Assembly (NCBI GenBank): GCA_031296105.1
Contig: JARLGJ010000057.1
Coordinates: forward strand, 62,001 to 126,000
Direction of reading: 5' to 3'
Source: Acidobacteriota bacterium
GTDB taxonomy: Bacteria > Acidobacteriota > Terriglobia > Terriglobales > Acidobacteriaceae
Length of the DNA: 64,000 bases
Part shown: in pieces, positions 1 to 64,000 of the stretch
Position numbering within the stretch: the stretch's first letter is position 1
Layout of the letters: the number at the start of each line of letters is the position of its first letter
Made by a program: the position numbers and the translations under genes
The notes under the pieces: generated by a model
What the model was told of the DNA's origin: nothing
The model's input: only the letters and a program-made list of their open reading frames with translations
Database searches by the model: none

Positions 1-354
1 AGAAACAGATAGCTGGCGAGCGCTGGAGAGAGAACCGCGCACCTGGGTTGTCCCCCTGAACTCTCTTCTTTGATATGGAAGCGGGGACAAGTTCTAGGGA
101 ATGTGAACAATACTGGGTGCAGGCACGGTCCAATTCCGCGGAGCTGTTACATATATTGCTACCGGTCAATGGGTACTGGATGATTCGTCGAGCGGCAATC
201 GGCGACCAAGTAGAATTTCGGCAGATTGAGTAGCACGTTCTGGTATCGTTCTGCGGCACACTAATCCCGGATCTCGGTCTGCCAGACAGTGATCGATGAT
301 CGTCGATCACTGTCTGCAGCCGAGATCTCAGTGACTAGAGTGTAAGGAATCGCC
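1..354. other. Intergenic stretch at window edge
   Basis: I see no reading frame with coding character on either strand here. The one structured element is the long inverted repeat at 270-327, listed separately. The stretch lies downstream of the minus-strand secreted repeat protein, beyond its terminator. Confidence 0.5.
270..327. repeat. Long imperfect inverted repeat
   Basis: The left arm (270-296) and right arm (303-327) each begin or end with GATCTCGG/CCGAGATC and share CAGACAGTGATCGA/TCGATCACTGTCTG. The loop is about 6 nt and there is a small mismatch in mid-stem. Either strand could fold into a hairpin of about 25 bp. No T-run follows on either side, so it is not a standard terminator. 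It could be a palindromic intergenic repeat or a transposon remnant. Confidence 0.6.
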
Positions 355-395
355 CAAAAAGGTAGAGCGTGTCGAGGTACAAGACACGCTCTACC
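355..395 (-). terminator. Rho-independent terminator of the 496-3126 gene
   Basis: A perfect 13-bp stem (GGTAGAGCGTGTC at 361-373 pairing with 383-395) has a 9-nt loop. Read on the minus strand it is followed at once by TTTTTGGGCG (351-360). It lies about 100 nt beyond the stop of the secreted repeat protein. Confidence 0.85.
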
Positions 396-419
396 GGCAG
401 GAGCGGGAAATCACATTGG

Positions 420-498
420 TCAACTTCAGAGTCCTATCGTGGTTGCAAAGACTCTTTGCTGTGATTCACAGGCATGACCCTGTTTGGCTCTTCCCTTA
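420..498. repeat. Duplicated 3' flank, copy 1
   Basis: This noncoding stretch just past the stop codon of the 496-3126 gene closely matches 27923-28001, which lies just past the stop of the paralogous gene at 27999. Both contain CCTATCGTGGTTGCAAAG and GGCATGACCCTGTTTGGCT. Both carry a small GCAAAG/CTTTGC hairpin. Similarity running beyond the coding region points to duplication of DNA rather than selection on protein. Confidence 0.85.
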
Positions 499-3126
499 AT
501 TAGTCGCCGCCTCCGTATAGCTATACGTGTTCGATAAGCTGGGCGTGCCGTTCACCACCGAGTACAGCGTAACGTAAACGGTGCCGCCAGTCGTTGGTAG
601 AGTCGCCGTGTAGCTGGTGCCGGTGAGAGGGCCGACGTTCACCAGATCATGCCCGCCCGCGGTGGTGCCAACCCACAGGTAGTAGCCCGAGACGTTGGTG
701 CCCGCGGACCAGGTAAAGGTCGTCGAAGTTCCGGTCAACGTGCTGCCGTTCGCCGGACTCGTTATCGCCGCCGCCGTGCTGCTGTACTCCGTATAGCTGT
801 ACGTGTTCGACAAGCTGGGCGTGCCGTTCACCACCGAATACAGCGTGGCGTAAACGGTGCCGCCAGTCGTCGGCAGAGTCGTCGTGTAGCTGGTGCCGGT
901 GAGCGGGCCGACGTTCACCAGATCATGCCCGCCCGCGGTGGTGCCAAGCCACAAATAGTAGCCCGAGACGTTCGTGCCCGCAGACCAGGTAAAGGTCGTC
1001 GAAGTTCCGGTCAACGTGCTACCGCTCGCCGGACTCGTTATCGCCGCCGCCGTGCTGCTGTACTCCGTATAGCTGTACGTGTTCGACAAGCTGGGCGTGC
1101 CGTTCACCACCGAATACAGCGTAGCGTAAACGGTGCCGCCAGTCGTCGGCAGAGTCGCCGTGTAACTGGTGCCGGTGAGGGGGCCGATGTTCACCAGATC
1201 ATGCCCGCCCGCGGTAGTGCCAAGCCATAAATAGTAGCCTGAGACGTTCGTGCCCGCAGACCAGGTAAAGGTCGTCGATGCCCCGGTCAACGTGCTGCCG
1301 TTCGTCGGACTGGTCATCGCCGCCGCTGACACCGAGTATTCCGTGTAGCTGTACGTGTTCGACAAGCTGGGCGTGCCGTTCACCACCGAGTACAGCGTGG
1401 CGTAAACGGTGCCGCCAGTCGTCGGAAGTGTCGCCGTGTAGCTGGTGCCGGTGAGGGGACCAACGTTCACCAGATCATGCCCGCCCGCGGTGGTGCCAAG
1501 CCATAAATAGTAGCCCGAGACGTTGGTGCCCGCAGACCAGGTAAAGGTCGTCGATGCCCCGGTCAACGTGCTGCCGTTCGTCGGACTCGTTATGACGGCG
1601 GCGACCGGCAGGTTGATGACGTAGGCCGCACTGCTGACCGACGACGGCCAGTAGCCCGAAGCCACCGCAATGGCGCTGACCGTTTGGCTGGCGCTGACCG
1701 TGATCGGCCCGCTGTAAAGGGTCGAGCTGGTCGTCGGCGTGGAGCCGTCGGTGGTGTAGTAGATGGCGGAGCCGCTGGTGGTATCGCTCAACGTGACCGT
1801 CTGCGCGCTGGTGTAGGTGCCGGCCGCAACCGAGAAGGTGGGCGCGGCAGCCAAGGGTGTGTTGCCGGTGAGCGCGACCGATTGCGAGCCCAGACTGGTG
1901 ACAATTGCAAGCGTTCCGGTAACGGTGCCGCTCTGCGTTGGAGTGAAGCCGACGGTGATGGTGCAGGACTGGTTCGCCTTCACCGTGGCGGAGGAGCAGC
2001 CACTGGCGCTGAAGGGAGCCGACGTTGTGGCCGACGTAACCGTCAGGTCGCTGCCGCCAGTATTGGTGATGGTCATGGTGGCCTGGCCGGTGGAACTGGG
2101 TCCGGCGCTAATGGTCATTGCAGTCTCGGAGAGCGTTGACACCGCGGGCGGCACATAGTACTCCACCGTCAACGTTGGCGCCCAACCCAGAAGGCTTCCG
2201 GAGTTGGTCCAAAAACCACGGAAGCAGGCGTCGGAGGTGGTGCAGTCCGTAGTTCCCTGGTCGCTTGCCGTGGGATCGATAGCAGTGGCGTACCCACCCG
2301 TGGGGTTGTAGTAGCCAGGAGTCTCGGCGTCCAGGTTGATAAACGCCCAACCGTAGTTCGTCTTGGTTCCGCTCACCCAGGCCTGCACGTCCGCGGTCAT
2401 TGCATCGGAGGTCCAGGTCTGCGCCGCACAGTTGTATGGGGCGGTGGTGTAGAGCGTACCGTTGCTATTGAAGGTGCAGTCGTTGGACGTTACGGTGTAC
2501 ACGGCAATTTGATTTGTGGCATCGTAGTCGCCGCCGGGATTGGTCCACGTTGTGGTGGGGTAATACTGGTAAGTCCAAGTCGGGTCGCCGGTGGCAGCCT
2601 GATAGCCCCCACCATGTCCGCCGACGGGGTTATAGGTTCCATATGCAGTGAAGTCGCCGTTGTACCAGGTCGTTAACGGCGTGGCGCTAGTAGTCACCGC
2701 CTGGGTCCAGGGCTTTTCCATGTCATAGAGGGCGACAGGATGCGTGGTTGTGGTGTCTCCCGAGCCCGGTGTGCCGGCGCTGCCTGCGATCATATTGACG
2801 TACATGGTCAGGGTGGCACTGGTGACGACAGCGCCGCTTGGAATGTAGTTCTGAACGTAGAACTCGACGAGCCCGTTCTTTACACCGCCGCCGCCGGAAC
2901 CGACGAACATAGCCGGACCTGCGCTGGAATTGTTGTTGTATGCGCCATAGAGAGTAGATACCTGGCTCTGGCAGCCGGTTGGAGCTGTGGTGTTGGTGCC
3001 ATTCGTCGTGCAGCCACCGATGGTTACTGTCTGACTCGTCTGCGCCCAGAGGGCCTGACCGGCGAGCAATCCTGCAAGAGCAATCAATAGAATGGCGTGC
3101 CGCATTGTGTGATGCCGCATTTGCAT
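496..3126 (-). CDS. Secreted multidomain repeat protein (DNRLRE-like, ASH, CHB_HEX, 4 Ig-like repeats)
   Basis: An 876-residue exported protein of unknown function, probably a surface or adhesion-type protein. The signal peptide is residues 1-28 (cleavage near LWAQ). Residues about 30-325 resemble DNRLRE/disaggregatase-type beta domains. About 330-425 is an ASH/choice-of-anchor-D module ([22 protein letters not shown]). About 430-505 is a CHB_HEX_C_1 module ([19 protein letters not shown]). Residues 507-876 are four near-identical 92-residue repeats beginning [11 protein letters not shown] and ending [10 protein letters not shown]. The start is fixed by AAGGAGA about 5 nt upstream of the ATG. 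A TTGACA-N17-TAAGTT promoter and a terminator make it a single-gene unit. The C-terminal part is paralogous to the gene at 27999-31760. I saw no enzyme motif. Confidence 0.85.
499..1604 (-). repeat. Four 276-bp tandem repeats, copy set 1
   Basis: The period is exactly 276 bp (92 codons); for example, TACTCCGTATAGCTGTACGT recurs at 785 and 1061. The units differ by scattered substitutions ([10 protein letters not shown] versus [14 protein letters not shown] versus other codons). They encode four Ig/FN3-like beta domains of a secreted protein. Copy number is likely to vary by recombination, including with the set at 28002-29107. Confidence 0.9.
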
Positions 3127-3497
3127 ACTTTCTCCTTAAAGCAGACCTGACTTTCCTGACCCTAGTTGGCGGAGAGACGATAGCGGTGCGAATGATAGGG
3201 CAAATCGTCTCTCTTAGACGACACTGGTGTGTTTACCTAATTCACCAATTCTGCTAACTTAATTTGGGACTAGGTACTTGTCAATTCAGAATAGGAATAA
3301 AATCGCGCACGGATAGGCATCGGGCACGAAGTGCGGACGGGCGCCTGCCCCGAGACAGGGTTGAAAGCAGTTCGATGCCGTTTCGTTCCAACGTCAGAGC
3401 GCCAACCTGCGGCCTGGAGGAGACGGGCAGTGCCGTGAGTGGCTTATGCGTTGATGGAACCTAAGGACTGGCGAACGAGATGAAATGGGAGAGCGGG
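3127..3497. other. Divergent intergenic region with leader hairpins
   Basis: A non-coding region between the minus-strand repeat protein and the plus-strand small exported protein. It holds the promoter at 3256-3284 and a leader of about 120 nt for the minus gene. The leader contains an AGAGACGAT/ATCGTCTCT inverted repeat (3173-3181/3204-3212), which overlaps a second one, TCGTCT/AGACGA (3205-3210/3216-3221). I see no clear plus-strand promoter. Confidence 0.5.
3256..3284 (-). promoter_or_regulatory. Sigma70-type promoter for the 496-3126 gene
   Basis: On the minus strand, a perfect TTGACA -35 box (3284-3279) is separated by exactly 17 nt from a TAAGTT -10 box (3261-3256). Transcription would start near 3249. 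This leaves a leader of about 120 nt before the ATG at 3126. Confidence 0.6.
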
Positions 3498-3830
3498 ATG
3501 CGCTATGGGGTGATGGCGTTGCTGCTGGTACTGGGTGGGCTAAGCATTGCGGCAGCGGCTCAAAGCGGAACAATAAGCAGTGCTGACGCAAACGAAATGG
3601 CCGGCTTCCGGGCATTCATTGTCGAGCACCCACGCGCCTTGGCATTGCTGAAGAAGAGGCCCTGGGCGCTGCAAACAGCGGAGTTTGCCGAGGACTTCCG
3701 CTCGGTGGGCGACTACTTGGCGAAACATCGGAGGGTGAAAGCTCTGGTAAATAATGATCCGCATTTCTTCGATCAGTTAACGGCCGATCCGCGGGCCGGT
3801 GGCGGGCATAAACACCGCTGGTGGTGGTGA
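3498..3830 (+). CDS. Small exported protein of unknown function
   Basis: A protein of about 110 residues. It has a clear signal peptide (MRYGVMALLLVLGG..., Ala-rich cleavage region AAAAQSG) and a short mature domain rich in basic and aromatic residues, ending GGGHKHRWWW. I chose the ATG at 3498 because GGGAGAG lies just upstream and the signal peptide begins there; an in-frame ATG at 3480 would add six residues with a weaker ribosome site. A hairpin at 3860-3885 follows the gene. I do not recognise the family. The repeated charged segments (KKRPWALQTAEFAEDF, KHRRVKALVNNDPHFF) suggest a helical domain. No partner is evident. Confidence 0.65.
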   Translation: MRYGVMALLLVLGGLSIAAAAQSGTISSADANEMAGFRAFIVEHPRALALLKKRPWALQTAEFAEDFRSVGDYLAKHRRVKALVNNDPHFFDQLTADPRAGGGHKHRWWW

Positions 3831-3859
3831 TACAACCTGGCACCAGGAATGCATTGATG

Positions 3860-3892
3860 AAGGGCGCGGCCGAGGCCGTGCCCTTTGCCTTT
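3860..3892 (+). terminator. Terminator-like hairpin after the small exported protein
   Basis: An 11-bp stem (3860-3870 with 3875-3885, one G-U pair, CGAG loop) is followed by a weak T-rich stretch, TGCCTTT. It sits between the convergent ends of the small exported protein and the cytochrome b-c gene. Confidence 0.5.
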
Positions 3893-3919
3893 GGTGTGAC
3901 AGGGGAACTGGAGGCTGAA

Positions 3920-5314
3920 TCAACGAGGGGCCGTGGAAGAACTGTGTTTTGGCCACAGATGTATGGAGCATTGGCGCGAGTCAAGCGACTGGATATATGA
4001 AGCCAGGTCGGCAAGTTCCGAGGGGGAGAGTCGATACGCAGGCATGAGAGCCGAGCGCGTGACAAGGCGCGGATTACGCACATACGCGGCGATCTCCTGG
4101 GGCGTGCGTCCGCGTGCCGCCAGGTTTGACAGATCGGGTCCGACAGGACGCCCCCCCAGTCCTTTTACGGTATGGCAATAGCCACATTGGTTCGCGGCAT
4201 AGAGTTGGCGGCCTCGAAGCTCTGCTACAGCCGCTGGCCGGCTCGCGATAGTGGAAACATTGTAAGGGAGGGTATGCTGCCAGGCCGACAACGTCAGATA
4301 GACGACGGCGGCAATCGCCGTGCTGGCAACCGCAGTAGCCAGCGGACGCCCGGCGGAGCGGCGACGGCGAGCATTGTCAAGAAAAGGCACTGCAAAAAGC
4401 AACAACAAACCGATGCCCGGGACGAGTAGACTCCCCACCCATTCCCACCGGCCAGGAAAGAACGTGAGTAGCTGAAAGAGCCAGAGGAAGAACCACTCCG
4501 GCCGGGGCTCGTAGCTGCCGTCGAGTTGTTGCAAAGGCGTGGAATGAGGCGGACCGCCAAGAATAGCGATCATCAGCCAAAGGCCTAAAACAGGCACAAA
4601 TACGCAAAGCAGACGGCGCACATGCTCCGGGAAGAAGCGGTAACCAGGAGTAGCGGGCGGAGCACTTTCCGCATCACAATCACATTCGTCCAAGCCGTGA
4701 CAACGAACAAGATAGACATGAACGGCAGCAAACAGCATCAACAAGGCAGGAAGAAAAAGAATGTGAAAGACATAAAAGCGCGTAAGAGAGAGTCCACTAA
4801 CGCTGTAGCCTCCAAGAAAGCCACAGGCGATCTGCCGTCCGGCGATGGGGACCTGTGAGATCAACGCAGACGTGACAACGGCGGCGGAATAAGAGCGAGC
4901 GCTCCAGGGCAGCAGTGAGCCGGTAAACAAAAGTCCTGCCGCAACCATCAGAAGAAGAACACCAGTGATCCAAGTGAATTGGCGCGGAGCCTTATAGCTG
5001 CCGCGTATGAAATTAGTGGCGAGGTGCGTCATCATCGTCAGGAGAAAGGCTCCGGCGCCCCAATAGTGGAAGGCGCGGAGCAGGCGGCCAGCGGGAACAT
5101 CCGAGACAATGAACGAAAGCGAGGCAGCAGCTTTATCAGGAGAGGGACTGTAGTAGAGCGCAAGAGAGCAGCCCGACAGTGCCAACAATAGAAACAGAAG
5201 AACGAGGAGGCTGCCCAGTACACTTCCCCAGGGAGCCCGCGCGGCGAGACGTTGCACAAGAAACGGCCGCAAATGCTGCTGCCAGCCAATTCCATCCAGA
5301 AGTGTGCGCATCAT
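3920..5314 (-). CDS. Cytochrome b fused to cytochrome c (bc complex core subunit)
   Basis: A 464-residue membrane protein that should form the quinol-oxidising core of a bc-type complex. The cytochrome b N-terminal part carries both heme-ligand pairs: H83-x13-H97 and H184-x14-H199, the latter spacing being b6f-like. The C-terminal b part has PEWF (272-275) in place of the usual PEWY. After the last membrane helices comes a cytochrome c domain with CGYCH (377-381) and a Met ligand at about 424 (SALMPAY). A Cys-rich patch (CDCDAES) lies around 211-217. The start overlaps the upstream stop as ATGA (5311-5314), and GGAGG lies four bases upstream. It is the last gene of the cluster and the natural partner of the Rieske domain encoded just upstream. 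What the c domain reduces is unknown. Confidence 0.9.
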   Translation of the reverse strand: MMRTLLDGIGWQQHLRPFLVQRLAARAPWGSVLGSLLVLLFLLLALSGCSLALYYSPSPDKAAASLSFIVSDVPAGRLLRAFHYWGAGAFLLTMMTHLATNFIRGSYKAPRQFTWITGVLLLMVAAGLLFTGSLLPWSARSYSAAVVTSALISQVPIAGRQIACGFLGGYSVSGLSLTRFYVFHILFLPALLMLFAAVHVYLVRCHGLDECDCDAESAPPATPGYRFFPEHVRRLLCVFVPVLGLWLMIAILGGPPHSTPLQQLDGSYEPRPEWFFLWLFQLLTFFPGRWEWVGSLLVPGIGLLLLFAVPFLDNARRRRSAGRPLATAVASTAIAAVVYLTLSAWQHTLPYNVSTIASRPAAVAELRGRQLYAANQCGYCHTVKGLGGRPVGPDLSNLAARGRTPQEIAAYVRNPRLVTRSALMPAYRLSPSELADLASYIQSLDSRQCSIHLWPKHSSSTAPR

Positions 5315-6519
5315 CCTACCTCCACGAGGAGTTGGCCGTTGTCGATCTTCCAGTCAAGTTGTGGCAGCGGCGCGGGCGGCGGACCGGAGAGGACCTCTCC
5401 GGCCGGCGAGAAGGCTCCAGCGTGGCATGTACAACGGAACTGCTGAAGCAGTTCATTCCATAAGACGCGGCAGCCAGCATGGGAACAGCGGCTTGAAAAG
5501 CACGTAAGGCGCGAGCCGGAGCGAAAGACGTAAACTGGTTCGCTGACGCGCTGGGTGTAGAAACCGTTTTCTGCCTCGTAATCGAGCTGAAGCGTAAGCA
5601 TGCGCTCTTCGGCAATCGCATCGAGCGTGGCAAGCCGGATCCAGCGGCGCGAGGGCCTCTGCCGCGGCACAAGAATCGAACCCCCGAGAATCGCGCCGAT
5701 ACCCAGTGTTGCGCAAAGAACACCGGCTCCGGCGGCGGCCCCGCGAATGAATCGGCGGCGGTCCGTCGAAAGCGGCGCGGCAGAGGGCGCATCGGCGCGG
5801 GCGCGACCGCCCAGAGCCAGCAGATGCAGGCCGTGGATCGCACGGGTAGCTTCAATTCCCTTCGGGCAGGATGCGGCGCAGTTGAGCTGGGTGCGACAGC
5901 CGTAGGAGCTATCGAGCATTCGATCCATCCGCGCCTGGTGCAGCGCATCCCGCGGATCGTTCTGCAGCTCAAACGCGCGCAATAGAACGGCCGGCCCCGC
6001 GAATCCAAGCCCTGGCTGGCACTGTGTGCAACTGGAAACACAACAGCCACAGCCGATGCAGTCGGACGAAAAGTCGCCGGGATAGAGCCGTTCGCCGTAG
6101 GGCCCCGGGGAATCCGCACCGCCGGAAAGGTCGTGGGGTTGGAAGAACACTAGATTCTCCGAGAACTTCTCGAAGAAAGATGACATATCAACCGCAAGAT
6201 CCTGAACGAGAGGAAAGTTGTTAAGCGGCGCCAGCGTAATCAGCGACGGTTTGCGCAGATGCGCAATCGTAGTTTTGCAGGCCAGGGCCTCCCGTCCATT
6301 GACCAGCAGGGCGCAAGAGCCGCAATATTCGGCGCGGCAGGCATGACGAAAAGCGAGACAGGGATCGAATTCCTGCTGAATGCGAAGCAGGAGATCGAGG
6401 ATCGTCGTGGTTGAAGGTGAGGGAACCGCGAGACGAAAACTGTCGTAGTGCGACGACTGACGGTCAGTCCCGCGAAACACGCGAACCGTGACGAGTGGTG
6501 GGTTGGAGGATCTACTCAC
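5311..6519 (-). CDS. SdhB/FrdB iron-sulfur protein fused to a Rieske protein
   Basis: A 402-residue fusion. Residues 1-240 are an SQR/QFR iron-sulfur subunit with a complete ligand set: [2Fe-2S] C61, C66, C69, C81; [4Fe-4S] C154, C157, C160, C218; [3Fe-4S] C164, C208, C214. Their spacing matches E. coli SdhB (C149/152/155/159/206/212/216). Then come a linker, a twin-arginine-like motif (DRRRFIRG, 253-260), a hydrophobic helix (about 262-285), and a Rieske domain with CSHAGC (345-350) and CTCHAGAF (from 363). The start is a GTG that overlaps the stop of the upstream anchor gene as GTGA (6516-6519), with GGAGAAG upstream. The reading frame stays open further upstream, but that sequence has no homology and overlaps the anchor gene. 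I infer a cytosolic SdhB part and a periplasmic Rieske part, tying an SQR-like complex to the bc module. Confidence 0.93.
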   Translation of the reverse strand: MSRSSNPPLVTVRVFRGTDRQSSHYDSFRLAVPSPSTTTILDLLLRIQQEFDPCLAFRHACRAEYCGSCALLVNGREALACKTTIAHLRKPSLITLAPLNNFPLVQDLAVDMSSFFEKFSENLVFFQPHDLSGGADSPGPYGERLYPGDFSSDCIGCGCCVSSCTQCQPGLGFAGPAVLLRAFELQNDPRDALHQARMDRMLDSSYGCRTQLNCAASCPKGIEATRAIHGLHLLALGGRARADAPSAAPLSTDRRRFIRGAAAGAGVLCATLGIGAILGGSILVPRQRPSRRWIRLATLDAIAEERMLTLQLDYEAENGFYTQRVSEPVYVFRSGSRLTCFSSRCSHAGCRVLWNELLQQFRCTCHAGAFSPAGEVLSGPPPAPLPQLDWKIDNGQLLVEVG

Positions 6520-6905
6520 GAAGCTTCTCCGCCGATGTGCGGCACCATGCCGGCCAACGAGGGATACGGGAAACAGCGATAAATGGAAAGCCATGCAGCA
6601 AGAATGACGGCAACGGCGAGGACCAGCAAAATCCAGGTCACCCATCGATGGGAAGCCAGATCGACGATCCGGAAATCCAGCAGGATGACGCGCACGCCGA
6701 GAGCGGCATGAAAAGTCACAACAAGCAGCAACAGAAACTGCAACAGCGGCTGCCAGGTGAATAGGAGGTGCGCGACGATAAGAATAACAGCGAGCAGGGC
6801 GGATATACGCTGCGCCACCCACGCCCACATACCCGCGCGGCCTGGGCCGGGGAATTGTGAGGCAGAAGCAGAGACGGTGGTCGGGCTAGAGCTGTTTTCT
6901 TCCAT
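6516..6905 (-). CDS. SdhC/D-like heme-b membrane anchor
   Basis: A 129-residue membrane protein with three predicted helices (about 29-50, 55-77, 88-108). It resembles single-subunit cytochrome b anchors of succinate:quinone oxidoreductases (AQRISALLAVILIVAHLL, TFHAALGVRVILLDF). H46 and H66 are candidate heme ligands. The ATG at 6905 was chosen because AAGGAG lies nine bases upstream. It starts inside the flavoprotein gene (20-bp overlap), and its stop overlaps the next start. Its role would be to anchor the flavoprotein/FeS pair and pass electrons to or from quinone. A second anchor subunit is not encoded nearby. Confidence 0.85.
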   Translation of the reverse strand: MEENSSSPTTVSASASQFPGPGRAGMWAWVAQRISALLAVILIVAHLLFTWQPLLQFLLLLVVTFHAALGVRVILLDFRIVDLASHRWVTWILLVLAVAVILAAWLSIYRCFPYPSLAGMVPHIGGEAS

Positions 6906-8787
6906 GAGACCGGGCTCCTTGAGGATGGCTTGCATCCCGCGGCGTGATGTCACCATTGAAATCGTTACTCGGAGCAGGATCCGAAACATGGTCGCGATGC
7001 CGCGCGCTATCGGCTTCCAGCGGGGCCGTTGTGCTTTCGGTGATGCCCTCGTGAGCGCGCTTCTTCCCTTTCTTGCGGTGTTCCCTGAACTCGGCCACGG
7101 ATAAGTAGGGGAACTCAACGGGGCGGCTTTCCATTTCGAAGCGGCCATTTTCGGTGTGACGCAAGAAGCTGTTAAACATTCCATACTCGTCGCGCTGTTC
7201 TTCAAAATCAAGGCGGCCATGAGCGCCGCGGCTCTCCTGACGGCGCGCGGCGGAGGCAATAACCAGCCGCGAGATGGCAATCATATTCCGAAGGTCGAGG
7301 GCGGCGGCAAAAGCGGAGTTAGAGGCCAGGTGACCACCGACCGAGACATGAGCGCTTTCGCCCTCTATGGCATCAACGGCGGTGATTGCCTGATCGAGCT
7401 TGGCGCGTTCCCGCACGGGGCCGACGTTCAGCCAGTTGATTTTCTGTAACTCGGAACACAGATGAAATGACGAAAGTCTGGAGGATGTGTGGAATGGCTG
7501 GCCGAGACGCAGCACCATATCTTCGATTTCCTTCGCCGGAGACTCCTCAACCGCGGAGCGCAGCGTAAGGCTGGCGGCAATGGCTTTTCCGGCAAGGCGG
7601 CCAAATACGCACGCAGCAGCTAGCCCGTTGCCGCCATGGCGGTTTGCACCATGGATGCCGCCGGCATCTTCGCCGACGACGAACAGACGCGCGAGCGAAC
7701 CGCGACCCTCCTCTGAAACCTGCGCCCCGCCCATGAAAAGCTGCGCCGCTGGTATCAGTGGGATCCGGCAGCGGGCGGGATCGTAGCCAAACTGCCGGAA
7801 GCGCTGCGCCATTAAGGGATACTCGCGCGAAATAAACTCCTCTCCCAGGTGGGATGCGTCCATTTCAATGCCACCTGAGGCGCAAGCGCGGCCACTGACG
7901 ATTTCAATATAGGAGCGGCGGCATAGAAGATCGCGGCTGGAACCCTCGCCGGAGCCGGGGGACTTGTGAAGCAGCGGCTCGCCGAGACCGTTGTAGAGAT
8001 GAGCGCCACTGGTGCGCAGTCCCTTCTCAAAGACCCCGCCGGTCGCGCTGCTTCCTGGCACCAGCAGGCAGGCGGGGTGGAACTGTATCATCTCCATGTC
8101 CCGCAGCCAGGCACCAGCCCGGAAGAGCATCGCCAAGCCGTCGGCGGTCTTGTCCGCACCAGATGCGTGGAACTGGTATTGCGCGGGGCCGCCACCGGTG
8201 GCTACCACGGTGGCGCCTGAGGTGACCGCCCGCCACTCGCCACGGCGCTGATCGAAAAGAAGAGCCCCGGTGACGCCCGAACCATCCGAGTTAAGCAGAA
8301 GATCGACGGCGCGGCACTCCTCCCACACGGGAATGCGGCGCTTCAGAATTTGCTCGGCAAAACATGTGATCACATGCAGCCCGGTCGTGCTCCCGTGGAA
8401 GACACGATGGTCGTTGGAGCCATCTTCCATCTCGCGCATCATACGCCGGCCCTGACCATCGCGGTCGAAATAGCAACCGAAGCGATTTTCCATCTCAAGG
8501 ACGGTGGCGGGAGCACACTCGACAAGACGCCTGACGAGACGTTGATCGTTGATGCATTGGCCGGTCTTTATGGTGTCCCGGAAGTGGCGCTCACAGGCAT
8601 CCGCGCCTCCGAAAGCGACGTTGAGACCGCCGCTCACCATCCGGCTGCTGCCGCCTTTGCCGCGCAGGGCGCGGGTGACGATCAGAATCCGCAGCGATGG
8701 GTCCGCGTCCAGGGCGGAGAGTGCGCACATTGCGGCTCCCGCTCCCATTCCCAGGATGAGAAGATCGACTTGGCTGCGATGGATCAT
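6886..8787 (-). CDS. SdhA/FrdA/NadB-family flavoprotein with altered active site
   Basis: A 633-residue flavoprotein of the succinate dehydrogenase/fumarate reductase/L-aspartate oxidase family. The FAD-binding GMGAGAA motif is at 13-19, and the GGVFEKGLRTSGAH, QFHPA and HGANRHGGNGLA motifs are present. Two family hallmarks are missing. The region where SdhA carries its FAD-linking His reads GGSSRMVSGG (45-54) with no His, so FAD should be non-covalent as in NadB. The substrate-loop His of (H)YTMGG is Gln (AQLFMGG, Q349). The C-terminal tail is long and charged. It starts as ATGA with the ECF S gene. The anchor and SdhB fusion downstream make a membrane-bound, quinone-linked enzyme likely. 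The substrate is unknown and is probably not plain succinate or fumarate. Confidence 0.88.
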   Translation of the reverse strand: MIHRSQVDLLILGMGAGAAMCALSALDADPSLRILIVTRALRGKGGSSRMVSGGLNVAFGGADACERHFRDTIKTGQCINDQRLVRRLVECAPATVLEMENRFGCYFDRDGQGRRMMREMEDGSNDHRVFHGSTTGLHVITCFAEQILKRRIPVWEECRAVDLLLNSDGSGVTGALLFDQRRGEWRAVTSGATVVATGGGPAQYQFHASGADKTADGLAMLFRAGAWLRDMEMIQFHPACLLVPGSSATGGVFEKGLRTSGAHLYNGLGEPLLHKSPGSGEGSSRDLLCRRSYIEIVSGRACASGGIEMDASHLGEEFISREYPLMAQRFRQFGYDPARCRIPLIPAAQLFMGGAQVSEEGRGSLARLFVVGEDAGGIHGANRHGGNGLAAACVFGRLAGKAIAASLTLRSAVEESPAKEIEDMVLRLGQPFHTSSRLSSFHLCSELQKINWLNVGPVRERAKLDQAITAVDAIEGESAHVSVGGHLASNSAFAAALDLRNMIAISRLVIASAARRQESRGAHGRLDFEEQRDEYGMFNSFLRHTENGRFEMESRPVEFPYLSVAEFREHRKKGKKRAHEGITESTTAPLEADSARHRDHVSDPAPSNDFNGDITPRDASHPQGARSHGRKQL

Positions 8788-9395
8788 GGTTGGACGGATG
8801 TCCGATCCTCTGGGGAGTCAGCGGCCACCTCCGGCGAGGGAACGTCCGGCATAATTGTTCCAGACGCTTGCATGCGGCGAGCGACTGGAGTTGCGAACGC
8901 TCCACCCAATGCGCCAAAAATCATGGCCCCTCCGGCGCGCAACAGAGAGTGCGTAACCGCCAGAGAAAAATCGAGACCAAGCAACCGATCCTGCACGATG
9001 CTGACCAGAACCCAGGACACGCCCATGAAAGCTCCGGTGATCGCGCTGAGAGCTACCGAGCGGGTCAGCCTGGGCAGCAGACGGAAGACAATATCGGCGA
9101 TGAGTCCAGCGATGACAAAGCTGAGCAGTTGCATGGGGCCCGCGTGGCCCATGCCGAACAACAACGACATAAGCCCGGCAAGAAAGCCCGTGAGAGTGGC
9201 CACCCAGCAGGCCCGGATACAGGCGCGCGCCAGCAGCAAAAAGAACACGAGCGGAAGAAGACGGTGGCCAGGCAAATGCATGGGAATGCGCAGGAACTGT
9301 TGCGCCAGGATTATGCCAACGGCGGAAAATCCGGTGACTAGCGCTTCACGCAGCGTAAAGCCGAGCCAGTATTTGGTATTCGTTTGACCGGTCAT
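8784..9395 (-). CDS. ECF transporter S (substrate-binding) subunit
   Basis: A 203-residue protein with about five to six hydrophobic helices. After a short polar N-terminus (MTGQTNTKYWLGFTLREALV) comes a helix-rich body including RIPMHLPGHRLLPLVFFLLL and an Ala/Gly-rich last helix. Size, topology and position directly after the ECF ATPase and T genes identify it as the S component, which sets substrate specificity. I cannot match it to a known vitamin family. The ATG at 9395 overlaps the T-gene stop as ATGA, with AAAGG about eight bases upstream; upstream in-frame sequence is a shadow of the T gene. Its stop overlaps the flavoprotein start, which implies that the imported compound and the flavoprotein are linked. 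Confidence 0.75.
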   Translation of the reverse strand: MTGQTNTKYWLGFTLREALVTGFSAVGIILAQQFLRIPMHLPGHRLLPLVFFLLLARACIRACWVATLTGFLAGLMSLLFGMGHAGPMQLLSFVIAGLIADIVFRLLPRLTRSVALSAITGAFMGVSWVLVSIVQDRLLGLDFSLAVTHSLLRAGGAMIFGALGGAFATPVARRMQASGTIMPDVPSPEVAADSPEDRTSVQP

Positions 9396-10090
9396 GGGTG
9401 AACCTTTCTGCAGATGAGTTGGGACCGAAGCGTCGGCTGCGCTGGGGTATCTTCGCCAATTCCCCGCTGGCGGGCAGCCACCGACACCTCGTCGGCAAGA
9501 TGAAGAGCGCGCATGAAAATCGGGATTGCCAGACAGCGGCACCACTCTGCCCAACAGAGGGGATTGATGAGCTGACGCGGAGCTACACGGGCGCCACGTA
9601 GCTGCTGAAGCCAATATATTTCGCGAGCTTCGCGGGTGATGAGCGGCACAAAATGCAGGCTCATCGTAATAACAAAGGCGAGCCGCGACGGTAGAAAGCG
9701 TCCGAAGACAGCCAGAATATCGCTGACGCGCGTCGTGCGCTGTAGCCAAAGGCCGGGCAAACATAGCAGCCCCAGCCGAATCGAGACAAGCAGGGCGGCG
9801 GGAAGGGCGGCCATCCCCTGGCGCAAAAGAAGGACTGCCACTACCAGCGGGGCTTGATAAAGCACAACCCTGGCGTCTTGCAACATTTGACGCCATCCCA
9901 GGCGGGCCAGCGCATACAGCAGGAACCAGATGAGTACGAGAATCAACGCGGCAGTAAGCCGTGAGTTGATAAGATCGGCCAGCGCGAGCAGCCCAACCAT
10001 GCACAACTTAACCGCAGCCGGAAGTCGTTGGATGGGAGTCGAGCGCGCCATGTATTGACCGGGAAAACCGCGCCGGCTGTCTCTAGGCAT
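9392..10090 (-). CDS. ecfT: ECF transporter T (energy-coupling membrane) subunit
   Basis: A 232-residue membrane protein of the EcfT/CbiQ family. Helices in the first half are followed by the two cytoplasmic coupling-helix motifs, seen here as LQQLRGARVAPRQ and VAARQRGIGE (the X-A/R-R-G type that contacts the ATPases). The ATG at 10090 has GGGAGG eight bases upstream and overlaps the ATPase stop by eight bases. The T subunit transmits ATP hydrolysis to the S subunit encoded immediately downstream. Confidence 0.87.
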   Translation of the reverse strand: MPRDSRRGFPGQYMARSTPIQRLPAAVKLCMVGLLALADLINSRLTAALILVLIWFLLYALARLGWRQMLQDARVVLYQAPLVVAVLLLRQGMAALPAALLVSIRLGLLCLPGLWLQRTTRVSDILAVFGRFLPSRLAFVITMSLHFVPLITREAREIYWLQQLRGARVAPRQLINPLCWAEWCRCLAIPIFMRALHLADEVSVAARQRGIGEDTPAQPTLRSQLICRKVHP

Positions 10091-11414
10091 CAAGCAGCCT
10101 CCCATGGGAGAGAATGAACCGCCGCCGGCCCCAGGCTGCGGGCAGGGGGCCGTGAGAAACAAGCAGGATGGCCATGTTGTCAGCGCAAGCATAGTACTCA
10201 AGAACGCGGAGAACATGACGGGCTAGTTCGTCGTCGAGACCGGTGAGTGGCTCGTCAAGCAAAAGAACCTCGGGGCCGGCCGCAAGTAGAGTAGCCAGTG
10301 CGACCAGATGACGCTCACCGTGGCTGAGGCAAAGCGGCGAACTTTCCGCCAACGGACCCAGGCCGCAGAACGCGAGAGCCTCCTGTGTCCGGCGGGACGC
10401 AGCAGGATTGCGGCTGCGGCGTCCCGAGAAACCCACTTCGCGCGCGACAGTCTCTTCGAACAGCAGCATGTCGGAGGCCTGAGGCAGCAGAAGAACTTTG
10501 CGCGCTAGCGGCGCCGGTGAGGTGACACTGGTGCCGCGGAAGCGAACCTCGCCGAGTTGGGGCCGTTGGCCGGCAGCAAGCAAGCGCAGCAACGTTGATT
10601 TTCCAGCAGCGTTTTCTCCGAGAATGTGGACCTGGTCGCCGGGATATAGCGCAAAATCCAACTGCGCCAGCACCGGCGCCGAGCAAGCATCCTGGCAACA
10701 GATGCCAGATGTGGTTAGCAGCGGCTCGCCAAACGCCATCGCCGGCGGAGGCGCAGGAGCAGGCGGCAGTGGCGGCAGCGAAAGACGAGTACGAGACGCC
10801 GGGGGAAGAGAGATCTGTATATCCCAGAGAGGATCGCCTGGAGCGGCCTGGTGCTGGGAGACAATCACGGCACACCCTTGGGATTTGAGATGAGCGATGC
10901 AATGGCGAAGCTCTGTCTGCCCGGCCAGGTCAAGCTGGGAGAAGGGCTCATCAAGCAAAAGGAGCGAAGGCTTCATGGCCAGCAGCGCGGCCAGCAGGAC
11001 GCGATGCTTCTGCCCCATAGAGAGCATCTCCAGGTTGCGGTGACGCAAGGGGAGCAGCGAGTGCAGCTTTAGCTGCTCCTCAATACGAGACGACATTTCT
11101 TCGCCGGAAAGATGCAGGGTGTGCAGGCCGAGGGCAATCTCCTCCTCGACGGTGGTGCACAGGAGCTGAGTCTCGGGATTCTGCATGGCGAGACGGGGAT
11201 TCTCGGGAAGCTTGCGCGCCTGCCAACTGCTCTTGCTATTCTCCGCCGAGCACCTGGCGAGGGCGCGGAGAAAGGTTGACTTACCGCTGCCAGAGGGACC
11301 GCAGATAAGAGCAGCCTGACCGGGGTATAGATCCAAGGAGAGAGACAAGTCAATGCGGCCACCGTTGGCGTAGCAGTGCTGCAGGCGCTCCACGGAAAGC
11401 AGAGGCTCGGTCAC
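10083..11414 (-). CDS. ECF transporter ATPase, two ABC domains fused
   Basis: A 443-residue cytoplasmic protein with two ABC ATPase domains in tandem, equivalent to EcfA and EcfA' in one chain. Domain 1 has Walker A GPSGSGKST, signature LSMGQ and Walker B LLLLDEP. Domain 2 (after a Pro/Ala-rich linker at about 205-225) has Walker A GENAAGKST, signature LSHGE and Walker B VLLLDEP followed by LVSHG. Both sites look competent, though the signatures deviate from LSGGQ. The start is GTG, overlapping the previous stop as GTGA (11411-11414). It powers the T and S subunits encoded next. Confidence 0.9.
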   Translation of the reverse strand: MTEPLLSVERLQHCYANGGRIDLSLSLDLYPGQAALICGPSGSGKSTFLRALARCSAENSKSSWQARKLPENPRLAMQNPETQLLCTTVEEEIALGLHTLHLSGEEMSSRIEEQLKLHSLLPLRHRNLEMLSMGQKHRVLLAALLAMKPSLLLLDEPFSQLDLAGQTELRHCIAHLKSQGCAVIVSQHQAAPGDPLWDIQISLPPASRTRLSLPPLPPAPAPPPAMAFGEPLLTTSGICCQDACSAPVLAQLDFALYPGDQVHILGENAAGKSTLLRLLAAGQRPQLGEVRFRGTSVTSPAPLARKVLLLPQASDMLLFEETVAREVGFSGRRSRNPAASRRTQEALAFCGLGPLAESSPLCLSHGERHLVALATLLAAGPEVLLLDEPLTGLDDELARHVLRVLEYYACADNMAILLVSHGPLPAAWGRRRFILSHGRLLDA

Positions 11415-12133
11415 TGTTGATTCCTCCGCTTCTTACTTTGGAAGGTCTTACGGCTGGCGACCTCCCAGCGATCGCCGGTGATGCGGCGCAGCGGCACCAC
11501 GGGCGACTGTCCCAGTAGAAGCGGGCGCAGATATTCGTGCGCGTCGATCCAATCTTGCGGGGCCGGAACTTCAGCGTCGTTCTCTAGAGACACGGGAATA
11601 ATGCCGGCTCCAAGCAGCTCAGATACCTGAATTCCTTCGTCGAAGGGCCGCAGGCGTCCGTACTCCATCCAGCGCCCAGACCAACCGGCCGCAGTCAAGC
11701 CAACGGCGGCAGCCGCACCAACCAGCCCGCGACCGCCACGCCATATCTGGAATGGCAGGTCGCCCATAGCGGCAAGCGCGTCCTTGGTCTCAACTTCTTG
11801 CCAACTGGCAACTCTGCCGAAGTCTATCAGCGAGGCCGGAACATCGGCGGCGACAACCAGGCCGGGTGAGCTTTCGGCTTCCGCCAACTGCTCGATATGA
11901 GCGGCGGCAAGAGAAACAAGGACAGGAAGGACTTCCCTGCCCTGCGCCTCGAGAACAATGCAGGAAGCTTTGTTGTTCGTTGTACCGCGGATTCCGCGGT
12001 ACAGATGATGGCCCACCGAACCGGCAAACACAACTCCAGCGGGCAACAGCGGCTCAAACATGCGGGCCAGCCGGGCCGTGCTAAGTTTGCCGCCGCCGAT
12101 GTCGGTATCGTCAATGCCAATCAGAATACGCAT
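11411..12133 (-). CDS. TiaS-like GIDDTD protein, copy 2
   Basis: A 240-residue cytoplasmic protein. The N-terminus MRILIGIDDTDIGGGKLSTA matches the opening of the archaeal TiaS family (tRNA-Ile2 agmatinylcytidine synthetase), in which the DDTD aspartates belong to an ATP/Mg-binding kinase-like domain. A second conserved segment, GLVGAAAAVGL, lies near residue 137. The RNA-binding and zinc parts of archaeal TiaS are absent, so tRNA modification is unlikely. It is paralogous to the gene directly upstream (same motifs, same C-terminal LL/GI-IPVS region). The stop overlaps the ECF ATPase start. I infer ATP-dependent activation or conjugation of the imported compound; no direct evidence supports that. 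Confidence 0.7.
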   Translation of the reverse strand: MRILIGIDDTDIGGGKLSTARLARMFEPLLPAGVVFAGSVGHHLYRGIRGTTNNKASCIVLEAQGREVLPVLVSLAAAHIEQLAEAESSPGLVVAADVPASLIDFGRVASWQEVETKDALAAMGDLPFQIWRGGRGLVGAAAAVGLTAAGWSGRWMEYGRLRPFDEGIQVSELLGAGIIPVSLENDAEVPAPQDWIDAHEYLRPLLLGQSPVVPLRRITGDRWEVASRKTFQSKKRRNQQ

Positions 12134-12134
12134 G

Positions 12135-12866
12135 CTACTCGGCTATCGCGGCGTCGCGCGGCGGTTTACCCTGCGCCAGCCATCGACCTTCTTCGAAGTT
12201 GATCGGCAGAACAGGCCGGCCTCCCCAGAGGCGGGGGCTGATCCAGCCGTTGGTTGTGATCAGTGCATCAGGAGCGGGCACCGAGGCATCACGATCCATG
12301 GAGACGGGCAGAATGCCGCGAGCAATCAACTGCTCGACACGCACCGGATCTGGCAGATCGCGCAGCCGATTGAACTCGAGAAAGCGCCCTGACCAACCGA
12401 ACACGCTCAGCCCGACAGCCGCAGTGGCGCCAATAATTCCGTCGTTCGTACCACCATGGCCGGAGAGATGAACGCCAGCAGCCGAGGTGACGGCGACAGC
12501 GTGCTCCTGAGTCTCAATGGCGTGTGTACAGGCGAGACCGAATTCAATCAAGCCAGTGAAATCGGCATCCTCGCGGGCCACACACAAGCCGGGATCGCTG
12601 CCAGGACTGGCCAGTTCCGCAATATGCTCAATGGCAAGGTCAATCAGTACAGGAACCAGGCTGGCATCGGCAACTTCAACAACCGCACAGGCCGGGCTAT
12701 TGTGGGACGTGTATGGAATGCGCTCATCCATCAGGAGCTGGTGACGCAGCACCCCCCATAGCGGAACACCGGAAGGAAGCTTCTTCTCAAACATGCGAAC
12801 CAGCCGGCCGGTGCCGATCGGAGCCCCAAGTACGTCGGTATCGTCGAACCCTAGGTAAATTTTCAT
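12135..12866 (-). CDS. TiaS-like GFDDTD protein, copy 1
   Basis: A 243-residue protein starting MKIYLGFDDTDVLGAPIGTG, with a later GIIGATAAVGLSVFGWSGRF segment that its neighbour also has (AAAAVGLTAAGWSGRW). Both copies end with a region containing RGILPVS/AGIIPVS and V.APD. It is a full-length paralogue of the next gene, separated from it by a single base, so the two probably act as a heterodimer or on successive steps. It lies 33 bp after the TonB receptor gene; the ribosome site is weak. The family match is to the N-terminal part of TiaS only. The function in bacteria is unknown to me. Confidence 0.7.
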   Translation of the reverse strand: MKIYLGFDDTDVLGAPIGTGRLVRMFEKKLPSGVPLWGVLRHQLLMDERIPYTSHNSPACAVVEVADASLVPVLIDLAIEHIAELASPGSDPGLCVAREDADFTGLIEFGLACTHAIETQEHAVAVTSAAGVHLSGHGGTNDGIIGATAAVGLSVFGWSGRFLEFNRLRDLPDPVRVEQLIARGILPVSMDRDASVPAPDALITTNGWISPRLWGGRPVLPINFEEGRWLAQGKPPRDAAIAE

Positions 12867-12899
12867 ATTACGCGTCTCTTATCCATGACCAATTACATT

Positions 12900-15443
12900 T
12901 CAGAAGCGATACTCGCTCGCAACATACAAGCTGCGTCCAGGTTCCGGATATCCTTCCTGGTAGTAATACAGATGATCGAAGAGGTTCTTGACGCCGAAGC
13001 GCAGCGAGGCGTGCCGGAAGAATGGAACCTTGGCAGACAGGTCGACGACGAACCATGAGGGCGCCACCGCAGGAGTAACTGAGCTGCCGTCAAGCTGGTA
13101 ACGAACTCCGCTTACAAAACGGCCGGTGGCGGACATATTAAACCTGTGCGGAAAGCGCACCACTGCGGTAGCCACGAGCTTGTGCTTGGGTGTTCCCGTA
13201 AGGTAGGCAACCGGAACCGTGCCCGTCTGGGCGTAGATCGATGTGGTGGTAACCCCGCCCTGCGAAGTTCTGTTTAGAAAACCGTAGTTGAAGTCAAAAA
13301 CAAAGTGAGACAGCGAAGTGCTGCGCACCGTGAACTCAACTCCCTGCCGGGTTTCCTGCCCGACATTGACAAATACTTTACAGGCCGCCGGGGTCGAACA
13401 CAGCGAAGCATAAACAGTGTCAGTTACATTCACAACTGCATTCTCGATTGCATTGCGAATATCGCTTCGGAACAGATCGATTTGCGCTACCGTGCCAGCG
13501 CCCATAGCACGGCTGTAACCCGCCGTCCAGTTTGTTGCATTTTCGGGGCCGAGATCAGGGTTCGGAAGCGCCTGACCGAGGCGGCCCGAATAACGCTCCT
13601 TGAGCATGGAGTAGCGGCTCTTACTGGAAACCGCCCCGTATACCGAGCTGTTTTCGCTGAGTGCATAAGAGACTGCAGCAGACGGATCGAACTTCCAGAA
13701 GTATGCAGTGCAGTCTGCGTAAGTCGCGCCTTGCGGAAATAGCTGACAGGAGAAGGGCACGACAGTATTCTTGCTGAGATTGAAGTTCTGCGCTTGCAGA
13801 CCATGCAGGTGGCTGATGCTGATGCCACCCGTGACTTGCAGTTTCTTAGACAACGTAACGACATCCTGCATTCCCAGAGCCCATAGTTGATCGCGATCCG
13901 TTCGCCACGGTTGGACATATGAAGTGGAACTGCTACCGCCGCCACCCCCGCCACCCCCGCTATTTGGCCAGATAGGAATCGCGGTTTTCAGGCCCTCTGC
14001 ATCGCCTTGCAGATTTACCAGGCTCGAGTTGCCCGTCACGCCACCTTCCCGGTGAGTGTCATCTTTGAAGTGCAGTGAAATACCAATCTGGTTGTGGCGA
14101 ACTTTCTCAGTGGACAAAACCGCTGACCCGCCATAGGTGTGATCGTCGTATCGAACGATTCCTGTGTTTCCGCTACTGGTCATGCTGGAGTAAGTCTCAT
14201 CATTGTACTCATTCGTCTGCGTTGGATAGTAGTCGAAGTAAGAGCGTAATTTAAGGTACGTCTTCCCGCTGATTTGTAAATTAGCCAGCAAATAGTAGCT
14301 AGTCTTGTCCCATAACGGCCAGGTCCAGTACTTAGCGCTATCGCAGCGTGCTGCTACGCTGTCGCTCTGCCCAGATGCACACACCGCCTGAACTCCGGCA
14401 TATGGCGGAACACCATAATTTGCTTTCTGCGTTATGTAGCTGAAGACATATTCCGAGTTCGCGTTTGGCGTCCAACCAACTCGCCCGCTATACCTCTCGT
14501 CGCGGCTGTAGGAGCGCTCGCGCCGATGCGTCGGTTGATAGGTGTTGACCTTAAAGGCCCCGGGTAGCGGCGTGCTGTCCTCCTGGGTCCAGTCAAGCTC
14601 TCCAAACAGAAAGTAGTGTTCGGCGCGCGCCCCTATGTATGCCCCCGAATCCAGTCCGTCGCCCGTGTGCGTGCCAATATGGCTCTCAACCTCGAAACGG
14701 TTCGTTGGTTGGCGGGTCACCAGATTCACCGCGCCACCCATAACATTAGGACCAAGCAGGGCGGACGTGTAACCCTTGGCAACCTGAACCTCTGCAATGT
14801 TACCGGTAACAAAGCGCTTGTAGTCTGTCTGCCCATCATACGGCATGTAAATCGGAATTCCGTCGATGTACAAAGGAACTTGCCGGGTATCAAAGCCGCG
14901 CAAGTAGATTCCTACCTGGTTGCGCGACGAGTAGTGTTGCAGGGAAATGCCGGGAAGGCTATCTGCGGCCTGCCCCAACTCAGTCGCATGACGTTCTTCG
15001 AGCTCGGACTGGGTAATAGTGTCGGCAACGGGAGAAAGCGGCGACACCGCAGAGACAACTGAGACCTGCTCCTCTCCAAGGTGGAATGGGTGGTCGGGAT
15101 CGCGTTCGGATATCTGCTGGATCAGATTCCGCAGAGAGTCAACATAGTCATCAAGTTGCTTGGAATCGAGTGTAACTGATGGCTCCGGAGGCAGCCCTTG
15201 CAGGAACTCAGGATGGATGCGCATCCAGCCAGTAATATCAGTGCGAATACCTTGCAAAAGGCTGCTTTGCTCAGCCTGCGTCTGCGATGACAGGCTCTGC
15301 AAGGCCGCGAGATCTTGCGACCAGGTAGCGGATCTCTCCTGCGCCCGCGCCATCGACACAAAACTGGCCAGGCTCATGCCTACGCAGAGCAACAATTTCA
15401 GGATTCCGAAATAATTACGATGACATTCACTGAGTTGTCTCAT
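12900..15443 (-). CDS. TonB-dependent outer-membrane receptor
   Basis: An 847-residue receptor. The signal peptide ends near residue 35 (SMARAQ). A helical N-terminal extension (about 36-125) of unknown type precedes the plug domain (about 135-260: DSLPGISLQHYSSRNQVGIYLRGFD, YIDGIPIYMPYDG, GGAVNLVTRQP). The rest is the 22-stranded barrel ending in YVASEYRF with a C-terminal aromatic residue. A poly-Gly/Ser run near 498-510 lies in a predicted surface loop. Unlike the receptor at 23821 it lacks a carboxypeptidase-regulatory domain, so it looks like a small-molecule (siderophore/cobalamin-type) receptor. It sits between the hydrolase-fold gene and the DDTD/ECF genes, and so is the likely outer-membrane entry for the ECF substrate. 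Confidence 0.88.
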   Translation of the reverse strand: MRQLSECHRNYFGILKLLLCVGMSLASFVSMARAQERSATWSQDLAALQSLSSQTQAEQSSLLQGIRTDITGWMRIHPEFLQGLPPEPSVTLDSKQLDDYVDSLRNLIQQISERDPDHPFHLGEEQVSVVSAVSPLSPVADTITQSELEERHATELGQAADSLPGISLQHYSSRNQVGIYLRGFDTRQVPLYIDGIPIYMPYDGQTDYKRFVTGNIAEVQVAKGYTSALLGPNVMGGAVNLVTRQPTNRFEVESHIGTHTGDGLDSGAYIGARAEHYFLFGELDWTQEDSTPLPGAFKVNTYQPTHRRERSYSRDERYSGRVGWTPNANSEYVFSYITQKANYGVPPYAGVQAVCASGQSDSVAARCDSAKYWTWPLWDKTSYYLLANLQISGKTYLKLRSYFDYYPTQTNEYNDETYSSMTSSGNTGIVRYDDHTYGGSAVLSTEKVRHNQIGISLHFKDDTHREGGVTGNSSLVNLQGDAEGLKTAIPIWPNSGGGGGGGGSSSTSYVQPWRTDRDQLWALGMQDVVTLSKKLQVTGGISISHLHGLQAQNFNLSKNTVVPFSCQLFPQGATYADCTAYFWKFDPSAAVSYALSENSSVYGAVSSKSRYSMLKERYSGRLGQALPNPDLGPENATNWTAGYSRAMGAGTVAQIDLFRSDIRNAIENAVVNVTDTVYASLCSTPAACKVFVNVGQETRQGVEFTVRSTSLSHFVFDFNYGFLNRTSQGGVTTTSIYAQTGTVPVAYLTGTPKHKLVATAVVRFPHRFNMSATGRFVSGVRYQLDGSSVTPAVAPSWFVVDLSAKVPFFRHASLRFGVKNLFDHLYYYQEGYPEPGRSLYVASEYRF

Positions 15444-15464
15444 AGTGATCCTGTAGATCCACTC

Positions 15465-16487
15465 CTACTTCTTGCCCACGATTTCGTGATGCAACCACTG
15501 CAGAATTTTTCCATCATCTGCCGCGCGCTCTCGATACTCGGACACAGTGCCATAGGCGGCAAAGGCCGCGCCCCGTGGCAGAGCTGCGCGCAGATGCTCT
15601 CTCACGGACTCCGGCACGCTATCGTCAAACGCCGCAAGTTGAAGGCGAACAGAGCGCTGCTTCAATAGTGGAAGCCACTTCACGGGATCAAGCGGCGCAA
15701 CCTTTTCCAGAAAAGATTGCGTGGTGTAGCTATCTCGCTCTGACCCAGGAACAACCGTCGATTTTGCAAGCCAGACCGGCCAATCGCCCCAAGGGTCCAG
15801 GGCATCGACCGCTTGAATGCGGGAATCCGCCGCCGCAGCGAGTATTGCAATCGTGCCGCCCGCACCCTGCCCGAAGATTCCAACGCGAGTCATGTCCAGA
15901 TCGCCTCGGCTGGCAAGATAATTAAGCAGCGCCTGCACATCATGAGTTGACTTGCCCAATGACTCTTGTAGCTCGCTCACAAACCACTGTTTCATGGGCC
16001 GGTTATGGTACCTTTGCCCGGTAAGGGCGGTGGCAAAGCCAACAGCTGCGAAGCCGTCTCGAATGGCGGCACGGCAGAAGCTATCGTCACGAAAGCGATC
16101 CGCGCCCGCTGGAAAACTGTAAAGGAAAACTACAACCGGTGGCCGCTTTACTCCAGTTGGGCGAACTATATAGAGATCGATAGGATCTCCTTGACGCCAC
16201 TGCACCCGCAGTAACTCCCGCGTGAGATCATCAGCTTTATCGATCTCTCCGACCATGACCTGCGTCGAGGGCCATTGCTCAGGTGCCAAATGTATGTCAT
16301 CCCACCTCTCGTTTGGCTGTGACGCCGGCGAGGCAGGAACAGCAGCAGGCAGCGGCGGGCCAGGCTGTTCCATGGCAGAAAGAGGAAGGCACAGCAACAA
16401 TGCCTGCGCCGCCACCAGAACTACAGATTGAAGCTTGGCAACTAGCACTCTAGTGTTTTCCGCGTACTTTAACCCGATAAGATACAT
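15465..16487 (-). CDS. Exported alpha/beta-hydrolase-fold protein lacking the nucleophile Ser
   Basis: A 340-residue protein with an N-terminal signal sequence (hydrophobic core VVLVAAQALLLCLPLSA). The fold is a dienelactone-hydrolase/acyl-peptidase type: VVVFLYSFPAGADRF for the oxyanion loop region, then VGIFGQGAGGTIAILAAA for the nucleophile elbow. The elbow reads G-Q-G-A-G where G-x-S-x-G is expected; codon GGT at 15864-15866 places Gly at 208. A C-terminal His (WLHHE) remains. This suggests a binding or scaffolding pseudoenzyme rather than an esterase. It starts four bases after the stop of the giant secreted protein and ends 21 bp before the TonB receptor. A GTG at codon 14 is an alternative start. 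Confidence 0.75.
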   Translation of the reverse strand: MYLIGLKYAENTRVLVAKLQSVVLVAAQALLLCLPLSAMEQPGPPLPAAVPASPASQPNERWDDIHLAPEQWPSTQVMVGEIDKADDLTRELLRVQWRQGDPIDLYIVRPTGVKRPPVVVFLYSFPAGADRFRDDSFCRAAIRDGFAAVGFATALTGQRYHNRPMKQWFVSELQESLGKSTHDVQALLNYLASRGDLDMTRVGIFGQGAGGTIAILAAAADSRIQAVDALDPWGDWPVWLAKSTVVPGSERDSYTTQSFLEKVAPLDPVKWLPLLKQRSVRLQLAAFDDSVPESVREHLRAALPRGAAFAAYGTVSEYRERAADDGKILQWLHHEIVGKK

Positions 16488-16491
16488 ACTA

Positions 16492-19400
16492 TTACTGAAT
16501 CGTGATCGTCACTTTGATCACATGAGTTGTATTGCTCGTGTCAGTCGCCGTAACTGTCAATGTCTGGGTTCCCGCTTCGCTGTTGACGCTCGACGAAGAT
16601 CCGCCACTTCCTCCGCAGGAGGCAAGCCCCGCTACAACTATTGCAACTACGCCAAGCAGCAGAATTGCACCCTTCTTTCTATGGCGAGTGGCTCCTCCCA
16701 CGGCGAACAAGATTCCCAGCACACCCACCGTTAATGGCCAGTATCTCTTCGGCAGCCGTTCGCCGGCTCCGTGAGAGCTTGCACTGCTGCTGGATTTGAG
16801 CACCGTTATACTCAGTGTGTTCAGGTTTGGTGTATTCGTCGGCGAAATGCTGATGGTCGGGCTGCTCAGCGCACACGTTATGTAAGACGGCAGAGTTCCA
16901 CAACTTAGGGTGATGACGCCTGAATACCCGTTAAGTGAACTCGTGGTCAGCGTGACCGAGCGGGTCTGTCCTACCGCCATCGTGATCGAGCTGGAGGACG
17001 CGCTAACCGAAAAGTCGGGAGTGCCGGTTATGTTCAGCGTCCCGCTGACGAAGCTGAACGTGTAGTTCCCGTTTGCAGCAGACAGGGTTCCGCTGGTGCC
17101 CGTGGAAGATACGACGAAGCTGAGCGGATAGCTGGTTCCCCCCATTGAGGTGGACGTGGCCGTCGTCGTCAACTGCGGCTGGCCGGTAAGCGCGGAACTC
17201 TGTGTATCGCTATTTACAAATCCAGTGACGCTGTACAGACTGGCTACCTCATTGACCAATACCGAAGTATCGAACGGGTAAGCGTAAGAAGTGGTATTCG
17301 CCGTGACCGTCAGCACGGCGGCAGAAACGACCAAACTCTGACTAACCGAGGCAGCGGCTACATAGGTGCCGTCGCCAGCCTGGACTGCGGTCACTGTTAC
17401 CGTGCCTGCTCCAGTTATCGTAAGCACCTGCCCGGATACAGAGGCAGGTCCAGTCACCGTGTAGCTCACCTGCAACCCGGAGGAGGAAGTTCCATTCAGT
17501 GTAATTGGCCCGCTGCCGTAGACCGCATTGTTCTGGAGTGTGAACGCGATCGTCTGCGGCAGATTTCCAGTCACCTTCAGGGTTCCACTCACAAACGGGG
17601 AGAAGGTAATGTTTGAGGGTGCGAGCAGTGTGCCCTGGGAAACATTGATTGTACTGACGTATGGATCAGCCGTTGCCGACAGCGAGAGTGCAGGCGTGCC
17701 GGTGAGATAAGTGGTCATCGATGCAAAAGCCGCAGGGTCCGCGCCATTGGCGCCAGCCAGCAGATTAGCCAGATCGACATTTGGCAGCCATTCGCTAGTC
17801 CCGTCCCACTGGAAGCCGGCAATGCTTGCCGTGAGGGTAGGCGTTGCGGCCCCATACTCCTGCGTCTGGTCGTCAGCGGTCACGCTCACCGTAACAGTTG
17901 CCGCGCCTTTTACCGCACGCACCACGCCGTTGCTGTAGTCCGCAATATAGAGATTCCCCTGGCCATCAAAGGCGAGGGATTGTGGCGAGCTCAGGGTCGC
18001 TGCTGTTGCTTCACCGCCATCTCCGGAATAGCCGCTTTGTCCCTCTTTTCCCACAACCGATTCGATGATTCCAGGAACGCTTCCCCCGGTTACCATGCGC
18101 ACAGCATTCTCTTGTCCATCGGCAATGAAGAGGTTGCCCGAGGCGTCAAGCTTGATATCTCTGGGCGTATTCAGATAAGACGAACTCGCGGATGCGCCAT
18201 CGCCACATGCATTATTAGAGCACTTGGCATTCGCTGTGCCTGCGACTGTATATAGCTGGCCCACAACCGGCGCCGCTCCAGCCAATACAGCTTGCAGTAC
18301 AGGAGGAACCGGGCTGCCTCCGCCGTAGAGTACGGTGACAACAGATTTCTGATAATCGGAGATAAACAGGTTGCCGACTGAGTCAACGAAGATACCGGAC
18401 GGTGCTCCCATAGTGGAGCCTGTGGTGACGGTATAGATGTAACCTTGCACCGGAGAGGAAATACCGAATGCAGAAGACAGAGACTTTCCGCCGTAGATGA
18501 CCCGAACCACTGAGTTACCTGTATCAGCGATAAAGACGTTTCCGGAAGCGTCCACAAAGACACCCTCCGGCGCATTCAGCGTGGCGCTGCCTGACGCCGC
18601 TCCATCGCCCAAGTAACCTGCGGTGCCTGTTCCCGCTACAACGGAGATTGCGCCGCTGGTGCTCACCTCGTAAACGGCATTGAGGCTCCTGTCCGCAATG
18701 TAGAGGTTGCCTGAGCCATCCAATGCCAGCGAGCGCGGAGATTTCAGCTTGGCATCGATGGCCTGTCCTTGACTGCCACAGGCGCTGACCTGCTGCACCG
18801 TGCAGGCCGAGCTGCCGGCGACCACATAGATATAGCCAATTTGCGGAGTAACTCCGGAGAGTGCGGCGCTCAGAACTCCTGGCACGGTATATCCGGCGTA
18901 TACGACCTGAACAACCGGTGGGTCCGAGACATAGACATTCCCTGCGCTGTCAACTGCGACTGCGCTTGGGGAAGCCAACGCAGTGGTAGCCGCGGCCACT
19001 CCATTACTTCCTGTTTGCGACCCGTACTTGCCTGCAAGTGTCTCGATAAGTGTGCCCGCTCCAAGAGGCATGATGACGTAGGACGCGCTTGCCTGACTGC
19101 TTTGACTGTAGTTGTTGGCAATCGCAATTGCGTTAATGGTCATGCTGGAGCTTACCGTGATGGACCCGGTGTATTGCGTGGAACTAGCCGCGCTCGGGAC
19201 AGTGCCATCTGTCGTGTAGTAGATTGCGGCACCACTCGTGGCGTCCGTGATGGTCACGGTTTGTGCCGCGATATAGCTCCCGCCCGCGGGACTGAACGTG
19301 GGCGTAGCCGCCGGAGTTACGATGACATATGCCGCGCTCGCCAGCGCGCTTTGGTTGTACCCGCTGGCGGTAGCGACCGCATTGATGGTCGTGGTCGCGT

Positions 19401-22400
19401 TGACCGTGATCGGTCCCGTATAAAGCGCTGCGGTTGCCGGATCCGGTGTGCTGCCGTCCAGCGTGTAGAAGATCGATGAGCCACTTGTTGCATCTGAGAT
19501 AGTGACGTTCTGCGATGTGGTATAGGTTCCGCCAACCGGACTGAAGGTTGGAGTCGCCGCCGCTTGCTGCTGGTTTATGACGTAAACAGCGCTCGCGGAG
19601 GCCGTCGTATAGCCGCTCAACACTGCGATCACATTGATGGTCGTGGTCGCGTTAACCGTGATCGGTCCCGTATAGAGTGTGGCGGCCGCCGGAGTTGGTG
19701 TGCTGCCGTCAAGCGTGTAGTACAGGGAAGCGCCTCCCGTCGCGTCCGTCAGGGTGACGGTCTGCGATGTCTGATAAACTCCCGCTGCGGGAGTAAAGGC
19801 CGGCTGCGCGGCCTGTAGCGTATAGGTTGCGCTGGCCACCGCACTCTGGCTATAGTTGCTGGCCGTCGCTAGCGCCTGTATGGTCATACTGCGACTCACC
19901 GCGATGGGCCCAGAATAGAGCGTAGAACTCGTACTCGGCGTGCTGCCATCTGTGGTGTAGTAAATGGATGCCCCGCTCACTGTATCTGCCAGCGTCACGC
20001 TCTGGGCCGCGCCATATGTTCCACCCGACGGACTGAAAGTCGGACTCGGCCCGCTGCTGGCAATTGTGTAGATTGCGCTCGCTACGCTGCTCCGGCTGTA
20101 GTTGTTTGCGATGGCCACCGCATTCACGGTCGTCGTCGCGCTTATCGGGAACGCGGCCGTATATAGAGAGGAGATTCCGGGATTTGGAGTGCTGCCGTCT
20201 AATGTGTAGTAGATCGAAGCCCCAGTGGTTGCGTCCGTAATGGTTACACTCTGCCCCGTGCTGTAGGTGCCTGCTGCTGGACTGAACTGGGGAGTCGCGG
20301 CCGGCAGTGTGATGGTGAACGTGCCCATTTCCAAACTGCTCTCGACGAATCCCGGCGCAATGGCGACCGCCTGAATCGTGGTGGTCGTGCCGATCGATAT
20401 CGGCTGACTGTACACGCTGGAAGCTGAAGTCGGAACCGTGCCATCCAGTGTGTAGTAAATCACCGCGCCCGGAGTAGTGGACGACAGACTTACCTGCTGA
20501 GCCGAAGTGTAGGCTCCCCTCGCCGGCGAAAAGGCCGGAGTGGCCGTAACCAGCGAGTACGCGGCGCTGGCCACGCTGCTGCCTGTATATCCGGAAGCTA
20601 TGGCAATAGCGCTTAAGGTCTCCGAAGTAGCGATAGAAATTGGCCCGCTGAAGAGAGTAGACGCACTGGTCGGCCAGCTCCCATCCAATGTGTAGTAGAT
20701 TTTCGCGCCCGTGGTTGTATCTGAGATCGTTACGCTCTGCACCGAGTTGTATGTGCCCGCCGCCAGAGACAAGACCGGAGTATCCGCCTGGGTACCACTG
20801 ATGGTATAGCTTGCGGTAACGGTGTTGCTCTTGTTGATGCCGTTATTGGTTCCGGTTCCACTGCCACCGGTCGCATACGCGGTCAGCGCTGTGGTGGAAT
20901 CAACCGTGATTGGTCCGGAGTAGAGCGTTGGCGTCAGGTCTCCGGTACGCGTGTAGTAGATGTACACGTTGGCGGTCGTATCCGTAATCGACACCTGCTG
21001 CGTACCGGTGTAGGTTCCGGCTGCGGGCGAAAAGACCGGGTCGGCGGCCTGAATAGTGTACTGGGCCTTGGCAACCACGCTGGTGGAATACCCGTCTGCG
21101 GTGGCGATCGCGTTGAGCGTGGTGGCGGCGCTGATTGTAATTGCACTGTCATACACCGTTGAAGAGGTGGTTGGCGTGCTGCCGTCCGTGGTGTAGTAAA
21201 TGGTGGCGCCGCTGGCCGTATCGGAGATCGTGATCGAGAGCGTATCGGTGAACGTTGTACCCGATGCCGGCGAGAAGACTGGCGTCGGCGCCAGCGGATT
21301 GCCGATTTCATACGTGGCGCTGGCTACCGCGCTGACCACATAACCCGGTGCAATCGCAACCGCGTTAATCGTCTCCGTGGTGCTGACGGTAATAGAGCCT
21401 GTGTAGAGAGTGGATGAGGTCGTCGGTGTGCTGCCGTCCGTGGTGTAGTGAATCGAAGCGTTCGTCGTCGTATCCGACAAAGTCACGGTCTGGGCGACAA
21501 GGTAGCGTGCCGAGGCCAGAGAAAATGTGGGCGACGCTGCCGCAACCTGTCCGGAAACACGAATGAGTCCGCCAATGTCATTACCGGATTCAGAGGTCGT
21601 TCCATCGCTGCCGCCCAACGCGAGGTGGGGCAGAGTGTAGCTGCTGCACTGCACCGCAGCCAGTTGCGGACCGTTGTTTGCCGTCACCGAAACTGTAGGA
21701 TTGTAAGGCGCCACGTAGTGCTCGCGGTACACGCTGAGGCCGGGTTCGTCGTTGATTCCGTCCTGCGTCGCGGCGCATTGCGGATCGAAGGGAACGATGT
21801 CGGGAAGTGTGGTATCCGCAATGCTCTCCACCATGTTCATCAGGGTGGTCACCTTGGAGTAGCCGCTGGATGTTGAGTCTGTCACCATGCGGTAGATGGT
21901 CCAGAGCGGGTAAGTACCGTTGCGCAGATTGGGGTAGGAGGTATATTTTCCATCCGCGCTGGGAGCCTTGCAAGTTACCGTGTTAGCCGTTCCCGCCATG
22001 TTGCACGTTGGCAGTTGTCCGCTATAGGAGTTGTACAGCGGATCGACATCATGCACGGTGCCATCGCTGTCAACCCAGCGGATTGAGAGGTAACCGTATT
22101 CCGGCAAGTTCGACGCATTGGCATTCGGCGAGGTAGCCACCGTGTACGACGTGTTATTCGGGTCCACCGAGCCAAATAGTTCATAGCTGAACAGAACGTA
22201 ACCGATCTCATCTTGAACAGGCAGGACGGCCTGGCCAAGTTCCTGATTTAGGATCGTGCCGGTGGAACTGGTATTCGTCAAGGCCGCGATGGTGTCGGCC
22301 ATGCCGACTACGCGGCTGCGGTTGGCATAGCCGGCAGTCTCGGCGGTCGAGGTGGCTTTGTCCAACACGCTGACGCACCACTTATTCAGGGGATTGTTGC

Positions 22401-23736
22401 GCGAAACACCATACATGCGAGCTGCAACGTAATTTTCCTGGGTCAGCCCCAAAGGATTGGCCGTACCGTTGTCTTGTACGCCGCCGGGGTAAATGGTGAC
22501 CATGCCATTGGGAAAGTTTGCCGTGTCAAACATGCTATATTCGGCTACGTTCCACGCGCCTGAGAGGGGATTGGCCAGGACCGGATTCACCGGATTGGTC
22601 GTGGCACTCGGGTTCGCTGGCCCTCCCTGGAACACACCTGTATCGCACTCGTTGCCACTGAACAGCCACGCTGCAGGATACCGCTGCGGCGAGGGCAGAG
22701 TATCGCCGGCGGGAAGACAACTGGTGCACCCCGAGGAGGGTGACGAGGAATCGGTCACCGTGTTGTCGTAAAGCGTAAGGTTCGTGATCCCGTAGCTGCT
22801 TCCGCCATAGGCAATGTATCCCAGGCTGTTGGGGTCGCCACGATTGACGACGACAACCAGTGGCGATGCGCCGTAGGGTATCGCAACCCACGAACCAACG
22901 CTCTGGCTCGTAATTGGATCCAATCCGGTCAAGTTGAAAAGCACCGCCTGCTCCAGAGCCAGGGAGTAGTCGCTCTGAATGGGATAGCCTGTGTAGGGAT
23001 CGACCGGCAGCGCGGTGCCGGGGTTTCCTGGGTTAGACCAACCTAACCCATACAGCAACTTCGTCCCGCTTGCAGGAAACGCCGTCGAGGTAGCGGCAAG
23101 TTCGCGCTGGGTTGCAAATAAGGCATCTTCGGGACGCATCATGCTCACCGCGGCGGTCATGCTCGCGGTCTTGTTGATCACGTTCATGAACTTCTGGGGA
23201 AGGGCCGTGTCGGCGCTTCCGTCATCCCAGACGTTGACGAGATTCTGCGGATCCGGAGGTGTGTTGGTGTCGCCCCATAGCTTAATCTGCGCTCTCGGCG
23301 AGGCCAGAAAGCCTCGCACTGCGACGGTTGAATCCACGCTGAGGTAAGCCCACACTTGACCGCTGTCATTCCACACGATCCAGATTGGTCCTGCTTGATT
23401 TTCAATGCTGCTATCGGAGGTCTGCCGCTGGTCGTAGAGGTAGGCGCAGGAAACGGAAGTGGCCACATAGGTGGTGTCCGAGCTATTTACCAAGGATGGA
23501 ACCGGGCTCAGCAGGCAGGATGAAGACTTATCGACAGTATAATGGTAAGCTTTGCCATTATATTGCTTCGCAAGTTGATAGGCGGCTTCGGCATATAACC
23601 CTGCCTGGGATGATTCCCCGGCGGCGAGCACTTGAACCACTGCTTGCTGGGCGATGACCGAGGGCACAATGAATGGCGCAGTCATCATCAGCAGTGCAGC
23701 CAATAGCCTCTTTAGTTTCAAGCCAAACACACCCAT
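16492..23736 (-). CDS. Giant secreted protein: PBP-like head, ten CHB_HEX repeats, NHL, MBG, C-terminal TM hairpin
   Basis: A 2414-residue protein. After the signal peptide (1-29) a domain of about 700 residues weakly resembles PstS-type phosphate-binding proteins (VLAAGESSQAGLYAEAAYQL, GASPLVVVVNRGDP). Residues about 730-1555 hold ten CHB_HEX_C_1 modules, each with YYTTDGSTP or YYTLDGSTP. About 1560-1945 are NHL/SMP-type propeller repeats (GNLYIADRSLNAVYEV, GNVFIADTGNSVVRVI). About 1950-2290 include MBG-like modules (ADDQTQEYGAATPTLTASI) and an Ig-like domain. Near 2329-2375 two hydrophobic helices flank RHRKKG, followed by CGGSGGSSSS and a terminal beta segment (TQTLTVTATDTSNTTHVIKV). AAAGGG six bases upstream supports the ATG. 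It is followed by the hydrolase-fold gene with a 4-bp gap. It is probably a membrane-anchored surface protein; ligand unknown. Confidence 0.85.
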   Translation of the reverse strand: MGVFGLKLKRLLAALLMMTAPFIVPSVIAQQAVVQVLAAGESSQAGLYAEAAYQLAKQYNGKAYHYTVDKSSSCLLSPVPSLVNSSDTTYVATSVSCAYLYDQRQTSDSSIENQAGPIWIVWNDSGQVWAYLSVDSTVAVRGFLASPRAQIKLWGDTNTPPDPQNLVNVWDDGSADTALPQKFMNVINKTASMTAAVSMMRPEDALFATQRELAATSTAFPASGTKLLYGLGWSNPGNPGTALPVDPYTGYPIQSDYSLALEQAVLFNLTGLDPITSQSVGSWVAIPYGASPLVVVVNRGDPNSLGYIAYGGSSYGITNLTLYDNTVTDSSSPSSGCTSCLPAGDTLPSPQRYPAAWLFSGNECDTGVFQGGPANPSATTNPVNPVLANPLSGAWNVAEYSMFDTANFPNGMVTIYPGGVQDNGTANPLGLTQENYVAARMYGVSRNNPLNKWCVSVLDKATSTAETAGYANRSRVVGMADTIAALTNTSSTGTILNQELGQAVLPVQDEIGYVLFSYELFGSVDPNNTSYTVATSPNANASNLPEYGYLSIRWVDSDGTVHDVDPLYNSYSGQLPTCNMAGTANTVTCKAPSADGKYTSYPNLRNGTYPLWTIYRMVTDSTSSGYSKVTTLMNMVESIADTTLPDIVPFDPQCAATQDGINDEPGLSVYREHYVAPYNPTVSVTANNGPQLAAVQCSSYTLPHLALGGSDGTTSESGNDIGGLIRVSGQVAAASPTFSLASARYLVAQTVTLSDTTTNASIHYTTDGSTPTTSSTLYTGSITVSTTETINAVAIAPGYVVSAVASATYEIGNPLAPTPVFSPASGTTFTDTLSITISDTASGATIYYTTDGSTPTTSSTVYDSAITISAATTLNAIATADGYSTSVVAKAQYTIQAADPVFSPAAGTYTGTQQVSITDTTANVYIYYTRTGDLTPTLYSGPITVDSTTALTAYATGGSGTGTNNGINKSNTVTASYTISGTQADTPVLSLAAGTYNSVQSVTISDTTTGAKIYYTLDGSWPTSASTLFSGPISIATSETLSAIAIASGYTGSSVASAAYSLVTATPAFSPARGAYTSAQQVSLSSTTPGAVIYYTLDGTVPTSASSVYSQPISIGTTTTIQAVAIAPGFVESSLEMGTFTITLPAATPQFSPAAGTYSTGQSVTITDATTGASIYYTLDGSTPNPGISSLYTAAFPISATTTVNAVAIANNYSRSSVASAIYTIASSGPSPTFSPSGGTYGAAQSVTLADTVSGASIYYTTDGSTPSTSSTLYSGPIAVSRSMTIQALATASNYSQSAVASATYTLQAAQPAFTPAAGVYQTSQTVTLTDATGGASLYYTLDGSTPTPAAATLYTGPITVNATTTINVIAVLSGYTTASASAVYVINQQQAAATPTFSPVGGTYTTSQNVTISDATSGSSIFYTLDGSTPDPATAALYTGPITVNATTTINAVATASGYNQSALASAAYVIVTPAATPTFSPAGGSYIAAQTVTITDATSGAAIYYTTDGTVPSAASSTQYTGSITVSSSMTINAIAIANNYSQSSQASASYVIMPLGAGTLIETLAGKYGSQTGSNGVAAATTALASPSAVAVDSAGNVYVSDPPVVQVVYAGYTVPGVLSAALSGVTPQIGYIYVVAGSSACTVQQVSACGSQGQAIDAKLKSPRSLALDGSGNLYIADRSLNAVYEVSTSGAISVVAGTGTAGYLGDGAASGSATLNAPEGVFVDASGNVFIADTGNSVVRVIYGGKSLSSAFGISSPVQGYIYTVTTGSTMGAPSGIFVDSVGNLFISDYQKSVVTVLYGGGSPVPPVLQAVLAGAAPVVGQLYTVAGTANAKCSNNACGDGASASSSYLNTPRDIKLDASGNLFIADGQENAVRMVTGGSVPGIIESVVGKEGQSGYSGDGGEATAATLSSPQSLAFDGQGNLYIADYSNGVVRAVKGAATVTVSVTADDQTQEYGAATPTLTASIAGFQWDGTSEWLPNVDLANLLAGANGADPAAFASMTTYLTGTPALSLSATADPYVSTINVSQGTLLAPSNITFSPFVSGTLKVTGNLPQTIAFTLQNNAVYGSGPITLNGTSSSGLQVSYTVTGPASVSGQVLTITGAGTVTVTAVQAGDGTYVAAASVSQSLVVSAAVLTVTANTTSYAYPFDTSVLVNEVASLYSVTGFVNSDTQSSALTGQPQLTTTATSTSMGGTSYPLSFVVSSTGTSGTLSAANGNYTFSFVSGTLNITGTPDFSVSASSSSITMAVGQTRSVTLTTSSLNGYSGVITLSCGTLPSYITCALSSPTISISPTNTPNLNTLSITVLKSSSSASSHGAGERLPKRYWPLTVGVLGILFAVGGATRHRKKGAILLLGVVAIVVAGLASCGGSGGSSSSVNSEAGTQTLTVTATDTSNTTHVIKVTITIQ

Positions 23737-23820
23737 AAACTACCCTTTCCATCAAACAGCAGCGTTGCAAGACACACACTTACTTCAGCGACTGGTTCCC
23801 GTTAAGGTCCACTACCTGCT

Positions 23821-26800
23821 TCAGAAACCTAGCTTCACGCCAAACTGAAGCGTCCTGGGGCGATGCGCATCCACCGGATGCAGGAAGGCCGTGTCAGCGC
23901 AGTTGTCGGCTCCCGCCGAATACGCCGTCGACGAAGTTCCGTAGCAGTTGATGGTGTTATTCGCCTGGTTGCCCTTGACGGGGTCGTAAATGCGGAACTG
24001 GGTAATGTTGAACACATTGAATGCTTCGGCTCGGACTTCAAGGTCTATGCCTTCACCCAGCGCAAAATGCTTCATCACTGCGGTATCGAAATTCAGGTAC
24101 TTCGGATTGCGCATCGAATTGCGTCCCGTGTTCCCGAACGTCAACCCACGTGGCGCGCAGAACTCATTTGGGTTGCCCAACAAGGGCCCCACTGTGGTCC
24201 CGCCGCTGGTCCGCGATGTCTTATACGGCGTCGCACAGAAATCGGCGTACGATCCCACGCCTACATCATTCACTACTCCTGCGTTATCCACCGGACTAAG
24301 ACCGGTCGTAGTCGCCCCATTCAGCACTGAAAACGGAATCCCCGTCTCAAATTCAGTCAGTCCAGACAATTGCCAGCCCTTCAACATCAGGCCAACAAGT
24401 TTGGACGGCGCCCGCCAACGATTCGGCAATTCGTAGACATAGGTAATGTGCAGCATGTGCCGCTGATCGAAGGCCGAGGAGGCCCGGTTGGAATCTGGAG
24501 CGTACGAATTCACGAAGGTCGCGTCCGAGCGATCCGAGGAGGTGTCAATCGAATGACCGTACGTGTAGGAGACATACAGACTCAGCGGACGTTGCACCCG
24601 GCGTAGCGTCGCCTGCAGTGAATGGTACGCGGAGGTGGCCGTATTGCTGATGGAGAAGATGTCTCCGAATCCAGCATATGGGCGCAGAAAGTTCACGTTG
24701 ACACTGGCGCAGGCAGCCGCCAAATTTTGAAGAATCGTAGAACTGCTGGAGAGCACGGTCCCATTCAGCAGCGTTCCTCCGCTCCAGCCTGCACTAAGGT
24801 ATTGCGCCACGCAATCGCCCGGCCAATCTCCATATTTGTTATAGGAAGAAAGGTCGAGTGGCTCATGTTTCTTGAATGGGTTATTCTTCGCTGCGACCGG
24901 ACGCAGTTGATTGATCTGCAATTCCTGAGTGAGATTTCTTCCCCCGCTCCCCACGTAATTGACCGCGGCCATCATGTGCCAGGGCATCGCGCGCTCAACT
25001 CCGACGCTCCATTGCTGGATCAGCGGCCATCGAACTCGAACGGGGATTGCGGTCACGCTGATTGGATATGCGAAATTGGAGTAACCGGTGGTGGACGTTG
25101 CCGGAAATTGAAGGGCGGTGATGCTGACGACTTCCGGCGCGCTGGCTTCGAGCGATCCAGTGTTGGCCTCGTCCGCCATCCCGTGGTCGAGGAAGATCCC
25201 GTACCCAGCCCGCAGCGCTGTCTTGCCATCGCCAGTTACATCCCAGGCCGCACCGAGGCGTGGCGCAGGATTTACAATTCCGCCCCTCATGCACCCCGAA
25301 GGCCAACCGTTAGTGCCACAGCGCACAATCCCGTTGAACATACCGGTCGTTAAGTTGCCGGAGGAGTCGTACATGGGAACAGGATCACCGTTCGCGTCTG
25401 TCAGGTACCCGTGAGTGGAGCTTACCGAATAACTGTTACTCGCAATATAGTTATACGGGATGAAGTTATAGGCGTTCTTGTTCGCCTCGTGATATGTACC
25501 AAAGAAACTTACTCGCATGCCGAGCGTAAGGTTGAGCCGTCGCGCAACCTGCCAACCGTCTTCAAAGTAGGGTTCCAGAATTTGGTATCTCTGACGATAC
25601 CGTCCCTGTCCGCTATCCTGCTGAAAACTGTGATCGCGAACGAAGAGAAAGTCAGCGAATGCATTGTTCGTGCTGTTGATTCCACCCGCCGAAAACGTCA
25701 TGACTCCCTGGGTGTCGCCGCTCGCCGCCCCGATCGGAGTGTTGGTCTGATTCCGGCGAAACATATAGTACTGGGCACCGAACTGCAGCTTGTGTTTGCC
25801 CCTCGCCCATGCAAGGTGGTCGGCCAGGCTGAAGTTATGGTCGGTGTGCAGCCAGGGAAGGTAGCTCGGATCCACCGCGAAACCTGTGCCTCCGTACTCC
25901 AGATTGCTGCCGCCGATTACGATTCCGGGAGGCTTTGTGCTCGATCTATTGAATAGCGTCTGCCATTGCTCGGAGCTCGCTGCGGTAGACGGCAAGTCCA
26001 CCCCGAGCCCGGCTACGTCAACCATGTTTAGCCGCAGGCTGATGTAACTGGCCATGAAGTCGTTGGTTAGCGTTGGTTGTAAAGTCTGGGTAAGGTGTGC
26101 AACCAGGCTCTGTGCTGGAGCATGAAAGCGGCTGTTTATGGTAGGCAGAATGTTTTGGGTAAATCCGTTTTCAGCGGACACGTAGCCGTAAGTCGGCGTC
26201 GGATCGGTCGCTGTCCAGTTGTCATGCACGTAGCGCAAGCTGCCCACAAGGCGCGGGGTGAATTGGTGATCAAGGCGTAGCAGTTCCTCGCGCCAATACG
26301 TCGGCAGCGTGAGCTCGGTGTTGTAACATGGCCAGCCGGACGGGTTACTCGCGCTAATCGAACTCGCCGTAGGCTGGTTTGCCATGCTGAAGTTGCAACC
26401 GCTGGGGGCAGTCGCAATCGGAATAAGCCCGCCATTCAGCAGCGCTACCGAATTGCTGTCCAGGGTGTAGTTCTGCGCGCTTGGGTAATTGAGTTGATTA
26501 TGCGGAAACGCCACCATGACACTGCCCGCCCCGGAAATTCCCTCGGCGATTGGGCAGTTCGGATAGTCAGCGACAACAAAGGTGCTGGTCGAGGGACAAA
26601 CTCCATCGAAGTTCCCATTACGTTCCGCGAGGGACGGAACGGCGTCACGGAAGGGATAGGGGTCGCGCTCCAGCCTGACTTCCTCGGAGAAGAAGAAGTG
26701 CGTGCGATTCCGCCCGTTGTAAAGATGCGAAATTACGAGCGGGCCACCCAGCGTGCCCCCAAAATCATTTCGCCGATACAGCGGCGCGTGGTTGCCGATA

Positions 26801-27639
26801 TCGAAATAGCCCTTAGCGTTAAACGCTTCGTTGCGGAGAAACTCGTAGAGCGAGCCGTGTATCTTCTCGCCCCCCGATTTGGTCTGGACCATGATGGTCG
26901 CACTGCCGGTGCTTGAGTACCTGGCCCCATACGTTGAGGTTAGTACCACGACTTCCTGAATCGCATCGATACTGGGGGTTATCGTGAGGAAAATGTGGTT
27001 CTTGTTGATTCCCCCATTCAAGGTCTCCGACCCGTCGAGCAGGAAGCTGTTCTTTTCGGTGCGCCCCCCATTGATGCTGTAGGCGACGCTGCCGAGAGGG
27101 CCGACGCGAGCCTCATCTGCATATGTCTGATCACTTACGCCCGGCAACATGCGGAGCAACTGGACATAGTCGCGGCCATTGAGGCCGATCCCGGTGACCT
27201 CCCGTTCCGTGATGACGCCGCCAACCTCTGCCGTACGAGTATCGACCTGCACCGCAGCTTCTTGACCTTCCACACTCAGCGTAGTCCTGACGGCGGCCAC
27301 ACTGAGATGGAAGTCGTGCACCAGGCGCTGTCCCTCAACCAGTTCAAACTCCGGCGAGCGCGCCGTGCTGAAACCCGGCATCTGCGCTTCTAGATGATAG
27401 CGTCCATGGTTGAGTCGAACGAAGGCATACAGACCGGCACGATCCGTTTCCACTGAGGCGCGGGAGTGATCGCTTTCATTGACCAGTTGAACTTTTGAGT
27501 TCGGCAGGACAGCGCCTTGCGAATCACTAACCCGCCCGACCACTGCCGCCGTCTGAGCAGAGGCGGAGCACGGAAGAAGCAATAGTGGCATGAGCCAGCC
27601 CATGCCACCAACGAGGAACCATCCGAGAAGTCGTTTCAC
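23821..27639 (-). CDS. Oar-like TonB-dependent receptor with carboxypeptidase-regulatory domain
   Basis: A 1272-residue outer-membrane receptor of the type expanded in Acidobacteriota. The signal peptide is residues 1-29 (SASAQ). A carboxypeptidase-regulatory beta-sandwich (30-120: GRVSDSQGAVLPNSKVQLVN, YHLEAQMPGFST) is followed by the plug (about 130-260: SINGGRTEKNSFLLDGSETL) and a very large barrel ending in RTLQFGVKLGF. The start is GTG with GGAAAG upstream. It lies 84 bp upstream of the giant secreted protein on the same strand and may head the cluster. Such receptors are thought to take up oligomers or peptides/glycans; the substrate here is not evident. Confidence 0.9.
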   Translation of the reverse strand: MKRLLGWFLVGGMGWLMPLLLLPCSASAQTAAVVGRVSDSQGAVLPNSKVQLVNESDHSRASVETDRAGLYAFVRLNHGRYHLEAQMPGFSTARSPEFELVEGQRLVHDFHLSVAAVRTTLSVEGQEAAVQVDTRTAEVGGVITEREVTGIGLNGRDYVQLLRMLPGVSDQTYADEARVGPLGSVAYSINGGRTEKNSFLLDGSETLNGGINKNHIFLTITPSIDAIQEVVVLTSTYGARYSSTGSATIMVQTKSGGEKIHGSLYEFLRNEAFNAKGYFDIGNHAPLYRRNDFGGTLGGPLVISHLYNGRNRTHFFFSEEVRLERDPYPFRDAVPSLAERNGNFDGVCPSTSTFVVADYPNCPIAEGISGAGSVMVAFPHNQLNYPSAQNYTLDSNSVALLNGGLIPIATAPSGCNFSMANQPTASSISASNPSGWPCYNTELTLPTYWREELLRLDHQFTPRLVGSLRYVHDNWTATDPTPTYGYVSAENGFTQNILPTINSRFHAPAQSLVAHLTQTLQPTLTNDFMASYISLRLNMVDVAGLGVDLPSTAASSEQWQTLFNRSSTKPPGIVIGGSNLEYGGTGFAVDPSYLPWLHTDHNFSLADHLAWARGKHKLQFGAQYYMFRRNQTNTPIGAASGDTQGVMTFSAGGINSTNNAFADFLFVRDHSFQQDSGQGRYRQRYQILEPYFEDGWQVARRLNLTLGMRVSFFGTYHEANKNAYNFIPYNYIASNSYSVSSTHGYLTDANGDPVPMYDSSGNLTTGMFNGIVRCGTNGWPSGCMRGGIVNPAPRLGAAWDVTGDGKTALRAGYGIFLDHGMADEANTGSLEASAPEVVSITALQFPATSTTGYSNFAYPISVTAIPVRVRWPLIQQWSVGVERAMPWHMMAAVNYVGSGGRNLTQELQINQLRPVAAKNNPFKKHEPLDLSSYNKYGDWPGDCVAQYLSAGWSGGTLLNGTVLSSSSTILQNLAAACASVNVNFLRPYAGFGDIFSISNTATSAYHSLQATLRRVQRPLSLYVSYTYGHSIDTSSDRSDATFVNSYAPDSNRASSAFDQRHMLHITYVYELPNRWRAPSKLVGLMLKGWQLSGLTEFETGIPFSVLNGATTTGLSPVDNAGVVNDVGVGSYADFCATPYKTSRTSGGTTVGPLLGNPNEFCAPRGLTFGNTGRNSMRNPKYLNFDTAVMKHFALGEGIDLEVRAEAFNVFNITQFRIYDPVKGNQANNTINCYGTSSTAYSAGADNCADTAFLHPVDAHRPRTLQFGVKLGF

Positions 27640-27922
27640 AGCAGTAGCTTTCCAGCCCTAAACGCCCTTGTCGGCGTTCCTCATGGCAGCCTGCATAGTG
27701 CGCTGCCGAGTGCGATAAGTGCGGCAGCGTGCCCAACTCTGCCGCTGGTCGTTTTGCGATTGCCGTTGCGGAGATGCGTGGAAGCGATCTCGCACAATAG
27801 GAAGCAAAGAGAGCTTTGCCTCGGTGGCAACGGCGGCGGCGCATCGTACTCCAGGACAGCCCTGGCATGCGTGCCGCACGTCGCACCGAATTACCGCTTG
27901 TCTGGCGTAGTCTCCTGCAAAT
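27640..27922. other. Intergenic region between two minus-strand genes
   Basis: This lies upstream of the Oar-like receptor and downstream of the second repeat protein. I see no coding frame and no convincing promoter or terminator. A GCAAAG/CTTTTTGC mini-hairpin lies just beyond, inside the duplicated flank (27923-28001). Confidence 0.4.
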
Positions 27923-28001
27923 CACCCTTCAGAGCCCTATCGTGGTTGCAAAGGCTTTTTGCGGTGATTCACCGGCATGACCCTGTTTGGCTATTCCCTT
28001 A
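27923..28001. repeat. Duplicated 3' flank, copy 2
   Basis: Noncoding sequence past the stop codon (27999) of the second repeat protein. It matches 420-498 almost base for base, including CCTATCGTGGTTGCAAAG and the TTAATTAG at the stop. See copy 1. Confidence 0.85.
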
Positions 28002-31000
28002 ATTAGCCGCCGCCTCCGTATAGCTATACGTGTTCGACAAGCTGGGCGTGCCGTTCACCACCGAGTACAGAGTCACGTAAACGGTGCTGCCATTCGTCGG
28101 CAGTATCGCCGTGTAGCTGGTGCCGGTAAGCGGGCCGACGTTCACCAGATCGTATGCTCCTGCCGTCGTGCCAACCCACAGGTAATAGCCCGAGACGTTC
28201 GTGCCCGCCGACCAGGTAAAGGTCGTCGAAGCCCCGGTCAACGAACTGCCGTTCGTCGGACTCGTTATCGCCGCCGGCGACACCGAGTATTCCGTGTAGC
28301 TGTATGTGTTCGACAAGCTGGGCGTGCCGTTCACCACCGAGTAAAGCGTGGCGTAAACGGTGCCGCCAGTCGTCGGCAGAGTCGTCGTGTAGCTGGTGCC
28401 GGTGAGCGGGCCAACGTTCACCAGATCATGCCCGCCCGCGGTGGTGCCAAGCCACAAATAGTAGCCTGAGACGTTGGTGCCCGCAGACCAGGTAAAGGTC
28501 GTCGAAGTTCCGGTCAACGTGCTGCCGCTCGTCGGACTCGTTATCGCCGCCGCCGTGCTGCTGTACTCCGTATAGCTGTACGTGTTCGACAAGCTGGGCG
28601 TGCCGTTCACCACCGAGTAAAGCGTAACGTAAACGGTGCTGCCATTCGTCGGTAGAGTCGTCGTGTAGCTAGTGCCAGTGAGGGGGCCGACGTTCACCAG
28701 ATCATACCCGCCCGGCGTTGTGCCAACCCACAGGTAGTAGCCCGAGACGTTCGTGCCCGCAGACCAGGTAAAGGTGGTCGACGCCCCGGTCAACGTGCTG
28801 CCGTTCGCCGGGCTGCTCATCACCGCCGGCGACACTGAGTATTCCGTATAGCTGTACGTGTTCGACAAGCTGGGCGTGCCGTTCACAACCGAGTACAGCG
28901 TAACGTAAACGGTGCTGCCATTCGTCGGTAGAGTCGCCGTGTAGCTAGTGCCGGTGAGGGGGCCGACGTTCACCAGGTCGTATGCTCCTGCCGTCGTGCC
29001 AACCCACAGGTAGTAGCCCGAGACGTTCGTGCCCGCCGTCCACGTAAAGGTGGTCGATGCCCCGGTCAACGTGCTGCCGTCCACCGGGCTGCTCATCACC
29101 GCCGCCGTTGGAGTCAGGTTGATGGTGTAAGCCGCACTGCTGGCCGCGCTCGGCGTATAGCCAGGAGCTACCGCGATGGCGGTGATCGTCTCGCTGGTGC
29201 CGACCGAGATTGCGCCGCTGTAAAGGGTCGAGCTGGTGGTCGGCGTCGTGCCGTCGGTGGTGTAGTAGACGGTCGCGCCGGAGAGTCCACCGTCGATGGT
29301 GACCGACTGCGCGCTGCTGTAGGTGCCGGCCGCAAGCGAGATGGTCGGCGCCGTAGCAGGGGTTTCAACGATCGCGTACTCAGCCGCGACGTCCGCCGTG
29401 AAGCTGGCGTAGGTTCCGTCATAGGCCAGGTCTTTGACGCCCGAGGCCTGCACCCAGCCGTAGCCGGTGTTCATGTAGACCGACAGGCCAGTGGCCGACT
29501 TGCCCGCGCCCGCATAGAGCGAGAGATAGAACGGAGAAGAGTAGGTCGAAGTGCCGCTCGCATTGTTGAAGCTGACCGTCCAGGCACTGTCAATGTTCTT
29601 GCCGCTGGCCAGAGCGTCGGCCAACAGAGCGATGTCCGCGCTGGAAGCCGCCGTGGCGGTCAGCGTGACACTGGTGCCGGAGGTCGTGGTTCCCAGCAGA
29701 CCCACGCCCGCCACCTGGCCGCTGATCGAATCGCTCACCGCGATGCGCTGCACCTGCGAGAGATCGATGACGGTTGCAGAACCGGAGTTCGCGGTGTACG
29801 TGCTGCCAACAACGATCTGATTGGAGGCGTTAAGCACGCCGCCCAGCGCCTCAATGGTACCCACGCTGTTGCTCAGCGAACCATAGGCAAGAGGCGTATA
29901 CGTTCCGGCGGCGGCGCCGATGCCGCTCACCTGGTTGATGGTAACCGCATTGGTGGTGATCAGGCTGCTGCTGACCGTGTCATAGGGAGAAGCGCTGCCG
30001 GTGCTCGTGGTCGCGTTTGCCGTGGTGACGGCGCCGCTCACGGTCACCGAGCTGGCGGTATCGACCGTCAGCGTTTCTTTACCGCTGGAGTACATATTCA
30101 AAGACTGAGCGGTAACCTCGGCGCCGTCGGTAACGGCCAAGCTGCCCGTCATATCCCAAGCAACTGCCGAACTGCCCATGTTCAGGGCCGTCGAAGCGGC
30201 CAGGGCGGAGCCGGAGCCATCCACATTGACTTGCGACGTGGTCTCGCGGTTTAGGCCAACATTCACATTCACGGCGTTGACCGCGGCGCCGTTGGTCACT
30301 GCCATAGTGCCGAGGCCGGAGGCGCCAACTGAGATTGTGCCCGAGCCGCTATTGATCGCCGAGCCCTTGCCGTCGACGTTGACCGTGCCGTTGCTGCCGG
30401 CCTCAACAATCGAACTGTAGGCAGCGGCGCCAATGTTGATGCCGGTGGCGTCATTGATGACGCCGCCGTTGGTCACCGTGATGCTGCCGTTTGAACCCTG
30501 CGCGGTGTAGAGGTTGCTCGTATTCAAATACGCAGCGACATTTAGCAGCGGAGTGCTGGTGAAGGTCGACCCGGCGCCGCTCACCACCAGGCTGCCACTT
30601 GCATAGCCGCCGATCGCAGAAACGCTGGTGGCTGTGCCGTTGGAGACTACCGTGCCGCCATTGGTAACCGAAAGCAGTCCCGTGCCATTGTATCCAACCT
30701 GAACGCTGCTGTTCGTAAACGAACTACCGGCGCCATCCACGTAGAGTTGGCCGGTCACTCCCGAGGCCACGCCAAGTTGCGCCGCGCCCGAGGTAACGGT
30801 TTGACCGCCTGTAACGGCCAGAGTGCCCGCCGAGGTGTTGCCGATCAGGGCCGCTGTCGCGTTCGTCCACGCCGAGGGATCGGTGGAAGTAGGCTCAACG
30901 TCGCCGCTAGTTGCCAGCGTGGAGGGAACATTAACGCTCACGTCGAGCGTCAGGTACGCCAGAATCTGGCTCTGTCCGCCGGTGAAGATGATCATGCCCA

Positions 31001-31760
31001 GCGTGTCGCTCTTCTGCATCAGGTAGAGCGAGATATCTGGAATGGTGGCGGTAGCGCTGGCCGCAATCGCCGTGTTCAGCGCAGCCGTGTCGGTCAGCGG
31101 AATCGTGACGGTCGTGTAGCCATAGGGCGCATTGCTTAGCGGTTTGGGACTGTAGGAGCAGAGGGCGCAACCGAAGCTTTGCATGGCCAGCAGAGAGGAA
31201 CTGCCCGCCCACGTGTTCAGCGTCGTTTGGTCGGTTGCGTAAATTGGGTTCGTACCGCCAACGCTGGTCGTCTCGTACCAGCTGTTCTTCGCAACATAGT
31301 AAACATAGTAGTTCCCGGCCCCGGTGCCGAAGCGGTTGTTGTTCTGAATGGAATAGCTGGACTGGAAGGTCAACCGCGCGCCAGTCACCGTCCAGTTGCC
31401 CGCGCCATAGGTCGAGTTAAGAGAGGCGATGGTGGAACCGATCGGAAAATTCAGCGTTTCGTTGGAGGCGAGTGTGCCCGAGTTTGTTCCTGAGTTGTTG
31501 AGCGACAGATAGCCCTGGACGCCGCCGGCGCCACCGGCCCAGCCGGCCCCAGTGCTGAAAATCATGTCGCTGGTGGAAGCCCCAGAGCCGCCGGCGCCGC
31601 CGCTGGTGGCAATCTGGCCGATGACCTGGGTCTTGACGGTTACGGCGCTGGCCGGCACGGCGAACAGCAACGCCAGAGCCAGTAGGGAGACGAGAAGTGA
31701 ACGCCACTCAGTCCGCCGCGGGCACGACGGAACGGGGATACCTGATCGATAAAATTCCAT
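27999..31760 (-). CDS. Secreted passenger-like repeat protein with CHB_HEX and four Ig-like repeats
   Basis: A protein of about 1253 residues. The signal peptide falls at residues 1-40 (SLLVSLLALALLFAVPASA) if translation starts at the ATG at 31760. That start is preferred over a longer frame to 31862 because a promoter-like element (31854-31882) lies inside the longer frame and AGGAAAGAG precedes 31760. About 40-275 is a beta domain. About 275-600 has autotransporter-passenger-like repeats (GQLYVDGAGSSFTN, GLLSVTNGGTVVSNG, SLVVSGAGSTFTS). About 805-885 is a CHB_HEX module, and 887-1253 are four 92-residue Ig-like repeats. There is no C-terminal barrel or sorting motif. The 3' third is paralogous to 496-1604. 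Likely a surface adhesin or matrix protein; function unproven. Confidence 0.82.
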   Translation of the reverse strand: MEFYRSGIPVPSCPRRTEWRSLLVSLLALALLFAVPASAVTVKTQVIGQIATSGGAGGSGASTSDMIFSTGAGWAGGAGGVQGYLSLNNSGTNSGTLASNETLNFPIGSTIASLNSTYGAGNWTVTGARLTFQSSYSIQNNNRFGTGAGNYYVYYVAKNSWYETTSVGGTNPIYATDQTTLNTWAGSSSLLAMQSFGCALCSYSPKPLSNAPYGYTTVTIPLTDTAALNTAIAASATATIPDISLYLMQKSDTLGMIIFTGGQSQILAYLTLDVSVNVPSTLATSGDVEPTSTDPSAWTNATAALIGNTSAGTLAVTGGQTVTSGAAQLGVASGVTGQLYVDGAGSSFTNSSVQVGYNGTGLLSVTNGGTVVSNGTATSVSAIGGYASGSLVVSGAGSTFTSTPLLNVAAYLNTSNLYTAQGSNGSITVTNGGVINDATGINIGAAAYSSIVEAGSNGTVNVDGKGSAINSGSGTISVGASGLGTMAVTNGAAVNAVNVNVGLNRETTSQVNVDGSGSALAASTALNMGSSAVAWDMTGSLAVTDGAEVTAQSLNMYSSGKETLTVDTASSVTVSGAVTTANATTSTGSASPYDTVSSSLITTNAVTINQVSGIGAAAGTYTPLAYGSLSNSVGTIEALGGVLNASNQIVVGSTYTANSGSATVIDLSQVQRIAVSDSISGQVAGVGLLGTTTSGTSVTLTATAASSADIALLADALASGKNIDSAWTVSFNNASGTSTYSSPFYLSLYAGAGKSATGLSVYMNTGYGWVQASGVKDLAYDGTYASFTADVAAEYAIVETPATAPTISLAAGTYSSAQSVTIDGGLSGATVYYTTDGTTPTTSSTLYSGAISVGTSETITAIAVAPGYTPSAASSAAYTINLTPTAAVMSSPVDGSTLTGASTTFTWTAGTNVSGYYLWVGTTAGAYDLVNVGPLTGTSYTATLPTNGSTVYVTLYSVVNGTPSLSNTYSYTEYSVSPAVMSSPANGSTLTGASTTFTWSAGTNVSGYYLWVGTTPGGYDLVNVGPLTGTSYTTTLPTNGSTVYVTLYSVVNGTPSLSNTYSYTEYSSTAAAITSPTSGSTLTGTSTTFTWSAGTNVSGYYLWLGTTAGGHDLVNVGPLTGTSYTTTLPTTGGTVYATLYSVVNGTPSLSNTYSYTEYSVSPAAITSPTNGSSLTGASTTFTWSAGTNVSGYYLWVGTTAGAYDLVNVGPLTGTSYTAILPTNGSTVYVTLYSVVNGTPSLSNTYSYTEAAAN
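28002..29107 (-). repeat. Four 276-bp tandem repeats, copy set 2
   Basis: Same 276-bp unit as in 499-1604, again four copies, here alternating between [14 protein letters not shown] and [14 protein letters not shown] variants. One unit is closer to the units of the other gene than to its own neighbours (TTAGGHDLV with [14 protein letters not shown]), which suggests gene conversion between the two loci. Confidence 0.88.
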
Positions 31761-32098
31761 TATATGTTTGCTCTTTCCTCTCCGTATCGCCACGCCGTGG
31801 GGTGGAGCCGTGGACTGCGTATTCGAAAATCGTGAGAGTTTGATGTCTCGCAAAAGATACAACGCTATCTAAACGAGAGCAAGAAATATTTTAAGTTTCC
31901 TTTAATCTTTTGATAATCAGGAAACCTTCAACCTGGAATGTCCGGCCATGGGTGGGCTGCTCGATCGCTATATCGAGCAGGTGCTCCGTCCGTGTATCGA
32001 TGTTCCGCTCGGTGGCGTGCCGAACAGCGCCCCCCCAATCCCCTTGGTTGGTTGCCTGCCCCTATACCAAGGGCAGGCGGCCCTATTGGCCAGCGCAG
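31761..32098. other. Intergenic, partly A+T-rich
   Basis: Contains the leader and promoter of the repeat-protein gene, an A+T-rich patch at about 31885-31925 and, beyond 31930, GC-rich sequence leading into the broken DUF6908-like gene. A reading frame runs on from 31910, but its sequence before about 32099 shows no family resemblance. Confidence 0.4.
31854..31882 (-). promoter_or_regulatory. Sigma70-type promoter for the 27999-31760 gene
   Basis: On the minus strand, TTGCTC (31882-31877) lies 17 nt from TATCTT (31859-31854). The start site would be near 31847, giving a leader of about 85 nt to the ATG at 31760. The flanks are A+T-rich compared with the rest of the window. Confidence 0.45.
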
Positions 32099-32490
32099 TT
32101 GATCGAGACGCACGTCCGAACCCTTCTCCACATTCTTGAGCGGGCCGGAGGTTCCCGTCCCACTCTGTACCTCAAGATTGAAAACCCGCCTTACATGGCT
32201 TTGGTGATCGAAGCCACGCCGGAGCCGGGACCGTTTGGAGAGCCGTCTCTCTCCATTGCCACTACGGCGAACAGAGCGGCGACCTGATGCGCGACCCGGA
32301 GATGTGCTTCGAGCTATCGAAGTTGCCGCTTTGCGGCCTCATGCTCCCACCGTGGTACTACCGTAACGACTACCTCGGTATCGAGCTGTATTCACGCTAT
32401 CGGAACGCGGAAAACTACGTAGTCATCACCGCGCTCTACGTACAGCACGAAGACTTCGCGCGGCAGTGGGGCCAGACCGCTGGGACATAG
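32099..32490 (+). pseudogene. Frameshifted DUF6908-like gene
   Basis: Two overlapping frames together make one protein of about 130 residues. The first frame gives LYLKIENPPYMALVIEATP and PFGEPSLSIA and then hits TGA. The next frame continues HYGEQSGDLMRDPEMCFEL and ends with ALYVQHEDFARQWGQTAGT. Joined, the order (ENPPYMxLVIE, SIAHYGEQxGDxMRDPEM, FARxW) fits DUF6908, a domain I know mainly from plasmids and integrative elements. The switch falls near 32258-32262 (ATTGCCACTAC), as if one C were lost from GCCCAC. The start is taken as TTG at 32099 but is uncertain. No other mobile-element gene is nearby. A sequencing error is possible. Confidence 0.6.
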
Positions 32491-32528
32491 CGCATGCAGT
32501 GGGGACTGAGGTTGTTTCCTGATGGAAA

Positions 32529-32555
32529 CAAAAAACGGGGCGACGAATCGCCCCG
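32529..32555 (-). terminator. Terminator of the exported FAD reductase gene
   Basis: On the minus strand the stem CGGGGCGA-TTCG-TCGCCCCG (32555-32536) is followed by TTTTTTG. It lies about 30 bp past the stop at 32584 and is a textbook intrinsic terminator. Confidence 0.9.
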
Positions 32556-32583
32556 AAGGTTCATGAGGGTTTTTACTCTTCCA

Positions 32584-34023
32584 TTACTCGTCCGCGCTTG
32601 CCGAAACCAGTCCCGCGGCATTCTTTCCGGCGATGCGTCCGAAGACGGAGATGGCCGCCAGCGAATTGCCGCCGGCGCGGTTGGTGCCATGGATGCCGCC
32701 CGTTACTTCACCGGCGGCGAACAGTCCGGGAATCACCTTGCCATCCAGGTCCAGCACCTCGGTGTTGACGTTGATGCGCAGGCCGCCCTCGGTAAAGTGC
32801 ACGTTTTCGTGCTCAATGCCAAAATAGTACGGCGGCTTGTTGATGAGCTGGGTAAAGGTCGTCTTACCGAAGTCAGGGTCCTGCTTGGAGGCGGCGAATT
32901 TGTTGTAACGCTCGATCGTCTCCTTCAGCACCTTGGGTTCGACTTCCATGACCTTGGCCATCTCCTCGATGGTGTTGGCCTTGTGCACGCGGCCTGCTTT
33001 CAGGCCTGGCTCCAGTTGCGATCCCTTGACCGACTGGTCGTCGGTAATAACCCAGCAGAAGTGTCCTTTCTGGGCAAGGATGCCGTCGGCGATGCGGTCG
33101 CGGCGGCCGCCTTCATTGACGAAGCGCTTGCCGTCGGAGTTCACATAGATGTCGGCTCCCACGTAGTCGGTGACGCGGCCACCGGCCCAGGGAATCATCT
33201 GAATGTAGTCCATGCCCACAACGTCGGCGCGGATGTTCTGTCCCATGAGGATGCCGTCGCCAGTGGCGAAGTCCACGCCCTTGCCGGTGGGATTGGCGGT
33301 AGTGTGGAAGCTGGCATCCAGGCGCGGATCGTGCTTCATGCGCAGTTCGACATTATCGGCAAAGCCGCCGGTGGCCACAATGACGGCCTTGGCCAGGAAG
33401 GTAACTTTCCCTTCCTTGTCTTCCGCCTTTACTCCGTAGACGCTGCCGTGATCGCCATCGCGCAGCAGAGCCACGGCGCGGGTGTTGGTGCGGACTTCGA
33501 CGCCCAGCTTCTTGGCCGCGTCGTTCAGCACGCGGATGTAGTCGTGTCCGGCATTGACGGCACCCGTGTTATGGCCGCGCGGATAGAGGCCGCCGAAGGG
33601 TTCAAACACGCGGCCGGCCCACTGGATGCCCAGCGATTCATACCACGCGCGGAGTTCCGGAGCATGGTCGGTGAAGACCTTCACCAGTTCCGGGTCGCCG
33701 CGATAGTCGCCGGCGGCCAGCATCTGTTTGTACATGATCTCGGGTGAGTCCTTGATGCCGGCAGGCTCCTGCAGCTTGGGATCGGGGAAGTTCATCGATC
33801 CGCCGGAGATGATGGTTGCGCCACCCACCACCGGCATTTTTTCAAGGATAATGACCTTCGCCTTGGCCTGGGCCGCGGTAATTGCCGCGTTATAACCCGC
33901 GCCACCCGCACCGATCACCACTACATCCGTGGATATGATGCGTTCCTGGGCCTGCTGAGCAAAGGCGAAGCCACCCAGCATACACAAAGACAGGCCAAAT
34001 CCTAGAGCACGAAAGAATTTCAT
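32584..34023 (-). CDS. Exported FAD-dependent reductase of the flavocytochrome c/fumarate reductase family
   Basis: A 479-residue flavoprotein with a signal peptide (1-22, GGFAFAQ). It corresponds to the FAD/substrate part of FccA/UrdA-type enzymes: dinucleotide motif VVIGAGGAGYNAA, EKMPVVGGATIISGG, ATGGFADN, and the C-terminal HGTNRAGGNSLA with its conserved Arg. It has no heme-c domain and no FMN-binding domain, so electrons must come from a separate protein. The fumarate-site histidines are not kept: the AHPT-like segment reads YIQMIPW and HHTMGG reads VHFTEGG, which points to another unsaturated substrate. The start has AGGAG six bases upstream, and a terminator follows. It is probably single-gene. 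Confidence 0.85.
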   Translation of the reverse strand: MKFFRALGFGLSLCMLGGFAFAQQAQERIISTDVVVIGAGGAGYNAAITAAQAKAKVIILEKMPVVGGATIISGGSMNFPDPKLQEPAGIKDSPEIMYKQMLAAGDYRGDPELVKVFTDHAPELRAWYESLGIQWAGRVFEPFGGLYPRGHNTGAVNAGHDYIRVLNDAAKKLGVEVRTNTRAVALLRDGDHGSVYGVKAEDKEGKVTFLAKAVIVATGGFADNVELRMKHDPRLDASFHTTANPTGKGVDFATGDGILMGQNIRADVVGMDYIQMIPWAGGRVTDYVGADIYVNSDGKRFVNEGGRRDRIADGILAQKGHFCWVITDDQSVKGSQLEPGLKAGRVHKANTIEEMAKVMEVEPKVLKETIERYNKFAASKQDPDFGKTTFTQLINKPPYYFGIEHENVHFTEGGLRINVNTEVLDLDGKVIPGLFAAGEVTGGIHGTNRAGGNSLAAISVFGRIAGKNAAGLVSASADE

Positions 34024-34350
34024 GAATAACTCCTGGTATAGTCCTCGGAACTCCAGCGCTCTGGCTCGTTATTCCAAGTGCCTCGCGCATCATGCGTCCG
34101 ACCTTGTAAATAAGGCGCTGCTTGAAGTTCCCCAGGATGTTATTCCCGCTAGCAATGGAAGATAACTGCTTTACAGGACTTTGCTCATGCTTAAGCGGCA
34201 TGACGTGAGACGCAGCGCAAACACGACGCGCAAGAAAGTAACAAGGGGGAATTAACCTGAAGTGATCTGCGAGGACACAGCCCAGGTTAGCCGCGCACAA
34301 AACACGCGTCGAACCTGGGGCACAATCTGCAATGACGAACCTGGGGTACA
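34024..34350. other. Intergenic region upstream of the FAD reductase
   Basis: Non-coding. It contains a direct repeat, CGAACCTGGGG(C/T)ACA, at 34310-34324 and 34336-34350. A CCCAGGTT at 34281-34288 is inverted relative to the first copy. These could be operator sites, but they lie nearly 300 bp from the start at 34023. I find no clear -35/-10 pair. Confidence 0.4.
34310..34350. repeat. Direct repeat of 15 bp, 26-bp period
   Basis: CGAACCTGGGGCACA and CGAACCTGGGGTACA start 26 bp apart. The upstream CCCAGGTT (34281-34288) can pair with AACCTGGG (34312-34319). Possibly a binding site; it abuts the terminator of the next gene. Confidence 0.5.
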
Positions 34351-34385
34351 CAAAAAGAACGGCCCGCGCCGAAGAGCAGGCCGTT
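34351..34385 (-). terminator. Terminator of the deoxyhypusine-synthase-like gene
   Basis: Stem AACGGCC/GGCCGTT (34379-34385 with 34358-34364), with further GC pairing in the loop, is followed on the minus strand by TCTTTTTG. It lies about 22 bp past the stop at 34407. Confidence 0.8.
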
Positions 34386-34406
34386 GATAACATCGGGAAG
34401 CTCGCG

Positions 34407-35483
34407 TTACTTCTTCAAGCGCTCCAGCACGGCGCCGGCCACCAAGGGCAGGGCCACGGTGGCGTCATCGAAGACCTCGGCGAACTTGCCGCCTTCGGCC
34501 GGAGGAACGAACTTGCCCCAGCTAATCGCCTCACTATAAGGCGAGCCCGACAGGCCTCCCCAGTGCACCGGCTCGGGGCAGATGCGCAGGCCGTAGTGGT
34601 AGCGCTTCAAAGGGACGTCCTCGCCGCCGCGACGATGGCGCAGCTCGATGTACGGTCCGAACTGCTGCGTCCAGTTGCGCGGCACGCCGCCGCCGATGGT
34701 GAAGATGCCCAGGCGCGTCTGCTGTAGATTCTTCTCGGCGAAGTGGTTCAGGTCGAGGAACGGATCGAAGCGGATCGGCTCGCGGCCTTCCTTGGTACGC
34801 TTGCGGTTGTGCAGCGCCACGTCCAGACCCATCTCGGAGTCGGTGAAGGCCGGGATATAGACCGACACGCCCTTTTCGTAGGCCGAACGCAGAATGCCGC
34901 GCCCTTCGGCGTGCTCATGCAGATACTTGCCGATGGCGGCGGTGAACTTGTAGGAGCACATGACTTCGTTGGCGTCCCAGTCCTCAAGGATCTTGGCCAC
35001 GATGCCCTCGACGAAGTTCAGGTTCGACTCCGGCTCCAGCGTGTCATACACGCGGTTGTAGCCGGCTTCGTAGAGTTCCACGTCGTTGAGCTTTTCGTCC
35101 CACACAAAGTGGCTCTTGCCGGCGGCCTCCACCAGTCCGTGCGCCATCAGGGCGCCGGTGGAGACGACGGCCTTGATGATGCCGGCGTCGATCAGGTCGG
35201 TGACGATCAGGCCCTGCTTGGCCACAGTCATGGCGCCGGCCAGGGTCATCACGATGAAGGCTTCCTTGTCGCGGGCCATGGCTTCCAGCACGTCGGCGGC
35301 CTGGCCGATCTGGCGTCCGGTGAAGGCCGTGCGGCCCATGGCGCGGACGAGATCGTCCACCGTGTGAATATTGCTGAGATCGAGCGGCTCCAGGGCCACC
35401 AGCTTGTCGGAAATCGGATCGTGCAGCTCGCGCTCGATGCCGGAGCCTTCCTGATGAGAATTGCCGTGAGTCAACTTACACAC
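34407..35483 (-). CDS. Deoxyhypusine synthase-like protein
   Basis: A 358-residue NAD-dependent enzyme of the deoxyhypusine synthase family. In eukaryotes and archaea this family transfers the aminobutyl group of spermidine to eIF5A; bacterial members may instead make homospermidine or have other roles. Visible family segments include FIVMTLAGAMTVAKQG, GIIKAVVSTGALMAHG, SVYIPAFTDSEMG, and GGGVPRNWTQQ. The catalytic lysine appears to be kept in EAISWGKF (about residue 323). The GTG at 35483 gives the full frame; a TTG at 35474 preceded by GAGGTG is an equally good start. It has its own terminator. No bacterial eIF5A/EF-P partner is encoded here. Confidence 0.85.
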   Translation of the reverse strand: MCKLTHGNSHQEGSGIERELHDPISDKLVALEPLDLSNIHTVDDLVRAMGRTAFTGRQIGQAADVLEAMARDKEAFIVMTLAGAMTVAKQGLIVTDLIDAGIIKAVVSTGALMAHGLVEAAGKSHFVWDEKLNDVELYEAGYNRVYDTLEPESNLNFVEGIVAKILEDWDANEVMCSYKFTAAIGKYLHEHAEGRGILRSAYEKGVSVYIPAFTDSEMGLDVALHNRKRTKEGREPIRFDPFLDLNHFAEKNLQQTRLGIFTIGGGVPRNWTQQFGPYIELRHRRGGEDVPLKRYHYGLRICPEPVHWGGLSGSPYSEAISWGKFVPPAEGGKFAEVFDDATVALPLVAGAVLERLKK

Positions 35484-35835
35484 CTCGGTTCATGTTCTGT
35501 CTGCTTTCAGGATAACAAATCGGGCACGGCGGCGGGGCAAGGGCTTTCCACAGTGAGCGTTCCGCGCAGCGGCCATGATGGAGCCACGGGCTTACAGGAT
35601 TGGGAAAGCTCAAATTGGGGAGCGCCAAGAGCGTTTTCCACCAGTACGAAGATGAGAATACGATGAGATATATGCTTTTGCGTTATAGAGTTAGATCACG
35701 CAAGTACAGTGTCTCATGGACGCGTGGCCGGGTCTGTCGTAAGTAGCCATTTCAAGTTGAATGATGCATTATCGAATACGTTTTCAGGTTGAGTTTCGAT
35801 CTTCGCGACTTCAATCGAACGATGCAGGGTTTGTT
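35484..35835. other. Divergent intergenic region
   Basis: Between the deoxyhypusine-synthase-like gene (minus) and the TonB_C protein (plus). The stretch from about 35640 is relatively A+T-rich, as expected for promoters. I cannot name a promoter with confidence. An in-frame ATG at 35761 exists, but the signal peptide begins at 35836. Confidence 0.4.
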
Positions 35836-36159
35836 ATGAGACGTTTTTTTCAGTTGGTTCTTATAGGAAGTGTACTAGCCGCATTTTGTCCGGTTGCCAC
35901 CCAGGCAGCCGATCTGCAGACGGGTCCACGCAGGGTCCGCGTGCATAACCCTCCCGAGTATCCCGCGGTAGCCAAAAAGCTATCCATACACGGCACCGTG
36001 CAACTGACGCTCAAGGTCTCGGCCGACGGCATGGTGAAGGATGTCTCCGTAACTGGCGGCAATCCGGTGCTGGTGGATGCCTCGGTGAAAGCCGTGCGCC
36101 AGTGGCGCTACGAGGCGACGGGAAAAGAGTCTCAGGAACCCGTGAAGTTTGTGTTTTAA
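35836..36159 (+). CDS. Exported TonB C-terminal domain protein
   Basis: A protein of about 107 residues. The signal peptide (MRRFFQLVLIGSVLAAF, cleavage near ATQAAD) is followed by a TonB C-terminal domain: PEYPAVAKKLSIHGTVQLTLKV, GMVKDVSVTGGNPVLVDAS, VKAVRQWRYEA. It lacks the Pro-rich spacer of classical TonB. The hydrophobic N-terminus could be either a cleaved signal or an anchor. It may be a short periplasmic energy transducer or a binding protein related to the TonB receptors in the window. The start at 35836 has AGGG about seven bases upstream. A strong terminator follows. Confidence 0.8.
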   Translation: MRRFFQLVLIGSVLAAFCPVATQAADLQTGPRRVRVHNPPEYPAVAKKLSIHGTVQLTLKVSADGMVKDVSVTGGNPVLVDASVKAVRQWRYEATGKESQEPVKFVF

Positions 36160-36187
36160 AAAGTGTTCCACAGCCGCCCTGAAAGGC

Positions 36188-36241
36188 GGAAAAAGGCCGT
36201 TGGCAGGCGCTCAGCGTCGCAGCCAGCGGCCTTTTTCTTTT
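36188..36241 (+). terminator. Strong terminator after the TonB_C gene
   Basis: AAAAAGGCCGTTGGC (from 36190) pairs with GCCAGCGGCCTTTTT (ending at about 36236), and TCTTTT follows. The A-run on the left would also allow termination in the other direction. Confidence 0.88.
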
Positions 36242-36324
36242 CCGAGGCTCCCGCCCGGCGGAACGTCCCGCCGCCAAGCGGCCGGGTGATAGCATGGAGG
36301 GTTGGATAAGGAGCGAGCGACTCA

Positions 36325-37176
36325 TTGAATATCCTGTTTTTGGGAGACATTTTCGGACGCGGTGGCCGCACCGTGGTCAAGGAGAATCTGCCGCGCCTGC
36401 TGCGCGAGCACGAAGTGGACCTGTGCGTGGCCAACGCGGAGAACGCGGCCGGCGGCTTCGGACTTACACCGCAGATTGCCGAGGAGTTCTTCGATCTCGG
36501 CGCCGACGTGCTGACCACTGGCAATCATGCGTGGGACAAGCGCGAGCTGATGGAGTACTTTCAATCCGCGGCCGATGAAGCTTACAGCCCGGCGCGGCGC
36601 ATTCTGCGCCCGGCGAATTATCCCGAGGGCACGCCTGGCGTGGGCATGTACGAGGGCACCACGCGGGCGGGCGTTGCGTATGCCGTCATCAACCTGCAGG
36701 GGCGCGTTTTTATGAGCAACCTCGACGATCCCTTCCGCACCGCCGACCGCTTGCTGCAGCAGACGCAGGCCAAGGTGGTACTGGTGGACATGCACGCTGA
36801 GGCTACCAGCGAAAAAATGGCGCTGGGCTGGTATCTGGATGGACGCGTCACGGCTGTGATCGGCACGCACACGCACATTCCTACCGCGGATTCGCGGGTG
36901 CTGGCCGGCGGCACGGCCTACCAGACGGACGTGGGCATGACGGGTCCGTATGACAGCGTGATCGGCGTGCAGAAGGAGTTGGTGATTCAGAAGTTCCTCT
37001 CCGCTCTGCCCGCGCGCTTTGAGGCCGCCACGGGCGACGTGCGTCTGTGCGGCGCGCTGATCGACTGCGACGAGGCCACGGGCAAGGCGCGGAGGATCAA
37101 TCGCATTGTGCTGAATCAGAGTGGCAAAGCTGAAGAAAGCTGGCAGGGCGCAACTGAGCAGAGGGCAAATGAATAA
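36325..37176 (+). CDS. ymdB: YmdB-family metallophosphoesterase
   Basis: A 283-residue cytoplasmic phosphodiesterase of the TIGR00282/YmdB family (2',3'-cyclic nucleotide phosphodiesterase in Bacillus). The metal ligands are in place: GDIFGRGGR at the N-terminus, NAENAAGG, TGNHAWDKRE, VDMHAEATSEK, GTHTHIPTADSR and TDVGMTGP. The start codon is TTG, with AAGGAG eleven bases upstream. The stop overlaps the HAD gene by eight bases, forming an operon with that gene and the secretin. Confidence 0.92.
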   Translation: MNILFLGDIFGRGGRTVVKENLPRLLREHEVDLCVANAENAAGGFGLTPQIAEEFFDLGADVLTTGNHAWDKRELMEYFQSAADEAYSPARRILRPANYPEGTPGVGMYEGTTRAGVAYAVINLQGRVFMSNLDDPFRTADRLLQQTQAKVVLVDMHAEATSEKMALGWYLDGRVTAVIGTHTHIPTADSRVLAGGTAYQTDVGMTGPYDSVIGVQKELVIQKFLSALPARFEAATGDVRLCGALIDCDEATGKARRINRIVLNQSGKAEESWQGATEQRANE

Positions 37177-37927
37177 GAAGCAGGCCCACGTCACGCTGGT
37201 CAGGGCCGCCGAAGGATTTCAGCACGACGACGAGTTGCCGCGCGGCTTTGACTGGCGCGGCTTCGACGCCTACCTGTTCGACATCGACGGCACCCTGGCG
37301 AACTTCCGCGACCAGGTGCATTACGAAGCCTATTGCAACGCCATTCAGTCCATCTACGGCCATCCCATTTCGCTGGAAGGTCTGGCGGTGAACGGCAGCA
37401 CCGACCGGCTGATTCTGTTGGAGGCCCTGCTGCGCGCCGGCATTCCGGAGAAGGATGTACGCGCTTCGATTCCCGGCATCGCCGACTTCATGTGCACGGA
37501 AGTGGAGCGGCGCGCGGCGGAACTGCGCCCCGAGCTTTGTCCTGCGGTGCCCCGTCTGCTGGAGGAGTTGAAGCAGAACGGCAAGCGCCTGGGCGTGGCC
37601 AGCGGCAATCTGGAGCGCATTGGCCGCGCCAAGCTGAAGTCCGCGGGACTGGATGAGTACTTCGAGTTCGCGGCCTTCTGCGGTACGCATGAAACGCGCA
37701 CGCAGATTTTTCAATCTGCCCTGGAAGCGGCCCATAAGAAGCTGGGCAAGAAGGCAAAGGTTTGCTTTGTGGGCGACACTCCAGCCGATGTGCTGGCCGC
37801 CAAAGGCTGTGGCGCCCCAGTGATTGCCGTGGCTACCGGCATCTTCTCCCTGGTGGAATTGGGCAAAGAAGGGCCGGATATGTGCATTCCAGCTTGCGAA
37901 ACCCTGTGGCGTTATTCACGTCTCTAA
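37169..37927 (+). CDS. HAD-family hydrolase (phosphoglycolate phosphatase-like)
   Basis: A 252-residue HAD phosphatase with motif I DIDGTLANF, an alpha-helical cap (about 60-130), motif II VASGNLERIGRAKL, and motif IV VGDTPADVLAAKG. It most resembles Gph-type phosphatases of small phosphoesters. The ATG at 37169 (MNKKQAHV) has AGAGGG just upstream and overlaps the ymdB stop; a longer frame begins at 37121 but has no ribosome site. The secretin gene follows after 21 bp. The substrate is not predictable from sequence. Confidence 0.88.
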   Translation: MNKKQAHVTLVRAAEGFQHDDELPRGFDWRGFDAYLFDIDGTLANFRDQVHYEAYCNAIQSIYGHPISLEGLAVNGSTDRLILLEALLRAGIPEKDVRASIPGIADFMCTEVERRAAELRPELCPAVPRLLEELKQNGKRLGVASGNLERIGRAKLKSAGLDEYFEFAAFCGTHETRTQIFQSALEAAHKKLGKKAKVCFVGDTPADVLAAKGCGAPVIAVATGIFSLVELGKEGPDMCIPACETLWRYSRL

Positions 37928-37948
37928 GATTCCGGTAAAATCGGGAGC

Positions 37949-39943
37949 ATGGTCCGCGTCCTGTTGCTGTTTGTAGCGCTGCTGATTCCCGCGCCGATGC
38001 TCGCCCAGGACGCGACGCCAGAGAACCATGCGTCAGCGATAACGCCGGGTGCGACTCCTGCGCCGCAGGCTGGCACGACGCAACCCGCGGCAGTCCCACC
38101 GACAGCGGCGGCCACGCCACTTCCGGCCCGGGGGCTGTCTCCGGAAACCTGCTCCGACTCGCTGCCACACTTCCCTTCTTGCAACCTGCCCAGGCAAGAC
38201 AAGCTCCGCGCCAAGCGAGTGTATGACGAGGTGCGCCGGCTGCTGGAGGATCATCAGTACGAAGAGGCGCTGAGCAAGATGACCGAGCTGCGCGACATCT
38301 CGCCGCGCGACGCCGTCTATCGCGAATCGCAGAAGATTATTGCCCAGCAGATTGCCGCCGACTGCATGAAGCGCGGCAAAATTCTCATGATGACCGGAAA
38401 CAACGCGCAGGCCGCACGGCTCTTCCGCCGCGCGCTGGAGCTGGACCCCGGCAACGACTACGCGCTGCAACGCTTGCAAGATGCCGAACCCTCTGCCGCC
38501 ACCGATCCCCTGCCGCGCAACCTGATGGAAGGCAGCGATGTCCGCCTGCGGCCTTCCCAGGAGAAGAAGAGTTTTCACTATCGCGGCGGCTCGGCGCAGT
38601 TTCTGGTGCAGTTTGCGCAAGCGTTCGGTTTGCGGGCCGTGCAGGACGATAGCCTCATCACCCGCCAGATTAAAGTGAATCTGGACGACGTGACATGGGA
38701 CGAAGGCTCCCCGATTGTGACGCGCATGTGCAAGGCCATGTTCCTCACCATGGACGCGCAACAGGTTCTGGTGGCCAACGATACGGCCGAACGGCGGCGC
38801 GAGCTGGTGCAGCTGGAGTTGCGCAGCTTCCGCATCGAGGGCATGAGCAGCGCGCAGGACATGACCAGCATGGTTTCCACCCTGCGCACCATGTTTGACG
38901 TGCATGACATCATGGCCAACCAGGCCACCAGCTCCATCCTGGTGAAAGCGCCGCAGGCGACCATCGATGCCATGGCGCGCTTTCTGACTTCCCTGGATTC
39001 GCTAACGCCCGAGGTCACACTCGACGTCAAGGTGTATCAGATCTCGACCGATCTGACGAACGCCAAGGGTGTGTCGGCGCCGACCGGCTTCACGGTCTTT
39101 AACGTGGATTCGGAGGTCAACAGCGTACTGACCAGCAGTTCGTACTCTTCCATTGTGTCGGAGCTGGAGGCGCTGGGCGTGACGGTAAACAGCAGCACCA
39201 TTCTGGCCGCGCTGCTGGCGTCGGGAAGCTCCCTGGGGACGTCGAGCGTGCTCTCCGATCCCTTTGCAACCTTCGGAGGCGGAATCACCTTGAGCGGCAT
39301 CACCATCCCGAGCGTGACTGCAAAGCTGGATCACGCTCTGTCCTCCACCGTGACGCTGGAGGATACGGTGCTGCGCAGCAAGCATGGCAGCGTCGCCACG
39401 TTGAAGGTCGGCGAGCGCTACCCGGTGGTCAGCACCCAGTACAGTTCCTCCAGTTCCACCAGTTCGCTGTTGAGCGCGCTCGGCATCAGCACTTCCTCGC
39501 TTTCCAGCTCAGTGGCCAGCAGCCTGGCCACTACTACCACGCCAACCGCACAGTTCCAATATGAAGACCTGGGACTGGTACTGAAGGCCACGCCGCACGT
39601 ACACGGCAAACTGATCAGTCTGGATTACGAGATGACCCTGCGCTCGCTTGGCAGCACGCAGGTAAACGGCCTGCCACTGATGCTGAACCGCGATCTGAAG
39701 GGCGCCATCAGCACCTGGGACGGCTCTCCCGTTGTGCTGGCCGGCACGGTGAACAAGGACGAAGTCGAGAACATGAGCGGCATTCCCCTCCTCTCCATGC
39801 TGCCCGTGGTGGGAGCCGCGTTCTCGACCAAGAGTCGCGAGACGACTTACGACGAGTTGCTGATTCTGGTGACGCCCCACGTTGTAGCCGCGGCGACCGG
39901 AGAAGACGTCTACATTCCGGTTCCAGTCAATAATCCTCGCTAG
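37949..39943 (+). CDS. Secretin family protein with TPR N-terminus
   Basis: A 664-residue outer-membrane protein related to GspD/PilQ secretins. The signal peptide (1-19, APMLAQ) is followed by a Pro/Ala-rich linker, TPR-like helices (about 80-170: YDEVRRLLEDHQYEEALSKM, ARLFRRALELDPGNDYAL), a secretin N-domain region (about 205-370), and the C-terminal secretin domain (about 460-655: LEDTVLRSKHGSVATLKVGE, YEDLGLVLKATPHVHG, IPLLSMLPVVGAAFSTKS, ELLILVTPHVV). A Ser/Thr-rich insertion (about 492-530) lies in the secretin barrel. Other type II secretion or type IV pilus genes are not in the window, so its partner system is unknown. Confidence 0.87.
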   Translation: MVRVLLLFVALLIPAPMLAQDATPENHASAITPGATPAPQAGTTQPAAVPPTAAATPLPARGLSPETCSDSLPHFPSCNLPRQDKLRAKRVYDEVRRLLEDHQYEEALSKMTELRDISPRDAVYRESQKIIAQQIAADCMKRGKILMMTGNNAQAARLFRRALELDPGNDYALQRLQDAEPSAATDPLPRNLMEGSDVRLRPSQEKKSFHYRGGSAQFLVQFAQAFGLRAVQDDSLITRQIKVNLDDVTWDEGSPIVTRMCKAMFLTMDAQQVLVANDTAERRRELVQLELRSFRIEGMSSAQDMTSMVSTLRTMFDVHDIMANQATSSILVKAPQATIDAMARFLTSLDSLTPEVTLDVKVYQISTDLTNAKGVSAPTGFTVFNVDSEVNSVLTSSSYSSIVSELEALGVTVNSSTILAALLASGSSLGTSSVLSDPFATFGGGITLSGITIPSVTAKLDHALSSTVTLEDTVLRSKHGSVATLKVGERYPVVSTQYSSSSSTSSLLSALGISTSSLSSSVASSLATTTTPTAQFQYEDLGLVLKATPHVHGKLISLDYEMTLRSLGSTQVNGLPLMLNRDLKGAISTWDGSPVVLAGTVNKDEVENMSGIPLLSMLPVVGAAFSTKSRETTYDELLILVTPHVVAAATGEDVYIPVPVNNPR

Positions 39944-39967
39944 CCCTTTGAGGATAGCGCACGATTG

Positions 39968-41587
39968 CTAAGGCCTGAGGCCCTGCAGGCGCGCTTTCCA
40001 CGTCGCATTCTCCGGCTCCAAAGCCATAAGCTCACGATAGACATCGCGGGCGGCGCTACGGTTGCCGGCCTTGGCGCAGGCGAGGGCAAGCCCTTGCAGA
40101 GCGCGGGCTCGCTCGCTGGAGGTGTGCGCCACGGGCAACGCCTCGCGGAAGGCCGTGGCGGCCGCATCAATATCCCGCGCATGAACATAGGCGTAGCCCA
40201 GGTTGAGGCGCGTGAAGAACGCAGCCGGCTCAAGCGCGGCCGCGCGGCGGTAGTAAATCAGCGCCTCATCAAAGCGTCCGCGGTCGGTGAGGGCGCTGGC
40301 GACGTTAGTCTCAATGCGCGCGTCGGGCGGCTGCGTGACATCGTGCGCATGTTGAAAGAGCGTCAGATCGTCGCGCCAGTAACCGGCCTGAACGTATGTG
40401 GCGCAACTCAACGCGGCCAGCACCATCAGGCAGGCCGCAGCGCGCGCCGCATTGGGCAGGCGCAACCGCGAGGCCAGCGCATCCAGCTCCCACACAAGAA
40501 TGATGAAGAGTCCGATCAGCGGCAGGTAGGCGTAGCGATCGGCGTGCGCAGCGCTGCCAACCTGCACGAGGCCGATGACGGGAAGCAGTGTTCCCAGATA
40601 GAGCAGCCAGCCAAACGCGAGATGGCGGCGGCCGCGCAGCAGGAGCGCCAAGAGTGTCACGGCCAGCAGGAACGCGCCGCACGCGAACGACTGCCGCGCG
40701 GAGAGCGTGGACGCGCGCAGAGGATAGAAATACGTGAGCCGCGCCGGCCAAAACATCTTCTCGATGTAAAAAACGTAGGAGGCGAGGGCGTTCATCAGGC
40801 GCTCGCTGAGCGGGACTCTCCCAATGGCACCCGACGCTCGCTGCGAGAGCACCGCGATCCAGGAAAAAAACGCGCTGAGAGCGAAGAGCGGAAGCTTCTC
40901 GGCCAACAGACGCAGGCCCTGCGGTATCCACCGCTGCTTCTTCCCTTCCCAGCGGCGCAAAGGCCAATCATCCAGCAGGAGAAACACGGCAGGCAAGGTC
41001 ACAGCCATCGGCTTGGCCAGCAGAGACATCACAAACAGCGCCGCCACGCACAGGTATCGCCCGGCTCCGGGGCGCCGCGCATACCATCCGTAGGCGGCAA
41101 CAGCCAGGAGCGACCAGAACATGCAGAGCAGGCTTTTGCGCTCGGAGAGCCAGGCAACGTTTTCCGCACCCAGGGGATGAAACGCGAAGAGCGTCGCCAC
41201 CAGAAATGATTTCGTGCGGCAGCCCGTCCCGCGGTATAGCAGCAGGAAGAGCAAGACCGCGTTGGCGGCGTGCAGCAGAACGCTGTGCAGGTGAGGCCCG
41301 AGCGGACGGATGCCAAAGAGCTGCCAATCGAGCATGTGCGAGAGCCACAAGAGCGGCCCCCATATGCCATTGTCGTGCGCCCGCAGAGAAAAGGCCCAGC
41401 ACACGTTCACCCAGGTCAACCCGGTGTTGACGTGCGGATTGTCGAGAATGTATTGCGGATCGTCGTATTCGACATAGCCCGCCTGGTAGCAGGCGGCATA
41501 GACGGCCAGCGGAAGCGCCGCCAACGCAAAACAAAAAAGCCAGGTGGAGAGCCGGTATCTACGGGAATCGCTCACTCCACCTGGCAT
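39968..41587 (-). CDS. TMTC-like polytopic membrane protein with C-terminal TPRs
   Basis: A 539-residue protein with about ten hydrophobic helices followed by TPRs (about 425-535: EALIYYRRAAALEPAAFFTR, AATAFREALPVAHTSSERARA). The N-terminal loop has the acidic pair in YVEYDDPQYILDNPHV, typical of GT-C-fold mannosyl/glycosyltransferases such as eukaryotic TMTC. Bacterial members are probably lipid-linked sugar transferases acting on exported proteins, but this is not shown. It lies 24 bp downstream of the DsbA-like gene and ends opposite the secretin gene, with no clear terminator between. Confidence 0.78.
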   Translation of the reverse strand: MPGGVSDSRRYRLSTWLFCFALAALPLAVYAACYQAGYVEYDDPQYILDNPHVNTGLTWVNVCWAFSLRAHDNGIWGPLLWLSHMLDWQLFGIRPLGPHLHSVLLHAANAVLLFLLLYRGTGCRTKSFLVATLFAFHPLGAENVAWLSERKSLLCMFWSLLAVAAYGWYARRPGAGRYLCVAALFVMSLLAKPMAVTLPAVFLLLDDWPLRRWEGKKQRWIPQGLRLLAEKLPLFALSAFFSWIAVLSQRASGAIGRVPLSERLMNALASYVFYIEKMFWPARLTYFYPLRASTLSARQSFACGAFLLAVTLLALLLRGRRHLAFGWLLYLGTLLPVIGLVQVGSAAHADRYAYLPLIGLFIILVWELDALASRLRLPNAARAAACLMVLAALSCATYVQAGYWRDDLTLFQHAHDVTQPPDARIETNVASALTDRGRFDEALIYYRRAAALEPAAFFTRLNLGYAYVHARDIDAAATAFREALPVAHTSSERARALQGLALACAKAGNRSAARDVYRELMALEPENATWKARLQGLRP

Positions 41588-41611
41588 TGTGTTCTTTCTG
41601 CGGACGGCGGC

Positions 41612-42574
41612 TTATTTCTCCGCGCCAGCCTGATCGACTTCGAAGCTGATGATGGCCTTCAGCGTTTCATAGGGAAGGCTGGACGGGTTGCCGACGGAAC
41701 GCCCGTTAACGTAGAGCGTCGGCGTTGAAGTGATGTTGAGTTCCTGCGCCAATCCGATGCTGCGCTGCACGCGCACCTCGGTATCCGTGCCGGCGGCGCA
41801 GGCCGTGGTCCGGGTCATGTCGGCCCCGGCGTTATCGGTGTAGTGACGCAGGCGCCCGGCCACTTCATTGTCGTCGATGTACGGCTTGCCGTCGTCGCCG
41901 GTGCGGCGGATGATCGACTCGATCTCGCGCTGGTGGCTGTAGATGGAACCTATGAAATTAAATGCCTGATCGTTGCTGCCGCGCGCGATGCAATCCAGAT
42001 ACGAGGCGGCGCGGAAGGCCCAGGGGTGCATCTGCGCCAGCGGATAGCTCTGGAAGATGAAGCGCACATTGGGAAAGTCCGCGTACAGGCGATCCATGAC
42101 CGGCTGGGCATCGCGGCAGGCGGGGCACTCTAGGTCGGCAAACTCGACAACGGTCACTTTGGCGCTGGCCGGTCCGCGCGTGGGGCCGAAGGATTTCTTG
42201 GCCAGCAACTCGCGCTCTTGCCTGTAAGGATCAGTGCCAAAGACGCGCAGTTCGCCGGCCACCACGAACTTCAGGTCGTGGGTTACGTACCAGTGCACCA
42301 GTTGCTGGCCCTCGGGAGTGACAATGGCGGTGAACACATCGAACAGCTCCGGGCTGCGCGATGCCGTGATGCTGATGATGTGAACCTGAATGTTCGGATC
42401 GTAGCCGAGGATGCGCTTGAAAAAGTTATCGGTCAATTCCACGGAGGGCGCACCCGGCGGCAAGGCGACGGCCGGAGCCTGGGCCGCAGGTGTGCCGTTG
42501 GCGGCCAGTGGCGGCTGGGCGCTGAGCGATACGGCAGTCAGTAACACGCTAGCGGCAAGCAACAAAGAGCGCAT
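41612..42574 (-). CDS. Exported DsbA-like thioredoxin protein
   Basis: A protein of about 320 residues. The signal peptide (MRSLLLAASVLLTAVSLSAQ) leads into an N-terminal domain of unknown type (about 40-130) and a DsbA/DsbG-fold domain with the active site ECPACRD, a cis-Pro loop (TSTPTLYVNG) and a helical insertion. It is a likely periplasmic disulfide oxidase, isomerase or reductase. The ATG at 42574 was chosen because GAGGAG lies five to six bases upstream; an in-frame ATG nine codons earlier lacks this. It follows nadE by 43 bp and precedes the TMTC-like gene by 24 bp, so the three are probably cotranscribed. Confidence 0.88.
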   Translation of the reverse strand: MRSLLLAASVLLTAVSLSAQPPLAANGTPAAQAPAVALPPGAPSVELTDNFFKRILGYDPNIQVHIISITASRSPELFDVFTAIVTPEGQQLVHWYVTHDLKFVVAGELRVFGTDPYRQERELLAKKSFGPTRGPASAKVTVVEFADLECPACRDAQPVMDRLYADFPNVRFIFQSYPLAQMHPWAFRAASYLDCIARGSNDQAFNFIGSIYSHQREIESIIRRTGDDGKPYIDDNEVAGRLRHYTDNAGADMTRTTACAAGTDTEVRVQRSIGLAQELNITSTPTLYVNGRSVGNPSSLPYETLKAIISFEVDQAGAEK

Positions 42575-42617
42575 TCGGTTCTCCTCGAACTTCTTGTTCA
42601 TCCTATATCAGAAACTG

Positions 42618-44258
42618 CTAAATCTGGTGGTGCGCGGCAATCGGGAAGCGGCGTCCGATGCCAAAGGCCTTGGTGGAGATGCGAATCCCCGGTGCGGCCT
42701 GCTGCCGCTTGTATTCGCTGCGGTCGATGAGACGCAGCACAAAGCGCACGGTGGCCGCGTCGATGCCGGTGTCGTTCACGATCTCATCGGCGGCCTTCAT
42801 GTTCTCCACGTACTCTTCCAGAATGCGGTCCAGCACCTCGTAGGGCGGCAGCGAATCGCTGTCCATCTGGCCGGGGCGCAGTTCGGCCGAGGGCGGCTTG
42901 GTAATGGATGCCTCGGGTATCACCGGGCCGCGCTGGTTCACCCAGCGCGCCAGGCGATAGACCATCGTCTTGGGCACGTCGGAGATGACGGCCAGCCCGC
43001 CCACCATGTCTCCGTAGAGCGTGCAGTAGCCTACGGCCACCTCGCTCTTGTTGCCCGTGGTCAGCACCAGCGCGTTGTACTTGTTGGCCACGGCCATCAG
43101 CAGAGCGCCGCGCGTGCGGGCCTGCAGGTTCTCCTCGGTCACGTCTTCGGCCAACCCCTGAAAGACCGGAGCCAGGGCCGCGCGGTAACTCTCGAAGATT
43201 GGCTTGATGGGCACTACTTCAAAACGGATGCCTAGGTTCCGCGCCAACTCGCGCGCGTCGGTCACGCTGCCATCCGATGAATACTGGCTGGGCATGGCAA
43301 TGCCGATCACGTTTTCCTTGCCGAGCGCATCGACTGCAACCACCGCGGTCAGCGCCGAGTCGATGCCGCCGCTGAGACCGACGGCAACCTTCGCGAAGCC
43401 GCACTTGCGCACGTAATCGCGCGTGCCCAGCACCAGTGCGCCATAGGCCGTCGCCTCCGGACCGCCAAGCGGCTCCCGCGGCTCGCCGCGTAATTCATCA
43501 GTGTCAATCAGGAGAAGGTCTTCGTCGAAGGCGCGGCCGCGGGCGATGACCTCGCCCTGCGGATTGACCGCCAGGCTGCACCCGTCGAAGACCAGGCTGT
43601 CGTTGCCGCCCACCTGGTTCACCAGCAGCACCGGAATCCGGTAGCGCACGGCAATGGCCTTCAGCATGGCCTCGCGCAGCGCCGGCTTGCCCACGTGGAA
43701 GGGCGAAGCGGAGATGTTCAGCAGCACTTCTCCGCCCTGCCGCACGAGGTCTTCCACCGGATCTTCGCCGTAGAGGCGGCGGCTCCAGAACGATTTGTCG
43801 TTCCAGGCGTCTTCGCAGATGGTGAGCGCGAACTGCTTTCCCTGGTGCGTAAAGAGGCTCTGCGACTTTGCCGGGACAAACGTGCGCACTTCGTCAAACA
43901 CGTCGTAGGTGGGCAGCAGACGCTTGGACTGCACAAAGTCGATGCCTCCCTGGCGCAGCGCGGCCGCCGAGTTCATCACTCGTTTGCCGGTCTCGCCGGC
44001 CGCCGGAGTGGGCAGACCGGCGACAATCGTGAGGGAGGGAAACTCCGCCGCCAGTTCCTCGAGAATGGCGCGCGCGCGCCCAACGAACGCAGGCAGCTCC
44101 ACCAGGTCGCGCGGCGGATAGCCGCAAGCGCAAAGCTCCGGGAAGGCCACCAGCGACGCGCCCTGCGACTGCGCCCGGCCGGCGTATTCGCGCATACGAG
44201 CCAAGTTGCCGGTGAAATCTCCTACCGTGGGGTTGATCTGGGCTAAAGCGATCTTCAC
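42618..44258 (-). CDS. nadE: Glutamine-dependent NAD+ synthetase
   Basis: A 546-residue enzyme making NAD+ from deamido-NAD+, ATP and glutamine. The N-terminal nitrilase-type glutaminase domain has the Glu (AFPELCACGYPPRDL), Lys (SKRLLPTYDVFDE) and Cys (LTICEDAW) of the catalytic triad. The C-terminal ATP-pyrophosphatase domain has the P-loop VGLSGGIDSAL and the LTTGNKSEVAVGYCTLYGD segment. The length is normal for the two-domain form. The start is GTG at 44258 (VKIALAQINPTVGDF); upstream in-frame sequence overlaps the terminator of the next gene and shows no homology. Confidence 0.95.
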   Translation of the reverse strand: MKIALAQINPTVGDFTGNLARMREYAGRAQSQGASLVAFPELCACGYPPRDLVELPAFVGRARAILEELAAEFPSLTIVAGLPTPAAGETGKRVMNSAAALRQGGIDFVQSKRLLPTYDVFDEVRTFVPAKSQSLFTHQGKQFALTICEDAWNDKSFWSRRLYGEDPVEDLVRQGGEVLLNISASPFHVGKPALREAMLKAIAVRYRIPVLLVNQVGGNDSLVFDGCSLAVNPQGEVIARGRAFDEDLLLIDTDELRGEPREPLGGPEATAYGALVLGTRDYVRKCGFAKVAVGLSGGIDSALTAVVAVDALGKENVIGIAMPSQYSSDGSVTDARELARNLGIRFEVVPIKPIFESYRAALAPVFQGLAEDVTEENLQARTRGALLMAVANKYNALVLTTGNKSEVAVGYCTLYGDMVGGLAVISDVPKTMVYRLARWVNQRGPVIPEASITKPPSAELRPGQMDSDSLPPYEVLDRILEEYVENMKAADEIVNDTGIDAATVRFVLRLIDRSEYKRQQAAPGIRISTKAFGIGRRFPIAAHHQI

Positions 44259-44338
44259 AGCAACAGTGTAAAGCGCGCGGGGGCGGGATGAAAACGGCAA
44301 AGCGGTGGAAGACTTCTCGGAACGCGGTTTTCCGCAAA

Positions 44339-44363
44339 GGAAAAGGCGGCGCCAGGCGCCGCC
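44339..44363 (-). terminator. Terminator of the beta-propeller lipoprotein gene
   Basis: GGCGGC and GCCGCC (44345-44363, loop GCCAGGC) are followed on the minus strand by TTTTCC. It lies 26 bp past the stop at 44389 and before the nadE start. Confidence 0.7.
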
Positions 44364-44388
44364 CTCCCAGGTTGCCGCGATGGCAACG

Positions 44389-45705
44389 TCAATCGATATA
44401 CAGCACATCCGTGATCTGTCCGGTCACGTTGACCTGGTACTCACTGGTCAGAGCGGTTCCGCTCGTGTTGTAGAAGTAGAACTCGCCGCCTTCAACGGTA
44501 TAGACGTCGCCCGTGTTGGTGCACTGCGTAATGCCGGTGGCGTTGCCATTGGCCGTGCTCAAAACGGTGGCGCTCGCCAGACCGCTCTTGACGATCGTCA
44601 GACAACTAGTCACGCCGCAATTCCTGGCGCCAACCCAGAAATTCGAGCCAATCTTGCGGAGAATGCGGTTATAGCCCGGGCCGATGGCGATGGTGCTCGG
44701 CGTCGAAGTGGTGCTAGCCAGGTTGATCGAGCTGAACCAGCCATCCAGCACCGTGTAACCTCCGGAATCGGTCGAGGTAGTGCCGCTGGAGCCGGCTACA
44801 TAAAGGATGTTGTTCGTGGTGTCGATGATTCCAGTACGCGCGCCCTTCACCGACCAGATGTTGGTCACCGTGGCGGAAACCACCGTGCCCGAGGTTGTGG
44901 TGGAGGGCGAGATGCTCGATGTGTCGATCACGGCCACGGTCGGCGCGCTGGTTCCGCCGCACTCCGGTCCGCAGCTCAGCACATAGGCCTTGGTGCTGTC
45001 TGACGAGAAGTACACGGCAGTCGGACGCGAGAGCGTCACGGCGTTGCCCGAACTGTCCTTGAGCGAGAGCTGATACCAGACCGGCACGCCGGTGCTGGCG
45101 TCGTTGTTCGTCAGATCCACCCAGTAGGCCAGCGAATCCGTGCTGGTAAACACCATCAGGTGCTTCTCGGCTGTATCCATGCCGAGATACTCGGCGTTGG
45201 GCAATTGGACTTGCGTGAGGGTACTGCCGTCCGTTGGGTTAAAACGGACCACGGCGCCCGGATCGCGATAGGTGCCGTTGCTGTAATTGGGCACCGCGGC
45301 AAATCCCGACTCATTGTCCGTGGAGGTCACAAAGCTCTGCGTATAACCGCCCAGCGAAACCGTGCCCTTCACCACTTCCTGACTGTTGTTAAAGGAGGAG
45401 ATGGTGTTGGCGCCACTGTTGTTGACCAGCGTCAGCGTGCCATCCGGCGAGGATTGCATGTATGACGGCAAGGTGCCCACCGCAAAGGTGTAGCTCGTCA
45501 GCCGGTTCTGCGTCGCATCCATTACATTGAGAACGCTGCTGTAATAGTTGGTGACGAGTGCGCGGTGCAACAGATGAGTCGTGGGTTTATACGACTCGTT
45601 ACCGCTGCCGGTGTTGTATTTGGTCTGGCTAGTCGTATCGGAACTGCCACAGCCGGCGGCCAAGGCCGCGCCCAGCAGGGCGAAAACACATAGAACTCGC
45701 TTCAA
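44389..45705 (-). CDS. Lipoprotein with beta-propeller-like repeats
   Basis: A protein of about 438 residues. The lipoprotein signal MKRVLCVFALLGAALAAGC ends at a lipobox Cys followed by Gly-Ser-Ser. The mature part has repeats of a YncE/Lactonase type (RLTSYTFAVGTLPSYMQSSP, GTLTLVNNSGANTISSFNNS, NILYVAGSSG), suggesting a seven-bladed propeller rich in Ser/Thr. I take the TTG at 45705 as the start because GGGAG lies eight bases upstream and the signal peptide begins there; TTG 45720 and GTG 45714 are alternatives. The function is unknown; no catalytic motif is visible. Confidence 0.78.
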   Translation of the reverse strand: MKRVLCVFALLGAALAAGCGSSDTTSQTKYNTGSGNESYKPTTHLLHRALVTNYYSSVLNVMDATQNRLTSYTFAVGTLPSYMQSSPDGTLTLVNNSGANTISSFNNSQEVVKGTVSLGGYTQSFVTSTDNESGFAAVPNYSNGTYRDPGAVVRFNPTDGSTLTQVQLPNAEYLGMDTAEKHLMVFTSTDSLAYWVDLTNNDASTGVPVWYQLSLKDSSGNAVTLSRPTAVYFSSDSTKAYVLSCGPECGGTSAPTVAVIDTSSISPSTTTSGTVVSATVTNIWSVKGARTGIIDTTNNILYVAGSSGTTSTDSGGYTVLDGWFSSINLASTTSTPSTIAIGPGYNRILRKIGSNFWVGARNCGVTSCLTIVKSGLASATVLSTANGNATGITQCTNTGDVYTVEGGEFYFYNTSGTALTSEYQVNVTGQITDVLYID

Positions 45706-45880
45706 GCAACGCACTCCCAACGAGATTAACTGCCAAGTCTCAGGAATGTCCGATTATAGCACCCGCCCTTGGACGAAATCCGTGGCCGGCTGTGGTAAGG
45801 TTCCAGAAAAGCAATGATTTGCAAGATGCAATCATCGGCTCGCCGCCAGAGGCGGGTCAAAGTCTAGAGAAGGAATTGGC

Positions 45881-47716
45881 ATGTCAGTGTTCCTGGAACG
45901 GCTAAAGCGAGGTCCGGTGCTGTGCGACGGCGCCATGGGCACGCTGCTCTACGCCAAGGGCGTCTTCATCAACCGCTGTTATGACGAGTTGAATCTCTCG
46001 CAGCCCGACATGGTGGGCGGCATCCACGCCGAGTACGTCAAGGCCGGTGCCGAAATCATTGAGACGAACACCTTCGGCGCCAACCACTTCCGCCTGCTGC
46101 GCCATGGCTACGAGGGCAAGGTGCGCGAAATCAACCGCTCCGGTGTCCGTCTGGCCCGGCAGGCTGCGGGCAGCGCAGTCCTGGTGGCCGGCAGCGTCGG
46201 ACCGCTCGGCATACGCATCGAACCGCTGGGCAAAGTCGCCCGCGCGGAGGCCCGCCAGGTCTTCCGCGCCCAAATGGAGGCCATGGCCGAAGAGGGCGTG
46301 GACCTCATCCTTTTGGAAACCTTCGGCTACATCGATGAGCTGCACCAGGCGCTGCTGGCTGCGCGCGAAGCCGCGCCCGGCATTCCCGTGGTGGCCGAAG
46401 TCACCATCGACGAGGAGGGCAACGCCCTGGATGGCGCCGCGCCGGAAGCCTACGGCAAGCGCATCACCGACTTTGGTGCCGACATGCTGGGCTGCAACTG
46501 CTCGGTGGGACCGGCCGCCATGCTGGACACGATCGAGCGCCTCAGTCACATCACTTCCCTGCCGCTGGCCGCGCAGCCCAACGCCGGCATGCCGCGCAGC
46601 GTCGAAGGGCGCAACATCTATCTGTGCTCGCCGGAATACATGGCCAGCTACGCGCGCAAGTTCGTGGCCGCCGGAGCCTCTCTGGTGGGCGGCTGCTGCG
46701 GCACCACGCCGGAGCACATTCACGCCATGAAGTCGGCGCTGCGCGTCGGCGAAGCCCGCGCCACGTCGTATCACGTTGCCGTGGCCGGCCCCGCCGTGCA
46801 ACCCGAGGTGAAGCCCCTGGCAGAGCGCAGCGGCCTGGGCCGCAAGCTCGCCACCGGAGAGTTTGTCACAATGGTGGAGATTGTGCCCCCGAAGGGCAGC
46901 GATCCAGCCAAGGAACTGAAGGCCGCCAAGTATTTGCGTGGCGTCGGCGTGGATGTGGTGAACGTTCCCGACAGCCCGCGCGCCTCGGCCCGCATGGGCA
47001 ACCAGGCTCTGTGCACACTCATCGAACGCGAATGCGGCATCGAGACCATCCTGCATTACACCTGCCGCGACCGCAACGTGCTCAGCATCCAGAGCGACCT
47101 GCTGGGAGCCAGCGCGCTGGGCCTGCACAACCTCATCTGCATCACCGGCGATCCGCCGAAGCTGGGCAACTATCCCGACGCCACCGCGGTCTTTGACGTG
47201 GACGCCATCGGCCTGGTGAACATTGTGCACAACCTGAACCTGGGCGTGGACATCGGAGCCAACCCCATCGGACAGGCGACTGCGTTCGTCATCGGCGTGG
47301 GCGCCAACCCCGGCATCAGCGACATCGACGAGGAGGTGCGGCGCTTCGAATACAAATGCGAGGCGGGCGCGCACTATGCCGTCACTCAGCCGGTCTTCGA
47401 CATGCGCCTGCTGGAGCAGTTCATCCGCCGCGTCGAGCACTGCAAGATTCCCGTGCTGGCCGGCATCTGGCCGCTCACCAGCGTGCGCAACGCGGAGTTC
47501 ATGCGCAACGAGCTGCGCGTCAGCGTGCCGGACGCGATCATCGAGCGCATGGCCAAGGCCAATCAGACTAGCGAGCAGTCGCGCGCCGAGGGCGTGTTGA
47601 TCGCCCGTGAAATGCTGATCGAAGCTCGCGGCATGGTGCAGGGCGTGCAGGTCAGCGCACCGCTCGGCAAGTTTGCCGCGGCAGTGGATGTGATCGAGGC
47701 ACTGGGAGCGCGCTAG
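45881..47716 (+). CDS. Bifunctional homocysteine S-methyltransferase / methylenetetrahydrofolate reductase
   Basis: A 611-residue fusion of methionine-cycle enzymes, like B. subtilis YitJ. The N-terminal homocysteine methyltransferase domain (about 1-290) has DGAMGTLLYAKGV and the zinc cysteines in LGCNCSVG (about 203-208) and GGCCGTTP (about 270-277). The C-terminal MTHFR domain (about 310-611) has TMVEIVPPKGSDP, LHYTCRDRN, NLICITGDPP and YAVTQPVFD, with FAD expected to bind the barrel. The start has AAGGA within 8-13 bases. A strong bidirectional terminator follows. I found no SAM or B12 riboswitch upstream. Confidence 0.93.
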   Translation: MSVFLERLKRGPVLCDGAMGTLLYAKGVFINRCYDELNLSQPDMVGGIHAEYVKAGAEIIETNTFGANHFRLLRHGYEGKVREINRSGVRLARQAAGSAVLVAGSVGPLGIRIEPLGKVARAEARQVFRAQMEAMAEEGVDLILLETFGYIDELHQALLAAREAAPGIPVVAEVTIDEEGNALDGAAPEAYGKRITDFGADMLGCNCSVGPAAMLDTIERLSHITSLPLAAQPNAGMPRSVEGRNIYLCSPEYMASYARKFVAAGASLVGGCCGTTPEHIHAMKSALRVGEARATSYHVAVAGPAVQPEVKPLAERSGLGRKLATGEFVTMVEIVPPKGSDPAKELKAAKYLRGVGVDVVNVPDSPRASARMGNQALCTLIERECGIETILHYTCRDRNVLSIQSDLLGASALGLHNLICITGDPPKLGNYPDATAVFDVDAIGLVNIVHNLNLGVDIGANPIGQATAFVIGVGANPGISDIDEEVRRFEYKCEAGAHYAVTQPVFDMRLLEQFIRRVEHCKIPVLAGIWPLTSVRNAEFMRNELRVSVPDAIIERMAKANQTSEQSRAEGVLIAREMLIEARGMVQGVQVSAPLGKFAAAVDVIEALGAR

Positions 47717-47743
47717 ACTTTTCCTTCCTTTGCCGAATGCAGA

Positions 47744-47786
47744 AATAAAAGGACAGGGTGCCCGCGGGCACCCTGTGTTCTGTTTG
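47744..47786. terminator. Bidirectional terminator between convergent genes
   Basis: CAGGGTGCCC-GC-GGGCACCCTG (47754-47775) has TGTTCTGTTT on the plus side and TCCTTTTATTT on the minus side. It serves both the methyltransferase/MTHFR gene and the sensor kinase gene. Confidence 0.85.
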
Positions 47787-47811
47787 CAATTCCAGTGTCC
47801 GTTCGCGGCGC

Positions 47812-49197
47812 TTATGCTTCCGGACCTTCGAACTCCGGAGCCAGACTGGCCGGCAACTCGATCAGGATCTCCAGGCCGTGCGGCTCCAGGTTGCGCGCCG
47901 TGACTTTTCCCTTGTGAAATTTGACGGCGCCGGCGACGAGCGAAAGTCCCAGTCCCGTGCCTCCGGTACTCACCATCCGGGCGTCATCCACGCGGTAAAA
48001 AGCTTCGAAGATCTTAGCTAGTTTTTCGGGAGGAACACCCGGACCATTGTCGCGCACGGTCACGCTGGCAATCCCATTTGAGCAGCTAAGATTGACTTCG
48101 ATCTTGCCGTTTTGCCCGGAGTAAAAAACCGCATTGCGCAGAACATTTTCGAAGGCGCTGCGCAGCAGGTTGGGCTCGCCAATCACCTTCAGAGAGGGCC
48201 ATTGCTCCGGCGTGCCGTTCACCTCAACGTTCAATTGGCTGGTCTCAAAGCGCGCATCCTCCACCGCTTCGCCGATCACCTGGTTGAGGCAGAGCGCGGA
48301 GGTATTGGGCTTATAGGCTCCGCTTGCCAGCCGCGACACGGTGAGGATGCGCTCGATCATCCCGTTCAGCCGCAGCAGTTCCAGTTCCACGCGGTCCAGC
48401 ATCTCCTTGCGCTCGTCCTCGTTGCCGCTGGAGGCCATCGACAACGCCACCCGGCCGCGCGCGATGGGCGAGCGTAGATCGTGCGACACGCTCATCAACA
48501 TGCGGCGGTTGCTTTCCACCAGGTCTCGTATCTCGTTGGCCATGTAATCGAAGTCGCGCACCAGGTCGGTGATTTCGTCGCTGCGCTTGCTGCCCTTCAC
48601 CCCGGCGCGCGCCTCCAGATTGCCGCCGGCAATGGCGCTGGCGGCATCGCGCAGGCGCAAGACCGGCTGCGTCAGGTACTGGGCCAGACCCGCACAAAGC
48701 AACGAGGTCAACAGCGACGTCACCGCGATGATCCATGGCAGAGTGCCTGGCAGGCGCTGCAACAGTGGCGGGCGCAGGAACTCACCCACAAAAATCCAGG
48801 GACGACCGTCATGATCGGTGAAGCGCTCCAGGAGATAAAGACCGCGTCGCGTATCGCCGAAATTACCGTCCTTCAACGCGCGCTGAATGCCGCCCATGGC
48901 GTCGCCCGGAAGGACGGAACCCGCTATCAGATGCAACTGATCGTCAAAAAGCCAGTAGTTCGCCCGGCGGTCCATGGAGATGCCCTGGATAAATTCGCGC
49001 ACCCCGTCCGCGCCGCCACGCGAGTAGCGCCATGCGGCAGTGCGGGCCAGCACCGGCAGGGCGCGGCGCTCCGGCTGCACCCACCAGGGGTGATCCGGTC
49101 CAAAGCTGGCATGTACCTGGTAGGCCAGAAACAGCATGATGCCGGTCTGGAGGATCCAGAACGGAAGGAAAATCTTCCAGAACAGGCGGCTCTTCAT
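47812..49197 (-). CDS. CpxA-like sensor histidine kinase
   Basis: A 461-residue membrane kinase. TM1 is about 8-28; a periplasmic sensor region of about 125 residues follows; TM2 is about 155-175; then come HAMP (about 176-235), the H-box SVSHDLRSPIARGRVAL, and the ATPase domain with NVLRNAVFYS (N box), DNGPGVPPE (G1) and GGTGLGLSLV (G2). The H-box and domain order resemble CpxA. The start overlaps the regulator's stop as ATGA (49194-49197). The probable stimulus is envelope stress, inferred from family and from the adjacent RND pump. Confidence 0.9.
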   Translation of the reverse strand: MKSRLFWKIFLPFWILQTGIMLFLAYQVHASFGPDHPWWVQPERRALPVLARTAAWRYSRGGADGVREFIQGISMDRRANYWLFDDQLHLIAGSVLPGDAMGGIQRALKDGNFGDTRRGLYLLERFTDHDGRPWIFVGEFLRPPLLQRLPGTLPWIIAVTSLLTSLLCAGLAQYLTQPVLRLRDAASAIAGGNLEARAGVKGSKRSDEITDLVRDFDYMANEIRDLVESNRRMLMSVSHDLRSPIARGRVALSMASSGNEDERKEMLDRVELELLRLNGMIERILTVSRLASGAYKPNTSALCLNQVIGEAVEDARFETSQLNVEVNGTPEQWPSLKVIGEPNLLRSAFENVLRNAVFYSGQNGKIEVNLSCSNGIASVTVRDNGPGVPPEKLAKIFEAFYRVDDARMVSTGGTGLGLSLVAGAVKFHKGKVTARNLEPHGLEILIELPASLAPEFEGPEA

Positions 49198-49910
49198 CCC
49201 GATACCCGCGTTGAAATCGCGTAGAAGTAGCCAATGCCGCGCACCGGGCGGATACGTTCTTCGCCACCGGGGACGCTGCCCAGCTTCTTGCGCAAGCGGC
49301 TGACGTGCACATCCACGCTGCGGTCAAAGGCGCTCAGAGGGCGTCCCAGGGCGGCCTGCGCCAACTCCTCGCGCGTGACCACGGCGCCAGCCCGGCGCAG
49401 CAGCAACTCCAGCATGTTGAACTCCGCTCCGGTCAGTTCAACCGGCTGCCCCTCGCAGGTGGCGGTGCGCGACAGCAGGGAGAGACTGATGTCCCCCACG
49501 GTCAGCGACTCCTCGCCGGAGCCTTCGCCATGCACCTCCTGCGAGCGCCTCAGAACGGCGCGGATTCGCGCCACCAGCTCGCGCGGATCGAAGGGCTTCG
49601 AGACGTAATCGTCGGCGCCAATCTCCAATCCCAGAATGCGGTCCACCGACTCGCCGCGAGCGGTCAAAAGGATCACCGGCGTGCGGCAATGCGTGGCGCG
49701 CAGACTCTTCAGCAACTCAAACCCCGACCCGCCGGGCAGCATGACGTCCAGAATCACGACATCGAACTCGCTGCTGCTGGCCGTTGCGAGGCCGGACTGA
49801 TGATCGTAAACGGCGCGAACTTGGAAGCCTTCATTCTGAAGGAAGCGCTGCAATAACGAAACCAGGCCTTGATCGTCATCAATGATGAGGACTCGGTTCA
49901 TGTTGTTCAT
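49194..49910 (-). CDS. CpxR/OmpR-family response regulator
   Basis: A 238-residue regulator. The receiver domain (about 1-120) has the acidic pair IIDDDQ, phospho-acceptor VVILDVMLPGGSGFE and KPFDPRELVARIRAVLRR. The winged-helix DNA-binding domain (about 140-235) ends with the RLRKKLG...IRPVRGIGYFYA pattern. The start is ATG 49910 or ATG 49901; neither has a strong ribosome site. It is divergently oriented from the MdtABC-type pump operon, and a TTTAC-N5-TTTAC element lies between them, so it probably controls the pump and itself. Confidence 0.9.
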   Translation of the reverse strand: MNNMNRVLIIDDDQGLVSLLQRFLQNEGFQVRAVYDHQSGLATASSSEFDVVILDVMLPGGSGFELLKSLRATHCRTPVILLTARGESVDRILGLEIGADDYVSKPFDPRELVARIRAVLRRSQEVHGEGSGEESLTVGDISLSLLSRTATCEGQPVELTGAEFNMLELLLRRAGAVVTREELAQAALGRPLSAFDRSVDVHVSRLRKKLGSVPGGEERIRPVRGIGYFYAISTRVSG

Positions 49911-50005
49911 TGTGCCCGCGGGGCTGGCTAAGTTGGGTGAATAAGTGTTACGAATTCGCTTTGACGAGTTCACAGAAGACCCTTTTCCCTGTTTACCACA
50001 TATTG

Positions 50006-50031
50006 CAAGTTCAGCAAAAAACATGAACTTG
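50006..50031. other. Hairpin in the regulator's upstream region
   Basis: CAAGTTCA (50006-50013) and TGAACTTG (50024-50031) form a perfect inverted repeat with a 10-nt A-rich spacer. It could be a protein-binding dyad or a leader hairpin of the regulator mRNA. Confidence 0.4.
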
Positions 50032-50102
50032 GGGCAGTTCCTTTTGCAGTACCCGCGTCCAAAGAGAGATTCGCCCATCTTGCGAGTTCCTTTGCTCCCG
50101 CG

Positions 50103-50117
50103 TTTACACTTTTTTAC
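50103..50117. promoter_or_regulatory. CpxR-like box (TTTAC-N5-TTTAC)
   Basis: TTTAC at 50103-50107 and again at 50113-50117, five bases apart, is the complement of GTAAA-N5-GTAAA, the CpxR recognition pattern known from Enterobacteria. The 10-bp period suits tandem binding of an OmpR-family dimer on one DNA face. It lies between a CpxR-like regulator and the pump genes. Confidence 0.6.
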
Positions 50118-50383
50118 CCACAAACAAACCGCCAACAGGTAGGGTGAAAGAGTAACCAGCCGGCAGAATCTTCCTTTATGATTCTTTGCCGGTCCGGATG
50201 ACAAAGGCGAAACCCGCGAATTACACTTCTCGGGATTCGCAGACAGTAATTAGGCAAGGACGGCAGCCGCGGCCGCTAAGCGGTTTGGCTCCCGGATTCC
50301 GGCCATTAGTATGACAGACCAGGCCCGTTTCGAAACTTGCTTTCGAAACCCGATACGTGGCCGGTACAGAAGGACTTCGACAC

Positions 50384-51634
50384 ATGGAAGATACCGCTCC
50401 TGCTTCCCCCCATACGAACGGCAACCCGTCCCCTCAGAGTTCGCGTTCGTCTGCCAAGAAACTTTTGATTTGGGTCGTTGTCCTGGTGATTGCGGCTGGA
50501 CTTTTCTGGTGGGTCACCCACTCCAAGAGCTCCTCCTCGGCACAGCAGTCTCGCCTCATAGGCGGACCCTCCGCCGTTACCGTCGCCACGGCGCGGCGTG
50601 ACAGCATCGGCGTCTATCAGGAAGCCATCGGCACCGTCACCCCGGTGTACACCAGCTCCATCGTCAGCCAGGTAACGGGCATGGTTACGGCCGTCCATTA
50701 CAAGGAGGGCCAGTTGGTCAAAAAGGGCGAGGACCTGATCGACATTGATGCCCGCTCCTTCGAAGCTACCCTGGCACAGGCGCAAGGCACCCTGGAAAAG
50801 GACAAGCAGACCTTGGCGCAGGCCGAGATGGACCTGGAGCGCTATCGTGCCGCCTGGGCGCGCAACGCCATCTCCCGCCAGACCCTGGACGACCAGGAAA
50901 AGCTGGTCGCGCAGGATCGCGGCACGGTGCAGGCCGACCAGGGAGCGGTGAACTATGACAAGGTGCAGGTCGGCTACTGTAAAATCCGCGCGCCCTTTGC
51001 GGGACGCGTGGGCCTCCGCCTGATCGATCCCGGCAATGTGGTCAGCGCCAATGGCACATCCGCCCTGGCCGTGGTCACCCAGGAGCAGCCCATCACTGTC
51101 ATCTTCACCATCGCGGAAGATAGTATCGGCACGGTTACTGAAGAATTTCGCAAACAGAAATCGCTGACAGTCGAAGCCTACGACCGCACCGCCCTGAAGA
51201 AGATCGCAACCGGCAAACTCCTCACCCTCGACAACCAGATCGATACCACCACCGGCACGGTCAAGCTGCGCGCACAGTTCGACAACAAGGATGGCGCGCT
51301 CTTCCCGAACCAGTTCGTCAACGCGCGCCTGCTGGTGAAGACCCTCGACAACGTGGTTCTGGTGCCCACCTCCTCCATTCAGCACAATGGCCAGGTTGCA
51401 TTCGTCTATGTGATCCAGAACGGCCAGGCCGTGGTGCGCAACGTAAAGACCGGACCCAGTGAGGCCGGACTGACGGTGGTGGAAGGCGTGGAGAATGGCG
51501 AAGTGATCGCCAACAGCAGCTTTGAGAAGCTGGCGCCCAACGCCAAGGTCAACGTGGTGGATCCCAATGCGCAGCAGGGCGCCAGCCAGGCAGTCAATCC
51601 ACAGTCCGGAGCGAAGAGCGGGAGCAGCAAGTGA
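50384..51634 (+). CDS. mdtA: RND efflux periplasmic adaptor (MdtA-like)
   Basis: A protein of about 416 residues. An N-terminal membrane anchor ([19 protein letters not shown]) follows a polar leader. The adaptor body has the lipoyl halves ([19 protein letters not shown] and [20 protein letters not shown]), an alpha-hairpin with heptad character (about 100-160), and the beta-barrel/MP domains ([18 protein letters not shown]). AAGGA lies about ten bases before the ATG at 50384. Its stop overlaps the first permease start as GTGA. It links the inner-membrane permeases to the outer-membrane channel. Confidence 0.92.
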
Positions 51635-54600
51635 GTCCTTCACGGCCATTTATTCTGCGTCCGGTAGCCACCTGGCTGCTGATGTTCGCAATTCTGCTGG
51701 CCGGCATTGTCGCCTACACGCAATTGCCGGTTTCCGCGTTGCCGCAGGTGGACTACCCCACGATCCAGGTGATCACCTCCTATCCTGGAGCGAGCCCGGA
51801 CGTGGTGGCCACCACGGTGACGGCCCCTCTGGAGCGGCAGTTTGGCCAGTTGCAGGGCTTGAACCAGATGACCTCGACCAGTTCGGGGACCACCTCGGTC
51901 ATCGTTCTACAGTTCAACCTGGCGCTGAATATCGACGTGGCGGAGCAGGAAGTCCAGTCGGCTATCAACTCCGCGCAAACCTACCTGCCCAGCGTGCTGC
52001 CCACGCCGCCGACGTACAGCAAGACGAACCCCGCCGACGCGCCGATCCTGACCCTGGCCATCACCTCGGACTCCATGCCTCTGTCGCAGGTCGAGGACAT
52101 GATCGACACCCGCCTGGCGCCGAAGCTCTCACAGTTGGCCGGCGTCGGACTGGTCAGCATCAGCGGCGGGCAGAAGCCCGCGGTGCGCATTCAGGCCAAC
52201 CCGGCACAGCTTGCCGGCTACGGCCTCACCTTTGAGCAGTTGCGCACGGCGCTCATCAACACCAGCGTCAACGCCGCCAAGGGCAACTTCGACGGTCCCA
52301 AGCAGGATTGGCAGATCGACGCCAACGATCAGTTGCAGAACAGCTCCAACTACAACAATCTTGTCGTGGCCTACCGCAACGGCGCGCCCGTCTTCCTGCG
52401 GAACGTCGCCCGCATCACCGACGGCGTGGAGAACAACAATCAGGCGGCGTGGGTCAACAACACGCCGGCCGTGGTGCTGAACATTCAGCGCCAGCCCGGC
52501 GCCAACACCATTAACGTGGTGAAGGCGATCAAGGCCATTCTGCCGCAGTTGGAAGCCAACCTCCCGGCCGCGATCAAGGTCACGCCGATGACCGACCTCA
52601 CGGTGCCCATCAAGGCCTCGATCGACGACGTCGAGTTCGAGCTGGGGCTGACCGTGGTGCTGGTCGTGCTGGTCATCTTCCTCTTCCTGCGCAGCCTGCG
52701 CGCTACTTTAATTCCTGTCGCTGCCGTGCCCATTTCACTGATCGGCACGCTGGCCGTGATGTACCTGCTGGGCTACAGCCTGGACAACCTCTCGATGATG
52801 GCGCTCACCATTGCCACCGGCTTTGTGGTGGATGACGCCATCGTCATGATCGAGAACATCTCGCGCTACATCGAGGAGGGCGAGGCACCGCTCAAGGCCG
52901 CGCTCAAAGGCGCCGAACAGATCGGCTTTACGATCATGTCGCTGACCATCTCGCTGATTGCCGTGCTCATCCCCTTGCTCTTCATGGGAGACGTGGTGGG
53001 CCGCCTCTTCCGCGAGTTTGCCGTCACCCTGGCGGTCACCATCATTATCTCGGCCATCGTCTCTTTGACCCTGACGCCGATGATGTGCGCCCGCATCCTG
53101 CGGCATGAGCCAAAGGAAACACAGGGCCGCCTCTTCCGCTGGTCCGAGGGCGTCTTCGACCGCATGATCGCCTTCTACGGGCGCACCCTGAGGGTGGTAC
53201 TGCGCCATCAGACGGTGACTCTTCTGATCGCGGCCGCCACCCTGATCCTCACCGTCTTCCTGTACATTGTTGCGCCCAAGGGATTCTTCCCCGTGCAGGA
53301 CACCGGCGTGATCCAGGGCATTTCGCAGGCGCCGCAGACGATCTCCTATGCAGCCATGGCCGCCAAGCATCAGGAGCTGGCCAAGGTTATCCTGGCCGAT
53401 CCCGCGGTGGATACCCTGACCTCCTTCATCGGCGCCGACGGCACCAACACCACGCTCAACAGCGGCCGCTTCTCCATTAATCTGAAGCCGCTTGACGACC
53501 GCGGCCACGTCTCGGCCTCCGACGTTATCCGCCGCCTGCAAACCAAGCTGCAAAATGTGCAGGGCATCCAGCTCTACATGCAGCCGGTACAGAACATCAC
53601 GGTGGACGATCGCGTCAGCCGCACCCAGTATCAGTACTCTCTGGAAGATCCCGACCAGGACGAGTTGGATTACTGGACGGCGAAGTTTATCGCGAAGGTA
53701 AAGCAGCTTCCGCAGGTGGAAGATGTCGCCACCGATCAGCAGACCGGCGGCCTGGCCGTCTCCCTGATGATCGACCGTGTCACCGCCTCGCGCATGGGCA
53801 TTGCGCCCTATACCATCGACAACACGCTGTATGACGCCTATGGCCAGCGCCAGATCAGCACCATGTACACGCAGCTCAACCAGTATCACGTGATTCTGGA
53901 GGCCGATCCGGCCTTCACCCGCGATCCCAAAAACCTGGGCAGCCTGTACATCCAGTCCAGCGCCTCGTCCGGAACCAGCGGCGCAAGCGCCTCCAGCTCC
54001 TATTCCTCCACGGCTTCGGCTTCGGCCGGGTCGAACTCGACGACCGCCTCGGCGGCCTACACACCGTCTTCCGGCGTGCTGACCGCGCCCTCGCGCATCA
54101 TCTCCAGCACCACCACGTCGAGCACCAGCACCAGCACCACGCCCGCGGGATCGGTGCCTCTGTCGGCCTTCACCAGCCTGCAGAACATCAAGTCGCCGCT
54201 CTCCATCAACCGCCAGGGACAGTTCCCGGCCGTCACCGTGTCTTTCAACCTGGCGCCTGGCGCCTCGCTGGGAGACGCCATCACGGCCATCGACAAGGTG
54301 GAAAAGGAGCTGCGCAAGGAGAACATGCCGGCCAGCTTGCAGGCGGATTTCCAGGGCACCGCGGCTTCCTTCAAGAATTCGCTGGATAACGAAGCCCTCT
54401 TGATTCTGGCCGCCCTGGTCACCGTGTACATTGTGCTGGGCGTACTCTATGAGAGCTTCATTCATCCGGTCACGATTCTCTCCACCCTGCCCTCGGCCGG
54501 CGTGGGAGCCTTGCTGGCTCTGATGCTCTTCAAGGAGGATCTCAGCGTGGTGGCCATCATCGGCATCATTCTGCTGATCGGCATCGTAAAGAAGAACGGC

Positions 54601-54969
54601 ATCATGATCGTGGACTTCGCGCTGGAAGGCGAACGCAAACGCGGACTCGATTCGACCGAGGCCATTTACCAGGCCAGCCTGCTGCGCTTCCGCCCCATCA
54701 TGATGACCACCATGGCGGCGCTGCTCGGCGGATTGCCGCTGGCGCTCGGCACCGGCTTTGGCAGCGAGTTGCGCCGTCCCCTGGGCATTGCCATGGTTGG
54801 CGGCCTGCTGCTCAGCCAGGTGCTCACCCTCTACACCACCCCGGTGATCTACATCTTCTTTGACCGTCTGGCGCTGAAGGTGACCGGACGCCGGGCCAGT
54901 GGTTCCGTGGATGAGGACGAAGAAAACGGCGGTCCGTCCGCCGCGCCAATGGCGCCGGAGCAGGCATGA
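51631..54969 (+). CDS. mdtB: RND efflux permease 1 (MdtB-like)
   Basis: A 1112-residue HAE1-family proton/drug antiporter with twelve membrane helices in two halves. The proton-relay aspartates are in [14 protein letters not shown], and the N-terminus [16 protein letters not shown] and C-terminal GIIL...[21 protein letters not shown] are typical. About 70 residues longer than usual: a Ser/Thr-rich insert (about 779-838) interrupts the second periplasmic domain. The start is GTG overlapping the adaptor stop. The next permease starts as ATGA at its end. Paired permeases of the MdtB/MdtC type form a heterotrimer. Confidence 0.93.
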
Positions 54970-57900
54970 ACTTCTCCCGCGCCTTCATCAACCGGCCGGT
55001 CGCAACCACGTTGTTGACCTTGGCGATCGCCCTGGCGGGCGCCATCGCCTTCACCGTGTTGCCCGTGTCGCCGCTGCCGCAGGTGGACTATCCCACCATC
55101 TCGATCGGAGCATCGCTGCCCGGAGCCAGCGCCGAGATCATGGCGGCCTCGGTGGCCACGCCGCTCGAACGCCAGCTCGGCCACATTGCCGGCGTCACCG
55201 AAATGACCTCCAGCAGTTCGATGGGCAACACCGCCATCACGCTGCAGTTCGACCTTAGCCGCAATATCGACGGAGCGGCGCGCGACGTGCAGGCGGCCAT
55301 CAACGCCGCCCGCACCTACCTGCCCGCCAACCTGCCATCGAACCCGACGTACCGCAAGGTGAATCCCGGCGACGCACCCATCATGGTGCTGGCCCTCACC
55401 AGCGATGTGTACGACCGCGGCAAGCTGTACGACGAAGCATCCACCATCGTGCAGCAGAAGATCGCGCAGCTCTCCGGCGTGGGCCAGGTGACCACCGGCG
55501 GCGGCGCACTGCCCAGCGTGCGCGTGGACGTGGACCCCGGCCAGCTCGCGCACTATGGACTCACCATGTCCACCGTGCAATCCATGCTGAGCCTGCAGAA
55601 CGCGCACATCGCGCGCGGCCAGCTCGCCAACGGATCGCAGACGGCCGACATCATCACCAACGATCAGATACGTTATGCCGCCGACTACAAGCCGCTGATC
55701 GTCAGCTACAAGAATGGCACCGCCGTGCGGCTCAGCGACATCGCCGACGTCACCGACTCGGTGCAGAACCTGCGCTCGGCCGGCTACATGGATGGCAAGC
55801 CGTCCATCCCCATCATCATCTTCCGCCAGCCCGGCGCCAACATCATCAAGACCATCCAGACCATCAAGAATGAGTTGCCGTCGATCAAGGCCTCCATCCC
55901 GCGCGACATCGAGCTCACGGTCGCCGTGGACCGCGCCACCACCATTCAGGCCTCTCTGAACGACGTCGAGCGCACGCTGCTGATCTCCATTGTCCTGGTG
56001 GTTGTGGTGGTCTTCATCTTTCTGCGCAACCCGCGCGCCACGCTGGTGCCGGCCGTGGCCGTCCCCGTCTCGCTGGTGGGCACCTTCGCCGTGATGTACC
56101 TGTTCGGCTACAGCCTGGACAACCTCTCGCTGATGGCCCTCACCATCTCCACCGGCTTCGTCGTGGACGACGCCATCGTGGTAATGGAGAACATTGCGCG
56201 CCACATCGAAGGCGGCATGAAGCCTTACCACGCCGCGCTGCAGGGCGCCAAGGAGATCGGCTTCACCGTCTTCTCCATCTCCATGTCGCTGATCGCCGTC
56301 TTCATCCCGATCATCATGATGGGCGGCATCGTGGGCCGTTTGTTCCGCGAGTTTGCCATTACCTTGTCCACGGCCATCCTGGTCTCCATGGTGATCTCGC
56401 TGACCACCACGCCGTGCATGTGCGCTCACCTGCTCAAGGCGCATCAGCCCGCCCAGGGACGCATCGGCCAGGCCAGCGACCGCTTCTTTGATCGCACGCT
56501 CGGCGCTTATCGCCGCTCGCTGACCTGGGTGTTGGATAATCCCGCGCTCATGCTCACCGTGCTGCTCCTGGTCATCGCCCTCAACTTCGTGATGATCTAC
56601 GAAATTCCCAAGGGCTTCTTCCCCGTGCAGGACACCGGCATGATGTTCGGCGGCGTACAGGGCCCGCAGGATGCCTCGTTCCCCGTCATGAAAGACTCCG
56701 TGCAGCGGATCGTCAAGGTCATCAAATCGGACCCGGCCGTCAATCACGTTGTGGCCTTCACCGGCGGCCAAGGCTCCACCAACGGCGGCTTCATCTTCAT
56801 GTCGCTGAAGCCGCTCAATGAGCGCAAGGCCGGAGTCATGCAGATCCTCGGCCGCATGCGGCCCAAGTTGAACGCCCTCCCCGTGGCCTCGGCCTTCATG
56901 CAGCCCGGCCAGGACCTGCGCATCGGCGGCCGCGGCGGCAATGCCATGTACCAGTACACGCTGCAGTCGGATAGCTGGTCCGAACTCTCGCAGTGGGGCC
57001 CGGTCCTGCTGGCGCAGATGCGCAAGAACCCAATCTTCCAGGACGTAAACATCGACCAGCAGAACGGCGGACTCGATCATTACCTGGAGTTCGACCGCAA
57101 CTCGGCGGCGCGCCTTGGCATCACCACCTCGGCCTTCGACAACGCCTTGTACAGTGCCTTCGGACAGCAGCAGGTCTCCGTCATCTATTCGCAGTTGAAC
57201 CAGTACTACGTCGTACTGGAAATCGCGCCCCAGTTCCTGCAAGACCCCAGCGGACTGAAGCACGTGTACATCAATGCGTCTGGAGACGGCCCCACGCCGC
57301 TCAGCGCCGTCTCCAAAGGGACCACGCGCAACATTCCTTTGTCGGTGAATCACACCGGCCTGTTCCCTTCGGTGACCATTTCGTTCAACCTCGCGACGGG
57401 CGTTGCGCTCAGCGACGCCACGCGCGCGGTGGCCAAGATGCAGGCGGGGCTGAATATGCCGCCCACCGTGCGCGGAGATTTTTCCGGCACCGCGCAGGCC
57501 TATCAGACCTCCCTGTCGAGCGAGCCGTACCTGATCCTCACCGCCATCCTCGCGGTGTATATCGTGCTCGGCATTCTGTATGAGAGCTGGATGCACCCGA
57601 TCACCATCATCTCCACTCTGCCTTCGGCGGGCATTGGAGCCATGCTGGCGTTGATGTTGTTCCACATCGACCTCAACGTCATCTCCATCATCGGCATAGT
57701 GCTGCTCATCGGCATCGTGAAGAAGAACGCCATCATGATGATCGACTTCGCGCTCGCTGCCGAACGCAACGAGGGGAAGTCCACGCGCGATGCCATCTTC
57801 GAGGCTTGCATGTTGCGCTTCCGCCCCATCCTGATGACCACCATGGCAGCCATCTTCGGCGCCTTGCCGCTGGCCTTCGGCACCGGCATCGGCAGCGAGT

Positions 57901-58076
57901 TGCGCAAGCCACTGGGCATCACCATCGTCGGCGGCCTCATCATGAGCCAGTTGCTTACCCTTTACACCACCCCGGTCGTGTATCTGTTCCTCGATCGCAT
58001 CCGCCTGTGGCTGCGCGGCACCAGCCACGATACGCTGCCCGCGGAGAACGGTGGCCTGCCGGAAGGAGCCGCCTGA
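54966..58076 (+). CDS. mdtC: RND efflux permease 2 (MdtC-like)
   Basis: A 1036-residue HAE1-family permease of normal length. The relay motif is [21 protein letters not shown], and the C-terminal half carries [20 protein letters not shown] and [19 protein letters not shown]. It lacks the Ser/Thr insert seen in its partner. The start overlaps the previous stop as ATGA (54966-54969). Expected to form a mixed trimer with the first permease and to export amphiphilic compounds; the substrate cannot be predicted. Confidence 0.93.
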
Positions 58077-58129
58077 TGCAACTGCCGCCCTTTGCGTTTG
58101 AGAGAAAGAGTTCTTCCAGGAAAAATAGT

Positions 58130-59656
58130 ATGAAAACGAATCCGTTCCTGTTGCTGACGGCCACCGCGGCGCTGAGCCTGTCGCTCGGCGCCTGCACCGT
58201 CGGTCCCAAGTACCATGCTCCCGCCCCCGCGGCGCCGCCCGAGTACAAAGGCACGCAGACGGCTGCTCCGGCTGCGCCACCCGCAGCGCCGTCCGATCCC
58301 ACGCGCAACGCCCTCGGCGCCTGGAACGTGGCCGATCCCAAAGATGGTCTACTCAAGGGCAAGTGGTGGGAGATGTACAACGAGCCGGAGCTGAACTCAC
58401 TCGAAGAGCAGCTCGTGGTCAACAACCAGACCATCCAGGCGTCCATCGAGAGCTACGCCGCCGCCCGCGCCTTGATCCACGAATCGCGCGCCGCGTACTA
58501 TCCCACGGCCTCCGTGGGCGCCAGTGGCACGCGTTCGCGAGCCTCTTCCAACACCAGCAGCCTCGGTGCGCAGAGCACCCTGCTGGAATTGCCGGCCACC
58601 GTGACTTGGGAACCCGATCTGTGGGGCAAGGTGCGCAACGCCGTGCGTCAGGCACAGTACAACGCACAGTTAAGCGCCGCCGACCTGGAGAACATACGCC
58701 TCACCGAGCAGGCGTCCCTGGCAACCTACTACTTCGAACTACGCGGGCAGGATGCACAAACCGCCATCCTGCAACAAACGCTCGATGCCGACCTGAAGTC
58801 TTTGGATTACGCCAAGGCGCAGTTTGAGACCGGCGTGGGAACCGAAATGGCCATGGTGCAGGCACAGAATACGGTGGACACCGTGCGCTCCTCCCTGATC
58901 AACCTCGGACTGGCGCGCGCGCAATACGAGCACGCCATTGCCACCCTGATCGGCAAGCCCGCCTCGGAGTTCTCGCTCCCTGCGCGCGCTCTGCTCCTCA
59001 CTCCGCCTGCGATTCCCGTTGGCCTGCCTTCCAGTTTGCTGGAGCGCCGTCCGGACATCGCCGCCGCCGAGCGCCAACTGGCCTCAGCCAACGCGCAGAT
59101 CGGCATTGCCAAGGCCGCCTACTACCCGTCGATCACCTTGTCGGCCACCGCGGGGCTGGAAAGCTCCACCTGGAAGCACCTGCTCGAATGGCCCAGCCGC
59201 ATCTGGTCCATCGGCCCTTCGGCCTCGGAAACCGTCTTTGATGCCGGCCTGCGCCGCGCCACCATGCAGCAGTACACCGCGGTCTATAACGGTTACCTGG
59301 CCACCTACCGCCAGACGGTGCTCACGGCCTTTCAGCAGGTGGAAGACGACCTGGCGGCCTTGCGCATCCTGAGCGAGCAGATCCAGCAGCAGAACCAGGC
59401 GGTGGCTTCGGCGCAGCGCGCCTTGGACATGGAACTGGCCCGCTACCAGACCGGCGTCGATCCCTACGTCAACGTCGTCACCGAACAAAACACCCTGCTC
59501 AGCGCACAGCAAACGCTGGCCACGCTCCAAATGCAGCGCACCGTTTATTCCGTCGCCTTGATCGAGGCGCTAGGCGGCGGCTGGGAGCGCTCGCAGTTGC
59601 CCACTCCCGGGCAGGTCTCCGCCAAACCCGCCGTGCCGGAAGCCATTCAGCAGTAG
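58130..59656 (+). CDS. RND outer-membrane factor lipoprotein (NodT/OprM family)
   Basis: A 508-residue outer-membrane channel protein. The lipoprotein signal MKTNPFLLLTATAALSLSLGAC leads to Cys followed by TVGPKYHAP, the typical OMF start. Two OEP repeats follow (coiled helices such as SLEEQLVVNNQTIQASIESY and ALDMELARYQTGVDPYVNVV; the ERRPDIAAAERQLASANAQIGIAKAAYYP motif). The ATG at 58130 has AGGAAA upstream; in-frame sequence before it overlaps the permease gene. It completes the MdtABC-type tripartite pump. A strong terminator follows. Confidence 0.92.
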   Translation: MKTNPFLLLTATAALSLSLGACTVGPKYHAPAPAAPPEYKGTQTAAPAAPPAAPSDPTRNALGAWNVADPKDGLLKGKWWEMYNEPELNSLEEQLVVNNQTIQASIESYAAARALIHESRAAYYPTASVGASGTRSRASSNTSSLGAQSTLLELPATVTWEPDLWGKVRNAVRQAQYNAQLSAADLENIRLTEQASLATYYFELRGQDAQTAILQQTLDADLKSLDYAKAQFETGVGTEMAMVQAQNTVDTVRSSLINLGLARAQYEHAIATLIGKPASEFSLPARALLLTPPAIPVGLPSSLLERRPDIAAAERQLASANAQIGIAKAAYYPSITLSATAGLESSTWKHLLEWPSRIWSIGPSASETVFDAGLRRATMQQYTAVYNGYLATYRQTVLTAFQQVEDDLAALRILSEQIQQQNQAVASAQRALDMELARYQTGVDPYVNVVTEQNTLLSAQQTLATLQMQRTVYSVALIEALGGGWERSQLPTPGQVSAKPAVPEAIQQ

Positions 59657-59668
59657 ACGCCTCCGCGG

Positions 59669-59708
59669 CATGAAAAGAGCGCCGCCCGCGGGCGGCGCTC
59701 TTTTCATG
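59669..59708. terminator. Perfect 40-bp palindromic terminator
   Basis: A 40-bp perfect palindrome (CATGAAAAGAGCGCC outward from a CCGCGG centre) with A/T-runs on both sides of a GC-rich core. It acts in either direction, ending the pump operon and the convergent small membrane protein gene. Confidence 0.9.
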
Positions 59709-59718
59709 CACGCAAAAG

Positions 59719-60024
59719 CTATTGCCATTGATTGCTGTGCCGCTTCAGCCACCAGCAGGGCGTCATCCACTGGCCGGAGACGTACTGCGGCAGTAGCGCC
59801 GAAGCGCAGTTCTGCTGCCCCGTACCCAGATAATCCAGTTCCACCTTGCCGTCTTTCAGCGGCGTGCTCAAGAACTGATCCACCTGCTGCGTCTGTATGC
59901 CGCCGCCCCGCGCCAGGCGCACGCGAAACACCACGGCATCCACCACGCAAAGGAGCAGAGACACCGCCAGCAGCATCTGCACGGCAATAAGCAGGATTCT
60001 CTGAATGCGTTCCAGTCCCGTCAT
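59719..60024 (-). CDS. Small single-pass membrane protein
   Basis: A protein of about 101 residues. A hydrophobic segment (about 10-30: ILLIAVQMLLAVSLLLCVVDAVVF) precedes a periplasmic tail with two Cys residues (NCASALLPQY, TPCWWLKR) that could pair. The ATG at 60024 is preceded immediately by AAGG; a TTG at 60045 would add seven residues. It lies between the pump operon terminator and a TonB-type receptor gene. I do not recognise the family. Confidence 0.6.
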   Translation of the reverse strand: MTGLERIQRILLIAVQMLLAVSLLLCVVDAVVFRVRLARGGGIQTQQVDQFLSTPLKDGKVELDYLGTGQQNCASALLPQYVSGQWMTPCWWLKRHSNQWQ

Positions 60025-60060
60025 GTCCTTGTCAGAATAGCCCAAGCGCCCGCGTCACGG

Positions 60061-60090
60061 CGAAAAGTTTGGGGCGGCCGAAGCCGCCCC
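60061..60090 (-). terminator. Terminator-like hairpin after the TonB receptor
   Basis: GGGGCGGC-TTCG-GCCGCCCC (60090-60071 on the minus strand) is followed by AAACTTTTCG. The T-run is short, so termination may be partial and the small membrane protein may be read through. Confidence 0.55.
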
Positions 60091-60112
60091 GTGGTGTTGA
60101 AGTTCACCCTGC

Positions 60113-63097
60113 TTAGAAGGAGAACGTCGCCGAAAGGTCGAACAGGCGGTTCGCCGTGCCGTTCGAGAACGGTCCACCGGCCGTGTTGCTGGACCGGCCA
60201 AAGCGCGAGCTGGTCAGGTCGCCCGAAGGCGAGCCGGCGTTCCAGGTATTGAACAGGTTGCGCGCCATGGCGGCCACCGTCAGGTTGTAGTGCCGCGAAG
60301 TGTTGGAAGCAGCAAACATGCTGCCGCCCGGGCCGCGTCCACCGCCCGGAGGCGGGCCGCCAGGGCCGCCGTGTCCACCACCGCCGCCGTGGCTTCCCGG
60401 AGGAGGACCGCCGGGGCCCTGCTCTTTGCTATCGTCGGCCTTCCGCAGATCGCGCCCGAAGCCGAAGGTCTTCGAGACCCGCAGGTTCACCGTCACGTTC
60501 GCCGGACCGTGGCCGTAGTTCACCGGAATCCGCTTGTCTCCCGTCGCCGGCGCCAGGTTGAAGCAGCCAAACGCCGTGGACACATACTGCGAGCCGCCGC
60601 TGGAGCATTGCAGGGCCGTGGCAAACGACGGGCGGTCGTTGTAGAACGAGTCGCCGTTGTTGTCGCTGCCGGTGATGATGTTGAACGGCGCTCCCGAATT
60701 TGCAACCACAAACGGGCTCAGCCTTATGTTGTACTTCAAAGACGCCGAGCCACCCAGGAACAGGCGGTTGCGAACGTCATAGGTCGTGCGTCCGTAATCA
60801 TCGCTCAAGCGCGCCGAGTTCGACGGGTTGCTCGACGAGCCGAAGACGTCCCCATTCGCCCAGCCGGCGGCATAGAAGCCCTGCAGCGAGAATATCTGCG
60901 AGACCCTGATCTGCACGTTGGCGATGATCTGGTTCTGCTTGAAGATGCCTTCGCTATAGTACTGGTACACGTTGCCCTGCGCTGCCTGGTAGCCCGTTAT
61001 GTACGGAGCGTTGGCGTTACGCGCATCAAGCTGGTGCACGCCGCGCGTGTTCAGGTAGGTCACTGAAACCGTGCCGATCTTGCCCAGTTGCCGCTCCACG
61101 CTGGTGGCCACCTGCATCGAGTACGGAGTGCGCAGGTTCGGGTTGATCTCGTACCTGCTTGGCGTTCCGGCCAGGTTGCCGGTCGGCACGCAGGCCGAAG
61201 AGAGATACGTGTACGGCAGTCCCGTGCTGTCATAGCTGCCCGCCGGGCACTGAATCGTCTGTCCGGCCGCCGAAGTGTAGATCGTCTGCTGCTCCACGCT
61301 GCCGTTCATCCGCTGCGCCTGCAATACCAGGTCAGATCCAAAACGATCGTAGAAGATGCCGTAGCCAACTCGCAGCACCGTCTGCGGCGTGCTGTTCTTG
61401 CGGCCCAGGCCCCAGGACACACCCACGCGCGGACCAAAATCGCCCTTGTCCTTGATCGCCGACTGCGACTCAAAGCGCATGCCGTAGCTCAGCGTCAGGT
61501 TCGGGCGCAGCTTCCAGTCGTCCTCCGCGTACAGGCCCACGTCGGCAAAGCTCAACTTGTAGTTCGGCGAACCGGTCACCAACAGATACTCCGAGGCCAG
61601 CCCCTGCGCGTAGGCCCCGAGCGGCGACAGGCAGCTCGCTGAACTTGCTGCGTCGCAGGCCGATCCGTTGCTGTTGATTGTAGTGAAGGTCAATTCACCG
61701 TTGAAATTGTCAGTTGAATAGTTCTCGTCCCGCGAAACCCTCAGGCGCCCGCCGAACTTCACAAAATGTTTGCCCACGCTCCACGAGGTGTAGTTCTGCA
61801 CCTCGTAGTTGTATTCCGTGTCGTGCTCGGTGCCCAGAATGCTGCCGCCGGCGCTGAACTCGCCCATCACGTTGATGGCGGCGATATTGGCCAGGGTGGG
61901 GAGCGTATCGGTGTGGTCGCGCAGGAGCTGGAAGCGCGTCTCGTTGATGACGTGCGTCGAAATCACCTGCGTGTCGCTCAACTGTAGCGTGTGCTCCGTC
62001 GAGTGATAGTTGTCGCCGCGCGATTGCAGCGTGGTATTGCCAAAGCCCTGGTTTAGCTCATCGGACTTCACATACTGATAGCGCGCGCTCAGCGTGTTGT
62101 TGTTGGTCACCTGCCAGTCCAGCCGCGGACTCACCGAGGTGCGCGTCTCCGGCGCCACCAGCGCCGCCGTGTAGGCGTTCTCCGTGTCGTCGGTCGTGGC
62201 GTTCACCACCGCCAGATCCTGAATGTTGCGCCGCTCGAGGTTCACGAAGAACGAGGCTTTCTTGTTGATCCCGCCGCCCACGTTTCCGCTGTAGCGTTCG
62301 GTGTGGTAGTACGGAACGTCCAGAGGGGCATACGGGTTGCGCGAATTCAACTTCTGGTTGCGCTCGTTGAACATGAGTTGCCCGTGCCAGCTATCCGTAC
62401 CCGGCTTGGTGAACACTTCCACGCGCCCGAAGCCCGGGCGGTCGTAAGCGGCCGAGAACGGGTTCTGGTTGATGCGTACCTCGCGGATCGCCGACTTCGG
62501 CGGCAGTGTTCCGTTGGAAAATCCATCAATGTAAATCTGCCCGCCGTTTGGTCCCGCCGAAGGCCCGGCCAGTGCCAGCAAATCCTGCTCCAGCTCGTCG
62601 GGATCGTCCGACAGCGCTTCCAGATCCTTGTCCTTCAAAACCGTGGCGCTGGCGTTGTTGGCCGGATTCACGTCCACTTGCGCGGCTTCGCTCAGTACCG
62701 TCACCTGCTCCGTCTTGGCGCCGATGGCAAAGGAGATGTCCAGATGCTGCAACTCGCCGGCGGGAATAATCACGTCCGGCATGGTATAGCGGGCAAATCC
62801 TGGCGCCGACGCGTTCACCGTCACCGAACCCGCGGGAACGCCCCGCACCAGGTAGTAACCCTGTTTATCACTCACCGTGGTCTGCGTCTTACCGTCCGGC
62901 AAAGTCACCGTCACCGTGGCTCCAACCACCACGGCACCCGCCGGATCCGTCACCTGGCCGCGCAAACCGCTCGACGGCTTTGCCACGGTTGCCACGTTAC
63001 CCTGCGGCGCTACGGCCTGCCCCGCCAGCGTCCCTGCGACAATCAGCACCGCCAGCAGGCACCACGCGGCACTCTGCAATTTACGAACAGAATTCAT
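60113..63097 (-). CDS. TonB-dependent receptor with carboxypeptidase-regulatory domain
   Basis: A 994-residue outer-membrane receptor. The signal peptide is residues 1-30 (AGTLAGQAVA). The regulatory beta-sandwich (about 43-130: GLRGQVTDPAGAVVVGATVT, YYLVRGVPAGSVTVNASAPG) is followed by a plug (about 140-240) and a barrel ending LFDLSATFSF. A Gly/Pro/His-rich segment (about 889-929: GPGGPPPGSHGGGGGHGG) interrupts a late surface loop, and a motif SKEQ precedes it. It is shorter than the receptor at 23821 and distinct from it. It follows the DUF5666-like gene on the same strand after a 65-bp gap, so the two may be cotranscribed. Confidence 0.88.
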   Translation of the reverse strand: MNSVRKLQSAAWCLLAVLIVAGTLAGQAVAPQGNVATVAKPSSGLRGQVTDPAGAVVVGATVTVTLPDGKTQTTVSDKQGYYLVRGVPAGSVTVNASAPGFARYTMPDVIIPAGELQHLDISFAIGAKTEQVTVLSEAAQVDVNPANNASATVLKDKDLEALSDDPDELEQDLLALAGPSAGPNGGQIYIDGFSNGTLPPKSAIREVRINQNPFSAAYDRPGFGRVEVFTKPGTDSWHGQLMFNERNQKLNSRNPYAPLDVPYYHTERYSGNVGGGINKKASFFVNLERRNIQDLAVVNATTDDTENAYTAALVAPETRTSVSPRLDWQVTNNNTLSARYQYVKSDELNQGFGNTTLQSRGDNYHSTEHTLQLSDTQVISTHVINETRFQLLRDHTDTLPTLANIAAINVMGEFSAGGSILGTEHDTEYNYEVQNYTSWSVGKHFVKFGGRLRVSRDENYSTDNFNGELTFTTINSNGSACDAASSASCLSPLGAYAQGLASEYLLVTGSPNYKLSFADVGLYAEDDWKLRPNLTLSYGMRFESQSAIKDKGDFGPRVGVSWGLGRKNSTPQTVLRVGYGIFYDRFGSDLVLQAQRMNGSVEQQTIYTSAAGQTIQCPAGSYDSTGLPYTYLSSACVPTGNLAGTPSRYEINPNLRTPYSMQVATSVERQLGKIGTVSVTYLNTRGVHQLDARNANAPYITGYQAAQGNVYQYYSEGIFKQNQIIANVQIRVSQIFSLQGFYAAGWANGDVFGSSSNPSNSARLSDDYGRTTYDVRNRLFLGGSASLKYNIRLSPFVVANSGAPFNIITGSDNNGDSFYNDRPSFATALQCSSGGSQYVSTAFGCFNLAPATGDKRIPVNYGHGPANVTVNLRVSKTFGFGRDLRKADDSKEQGPGGPPPGSHGGGGGHGGPGGPPPGGGRGPGGSMFAASNTSRHYNLTVAAMARNLFNTWNAGSPSGDLTSSRFGRSSNTAGGPFSNGTANRLFDLSATFSF

Positions 63098-63161
63098 TCT
63101 TTCTCCTGGAACTCTCCACCCTGCATCGCTACTTTTTTATACGAATTTCACACGCTGCGGC

Positions 63162-64000
63162 TTACTGGTCTCCGCCCGAAGTGCCCGCCAGCGACCACGG
63201 CGTCAGGAAGGACTCCACCCCGCTGCCGTTGCGCGAGGCCGTCAGCAGCGGTTCCACGCCGCTCAAAAGCGTAATGGCCGTCGGCGCCTGACTCGGAGAG
63301 CCTTCCGTACTCAAGATCATCACGGCTTCCCCTTTTTTCAGATCGGCGAGCGTCACGGCGTTTAGCCGCGCCATCATCTGGTTGAGGTCTCCGCCCCGCG
63401 GACGTGCCGCGGCGGCGCCACTGCCCGCCGGTGCCTCGTCGCCCTTCGGCTGCGCCGGAGCGTCCGCGGCATGGCCTGCGCCAGCGGTTGCGCCGCCCTT
63501 CAGACGCGCGGCCAATCCCTGCGCCAACTGCGCTGGCAGCACCTTCATCTGTGAGTCTGCTGTAATACGAATCAGAATCTGCTTTTTCGTCGCCAGGTCC
63601 TGCACGGTCACCGTGCTCTGCGCCGCATCCACCCCCGTCAGCAGTCCGGCTACGTTGCGGAAGGTGCCAGCCACAATCTGCTCGGCCTTCACTTCCGACC
63701 CATCCTCGTTCTTTTCACCCTTGGCACGGAGCTGATCTCCGGGGTGTATGTCGGCCAGATTGGCCGCAACCGCGTCTTCCCAGTGCACCGAATCCGGCGC
63801 GTATCTCTTGTAGGTTGTCTCCTCCGTGACCGTCACCGTCGTGCTCTTGCCGGCAACGCTCAGCACAATGCGGCCCGCGGCGGCGTCCACCTGCTTCACG
63901 ACGCCGCCCACCCCGCGCCGCTGCCAGTCCAGCAGCTCCTGCTGCTGCGCGTGGGCAATGTCCTGTTGCTTCATCACCGCCACGGCCGTGGCCTGCAAAA
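63162..64000 (-). CDS. DUF5666-like protein, 5' end outside the window
   Basis: Partial: the frame is open to the right edge, so the true start is beyond 64000. The visible 278 residues contain OB-like repeats of the DUF5666 type (GVGGVVKQVDAAAGRIVLSV, GDQLRAKGEKNEDGSEVKAEQIVAG, VAGLLTGVDAAQSTVTVQD) and an Ala/Pro-rich linker (about 180-200). The C-terminus ends SGGDQ. Such proteins are usually exported and of unknown function; the missing N-terminus would show the signal peptide. It is followed by the TonB receptor gene. Confidence 0.7.
   Translation of the reverse strand, partial: LQATAVAVMKQQDIAHAQQQELLDWQRRGVGGVVKQVDAAAGRIVLSVAGKSTTVTVTEETTYKRYAPDSVHWEDAVAANLADIHPGDQLRAKGEKNEDGSEVKAEQIVAGTFRNVAGLLTGVDAAQSTVTVQDLATKKQILIRITADSQMKVLPAQLAQGLAARLKGGATAGAGHAADAPAQPKGDEAPAGSGAAAARPRGGDLNQMMARLNAVTLADLKKGEAVMILSTEGSPSQAPTAITLLSGVEPLLTASRNGSGVESFLTPWSLAGTSGGDQ

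Follow-up and report, generated by a model that had tools for sequence, protein, structure and literature searches.

A Rieske domain is fused to the SdhB subunit of a complex II-type module in the window (the whole 64,000-nucleotide stretch of DNA analyzed here), and this fusion covalently ties complex II-type and complex III-type parts, which would make one respiratory machine of two that are normally separate. The fusion is encoded within a run of four genes on the minus strand (8787-3920) that specify, in order, a flavoprotein resembling SdhA, an anchor of the haem type (129 aa), the SdhB-Rieske protein, and a cytochrome b-c protein. Successive genes overlap by 20, 4, and 4 bases and carry no internal stops. 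All four products have Pfam matches above gathering score, and ligands are present for the three clusters of SdhB, for the Rieske cluster, and for three haems, two of type b and one of type c. On these points our analysis agrees with an initial annotation, which had described four consecutive genes with overlapping stop and start codons, a full set of redox centers, and complex II-type and III-type parts in a single operon. With slightly less than even confidence, we favor the interpretation that the genes encode a Rieske/cytochrome b complex bearing a tethered complex II-type flavin head, and that this assembly is more likely a quinol-fed (reductive) enzyme than a succinate dehydrogenase.

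The fusion gene (5311-6519, minus strand) begins with GTG and encodes 402 aa, with Fer2_3, Fer4_8, and Rieske domains all matched above gathering score in one frame. Its SdhB domain (residues 1-240; 5800-6519, minus strand) has every ligand for the [2Fe-2S], [4Fe-4S], and [3Fe-4S] clusters (C61/C66/C69/C81, C154-C157-C160-C164, and C208-C214-C218; 11 of 11 cysteines kept). An RRRF sequence at residue 254, which we take to fit the twin-arginine consensus, directly precedes a linker membrane helix recognized by hydropathy (5668-5748, minus strand), and together these elements are predicted to place the Rieske domain in the periplasm. The Rieske domain itself (5317-5547, minus strand; Pfam 5e-10) carries the motifs C345-x-H347 and C363-x-C365-H366, which supply the 2Cys-2His cluster ligands (C345/H347/C363/H366) and, with C350, the C350/C365 disulfide pair. 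It has Gly and Phe at the positions of Ser and Tyr in high-potential Rieske proteins. A structure model of the fusion computed from three sequences reached a pLDDT of 36.7 and was unusable.

A second SdhB-Rieske protein is encoded in a genome from another family of the same class (G376), and shares 37% identity with the window fusion in an alignment. Because this second protein exists, we conclude that the fusion is not an error, and an origin by frameshift or from a chance reading frame is ruled out. The G376 locus has the same order of flavoprotein, mini-anchor, and SdhB-Rieske genes, and the occurrence of this order in another family suggests that the tether has been kept over large divergence. 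A presumed twin-arginine motif (TRRKF) lies at the same place before the Rieske helix of the G376 fusion, and a motif of this kind also precedes the helix in the two ordinary G376 Rieske proteins included in the alignment.

Searches with a profile built from the two fusions found full-length matches extending through the Rieske part in 2 of 399 genomes of the class and in none of 388 genomes of another phylum; at most four candidates per genome were scored, so fusions may have been missed in both sets. Another 62 genomes of the class passed the score by SdhB alone, with matches ending at model position 319 or before. No fusion was found in the ten other genomes of the G376 family, where all candidates were scored. 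A widespread fusion is therefore rejected for the genomes sampled. No Rieske match was present on the SdhB frame of 18 long-frame or near-relative candidates, of which one (L074) is cut by a contig end and cannot be judged. Matches to SdhB occurred in 154 plasmid records, none covering 80% of the query, and three congeners showed no DNA match to the operon except for one 68-base piece. A single-sequence search of the phylum (396 genomes) is unfit for counting fusions, because G376 surfaced there by its SdhB part only. An SdhB-Rieske fusion was likewise not found in a limited search of open-licence literature that included the available portions of PMC10238741, PMC8097209, and PMC12727194.

The idea of a fixed four-gene unit, as implied in the initial annotation, is doubtful or unsupported: no cytochrome b gene adjoins the G376 fusion, and close relatives of the flavoprotein and of SdhB that lack the fusion occur in ordinary sdhBCDA-fumarase operons. 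Occurrence of the genes apart from one another, which had been named as evidence against the proposed assembly, is thus found for the flavoprotein and SdhB clade, and was not found for the fusion itself.

Downstream of the fusion, the cytochrome b-c gene (5314-3920, minus strand; 464 aa; Pfam Cytochrome_B, Cytochrom_B_C, and Cytochrom_C) joins a cytochrome b part (4265-5314, minus strand; Cytochrome_B 4.4e-35) to a C-terminal cytochrome c domain (3923-4264, minus strand; Cytochrom_C 8.6e-11) with the haem-binding sequence CGYCH at residue 377. Alignment to bovine cytochrome b supports the former, with haem ligands H83/H97 and H184/H199 and a PEWF Qo motif at residue 272. Given that the only PF00033 match and the only PF00355 match of the window genome both lie in this operon, there is no alternative partner from these families for its Rieske domain or its cytochrome b. 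The genome otherwise uses alternative complex III and encodes a c-acceptor chain comprising ActD, NrfD, COX2 with a c domain, and COX1. Two of three congeners lack both Rieske and cytochrome b, and in one congener a single cluster encodes a Pyr_redox_2/Fer4_20 protein alongside Rieske and cytochrome b.

These distributions bear on the possibility that the Rieske domain is a direct periplasmic exit or entry point for electrons of the complex II part, forming a menaquinone bypass to cytochrome c, and that cytochrome b-c is a later neighbor with its own task. The G376 fusion fits such an arrangement: no cytochrome b stands beside it, so its Rieske part may need none there, and complete Rieske/cytochrome b clusters are encoded elsewhere in that genome. 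However, the window cytochrome b would then be left without a Rieske partner, and with SdhB and Rieske on opposite membrane faces, the small anchor would have to ferry the electrons. We regard this explanation as very improbable.

The anchor gene (6516-6905, minus strand) encodes an SdhC-like protein of 129 aa, as judged by hydropathy, by an Sdh_cyt match of 1.9e-6 on the longer frame, and by similarity to the G376 mini-anchor (51% identity over 57 aa, E 9e-17). His46 and His66 are candidate haem b ligands, and both are kept in the aligned G376 protein. Three membrane helices can be discerned by eye, helices two and three also in the hydropathy scan.

The flavoprotein (6886-8787, minus strand; 633 aa) has both SdhA-type domains over the Pfam cut-off (FAD_binding_2, 3.9e-47; Succ_DH_flav_C, 1.3e-22), and its best PDB match is the flavoprotein of Mycobacterium smegmatis Sdh1 (7D6V). 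Its best NCBIfam name, TfrA, scores 386 bits against a cut-off of 718 and is one of several names that fall below their cut-offs. Serine replaces the histidine to which FAD is covalently attached in E. coli SdhA (H45), so the cofactor is predicted to be bound noncovalently; cysteine occupies this position in the G376 flavoprotein and in three unfused relatives that were aligned. Three of the five dicarboxylate-site residues are kept (H242, R286, and R399 in E. coli SdhA numbering) and two are changed (E255K and H354Q), where we assume the catalytic roles of the E. coli residues. All five are kept in G376. Additional changes in the window protein are Y355L and RTSGA in place of RGEGG. According to one report, relatives with noncovalent FAD are “only able to reduce fumarate” (PMC9557727). 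Succinate oxidation by the window flavoprotein is unlikely because of the H45-to-Ser, E255K, and H354Q changes, and the SQR-like function assigned in the initial annotation is doubtful or unsupported for the same reasons.

It might nevertheless be supposed that the operon encodes a forward-running combination of complexes II and III, in which electrons from a succinate-type dehydrogenase pass via FAD, Fe-S clusters, and quinone into the tethered bc part and finally reach cytochrome c. All the centers for this route are present, relatives adjoin fumarase genes, the genome encodes a caa3-type oxidase, and the Rieske box is of the low-potential type that suits menaquinol (PMC12954380). Against this stand the flavoprotein substitutions listed above, a separate housekeeping SDH in the window genome that retains the FAD histidine, and the lack of a fumarase gene in the window operon. 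We therefore consider the forward route rather doubtful.

In a tree of flavoproteins, from which 11 rows and one more were left out as repeats of the same genes, the window and G376 proteins are paired with a support of only 68, within a clade of seven supported at 100. The window branch is very long (2.21). Such a branch, along with the loss of two catalytic residues, would be compatible with a flavoprotein that is no longer an enzyme, in an operon that serves chiefly to provide a bc-type complex, with an SdhB remnant on the Rieske subunit. The location here of the genome's only Rieske and cytochrome b genes fits this view, as do the two congeners that live without either. However, the retention of all 11 SdhB cluster cysteines and of H242, R286, and R399 is not what decay would predict, nor is the integrity of the operon, whose ten genes lack stops and frameshifts and have a higher G+C content at codon position 3 than at position 2 throughout. 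Decay or moonlighting seems quite unlikely to us, but its fit to the residue losses and the long branch counts against our favored interpretation.

In the tethered flavin-head complex that we favor, the four proteins would assemble into one membrane complex around a Rieske/cytochrome b-c core. The SdhB-Rieske fusion would hold the flavin head, with its FAD and three Fe-S clusters, on the cytoplasmic side: SdhB inside, followed by the twin-arginine motif and one helix, with Rieske and haem c outside. Given the loss of the FAD-attachment histidine and the substitution of two catalytic residues, electrons are likelier to enter the flavin by way of the SdhB clusters, supplied by quinol or the b haems, than to be drawn from succinate. 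The remaining electrons would pass via Rieske and haem c to a cytochrome c and then to the caa3-type oxidase. Earlier examples of a flavin module attached on the cytoplasmic side to a Rieske/cytochrome b complex are the anammox complexes (PMC12954380) and the congener cluster noted above. The thermodynamics and direction of electron flow in this scheme are argued from analogy. Features that speak against it include the lack of a cytochrome b beside the G376 fusion and the absence of the E. coli-type SdhB quinone residues P160, W163, W164, and H207, most of which are also missing from the unfused relatives and from E. coli FrdB.

A more specific and doubtful version of the scheme is a quinol-bifurcating reductase. 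The electrons of quinol oxidized at the Qo site would be split: one would reach haem c through the fused Rieske cluster, its counterpart would travel along the b haems and SdhB clusters to FAD, and the noncovalent complex II-type FAD would reduce a cytoplasmic substrate below the potential of menaquinone. If this is true, the enzyme would amount to a complex III in which a complex II head terminates the low-potential branch. Such bifurcation logic has been proposed so far for NAD(P)H formation in anammox bacteria (PMC12954380).

The operon starts with a gene for a TonB-dependent receptor rather than with the flavoprotein gene. Six additional genes run into the latter from upstream, and at their junctions they either overlap by 4 to 8 bases or are separated by 1 or 33 bases. 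All on the minus strand, these encode the TonB receptor (12900-15443; PF00593 2.9e-29, PF07715 6.2e-19), two proteins resembling the TiaS N terminus, an ECF double ATPase (10083-11414; two ABC_tran stretches, 1.2e-45), an ECF T component (9392-10090, from a chosen start; CbiQ 9e-8), and a weakly matched ECF S component-like protein (8784-9395; PF09819 6.3e-4, below cut-off; TIGR02185 0.0046) whose gene has a 4-base stop/start overlap with the flavoprotein gene. The first TiaS-like protein (12135-12866) is 41% identical to the second (11411-12133), which matches NF040849 at 3.7e-8 and TiaS in the PDB at only 0.004. At the other end of the operon, a hairpin of 13 pairs (3858-3887, strand unassigned), found by a consensus scan and having a T tail on the plus strand only, separates the end of the cytochrome b-c gene from a convergent gene. 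Its support as a possible terminator is weak because the scan gave 16 hits where 13.4 were expected, and a promoter scan (4 found, 4.2 expected) was uninformative.

The continuity of the ten genes raises the possibility that the TonB, ECF, and TiaS-like proteins serve to take up and process a metal or cofactor that is scarce, with the redox complex then oxidizing or reducing it. In other genomes, the genes for relatives of the TiaS-like proteins lie at a distance of 24 bases from the gene of a molybdenum storage protein, share a contig with that of MoaE, or occur with TonB receptors and a molybdopterin-domain protein. In contrast, no window-type redox complex is found near the TiaS-like genes of the six other genomes examined, the G376 fusion has a class I fumarase gene upstream and not transporters, and the S component belongs to no confident family. 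An operon dedicated to metal or cofactor acquisition consequently seems unlikely. The link between the transport and redox genes is purely positional. Within the flavin-head interpretation, the copy in the window is probably a fumarase-linked succinate/fumarate enzyme, like those of G376 and the unfused relatives, that has been redirected to a different cytoplasmic substrate, and this is perhaps the compound imported by the TonB and ECF proteins of the same operon.

Compared with complex II (SdhABCD/FrdABCD), the window system shares the flavoprotein fold, an SdhB with three Fe-S clusters, and a His-bearing anchor, but its SdhB is fused to Rieske, a single short anchor replaces SdhC and SdhD, the covalent-FAD histidine is missing, two catalytic residues are changed, and cytochrome b-c belongs to the operon. 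TfrAB, the thiol:fumarate reductase of methanogens, is the source of the best name for the flavoprotein; TfrB has CCG domains, whereas the window SdhB bears Rieske. With ordinary bc1/bcc complexes, the haem ligands, Rieske boxes, and cytochrome c domain are held in common, as is a Qo motif in which PEWF stands for PEWY, but the window Rieske subunit has an N-terminal SdhB, and the haem c domain forms one protein with cytochrome b. Class F complex II (M. smegmatis Sdh1) carries a Rieske-type cluster within its membrane anchor (PMC10238741). The window Rieske is instead a Pfam domain on the SdhB chain, the anchor is a 129-aa protein and not a six-helix one, and the fusion matched the SdhB chain alone among those of 7D6V. 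In anammox bacteria, a module of flavin and Fe-S centers on the cytoplasmic side accompanies a Rieske/cytochrome b core, and electron flow from b haems to flavin is proposed; in the Kuenenia examples (Kuste4569-4574 and Kustd1480-1485), the NAD(P) oxidoreductase is a subunit of its own and the c proteins are of the multihaem type (PMC12954380). By comparison, the window head is of the complex II type, covalently joined through SdhB-Rieske, and accompanied by a single haem c; no Pyr_redox match occurs in the four window proteins by Pfam, and the flavoprotein is of the SdhA type.

Complex II is described as conspicuously absent from most respirasome structures (PMC10238741). A natural protein with its SdhB and Rieske parts on opposite membrane faces would constitute a genetically fixed link between complexes II and III, and channelling, or the driving of a complex II head from the low-potential bc branch, would therefore be directly testable through expression of four genes. 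The fusion would also need a twin-arginine export signal that is located internally, after a folded Fe-S domain, a feature of interest to protein-export research.

Four redox genes follow one another on the minus strand between window positions 8787 and 3920. Their products are a 633-aa SdhA-like flavoprotein, a short anchor of 129 aa, a 402-aa protein with an N-terminal SdhB part and a C-terminal Rieske part, and a 464-aa cytochrome b that ends in a cytochrome c domain. The initial annotation described four consecutive, overlapping genes encoding FeS, heme b, Rieske, and heme c centers, and this description is borne out. The successive overlaps are 20, 4, and 4 bases, no gene has an internal stop, and G+C content at codon position 3 exceeds that at position 2 in all four. 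Every domain scores over its Pfam gathering score. Moreover, the ligand motifs are in place: 11 of 11 cluster cysteines in the SdhB part, two Cys and two His ligands plus the additional Cys pair in the Rieske part, four heme-ligand His residues and PEWF as the Qo motif in cytochrome b, and CxxCH in the cytochrome c domain.

The SdhB-Rieske fusion is real, because a profile search and frame scan recovered a second protein of the same layout, 37% identical to that of the window, from another family of the same class (genome G376). In both, the SdhB domain is followed by a twin-arginine motif (RRRF in the window fusion, TRRKF in the other), one hydrophobic helix, and the Rieske domain. The second locus (L018, G376:C347, 369-4410) occupies a 4.4-kb contig, where two class I fumarase subunit genes lie upstream of the flavoprotein, anchor, and fusion genes. 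The flavoprotein gene immediately precedes the fusion, and its product is 42% identical to the window flavoprotein. The two-helix anchor of about 70 aa is shorter than its window counterpart, with which it shares 51% identity across 57 aa (E 9e-17). No cytochrome b gene was found adjoining this fusion, and G376 carries two Rieske/cytochrome b clusters away from it.

Occurrence of the fusion is sporadic. A profile built from both fusions matched through the Rieske part in at least 2 of 399 genomes of the class, a lower bound because no more than four candidates were scored per genome; the other 62 class genomes over the score matched to the SdhB part. The fusion was seen in none of the 10 other genomes of the G376 family, and in none of 388 genomes of another phylum among the best four or fewer candidates per genome, a count that is likewise a lower bound. 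At the DNA level, the operon was found in none of three congeners of the window genome. The open-licence literature searched yielded no earlier report of an SdhB-Rieske fusion.

The label “SQR-like/bc-like” given at first holds for the second half, since the cytochrome b and Rieske parts carry the sequence features of a bc complex. However, the flavoprotein lacks the FAD-attachment His and two of the five catalytic residues of complex II, and by this sequence evidence the system is not a standard complex II. Nor is it class F complex II: there the anchor houses the Rieske-type cluster (PMC10238741), whereas the Rieske domain of the window system is on the SdhB chain.

A tree of 60 flavoproteins places the window and G376 proteins, together with unfused relatives from five genomes (G590, G642, G435, G130, and G742), in a seven-member clade with full support. 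The window/G376 pairing itself has a support of only 68, and the window protein sits on a very long branch (2.21). The unfused relatives examined have their genes in the order SdhB, SdhC, SdhD, SdhA, with class I fumarase next wherever the contig extends far enough; fumarate or succinate is therefore very probably the substrate on which the clade naturally acts. The FAD-attachment His is absent from the aligned members, being replaced by Cys, or by Ser in the window protein. The window flavoprotein keeps H242, R286, and R399 (E. coli SdhA numbering), and it alone among the aligned members has Lys for E255 and Gln for H354. Relatives with non-covalent FAD are described as reducing fumarate and not oxidizing succinate (PMC9557727). 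The SdhA proteins of loci L087, L088, and L089 (G642, G590, and G435) belong to a clade within the class that has Cys for the FAD-attachment His. They are encoded in SdhB-C-D-A clusters, with class I fumarase if the contig is long enough, and may be fumarate reductases that carry a succinate dehydrogenase annotation.

We propose that all four gene products would form one complex. The flavin head and SdhB would lie on the cytoplasmic side and the Rieske and heme c domains outside; the single helix of the fusion would cross the membrane beside cytochrome b and the small anchor. In the alignment, Gly and Phe occupy the high-potential Ser and Tyr positions of the Rieske boxes. Given the shifts of about 130 and 65 mV quoted in PMC12954380, we estimate a potential near +100 mV, like that of menaquinol complexes. 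Because the FAD is presumably low-potential and non-covalent and catalytic residues are changed, we favor the view that electrons enter the flavin more often than they leave it and that the window copy acts on a substrate other than succinate. The nearest concept is that of the anammox Rieske/cytochrome b complexes, for which it has been proposed that a cytoplasmic flavin/Fe-S module takes up low-potential electrons from the core (PMC12954380). The boldest reading of the window system, and a less likely one, is that quinol is bifurcated into a complex-II head. Also less likely is the forward scheme of the initial annotation, which here would run from succinate to cytochrome c.

The only PF00033 cytochrome b and the only PF00355 Rieske protein of the window genome are both encoded within this operon. 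Its single COX1 gene is clustered with NrfD, ActD, and a COX2 that bears a c domain, a set that corresponds to a caa3-type oxidase together with alternative complex III. The genome also has a housekeeping succinate dehydrogenase that is separate from the operon. Rieske and cytochrome b are both absent from two of the three congeners. In the third (G749), they are clustered with a 652-aa protein with Pyr_redox_2, Fer4_20, and Fer4 domains. This cluster (L072, 2806-8773), which combines Rieske, cytochrome b, and multiheme c with this cytoplasmic-type FAD-NAD(P) oxidoreductase, resembles the anammox complexes to which NAD(P)H formation has been ascribed as a proposal.

The single operon first proposed stands as regards the contiguity of the redox genes, but it is longer than described, as transport genes precede the flavoprotein. 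The gene directly upstream, which encodes an ECF-type S-component-like protein, has its stop overlapping the flavoprotein start, and the full order is TonB receptor, two related proteins resembling the TiaS N terminus, double ATPase, ECF T component, S component, flavoprotein, anchor, SdhB-Rieske, and cytochrome b-c. Genes of the upstream half (window 8784-15443) either overlap by 4-8 bases or are separated by gaps of 1 and 33 bases, and the composition of the operon is ordinary (59.2% G+C versus 60.5% for the window).

TiaS-like homologues occur in 7 of 396 phylum genomes, including the window genome. In G021 (L100, 1862-3454), such a gene and a molybdenum storage protein beta-like gene share a strand and are 24 bases apart, and the storage protein subunit gene matches the solved molybdenum storage protein at E 1.8e-78. 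Another genome has a TiaS-like gene adjoining two TonB receptors (34-36% identical to that of the window), with a molybdopterin-domain protein encoded in the same stretch, and a third has MoaE at a distance of about 6 kb. These neighborhoods hint, as a lead, that the upstream half may serve metal or metal-cofactor uptake. None of the six other TiaS-like stretches has a flavoprotein, SdhB, or cytochrome b matching those of the window.

Elsewhere in the window, a further FAD_binding_2 flavoprotein (479 aa; 32584-34023, minus strand) is by position unrelated to the operon. A 2414-aa protein (16492-23736) has nine CHB_HEX_C_1/Fn3-associated repeats and NHL-type beta-propeller repeats, and an 876-aa secreted-type protein (496-3126) carries four nearly identical copies of a repeat of about 95 aa at its C terminus.

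Follow-up and report, generated by a model that had tools for sequence, protein, structure and literature searches.

A twelve-gene acidobacterial operon that probably combines a new way of acquiring molybdenum or tungsten with a separately acquired electron-transfer enzyme

A closely packed minus-strand locus

The DNA analyzed here, hereafter the window, is a stretch of 64,000 nucleotides from an acidobacterial genome. A preliminary description had placed twelve minus-strand genes at positions 3920-23736, and all twelve open reading frames are indeed present there (Table 1).

Table 1. The twelve genes in their order along the minus strand, with the evidence for each assignment
Gene product	Positions in the window	Strand	Basis
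Giant secreted protein, 2414 aa; first gene of the unit	16492..23736	-	ORF, Pfam
Alpha/beta-hydrolase-fold protein, 340 aa, apparent signal peptide	15465..16487	-	Pfam DLH E 5.6e-7
TonB-dependent receptor, 847 aa	12900..15443	-	Pfam plug and barrel
DDTD2, TiaS-kinase-domain-like protein, 243 aa	12135..12866	-	Alignment to homologues
DDTD1, TiaS-kinase-domain-like protein, 240 aa	11411..12133	-	Predicted fold and profile match to TiaS
EcfA1-EcfA2 fused ATPase	10083..11414	-	Two ABC_tran stretches; cbiO/ECF_ATPase models
EcfT, CbiQ family, 232 aa, ATG at 10090	9392..10090	-	Pfam CbiQ
EcfS, S component, uncatalogued family, PGH motif	8784..9395	-	Family alignment; AlphaFold model
SdhA/TfrA/NadB-type flavoprotein, 633 aa	6886..8787	-	FAD_binding_2 and Succ_DH_flav_C
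Small SdhC-like membrane anchor, 129 aa	6516..6905	-	Pfam Sdh_cyt E 1.9e-6
SdhB fused to Rieske domain, 402 aa	5311..6519	-	Fer2_3, Fer4_8, TAT_signal (weak), Rieske
Cytochrome b fused to mono-heme cytochrome c (CGYCH), 464 aa	3920..5314	-	Pfam, motif reading

The gaps between the first genes measure 4 bp (giant protein/hydrolase fold), 21 bp (hydrolase fold/TonB receptor), 33 bp (TonB receptor/DDTD2), and 1 bp (DDTD2/DDTD1). The seven start/stop overlaps that had been described below position 12133 are confirmed from the sequence: 4 bp at DDTD1/EcfA1-EcfA2 (11411-11414, GTG start), 8 bp at EcfA1-EcfA2/EcfT (10083-10090), 4 bp each at EcfT/EcfS and EcfS/SdhA (the latter at 8784-8787), 20 bp at SdhA/SdhC (6886-6905), and 4 bp each at SdhC/SdhB-Rieske (GTG start) and SdhB-Rieske/cytochrome b-c. 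Seven same-strand overlaps in a row are not a matter of chance and indicate one putative transcription unit, at least from DDTD2 downward. On the 5' side, a gene for a carboxypeptidase-regulatory/TonB-type protein ends 84 bp before the giant gene, and past the cytochrome gene lies about 0.8 kb with no convincing gene, followed further downstream by a gene (496-3126, minus strand) for a secreted protein with four near-identical repeats, each of about 85-90 residues. Promoter and terminator scans of positions 3000-17000 gave only scores at the level of shuffled sequence, and Rfam and tRNA scans of the window gave no matches.

The gene identities in the preliminary description hold for the TonB receptor, the ECF ATPase, T and S components, and the redox genes; a correction concerns the hydrolase-fold protein. 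Enzymes of the dienelactone-hydrolase type carry a GxSxG-type nucleophile motif, whereas a motif scan of this protein finds GQGAG, from residue 206, at the expected position. Since the nucleophilic serine is replaced, the protein is probably non-catalytic, and an active esterase step in the operon was dropped. The giant protein is built of ten chitobiase-C/Fn3-like repeats and NHL-type propeller repeats (Pfam) together with an N-terminal region that has no database match, its first 579 residues matching no PDB sequence. Both plug and beta-barrel domains are found in the TonB receptor (Pfam PF07715, 6e-19, and PF00593, 3e-29). In what follows, the uptake module comprises the giant protein, the pseudo-hydrolase, the TonB receptor, DDTD2, DDTD1, and EcfA-T-S, and the redox module the SdhA-like flavoprotein, the SdhC-like anchor, SdhB-Rieske, and cytochrome b-c.

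The DDTD proteins and the ECF importer

DDTD1 and DDTD2 are paralogues (about 40% identity) that matched no Pfam family. The AlphaFold model of DDTD1 (pLDDT 89) superimposes on TiaS, the tRNA(Ile2) 2-agmatinylcytidine synthetase (PDB 3amt), with a Z score of 20.2 and an rmsd of 2.2 over 146 residues, and a profile of 27 DDTD members run against the PDB returns TiaS at an E-value of about 7e-14, over residues 1-152 only. What the two have in common is the kinase (TCKD) fold in the first ~152 residues, the DDTD Mg-ATP motif, and a threonine; D8, D9, T10, and D11 are conserved across the DDTD family, as is the threonine aligned with Thr18 of TiaS, which we take to be the phosphorylated residue of that enzyme. 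The FLD, OB, and zinc-ribbon (tRNA-binding) domains of TiaS, however, are all missing from the 240-residue DDTD1, in which the match ends near residue 152, and the score of DDTD against the TiaS family model is 32.4 bits where the cut-off is 600. The earlier reading of two TiaS-like proteins therefore survives for the kinase-like domain but not for the other domains of TiaS, and agmatidine synthesis by the DDTD proteins was dropped because the tRNA domains are absent. The DDTD genes further differ from TiaS in sitting within bacterial uptake operons. Across 120 Halobacteriota genomes, full-length DDTD proteins score at E <1e-72, whereas TiaS and its relatives score at 1e-24 or worse and over the first domain only; judged by this clean gap, DDTD is a family of its own with one domain in common with TiaS.

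Of 396 Acidobacteriota genomes searched, 8 gave a DDTD homologue, the organism's own among them (one of the eight being a match of 45 residues only), as did 2 of 249 Pseudomonadota, 7 of 151 Chloroflexota, and about 17 of 120 Halobacteriota genomes (centre genomes counted). Further homologues come from Planctomycetota, Bacteroidota, and Spirochaetota contigs in GTDB and from haloarchaeal and Pimelobacter plasmid records. A query joining SdhB-Rieske to DDTD2 gave no DDTD at an E-value of 1e-26 in the other 398 genomes of the organism's class. The closest relatives of DDTD2 (70%) and DDTD1 (47%) are encoded by adjacent genes in Rhodoblastus acidophilus, which suggests horizontal transfer. The Pimelobacter simplex plasmid (L038, NZ_CP097987.1) is a circle of 3820 bp made up of the genes for DDTD, for a divergent EcfS, and for a secreted protein rich in glycine; on the Natribaculum luteum plasmid, the DDTD gene (L037:12001-12663) is absent from the PLSDB gene table and has a BtuF-FecCD-ATPase operon beside it.

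The importer that follows DDTD1 has its pair of ECF ATPases within one chain. Its EcfS has no Pfam or NCBIfam assignment above cut-off, with sub-threshold matches only, but its AlphaFold model (15-sequence alignment, pLDDT 87) matches solved S components with Z scores of 14-17 over about 160 residues, the nearest being 5edl, FolT, ThiT, and BioY. With the S component modeled in this way, together with the fused ATPase pair and the CbiQ-type T component, the predicted A-A-T-S set is complete, as had been claimed. The operon shares this full set and the S-component fold with known ECF-type importers and differs from them in that its S component reaches the cut-off of no Pfam or NCBIfam family and its substrate is probably related to molybdenum or tungsten (Mo/W).

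The company of DDTD genes in other genomes

Open reading frames were called in about 38-40 DDTD loci from several bacterial phyla, methanogens, and haloarchaea and clustered by all-against-all BLAST, and markers were tallied within 8 kb of DDTD. An EcfS of the same family adjoins DDTD in about 18 other loci, roughly half, in both bacteria and methanogens; most of the methanogen loci, and some of those from Spirochaetota, Chloroflexota, and Pseudomonadota, also have EcfA and EcfT. BtuF/FecC-type (BtuFCD-type) importers replace ECF in five loci (L016, L027, L037, L127, L130). TonB receptors lie near DDTD in L016, L031, L032, L035, and L131 and, weakly, in L019, with relatives of the window's own receptor adjoining DDTD in L032 (36%), L035, and L131. 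The order in the pseudomonadotal locus L131, TonB-EcfA-EcfT-EcfS-DDTD, is close to that of the window's uptake module, and in methanogen loci with ECF the outer position is held by a secreted surface-protein family (F2). This co-occurrence of DDTD with ECF or BtuFCD importers and TonB receptors in several phyla supports the earlier proposal of capture and import with the DDTD proteins acting on the cargo.

Among the methanogens, large surface proteins with a repeated 'GGLNALHIT' domain, for which Pfam matches only PEGA and carboxypeptidase-regulatory, flank the ECF-DDTD genes in L023, L024, L112, L122, and L123. Methanoculleus UBA303 (L112/L113) has three DDTD genes in about 23 kb, two of them with complete ECF sets and surface proteins.

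Mo/W genes recur near DDTD in at least five phyla. Homologues of the molybdenum storage protein lie beside it in seven loci (L027, L030, L114, L115, L116, L118, L120), that of L030 matching MoSto beta at E 1.8e-78. A rough estimate puts at about 0.4% the chance that a gene present once among 2000-3000 genes lies no more than five genes away from another given gene, so that 7 of about 38 loci is far above chance, even when the methanogens are counted once. The order in L114-L116 and L118 is storage protein, DDTD, TupA (1.7e-57), TupB (7.2e-46), and TupC, with an MFS_MOT1 molybdate transporter (7.7e-53) near. Two Planctomycetota loci have the arrangement ModE-EcfS-DDTD (ModE_repress 1.4e-17 and 2.6e-14). 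In a Chloroflexota locus, DDTD and WtpA (1.8e-81, above the curated cut-off) come after an HTH-PBP regulator with a PBP_like domain that is similar to the C-terminal portion of a protein of molybdopterin biosynthesis; a similar regulator occurs in L033. The Bacteroidales locus L019 combines a tungsten-type aldehyde oxidoreductase (AOR) with DDTD, EcfS, and a TonB receptor. EcfS and Mo/W markers come together only in a few loci (L019, L025, L026, L033, L122), and the strongest Mo/W clusters, those with Tup and MoSto, have DDTD without EcfS. No Mo/W gene adjoins the window operon, so that the metal link is transferred to it from homologues.

DDTD genes thus adjoin genes of the ModABC/TupABC/WtpABC type of importer in methanogens and Chloroflexota, whereas the window operon has no periplasmic oxyanion-binding protein or type I permease and has a TonB receptor and an ECF importer instead. 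The open literature that was covered yielded no ECF-type molybdate or tungstate system and no link between DDTD and molybdenum. The vitamins and aromatic or heterocyclic acids put forward as substrates in the preliminary description are replaced here by the Mo/W link that the DDTD neighborhoods provide.

The siderophore and corrinoid uptake systems of the TonB-BtuFCD type also combine an outer-membrane TonB receptor with an ATP-driven inner-membrane importer, and in Rhodoblastus the same two DDTD proteins go with a system of this type; the window, by contrast, has ECF in its place, and the DDTD proteins are without counterpart in the TonB-BtuFCD system. We regard it as quite improbable that the cargo of the uptake half is a vitamin or corrinoid with no relation to Mo/W and that the Mo/W neighbors reflect general anaerobe biology. 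TonB with BtuFCD is the usual corrinoid route, BtuF-like binding proteins occur in five loci (the best NCBIfam match of one being BtuF, far under cut-off), and several DDTD loci have no Mo/W marker, but specific Mo/W genes recur beside DDTD across the phyla, and the surroundings of the window operon showed no genes for corrinoid synthesis. Corrinoid salvage was dropped as the main reading on these two grounds.

An independent test of the Mo/W link compared acidobacterial genomes: PF00384 molybdopterin oxidoreductases have a median of 9 in DDTD-bearing acidobacteria and 4 in others (Mann-Whitney p 9e-5; per Mb, p 6e-4; own genome removed, p 3e-4), the 50 comparison acidobacteria having been taken from earlier search results rather than at random and the test ignoring phylogeny. 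In the organism's own genome there are six MoaA homologues above cut-off and 11 PF00384 loci, of which three contain an in-frame TGA. It also encodes one ModA-type protein, and that it already has such a protein is a point against Mo/W uptake by the operon. In this genome of 3.45 Mb (L140-L144, contigs C60, C57, C37, C40) the in-frame TGA codons possibly encode selenocysteine, and hydrogenase/formate-hydrogenlyase-like clusters are present.

The metal could also arrive within its cofactor. If import served to salvage an intact molybdopterin or tungstopterin, either the cofactor or a precursor of it, the DDTD proteins would phosphorylate or nucleotidylate the imported compound. Vitamins and pterin-like molecules are the normal ligands of ECF S components, an AOR gene stands beside DDTD-EcfS in L019, and DDTD loci encode secreted proteins with a sulfite-oxidase-molybdopterin fold or a similar one (L130, E 4e-14; L032, E 5e-6), further members of this secreted family occurring in L017, L018, L126, L127, and L129. 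Some of these proteins, however, have no significant Pfam match, the six MoaA homologues imply that the organism probably makes the cofactor itself, and the storage-protein, TupABC, and WtpA neighbors favor metal over pterin, and we consider pterin salvage unlikely. A secreted Oxidored_molyb-like domain is fused to a tetrapyrrole-methylase domain at L032:17056-18819, a locus that also holds DDTD, EcfS, two TonB receptors, and a methyltransferase.

The redox module and a proposed working of the operon

The closest NCBIfam models to the flavoprotein are TfrA, SdhA/FrdA, and NadB, all under cut-off. Compared with E. coli SdhA, whose active-site residues we take to be H242, E255, R286, H354, and R399, it keeps H242, R286, and R399 and shows the changes H354Q, T254E, and E255K. 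The position of the covalent-FAD histidine reads as serine in the alignment, and this histidine is likewise absent from L-aspartate oxidase. Given what is typical of the family, these differences predict that the flavoprotein does not oxidize succinate. SdhB-Rieske has the cysteine motifs of three clusters (CRAEYCGSCALLVNGREALAC, CIGCGCCVSSC, and CRTQLNCAASCP), its SdhB part scores 161 bits against the dhsB model (cut-off 88), and a twin-arginine-like membrane segment lies between its two domains. With the Rieske domain placed after such a segment, SdhB would be cytosolic and Rieske periplasmic, and the protein would be a covalent tether of complex II-like and bc-like parts. Cytochrome b, Rieske, and cytochrome c, the three components looked for in a cytochrome bc complex, are all present. 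The redox half therefore has the same subunits and cofactor motifs as succinate dehydrogenase/fumarate reductase and cytochrome bc but differs from them in its SdhA residues, in having SdhB and Rieske in one polypeptide, and in the fusion of cytochromes b and c. Elsewhere in the window (32584-34023, minus strand), close to the operon, lies another reductase of the fumarate-reductase superfamily, a secreted flavocytochrome-c-type FAD protein (TIGR01813, 388 bits, above cut-off).

The organism has an ordinary SdhB elsewhere in its genome, separate from the fusion. A single match across SdhB and Rieske was found only in the organism's own genome among the 396 Acidobacteriota genomes; a genome of the same class (G376) has SdhB and Rieske as two matches in one open frame (C347:369-1628), the only further fusion noticed in the Acidobacteriota and class samples. 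There, two genes read as class I fumarase subunits are followed by SdhA (42%), with its active-site histidine retained, SdhC (54% over 57 residues to the window's anchor), and SdhB-Rieske, and the 4.4-kb contig has no DDTD or ECF genes. No SdhB-Rieske fusion was found described in the open literature that was covered.

These distributions bear on the central claim of the preliminary description, that all twelve genes form one pathway to capture, import, activate, and oxidize or reduce one organic compound. The overlapping junctions do run on over the EcfS/SdhA border (8784-8787), the changed active-site residues of the flavoprotein hint at a substrate out of the ordinary, and the redox chain could oxidize the organic part of a chelate once the metal is released. 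However, tblastn gave no match to SdhA, SdhB-Rieske, SdhC, or cytochrome b-c at any of the 38 other DDTD loci (the flanks reaching about 9 kb at most and being limited by contig ends), the related SdhA-SdhC-SdhB-Rieske set adjoins a class I fumarase, and the uptake and redox halves were found together nowhere else in the 399-genome class sample. Neighborhoods seeded with DDTD and SdhB-Rieske thus show the uptake half recurring but not the redox half beside DDTD. As the halves do not co-occur in homologous loci, as far as sampled, the observation named beforehand as refuting a single system was made within this sampling; one system with the redox chain is unsupported, and a single pathway seems to us improbable.

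We propose, with moderate confidence, that the operon consists of two modules, one for the uptake of a Mo/W compound and a separately joined redox unit of the complex II/III type. What is directly supported is the composition and packing of the locus, the folds predicted for EcfS and DDTD1, and the repeated occurrence of Mo/W genes near members of the DDTD family. In the proposed mechanism, the secreted proteins would bind the Mo/W ligand at the surface or in the periplasm and the TonB receptor would move it across the outer membrane, the use of such a receptor pointing to a bulky or scarce ligand, for example a metal chelate or pterin-bound metal, rather than the free oxyanion. The ECF complex would then carry the ligand across the inner membrane. 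Both DDTD proteins, in which the Mg-ATP motif of the TiaS kinase domain and its threonine position are kept, would spend ATP, either to process the ligand or to hand the metal to storage or cofactor synthesis. The redox module would form a tethered complex II/III-type unit that passes electrons between a cytosolic substrate, probably other than succinate, quinone, and cytochrome c. A functional tie between the two modules is possible, and a part for the redox module in handling the organic portion of the ligand is speculation. The fullest version, in which TonB and an ECF importer with an S component of a new family import an organic Mo/W complex, the TiaS-kinase-like proteins spend ATP to release or activate the metal, and, in this organism, the covalently tethered complex II/III converts the organic part by redox chemistry, we regard as a long shot.

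The uptake half belongs to a widespread, Mo/W-associated family that is apparently undescribed, as far as the open literature covered shows. If our proposal is correct, a protein family still without a name, present in both bacteria and archaea, is linked to how cells obtain Mo/W, and the availability of these metals is limiting for nitrogen fixation, formate metabolism, and methanogenesis. Besides the oxyanion importers already known, Mod, Tup, and Wtp, there would be a route through TonB and ECF, microbes would import Mo/W in complexed form, and the kinase domain of a tRNA-modifying enzyme would have been reused in metal metabolism. The SdhB-Rieske fusion, seen here in two genomes, would physically link respiratory complexes II and III.

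Follow-up and report, generated by a model that had tools for sequence, protein, structure and literature searches.

Gene order around the DDTD pair

The window, a 64,000 nt stretch of an acidobacterial genome, carries two adjacent genes for small proteins that open with a DDTD motif, protein A (243 aa, N-terminus MKIYLGFDDTD) and protein B (240 aa, N-terminus MRILIGIDDTD). The A stop codon and the B start are separated by a gap of 1 base, while the end of B overlaps the start of the ECF ATPase gene by 4 bases. The genes of the region, with the basis for each assignment, are:

12900..15443, minus strand: TonB-dependent receptor, 847 aa (Pfam-type domain scan and comparison with locus L041)
12135..12866, minus strand: DDTD protein A, canonical member (AlphaFold pLDDT 91.7; TiaS Z 21.4)
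11411..12133, minus strand: DDTD protein B, divergent paralogue (AlphaFold pLDDT 90.4; TiaS Z 20.3)
10083..11414, minus strand: double ATPase of the ECF importer, a single chain with two ABC domains (Pfam ABC_tran, two stretches)
9392..10090, minus strand: CbiQ-type T subunit of the ECF importer (Pfam PF02361 at 32.5 bits against a cut-off of 25, scored on the ORF that extends to 10216)
8784..9395, minus strand: S subunit of the ECF importer, 203 aa, carrying a PGH motif (in one family with S genes adjoining other DDTD genes)
6886-8787, minus strand: FrdA-like flavoprotein, downstream of the ECF S gene
from 6516, minus strand: SdhC-like gene, within the 3920..8787 block
from 5311, minus strand: FrdB-Rieske fusion, within the same block
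3920-5314, minus strand: cytochrome b-c gene, last of the block

Both ORFs were as the initial annotation had described them: tandem paralogues (41% identical across 232 aa, E 2e-49) that share a later motif (GATAAVGL or GAAAAVGL) and lie between a receptor gene upstream and the ATPase, T and S genes of an ECF importer downstream. The receptor shares about 36% identity across 832 aa with that of L041, another acidobacterial locus with DDTD and EcfS genes. The importer has two ATPase domains, a T subunit scoring above cut-off (its start at 10090 is a judgement, as the ORF extends to 10216) and an S subunit that scores below the Pfam cut-off yet is homologous to S genes of other TonB-EcfAA-T-S loci. 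The Frd-like, SdhC, Rieske and cytochrome genes (3920..8787) share the strand of the ECF genes and overlap at their ends; they have no obvious fit to molybdenum or tungsten (Mo/W) uptake.

Relationship to TiaS and divergence of protein B

Profile searches and predicted models confirmed that A and B carry the N-terminal kinase-like domain of archaeal TiaS, with the rest of that protein missing. The NCBIfam TiaS model (NF040849) matched B with E 3.7e-8 (32.4 bits) and A with E 6.9e-4 (18.3 bits), against a curated cut-off of 600 bits for full-length membership, and the matches stopped at model positions 162 (B) and 155 (A) of 422. A profile built from 29 relatives retrieved TiaS chains with E 5e-14, the alignment ending at profile position 153. 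The AlphaFold model of A superposed on TiaS with Z 21.4 and an rmsd of 2.0 over 149 residues (structure search E 7.8e-10), and that of B with Z 20.3 and 2.1 over 146 residues. Taken together, the NCBIfam E-values, the 29-relative profile and the superpositions place the likeness beyond chance. Common to TiaS (PDB 3amt, 4rvz, 5xob) and the pair are the fold of the TiaS kinase-like domain (TCKD; Z 20-21, rmsd 2.0-2.1), the DDTD motif, Thr18/19 (T19 of the DDTD family aligns with T18 of TiaS), an IPY.T..N segment and a G(L/I)IGALAAVG segment. TiaS is, however, about 420 aa long as against about 240 aa, and its C-terminal tRNA-binding domains and zinc ribbon are absent from A and B, as had been proposed from the sequence; the DDTD family also has its own Q43, SHNSSAC and GSDPGLC motifs, and a genomic link to Mo/W transport. 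The common kinase-like domain might suggest a tRNA-modifying role like that of TiaS, but this was rejected as extremely improbable on the failed TiaS membership, with matches reaching no further than position 162 of 422, and on neighbourhoods (described below) that concern transport and Mo/W rather than RNA processing.

No different, characterised family emerged that would have displaced this assignment. The Pfam scan of A and B gave no family match, and methanogenesis marker protein 11 (TIGR03280), which shows a weak similarity to B (E 4.1e-5, positions 134-283 of 292), scored 22.9 and 11.5 bits, far under its cut-off of 255.8. A short, free-standing relative is the 252 aa protein of Pyrococcus furiosus (PDB 3u02, titled TiaS; profile E 2.3e-13, Z 18.1), but it has the TiaS-type CTTY and KTRGNGA motifs instead of SHNSSAC and GSDPGLC, and was not supported as a Mo/W member.

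Protein A retains DDTD (residues 8-11), T19, R41-H42-Q43, PYTSHNSPAC (51-60), GSDPGLC (89-95) and GG...GIIGATAAVGL, including all of the residues used to recognise the family (R41, Q43, T53, N56 and G93 plus DDTD); the catalytic-looking residues are invariant in 58/58 A-type rows of the alignment. In B the DDTD motif, T19, the equivalents of T53 and N56, and the glycines are kept, but those of R41, Q43, P51, Y52 and D91 are lost and the S57 position is Lys. The B proteins form one clade on the family tree, and every B gene seen (n = 3) directly follows an A gene. Syntrophomonas has a degenerate middle DDTD copy, of independent origin, between two normal copies. These three features give indirect support to the earlier idea of an A-B heterodimer, which had been offered alongside that of two successive steps.

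Gene neighbourhoods of DDTD relatives

Neighbourhoods were scored within 6 kb at 56 loci from other genomes. An EcfS, TupAB, FecCD-type permease or MoSto gene was found at 52 of them, the exceptions being L025, L036, L044 and L085, and a Mo/W-specific marker at 29. A scored transporter was present at 46/56 loci (26/29, 3/5, 14/19 and 3/3), compared with none of 32 control stretches, which were convenience stretches (13 of 20 plus 19 of 20 asked) and not a random draw. The twentieth stretch of the second control batch proved to be a DDTD locus (L125) and was left out. Of the earlier proposal, in which the pair may act on the imported compound, the tie to transport is thus supported: random neighbourhoods would have counted against it, and these were not random in their transport genes. 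The window shows the same kind of partner, with EcfS, T and AA present.

A second, independent set, scored with the hypothesis already fixed, comprised 19 of 25 matching genomes; G432, G507 and G709 had been counted in the first set, and G526, G700 and G734 are likewise not among the 19. An EcfS, Tup, FecCD or MoSto partner occurred at 18/19 of these loci against 0/32 controls, a Mo/W-specific marker at 10/19 against 2/32, and MoSto alone at 8/19 against 0/32. The EcfS model was built by iteration over every locus, the control stretches among them; when seeded from the first set only, it found EcfS in 5/20 second-set loci. One candidate (G133/L045) was excluded because its match was too weak (E 2.4e-4 over 74 residues), and another locus (G954/L152), carrying DDTD, EcfS and TonB genes, was found later and is outside the 56. 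Further members were seen in 2/297 genomes in the order of Methylosinus, 1/395 genomes in the phylum of G434, and three records of a plasmid search. Methylosinus and Rhodoblastus are culturable bacteria. Apparent DDTD fusions in L005/L042 and L007/L043 (ORFs of 424 and 504 aa) were instead read as ORFs extended too far, each being overlapped by a separate EcfS frame.

NCBIfam matches among the neighbours, several of them under curated cut-offs, included TupB, TupA, the ModE repressor domain, a molybdopterin-biosynthesis-type PBP domain, aldehyde ferredoxin oxidoreductase, MoeA and MoaA, while the MoSto neighbour was identified by a PDB match to MosB (E 6.6e-67). In Bacteroidetes, ModE directly adjoins the DDTD and EcfS genes. 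A Moco/Tuco riboswitch (RF01055, 70 bits, E 1.5e-14), the only one among 43 loci searched, lies upstream of an operon with FecCD and ATPase genes and three DDTD genes, followed by XdhC. Against a Mo/W cargo, a Mo/W marker lies within 6 kb at only 10/26 ECF loci and 2/9 FecCD loci (three counting the riboswitch locus). The family tree shows at least 12 switches of transporter type with the DDTD protein constant throughout, which argues that the cargo is what the loci have in common. Window protein A falls in a fully supported clade with alphaproteobacterial copies, nested in a larger clade that includes Tup- and MoSto-linked copies, and the window S subunit belongs to the same family as S genes adjoining ModE. 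It is highly probable that these proteins represent a free-standing family of TiaS-type kinase-like domains linked to Mo/W, although most Mo/W-using bacteria do not have a DDTD gene.

The variety of transporters also bears on two other readings. The DDTD protein could be an ATP- and oxyanion-sensing gate of importers, comparable to PII/GlnK on AmtB, rather than an enzyme, with B as a second sensing subunit. Its place beside transporters of three unrelated types, the many PII proteins among the weak structural matches of A after TiaS (E about 1e-2) and the degenerate paralogues, which fit a regulatory oligomer, are consistent with this. However, the PII similarity is far below that to TiaS and may reflect only a common ferredoxin-like arrangement, several loci have only MoSto scored nearby and no transporter, and one gate would hardly fit ECF, Tup and FecCD machines alike, making a gate unlikely. 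Alternatively, a Mo/W-chelator complex may be imported and its organic chelator phosphorylated by the pair, freeing the metal. Uptake of metallophores typically involves TonB receptors, present near 17/56 loci, and permeases of the FecCD type, and Methylosinus, Rhodoblastus and Beijerinckia are N2-fixing bacteria; the same family nevertheless occurs at loci with Tup-type neighbours, carriers of bare oxyanions. Neighbourhoods scored for transport and Mo/W genes brought no chelator biosynthesis genes to notice, and a chelator substrate seems improbable.

A possible role in molybdenum and tungsten acquisition

The window genome encodes a MoSto alpha/beta pair on another contig, adjoining an HTH-TOBE regulator gene, and gave 12 molybdopterin-oxidoreductase matches, the highest of 25 genomes. 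A ModB scoring over the cut-off (222 bits) is encoded as well, preceded by a ModA-like gene and followed by an ATPase gene, so the ECF system is not the sole candidate Mo importer and the idea of a genome with no other such importer was rejected. Across 396 genomes of the phylum, DDTD genes occurred in 7, MoSto in 7 and both in 3 (p 1.2e-4); among 41 close relatives the window genome alone had a DDTD gene. In the window itself, none of the ten neighbouring genes scanned was Mo/W-specific, and the Rfam scan gave no Moco riboswitch or other RNA match. In the window the pair may instead serve another cargo, with the Mo/W link confined to other branches of the family. The operon without a Mo/W gene, the separate ModB and the co-oriented, overlapping Frd-like genes agree with this, but the position of A among Tup- and MoSto-linked copies, the kinship of the S subunit to S genes beside ModE, and the MoSto genes in the same genome make it distinctly improbable.

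The cargo is most likely molybdate or tungstate, or a complex of either, which in the window genome would be brought in by the TonB receptor and ECF importer. Protein A would bind Mg-ATP through DDTD and Thr19 and apply a TiaS-like phosphoryl chemistry to the incoming oxyanion or its carrier, so acting on Mo/W, with the use of ATP, as soon as it has crossed the membrane. The cargo might thereby be trapped and handed to storage (MoSto) or cofactor synthesis. Protein B, in which the nucleotide residues persist while the family-specific ones are gone, would probably have a regulatory or structural part in a hetero-oligomer. This Mo/W reading rests on homology, fold, motif conservation, neighbourhoods, one riboswitch and MoSto in the same genome. 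As a whole, a pair serving Mo/W acquisition, with A active on the cargo and B its partner, is the best explanation and somewhat favoured; phosphoryl transfer as the mechanism is plausible but short of even. A fuller proposal is tentative: that the domain performs a new ATP-dependent activation or trapping of molybdate or tungstate after import, that PGH-motif S subunits with TonB receptors form an unrecognised ECF family for Mo/W, and that the archaeal tRNA kinase domain and a metal enzyme had a common ancestor.

The genomic partners of the DDTD family are TupABC, ModABC, FecCD-type and ECF importers, MoSto and ModE, and none is described with a TiaS-like protein in the portions of the literature available. 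In the open-licence papers searched, neither a TiaS-like protein nor an ECF importer was tied to Mo/W, which, given that restriction, is weak evidence of novelty. The initial annotation had left the imported compound unnamed, and Mo/W as cargo is an addition to it. Known Mo/W uptake is thought to finish with the oxyanion free in the cytosol. If the present reading is true, a conserved ATP-site protein accompanies the cargo through exchanges of transporter type, and would supply a step so far missing between uptake and either storage or insertion into the cofactor. Such a protein would also give a function to a bacterial family without Pfam annotation, predict an ECF route for Mo/W, and mean that a domain known from a tRNA kinase has been reused in metal handling.

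DDTD proteins A and B and their TiaS-like fold

The pair lies among minus-strand genes, between a TonB receptor and an ECF importer:

12900-15443, minus strand: TonB receptor, flanking A and B on the side opposite the ECF importer
12135-12866, minus strand: DDTD protein A, ORF of 243 aa
11411-12133, minus strand: DDTD protein B, ORF of 240 aa
10083-11414, minus strand: ATPase of the ECF importer
about 10090 to 9392, minus strand: T subunit of the ECF importer
9395-8784, minus strand: S subunit of the ECF importer

A single base separates the ORFs of A and B, which share 41% identity, and 4 bases are shared between the stop of B and the start of the ATPase gene. The receptor shows about 36% identity over 832 aa to one found near DDTD and S subunit (EcfS) genes in another acidobacterial family. 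The window S subunit, a weak Pfam match, belongs to a single divergent PGH-motif family whose members adjoin DDTD genes in several phyla. An ORF of 2414 aa with many repeated segments (16492-23736, minus strand) directly precedes a hydrolase-like gene and the receptor.

Neither protein had a Pfam match at E up to 1, and NCBIfam gave sub-threshold matches only, methanogenesis marker 11 and TiaS among them. When the PDB was searched with a profile built from 29 relatives, TiaS (E 5e-14) and a 252-aa Pyrococcus protein, 3u02 (E 2.3e-13), were retrieved. The AlphaFold models (mean pLDDT 91.7 for A, 90.4 for B) superimpose on TiaS with Z 21.4 (rmsd 2.0, 149 residues) and Z 20.3 (rmsd 2.1, 146 residues), respectively, while the rows ranked after the TiaS entries have Z below 8. 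Twelve residues are invariant in all 58 A-type sequences (D8, D9, T10, D11, R41, Q43, T53, N56, G93, G143, G146 and G160), and T19 is kept in 56 of them. T19 aligns to Thr18 of TiaS and R41 to an Arg of TiaS, whereas Q43 is specific to the DDTD family, as are its segments SHNSSAC and GSDPGLC.

The three B-type genes group in a single clade with full support, and each lies directly 3′ of an A-type gene. B retains DDTD, T19, T53, N56 and the glycines; R41, Q43, P51 and Y52 are lost. The middle of three copies in Syntrophomonas lacks D11, T19 and T53. A degenerate partner has thus arisen twice beside canonical copies, suggesting from sequence that the A/B type of pairing may form a hetero-oligomer.

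DDTD genes are rare and scattered across the genomes sampled: 1 of 41 (the window genome and 40 relatives), and 8 of 396 in its phylum (one too weak to retain). Counting the centre genomes, carriers number 25 among 297 genomes for the phylum of G432 and 2 among 297 for the Methylosinus order; of 395 genomes from the phylum to which G434 belongs, the sole carrier is G434 itself. Scanning genome contigs yielded 29 loci, in Desulfobacterota, Bacteroidetes, Alphaproteobacteria, Syntrophomonas, a Chloroflexi species and others. Three plasmid records matched, two of them haloarchaeal. A 3.8 kb Pimelobacter plasmid record (L143) carries a DDTD gene next to one resembling EcfS (736-1323 and 1441-2178); given its size, it may be an assembly artefact.

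Molybdenum and tungsten genes around DDTD loci

Molybdenum/tungsten (Mo/W) genes recur around DDTD in the first 29 loci. Representative neighbours were assigned by NCBIfam, several below cut-offs, as TupB, TupA, a ModE domain, AOR, MoeA, MoaA and a MoeA-type PBP domain, and a molybdenum storage protein (MoSto) by its PDB match to MosB (E 6.6e-67). In Bacteroidetes, ModE directly adjoins DDTD and EcfS. The initial annotation had read the position between receptor and importer as a role on the imported compound, and a profile search with a check of gene neighbours bore out a link to transport and added one to Mo/W. In a second set of 19 loci from the phylum of G432, taken after the Mo/W hypothesis was fixed, EcfS, Tup, FecCD or MoSto occurred within 6 kb in 18, versus none of 32 controls, of which 28 were stretches from the same phylum and 4 were acidobacterial (p 7e-13); a Mo/W-specific marker occurred in 10 of 19 versus 2 of 32 (p 3e-4). 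Over the whole set the counts are 52/56 and 29/56. The four loci lacking a scored partner are L025, where a BtuF-like binding protein adjoins DDTD, L036, on a short contig, L044, where we read the adjoining gene as a TonB-like receptor, and L085.

The Syntrophomonas sp. locus L032 has a Moco/Tuco riboswitch at 3818-3935 on the plus strand (RF01055, 70 bits, E 1.5e-14), followed by FecCD, an ATPase, three DDTD genes and then XdhC; it was the sole Moco/Tuco match in an Rfam search of 43 of the 56 loci. One Bacteroidetes DDTD-EcfS-TonB cluster has a cobalamin riboswitch several kb away (L026, 3559-3774, minus strand). MoSto and DDTD are repeatedly accompanied by a protein of about 72 aa (L022, 10739-10957) that neither Pfam nor NCBIfam matches; in 19/56 loci a model of this protein has a match no more than 6 kb from DDTD. 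Methyltransferase-like proteins (27% identity, 179 aa) occur near DDTD in Rhodoblastus (L020, 10753-11946) and an acidobacterium (L041, 13389-14231).

In the window genome itself, MoSto is encoded by an alpha/beta pair (identity to the query 44% and 35%) that adjoins a gene for a protein with an HTH and a TOBE domain; the genome also has 12 molybdopterin-oxidoreductase matches, above each of 24 relatives. Among 396 genomes of the phylum, DDTD was found in 7, MoSto in 7 and both in 3 (p 1.2e-4), at thresholds (E < 1e-20 and E < 1e-40, respectively) picked after the lists were seen.

Several observations count against the Mo/W model, and one of the main rivals is that the A/B pair serves another cargo in the window genome. 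That genome has a ModB over cut-off, with neighbours that we read as ModA-like and an ATPase; a search of the window for RNA elements found none; and a Mo/W marker is present in only 10 of 26 ECF loci. After the S subunit, with overlapping ends, come genes for an FrdA-like flavoprotein, an SdhC-like protein, an FrdB-Rieske fusion and a cytochrome b-c (3920-8787, minus strand). Among 31 genomes compared, the fusion has a full-length match in the window genome only, the relatives giving partial matches. These Frd-like genes do not fit the Mo/W model.

Transporter exchange and a predicted step on the cargo

In a tree built from 62 sequences by quick search, with SH-aLRT support, at least 12 changes of the ECF/Tup/FecCD label are required. 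The nearest kin of the window pair, in Methylosinus and Rhodoblastus, are beside FecCD-type permeases, whereas the window pair is beside an ECF importer. While transporter type changes, the DDTD protein persists and so does its Mo/W context, which argues for a DDTD protein that works on the cargo.

PMC6448029 describes MoSto loading as needing ATP hydrolysis, and release as dependent on pH but not on ATP; a further, putative ATP-using partner besides MoSto is therefore plausible. Open-licence literature on COG1571, on TiaS together with tungsten or molybdate, and on ECF transport of either oxyanion gave no description of a link between a TiaS-like protein or an ECF importer and Mo/W. Most likely, with a PII-like gate, a chelator kinase and another cargo in this genome as the main rivals, imported molybdate or tungstate would undergo an ATP-dependent, TiaS-like step by the DDTD protein, its predicted activity, after which the Mo/W would pass to storage or cofactor insertion.
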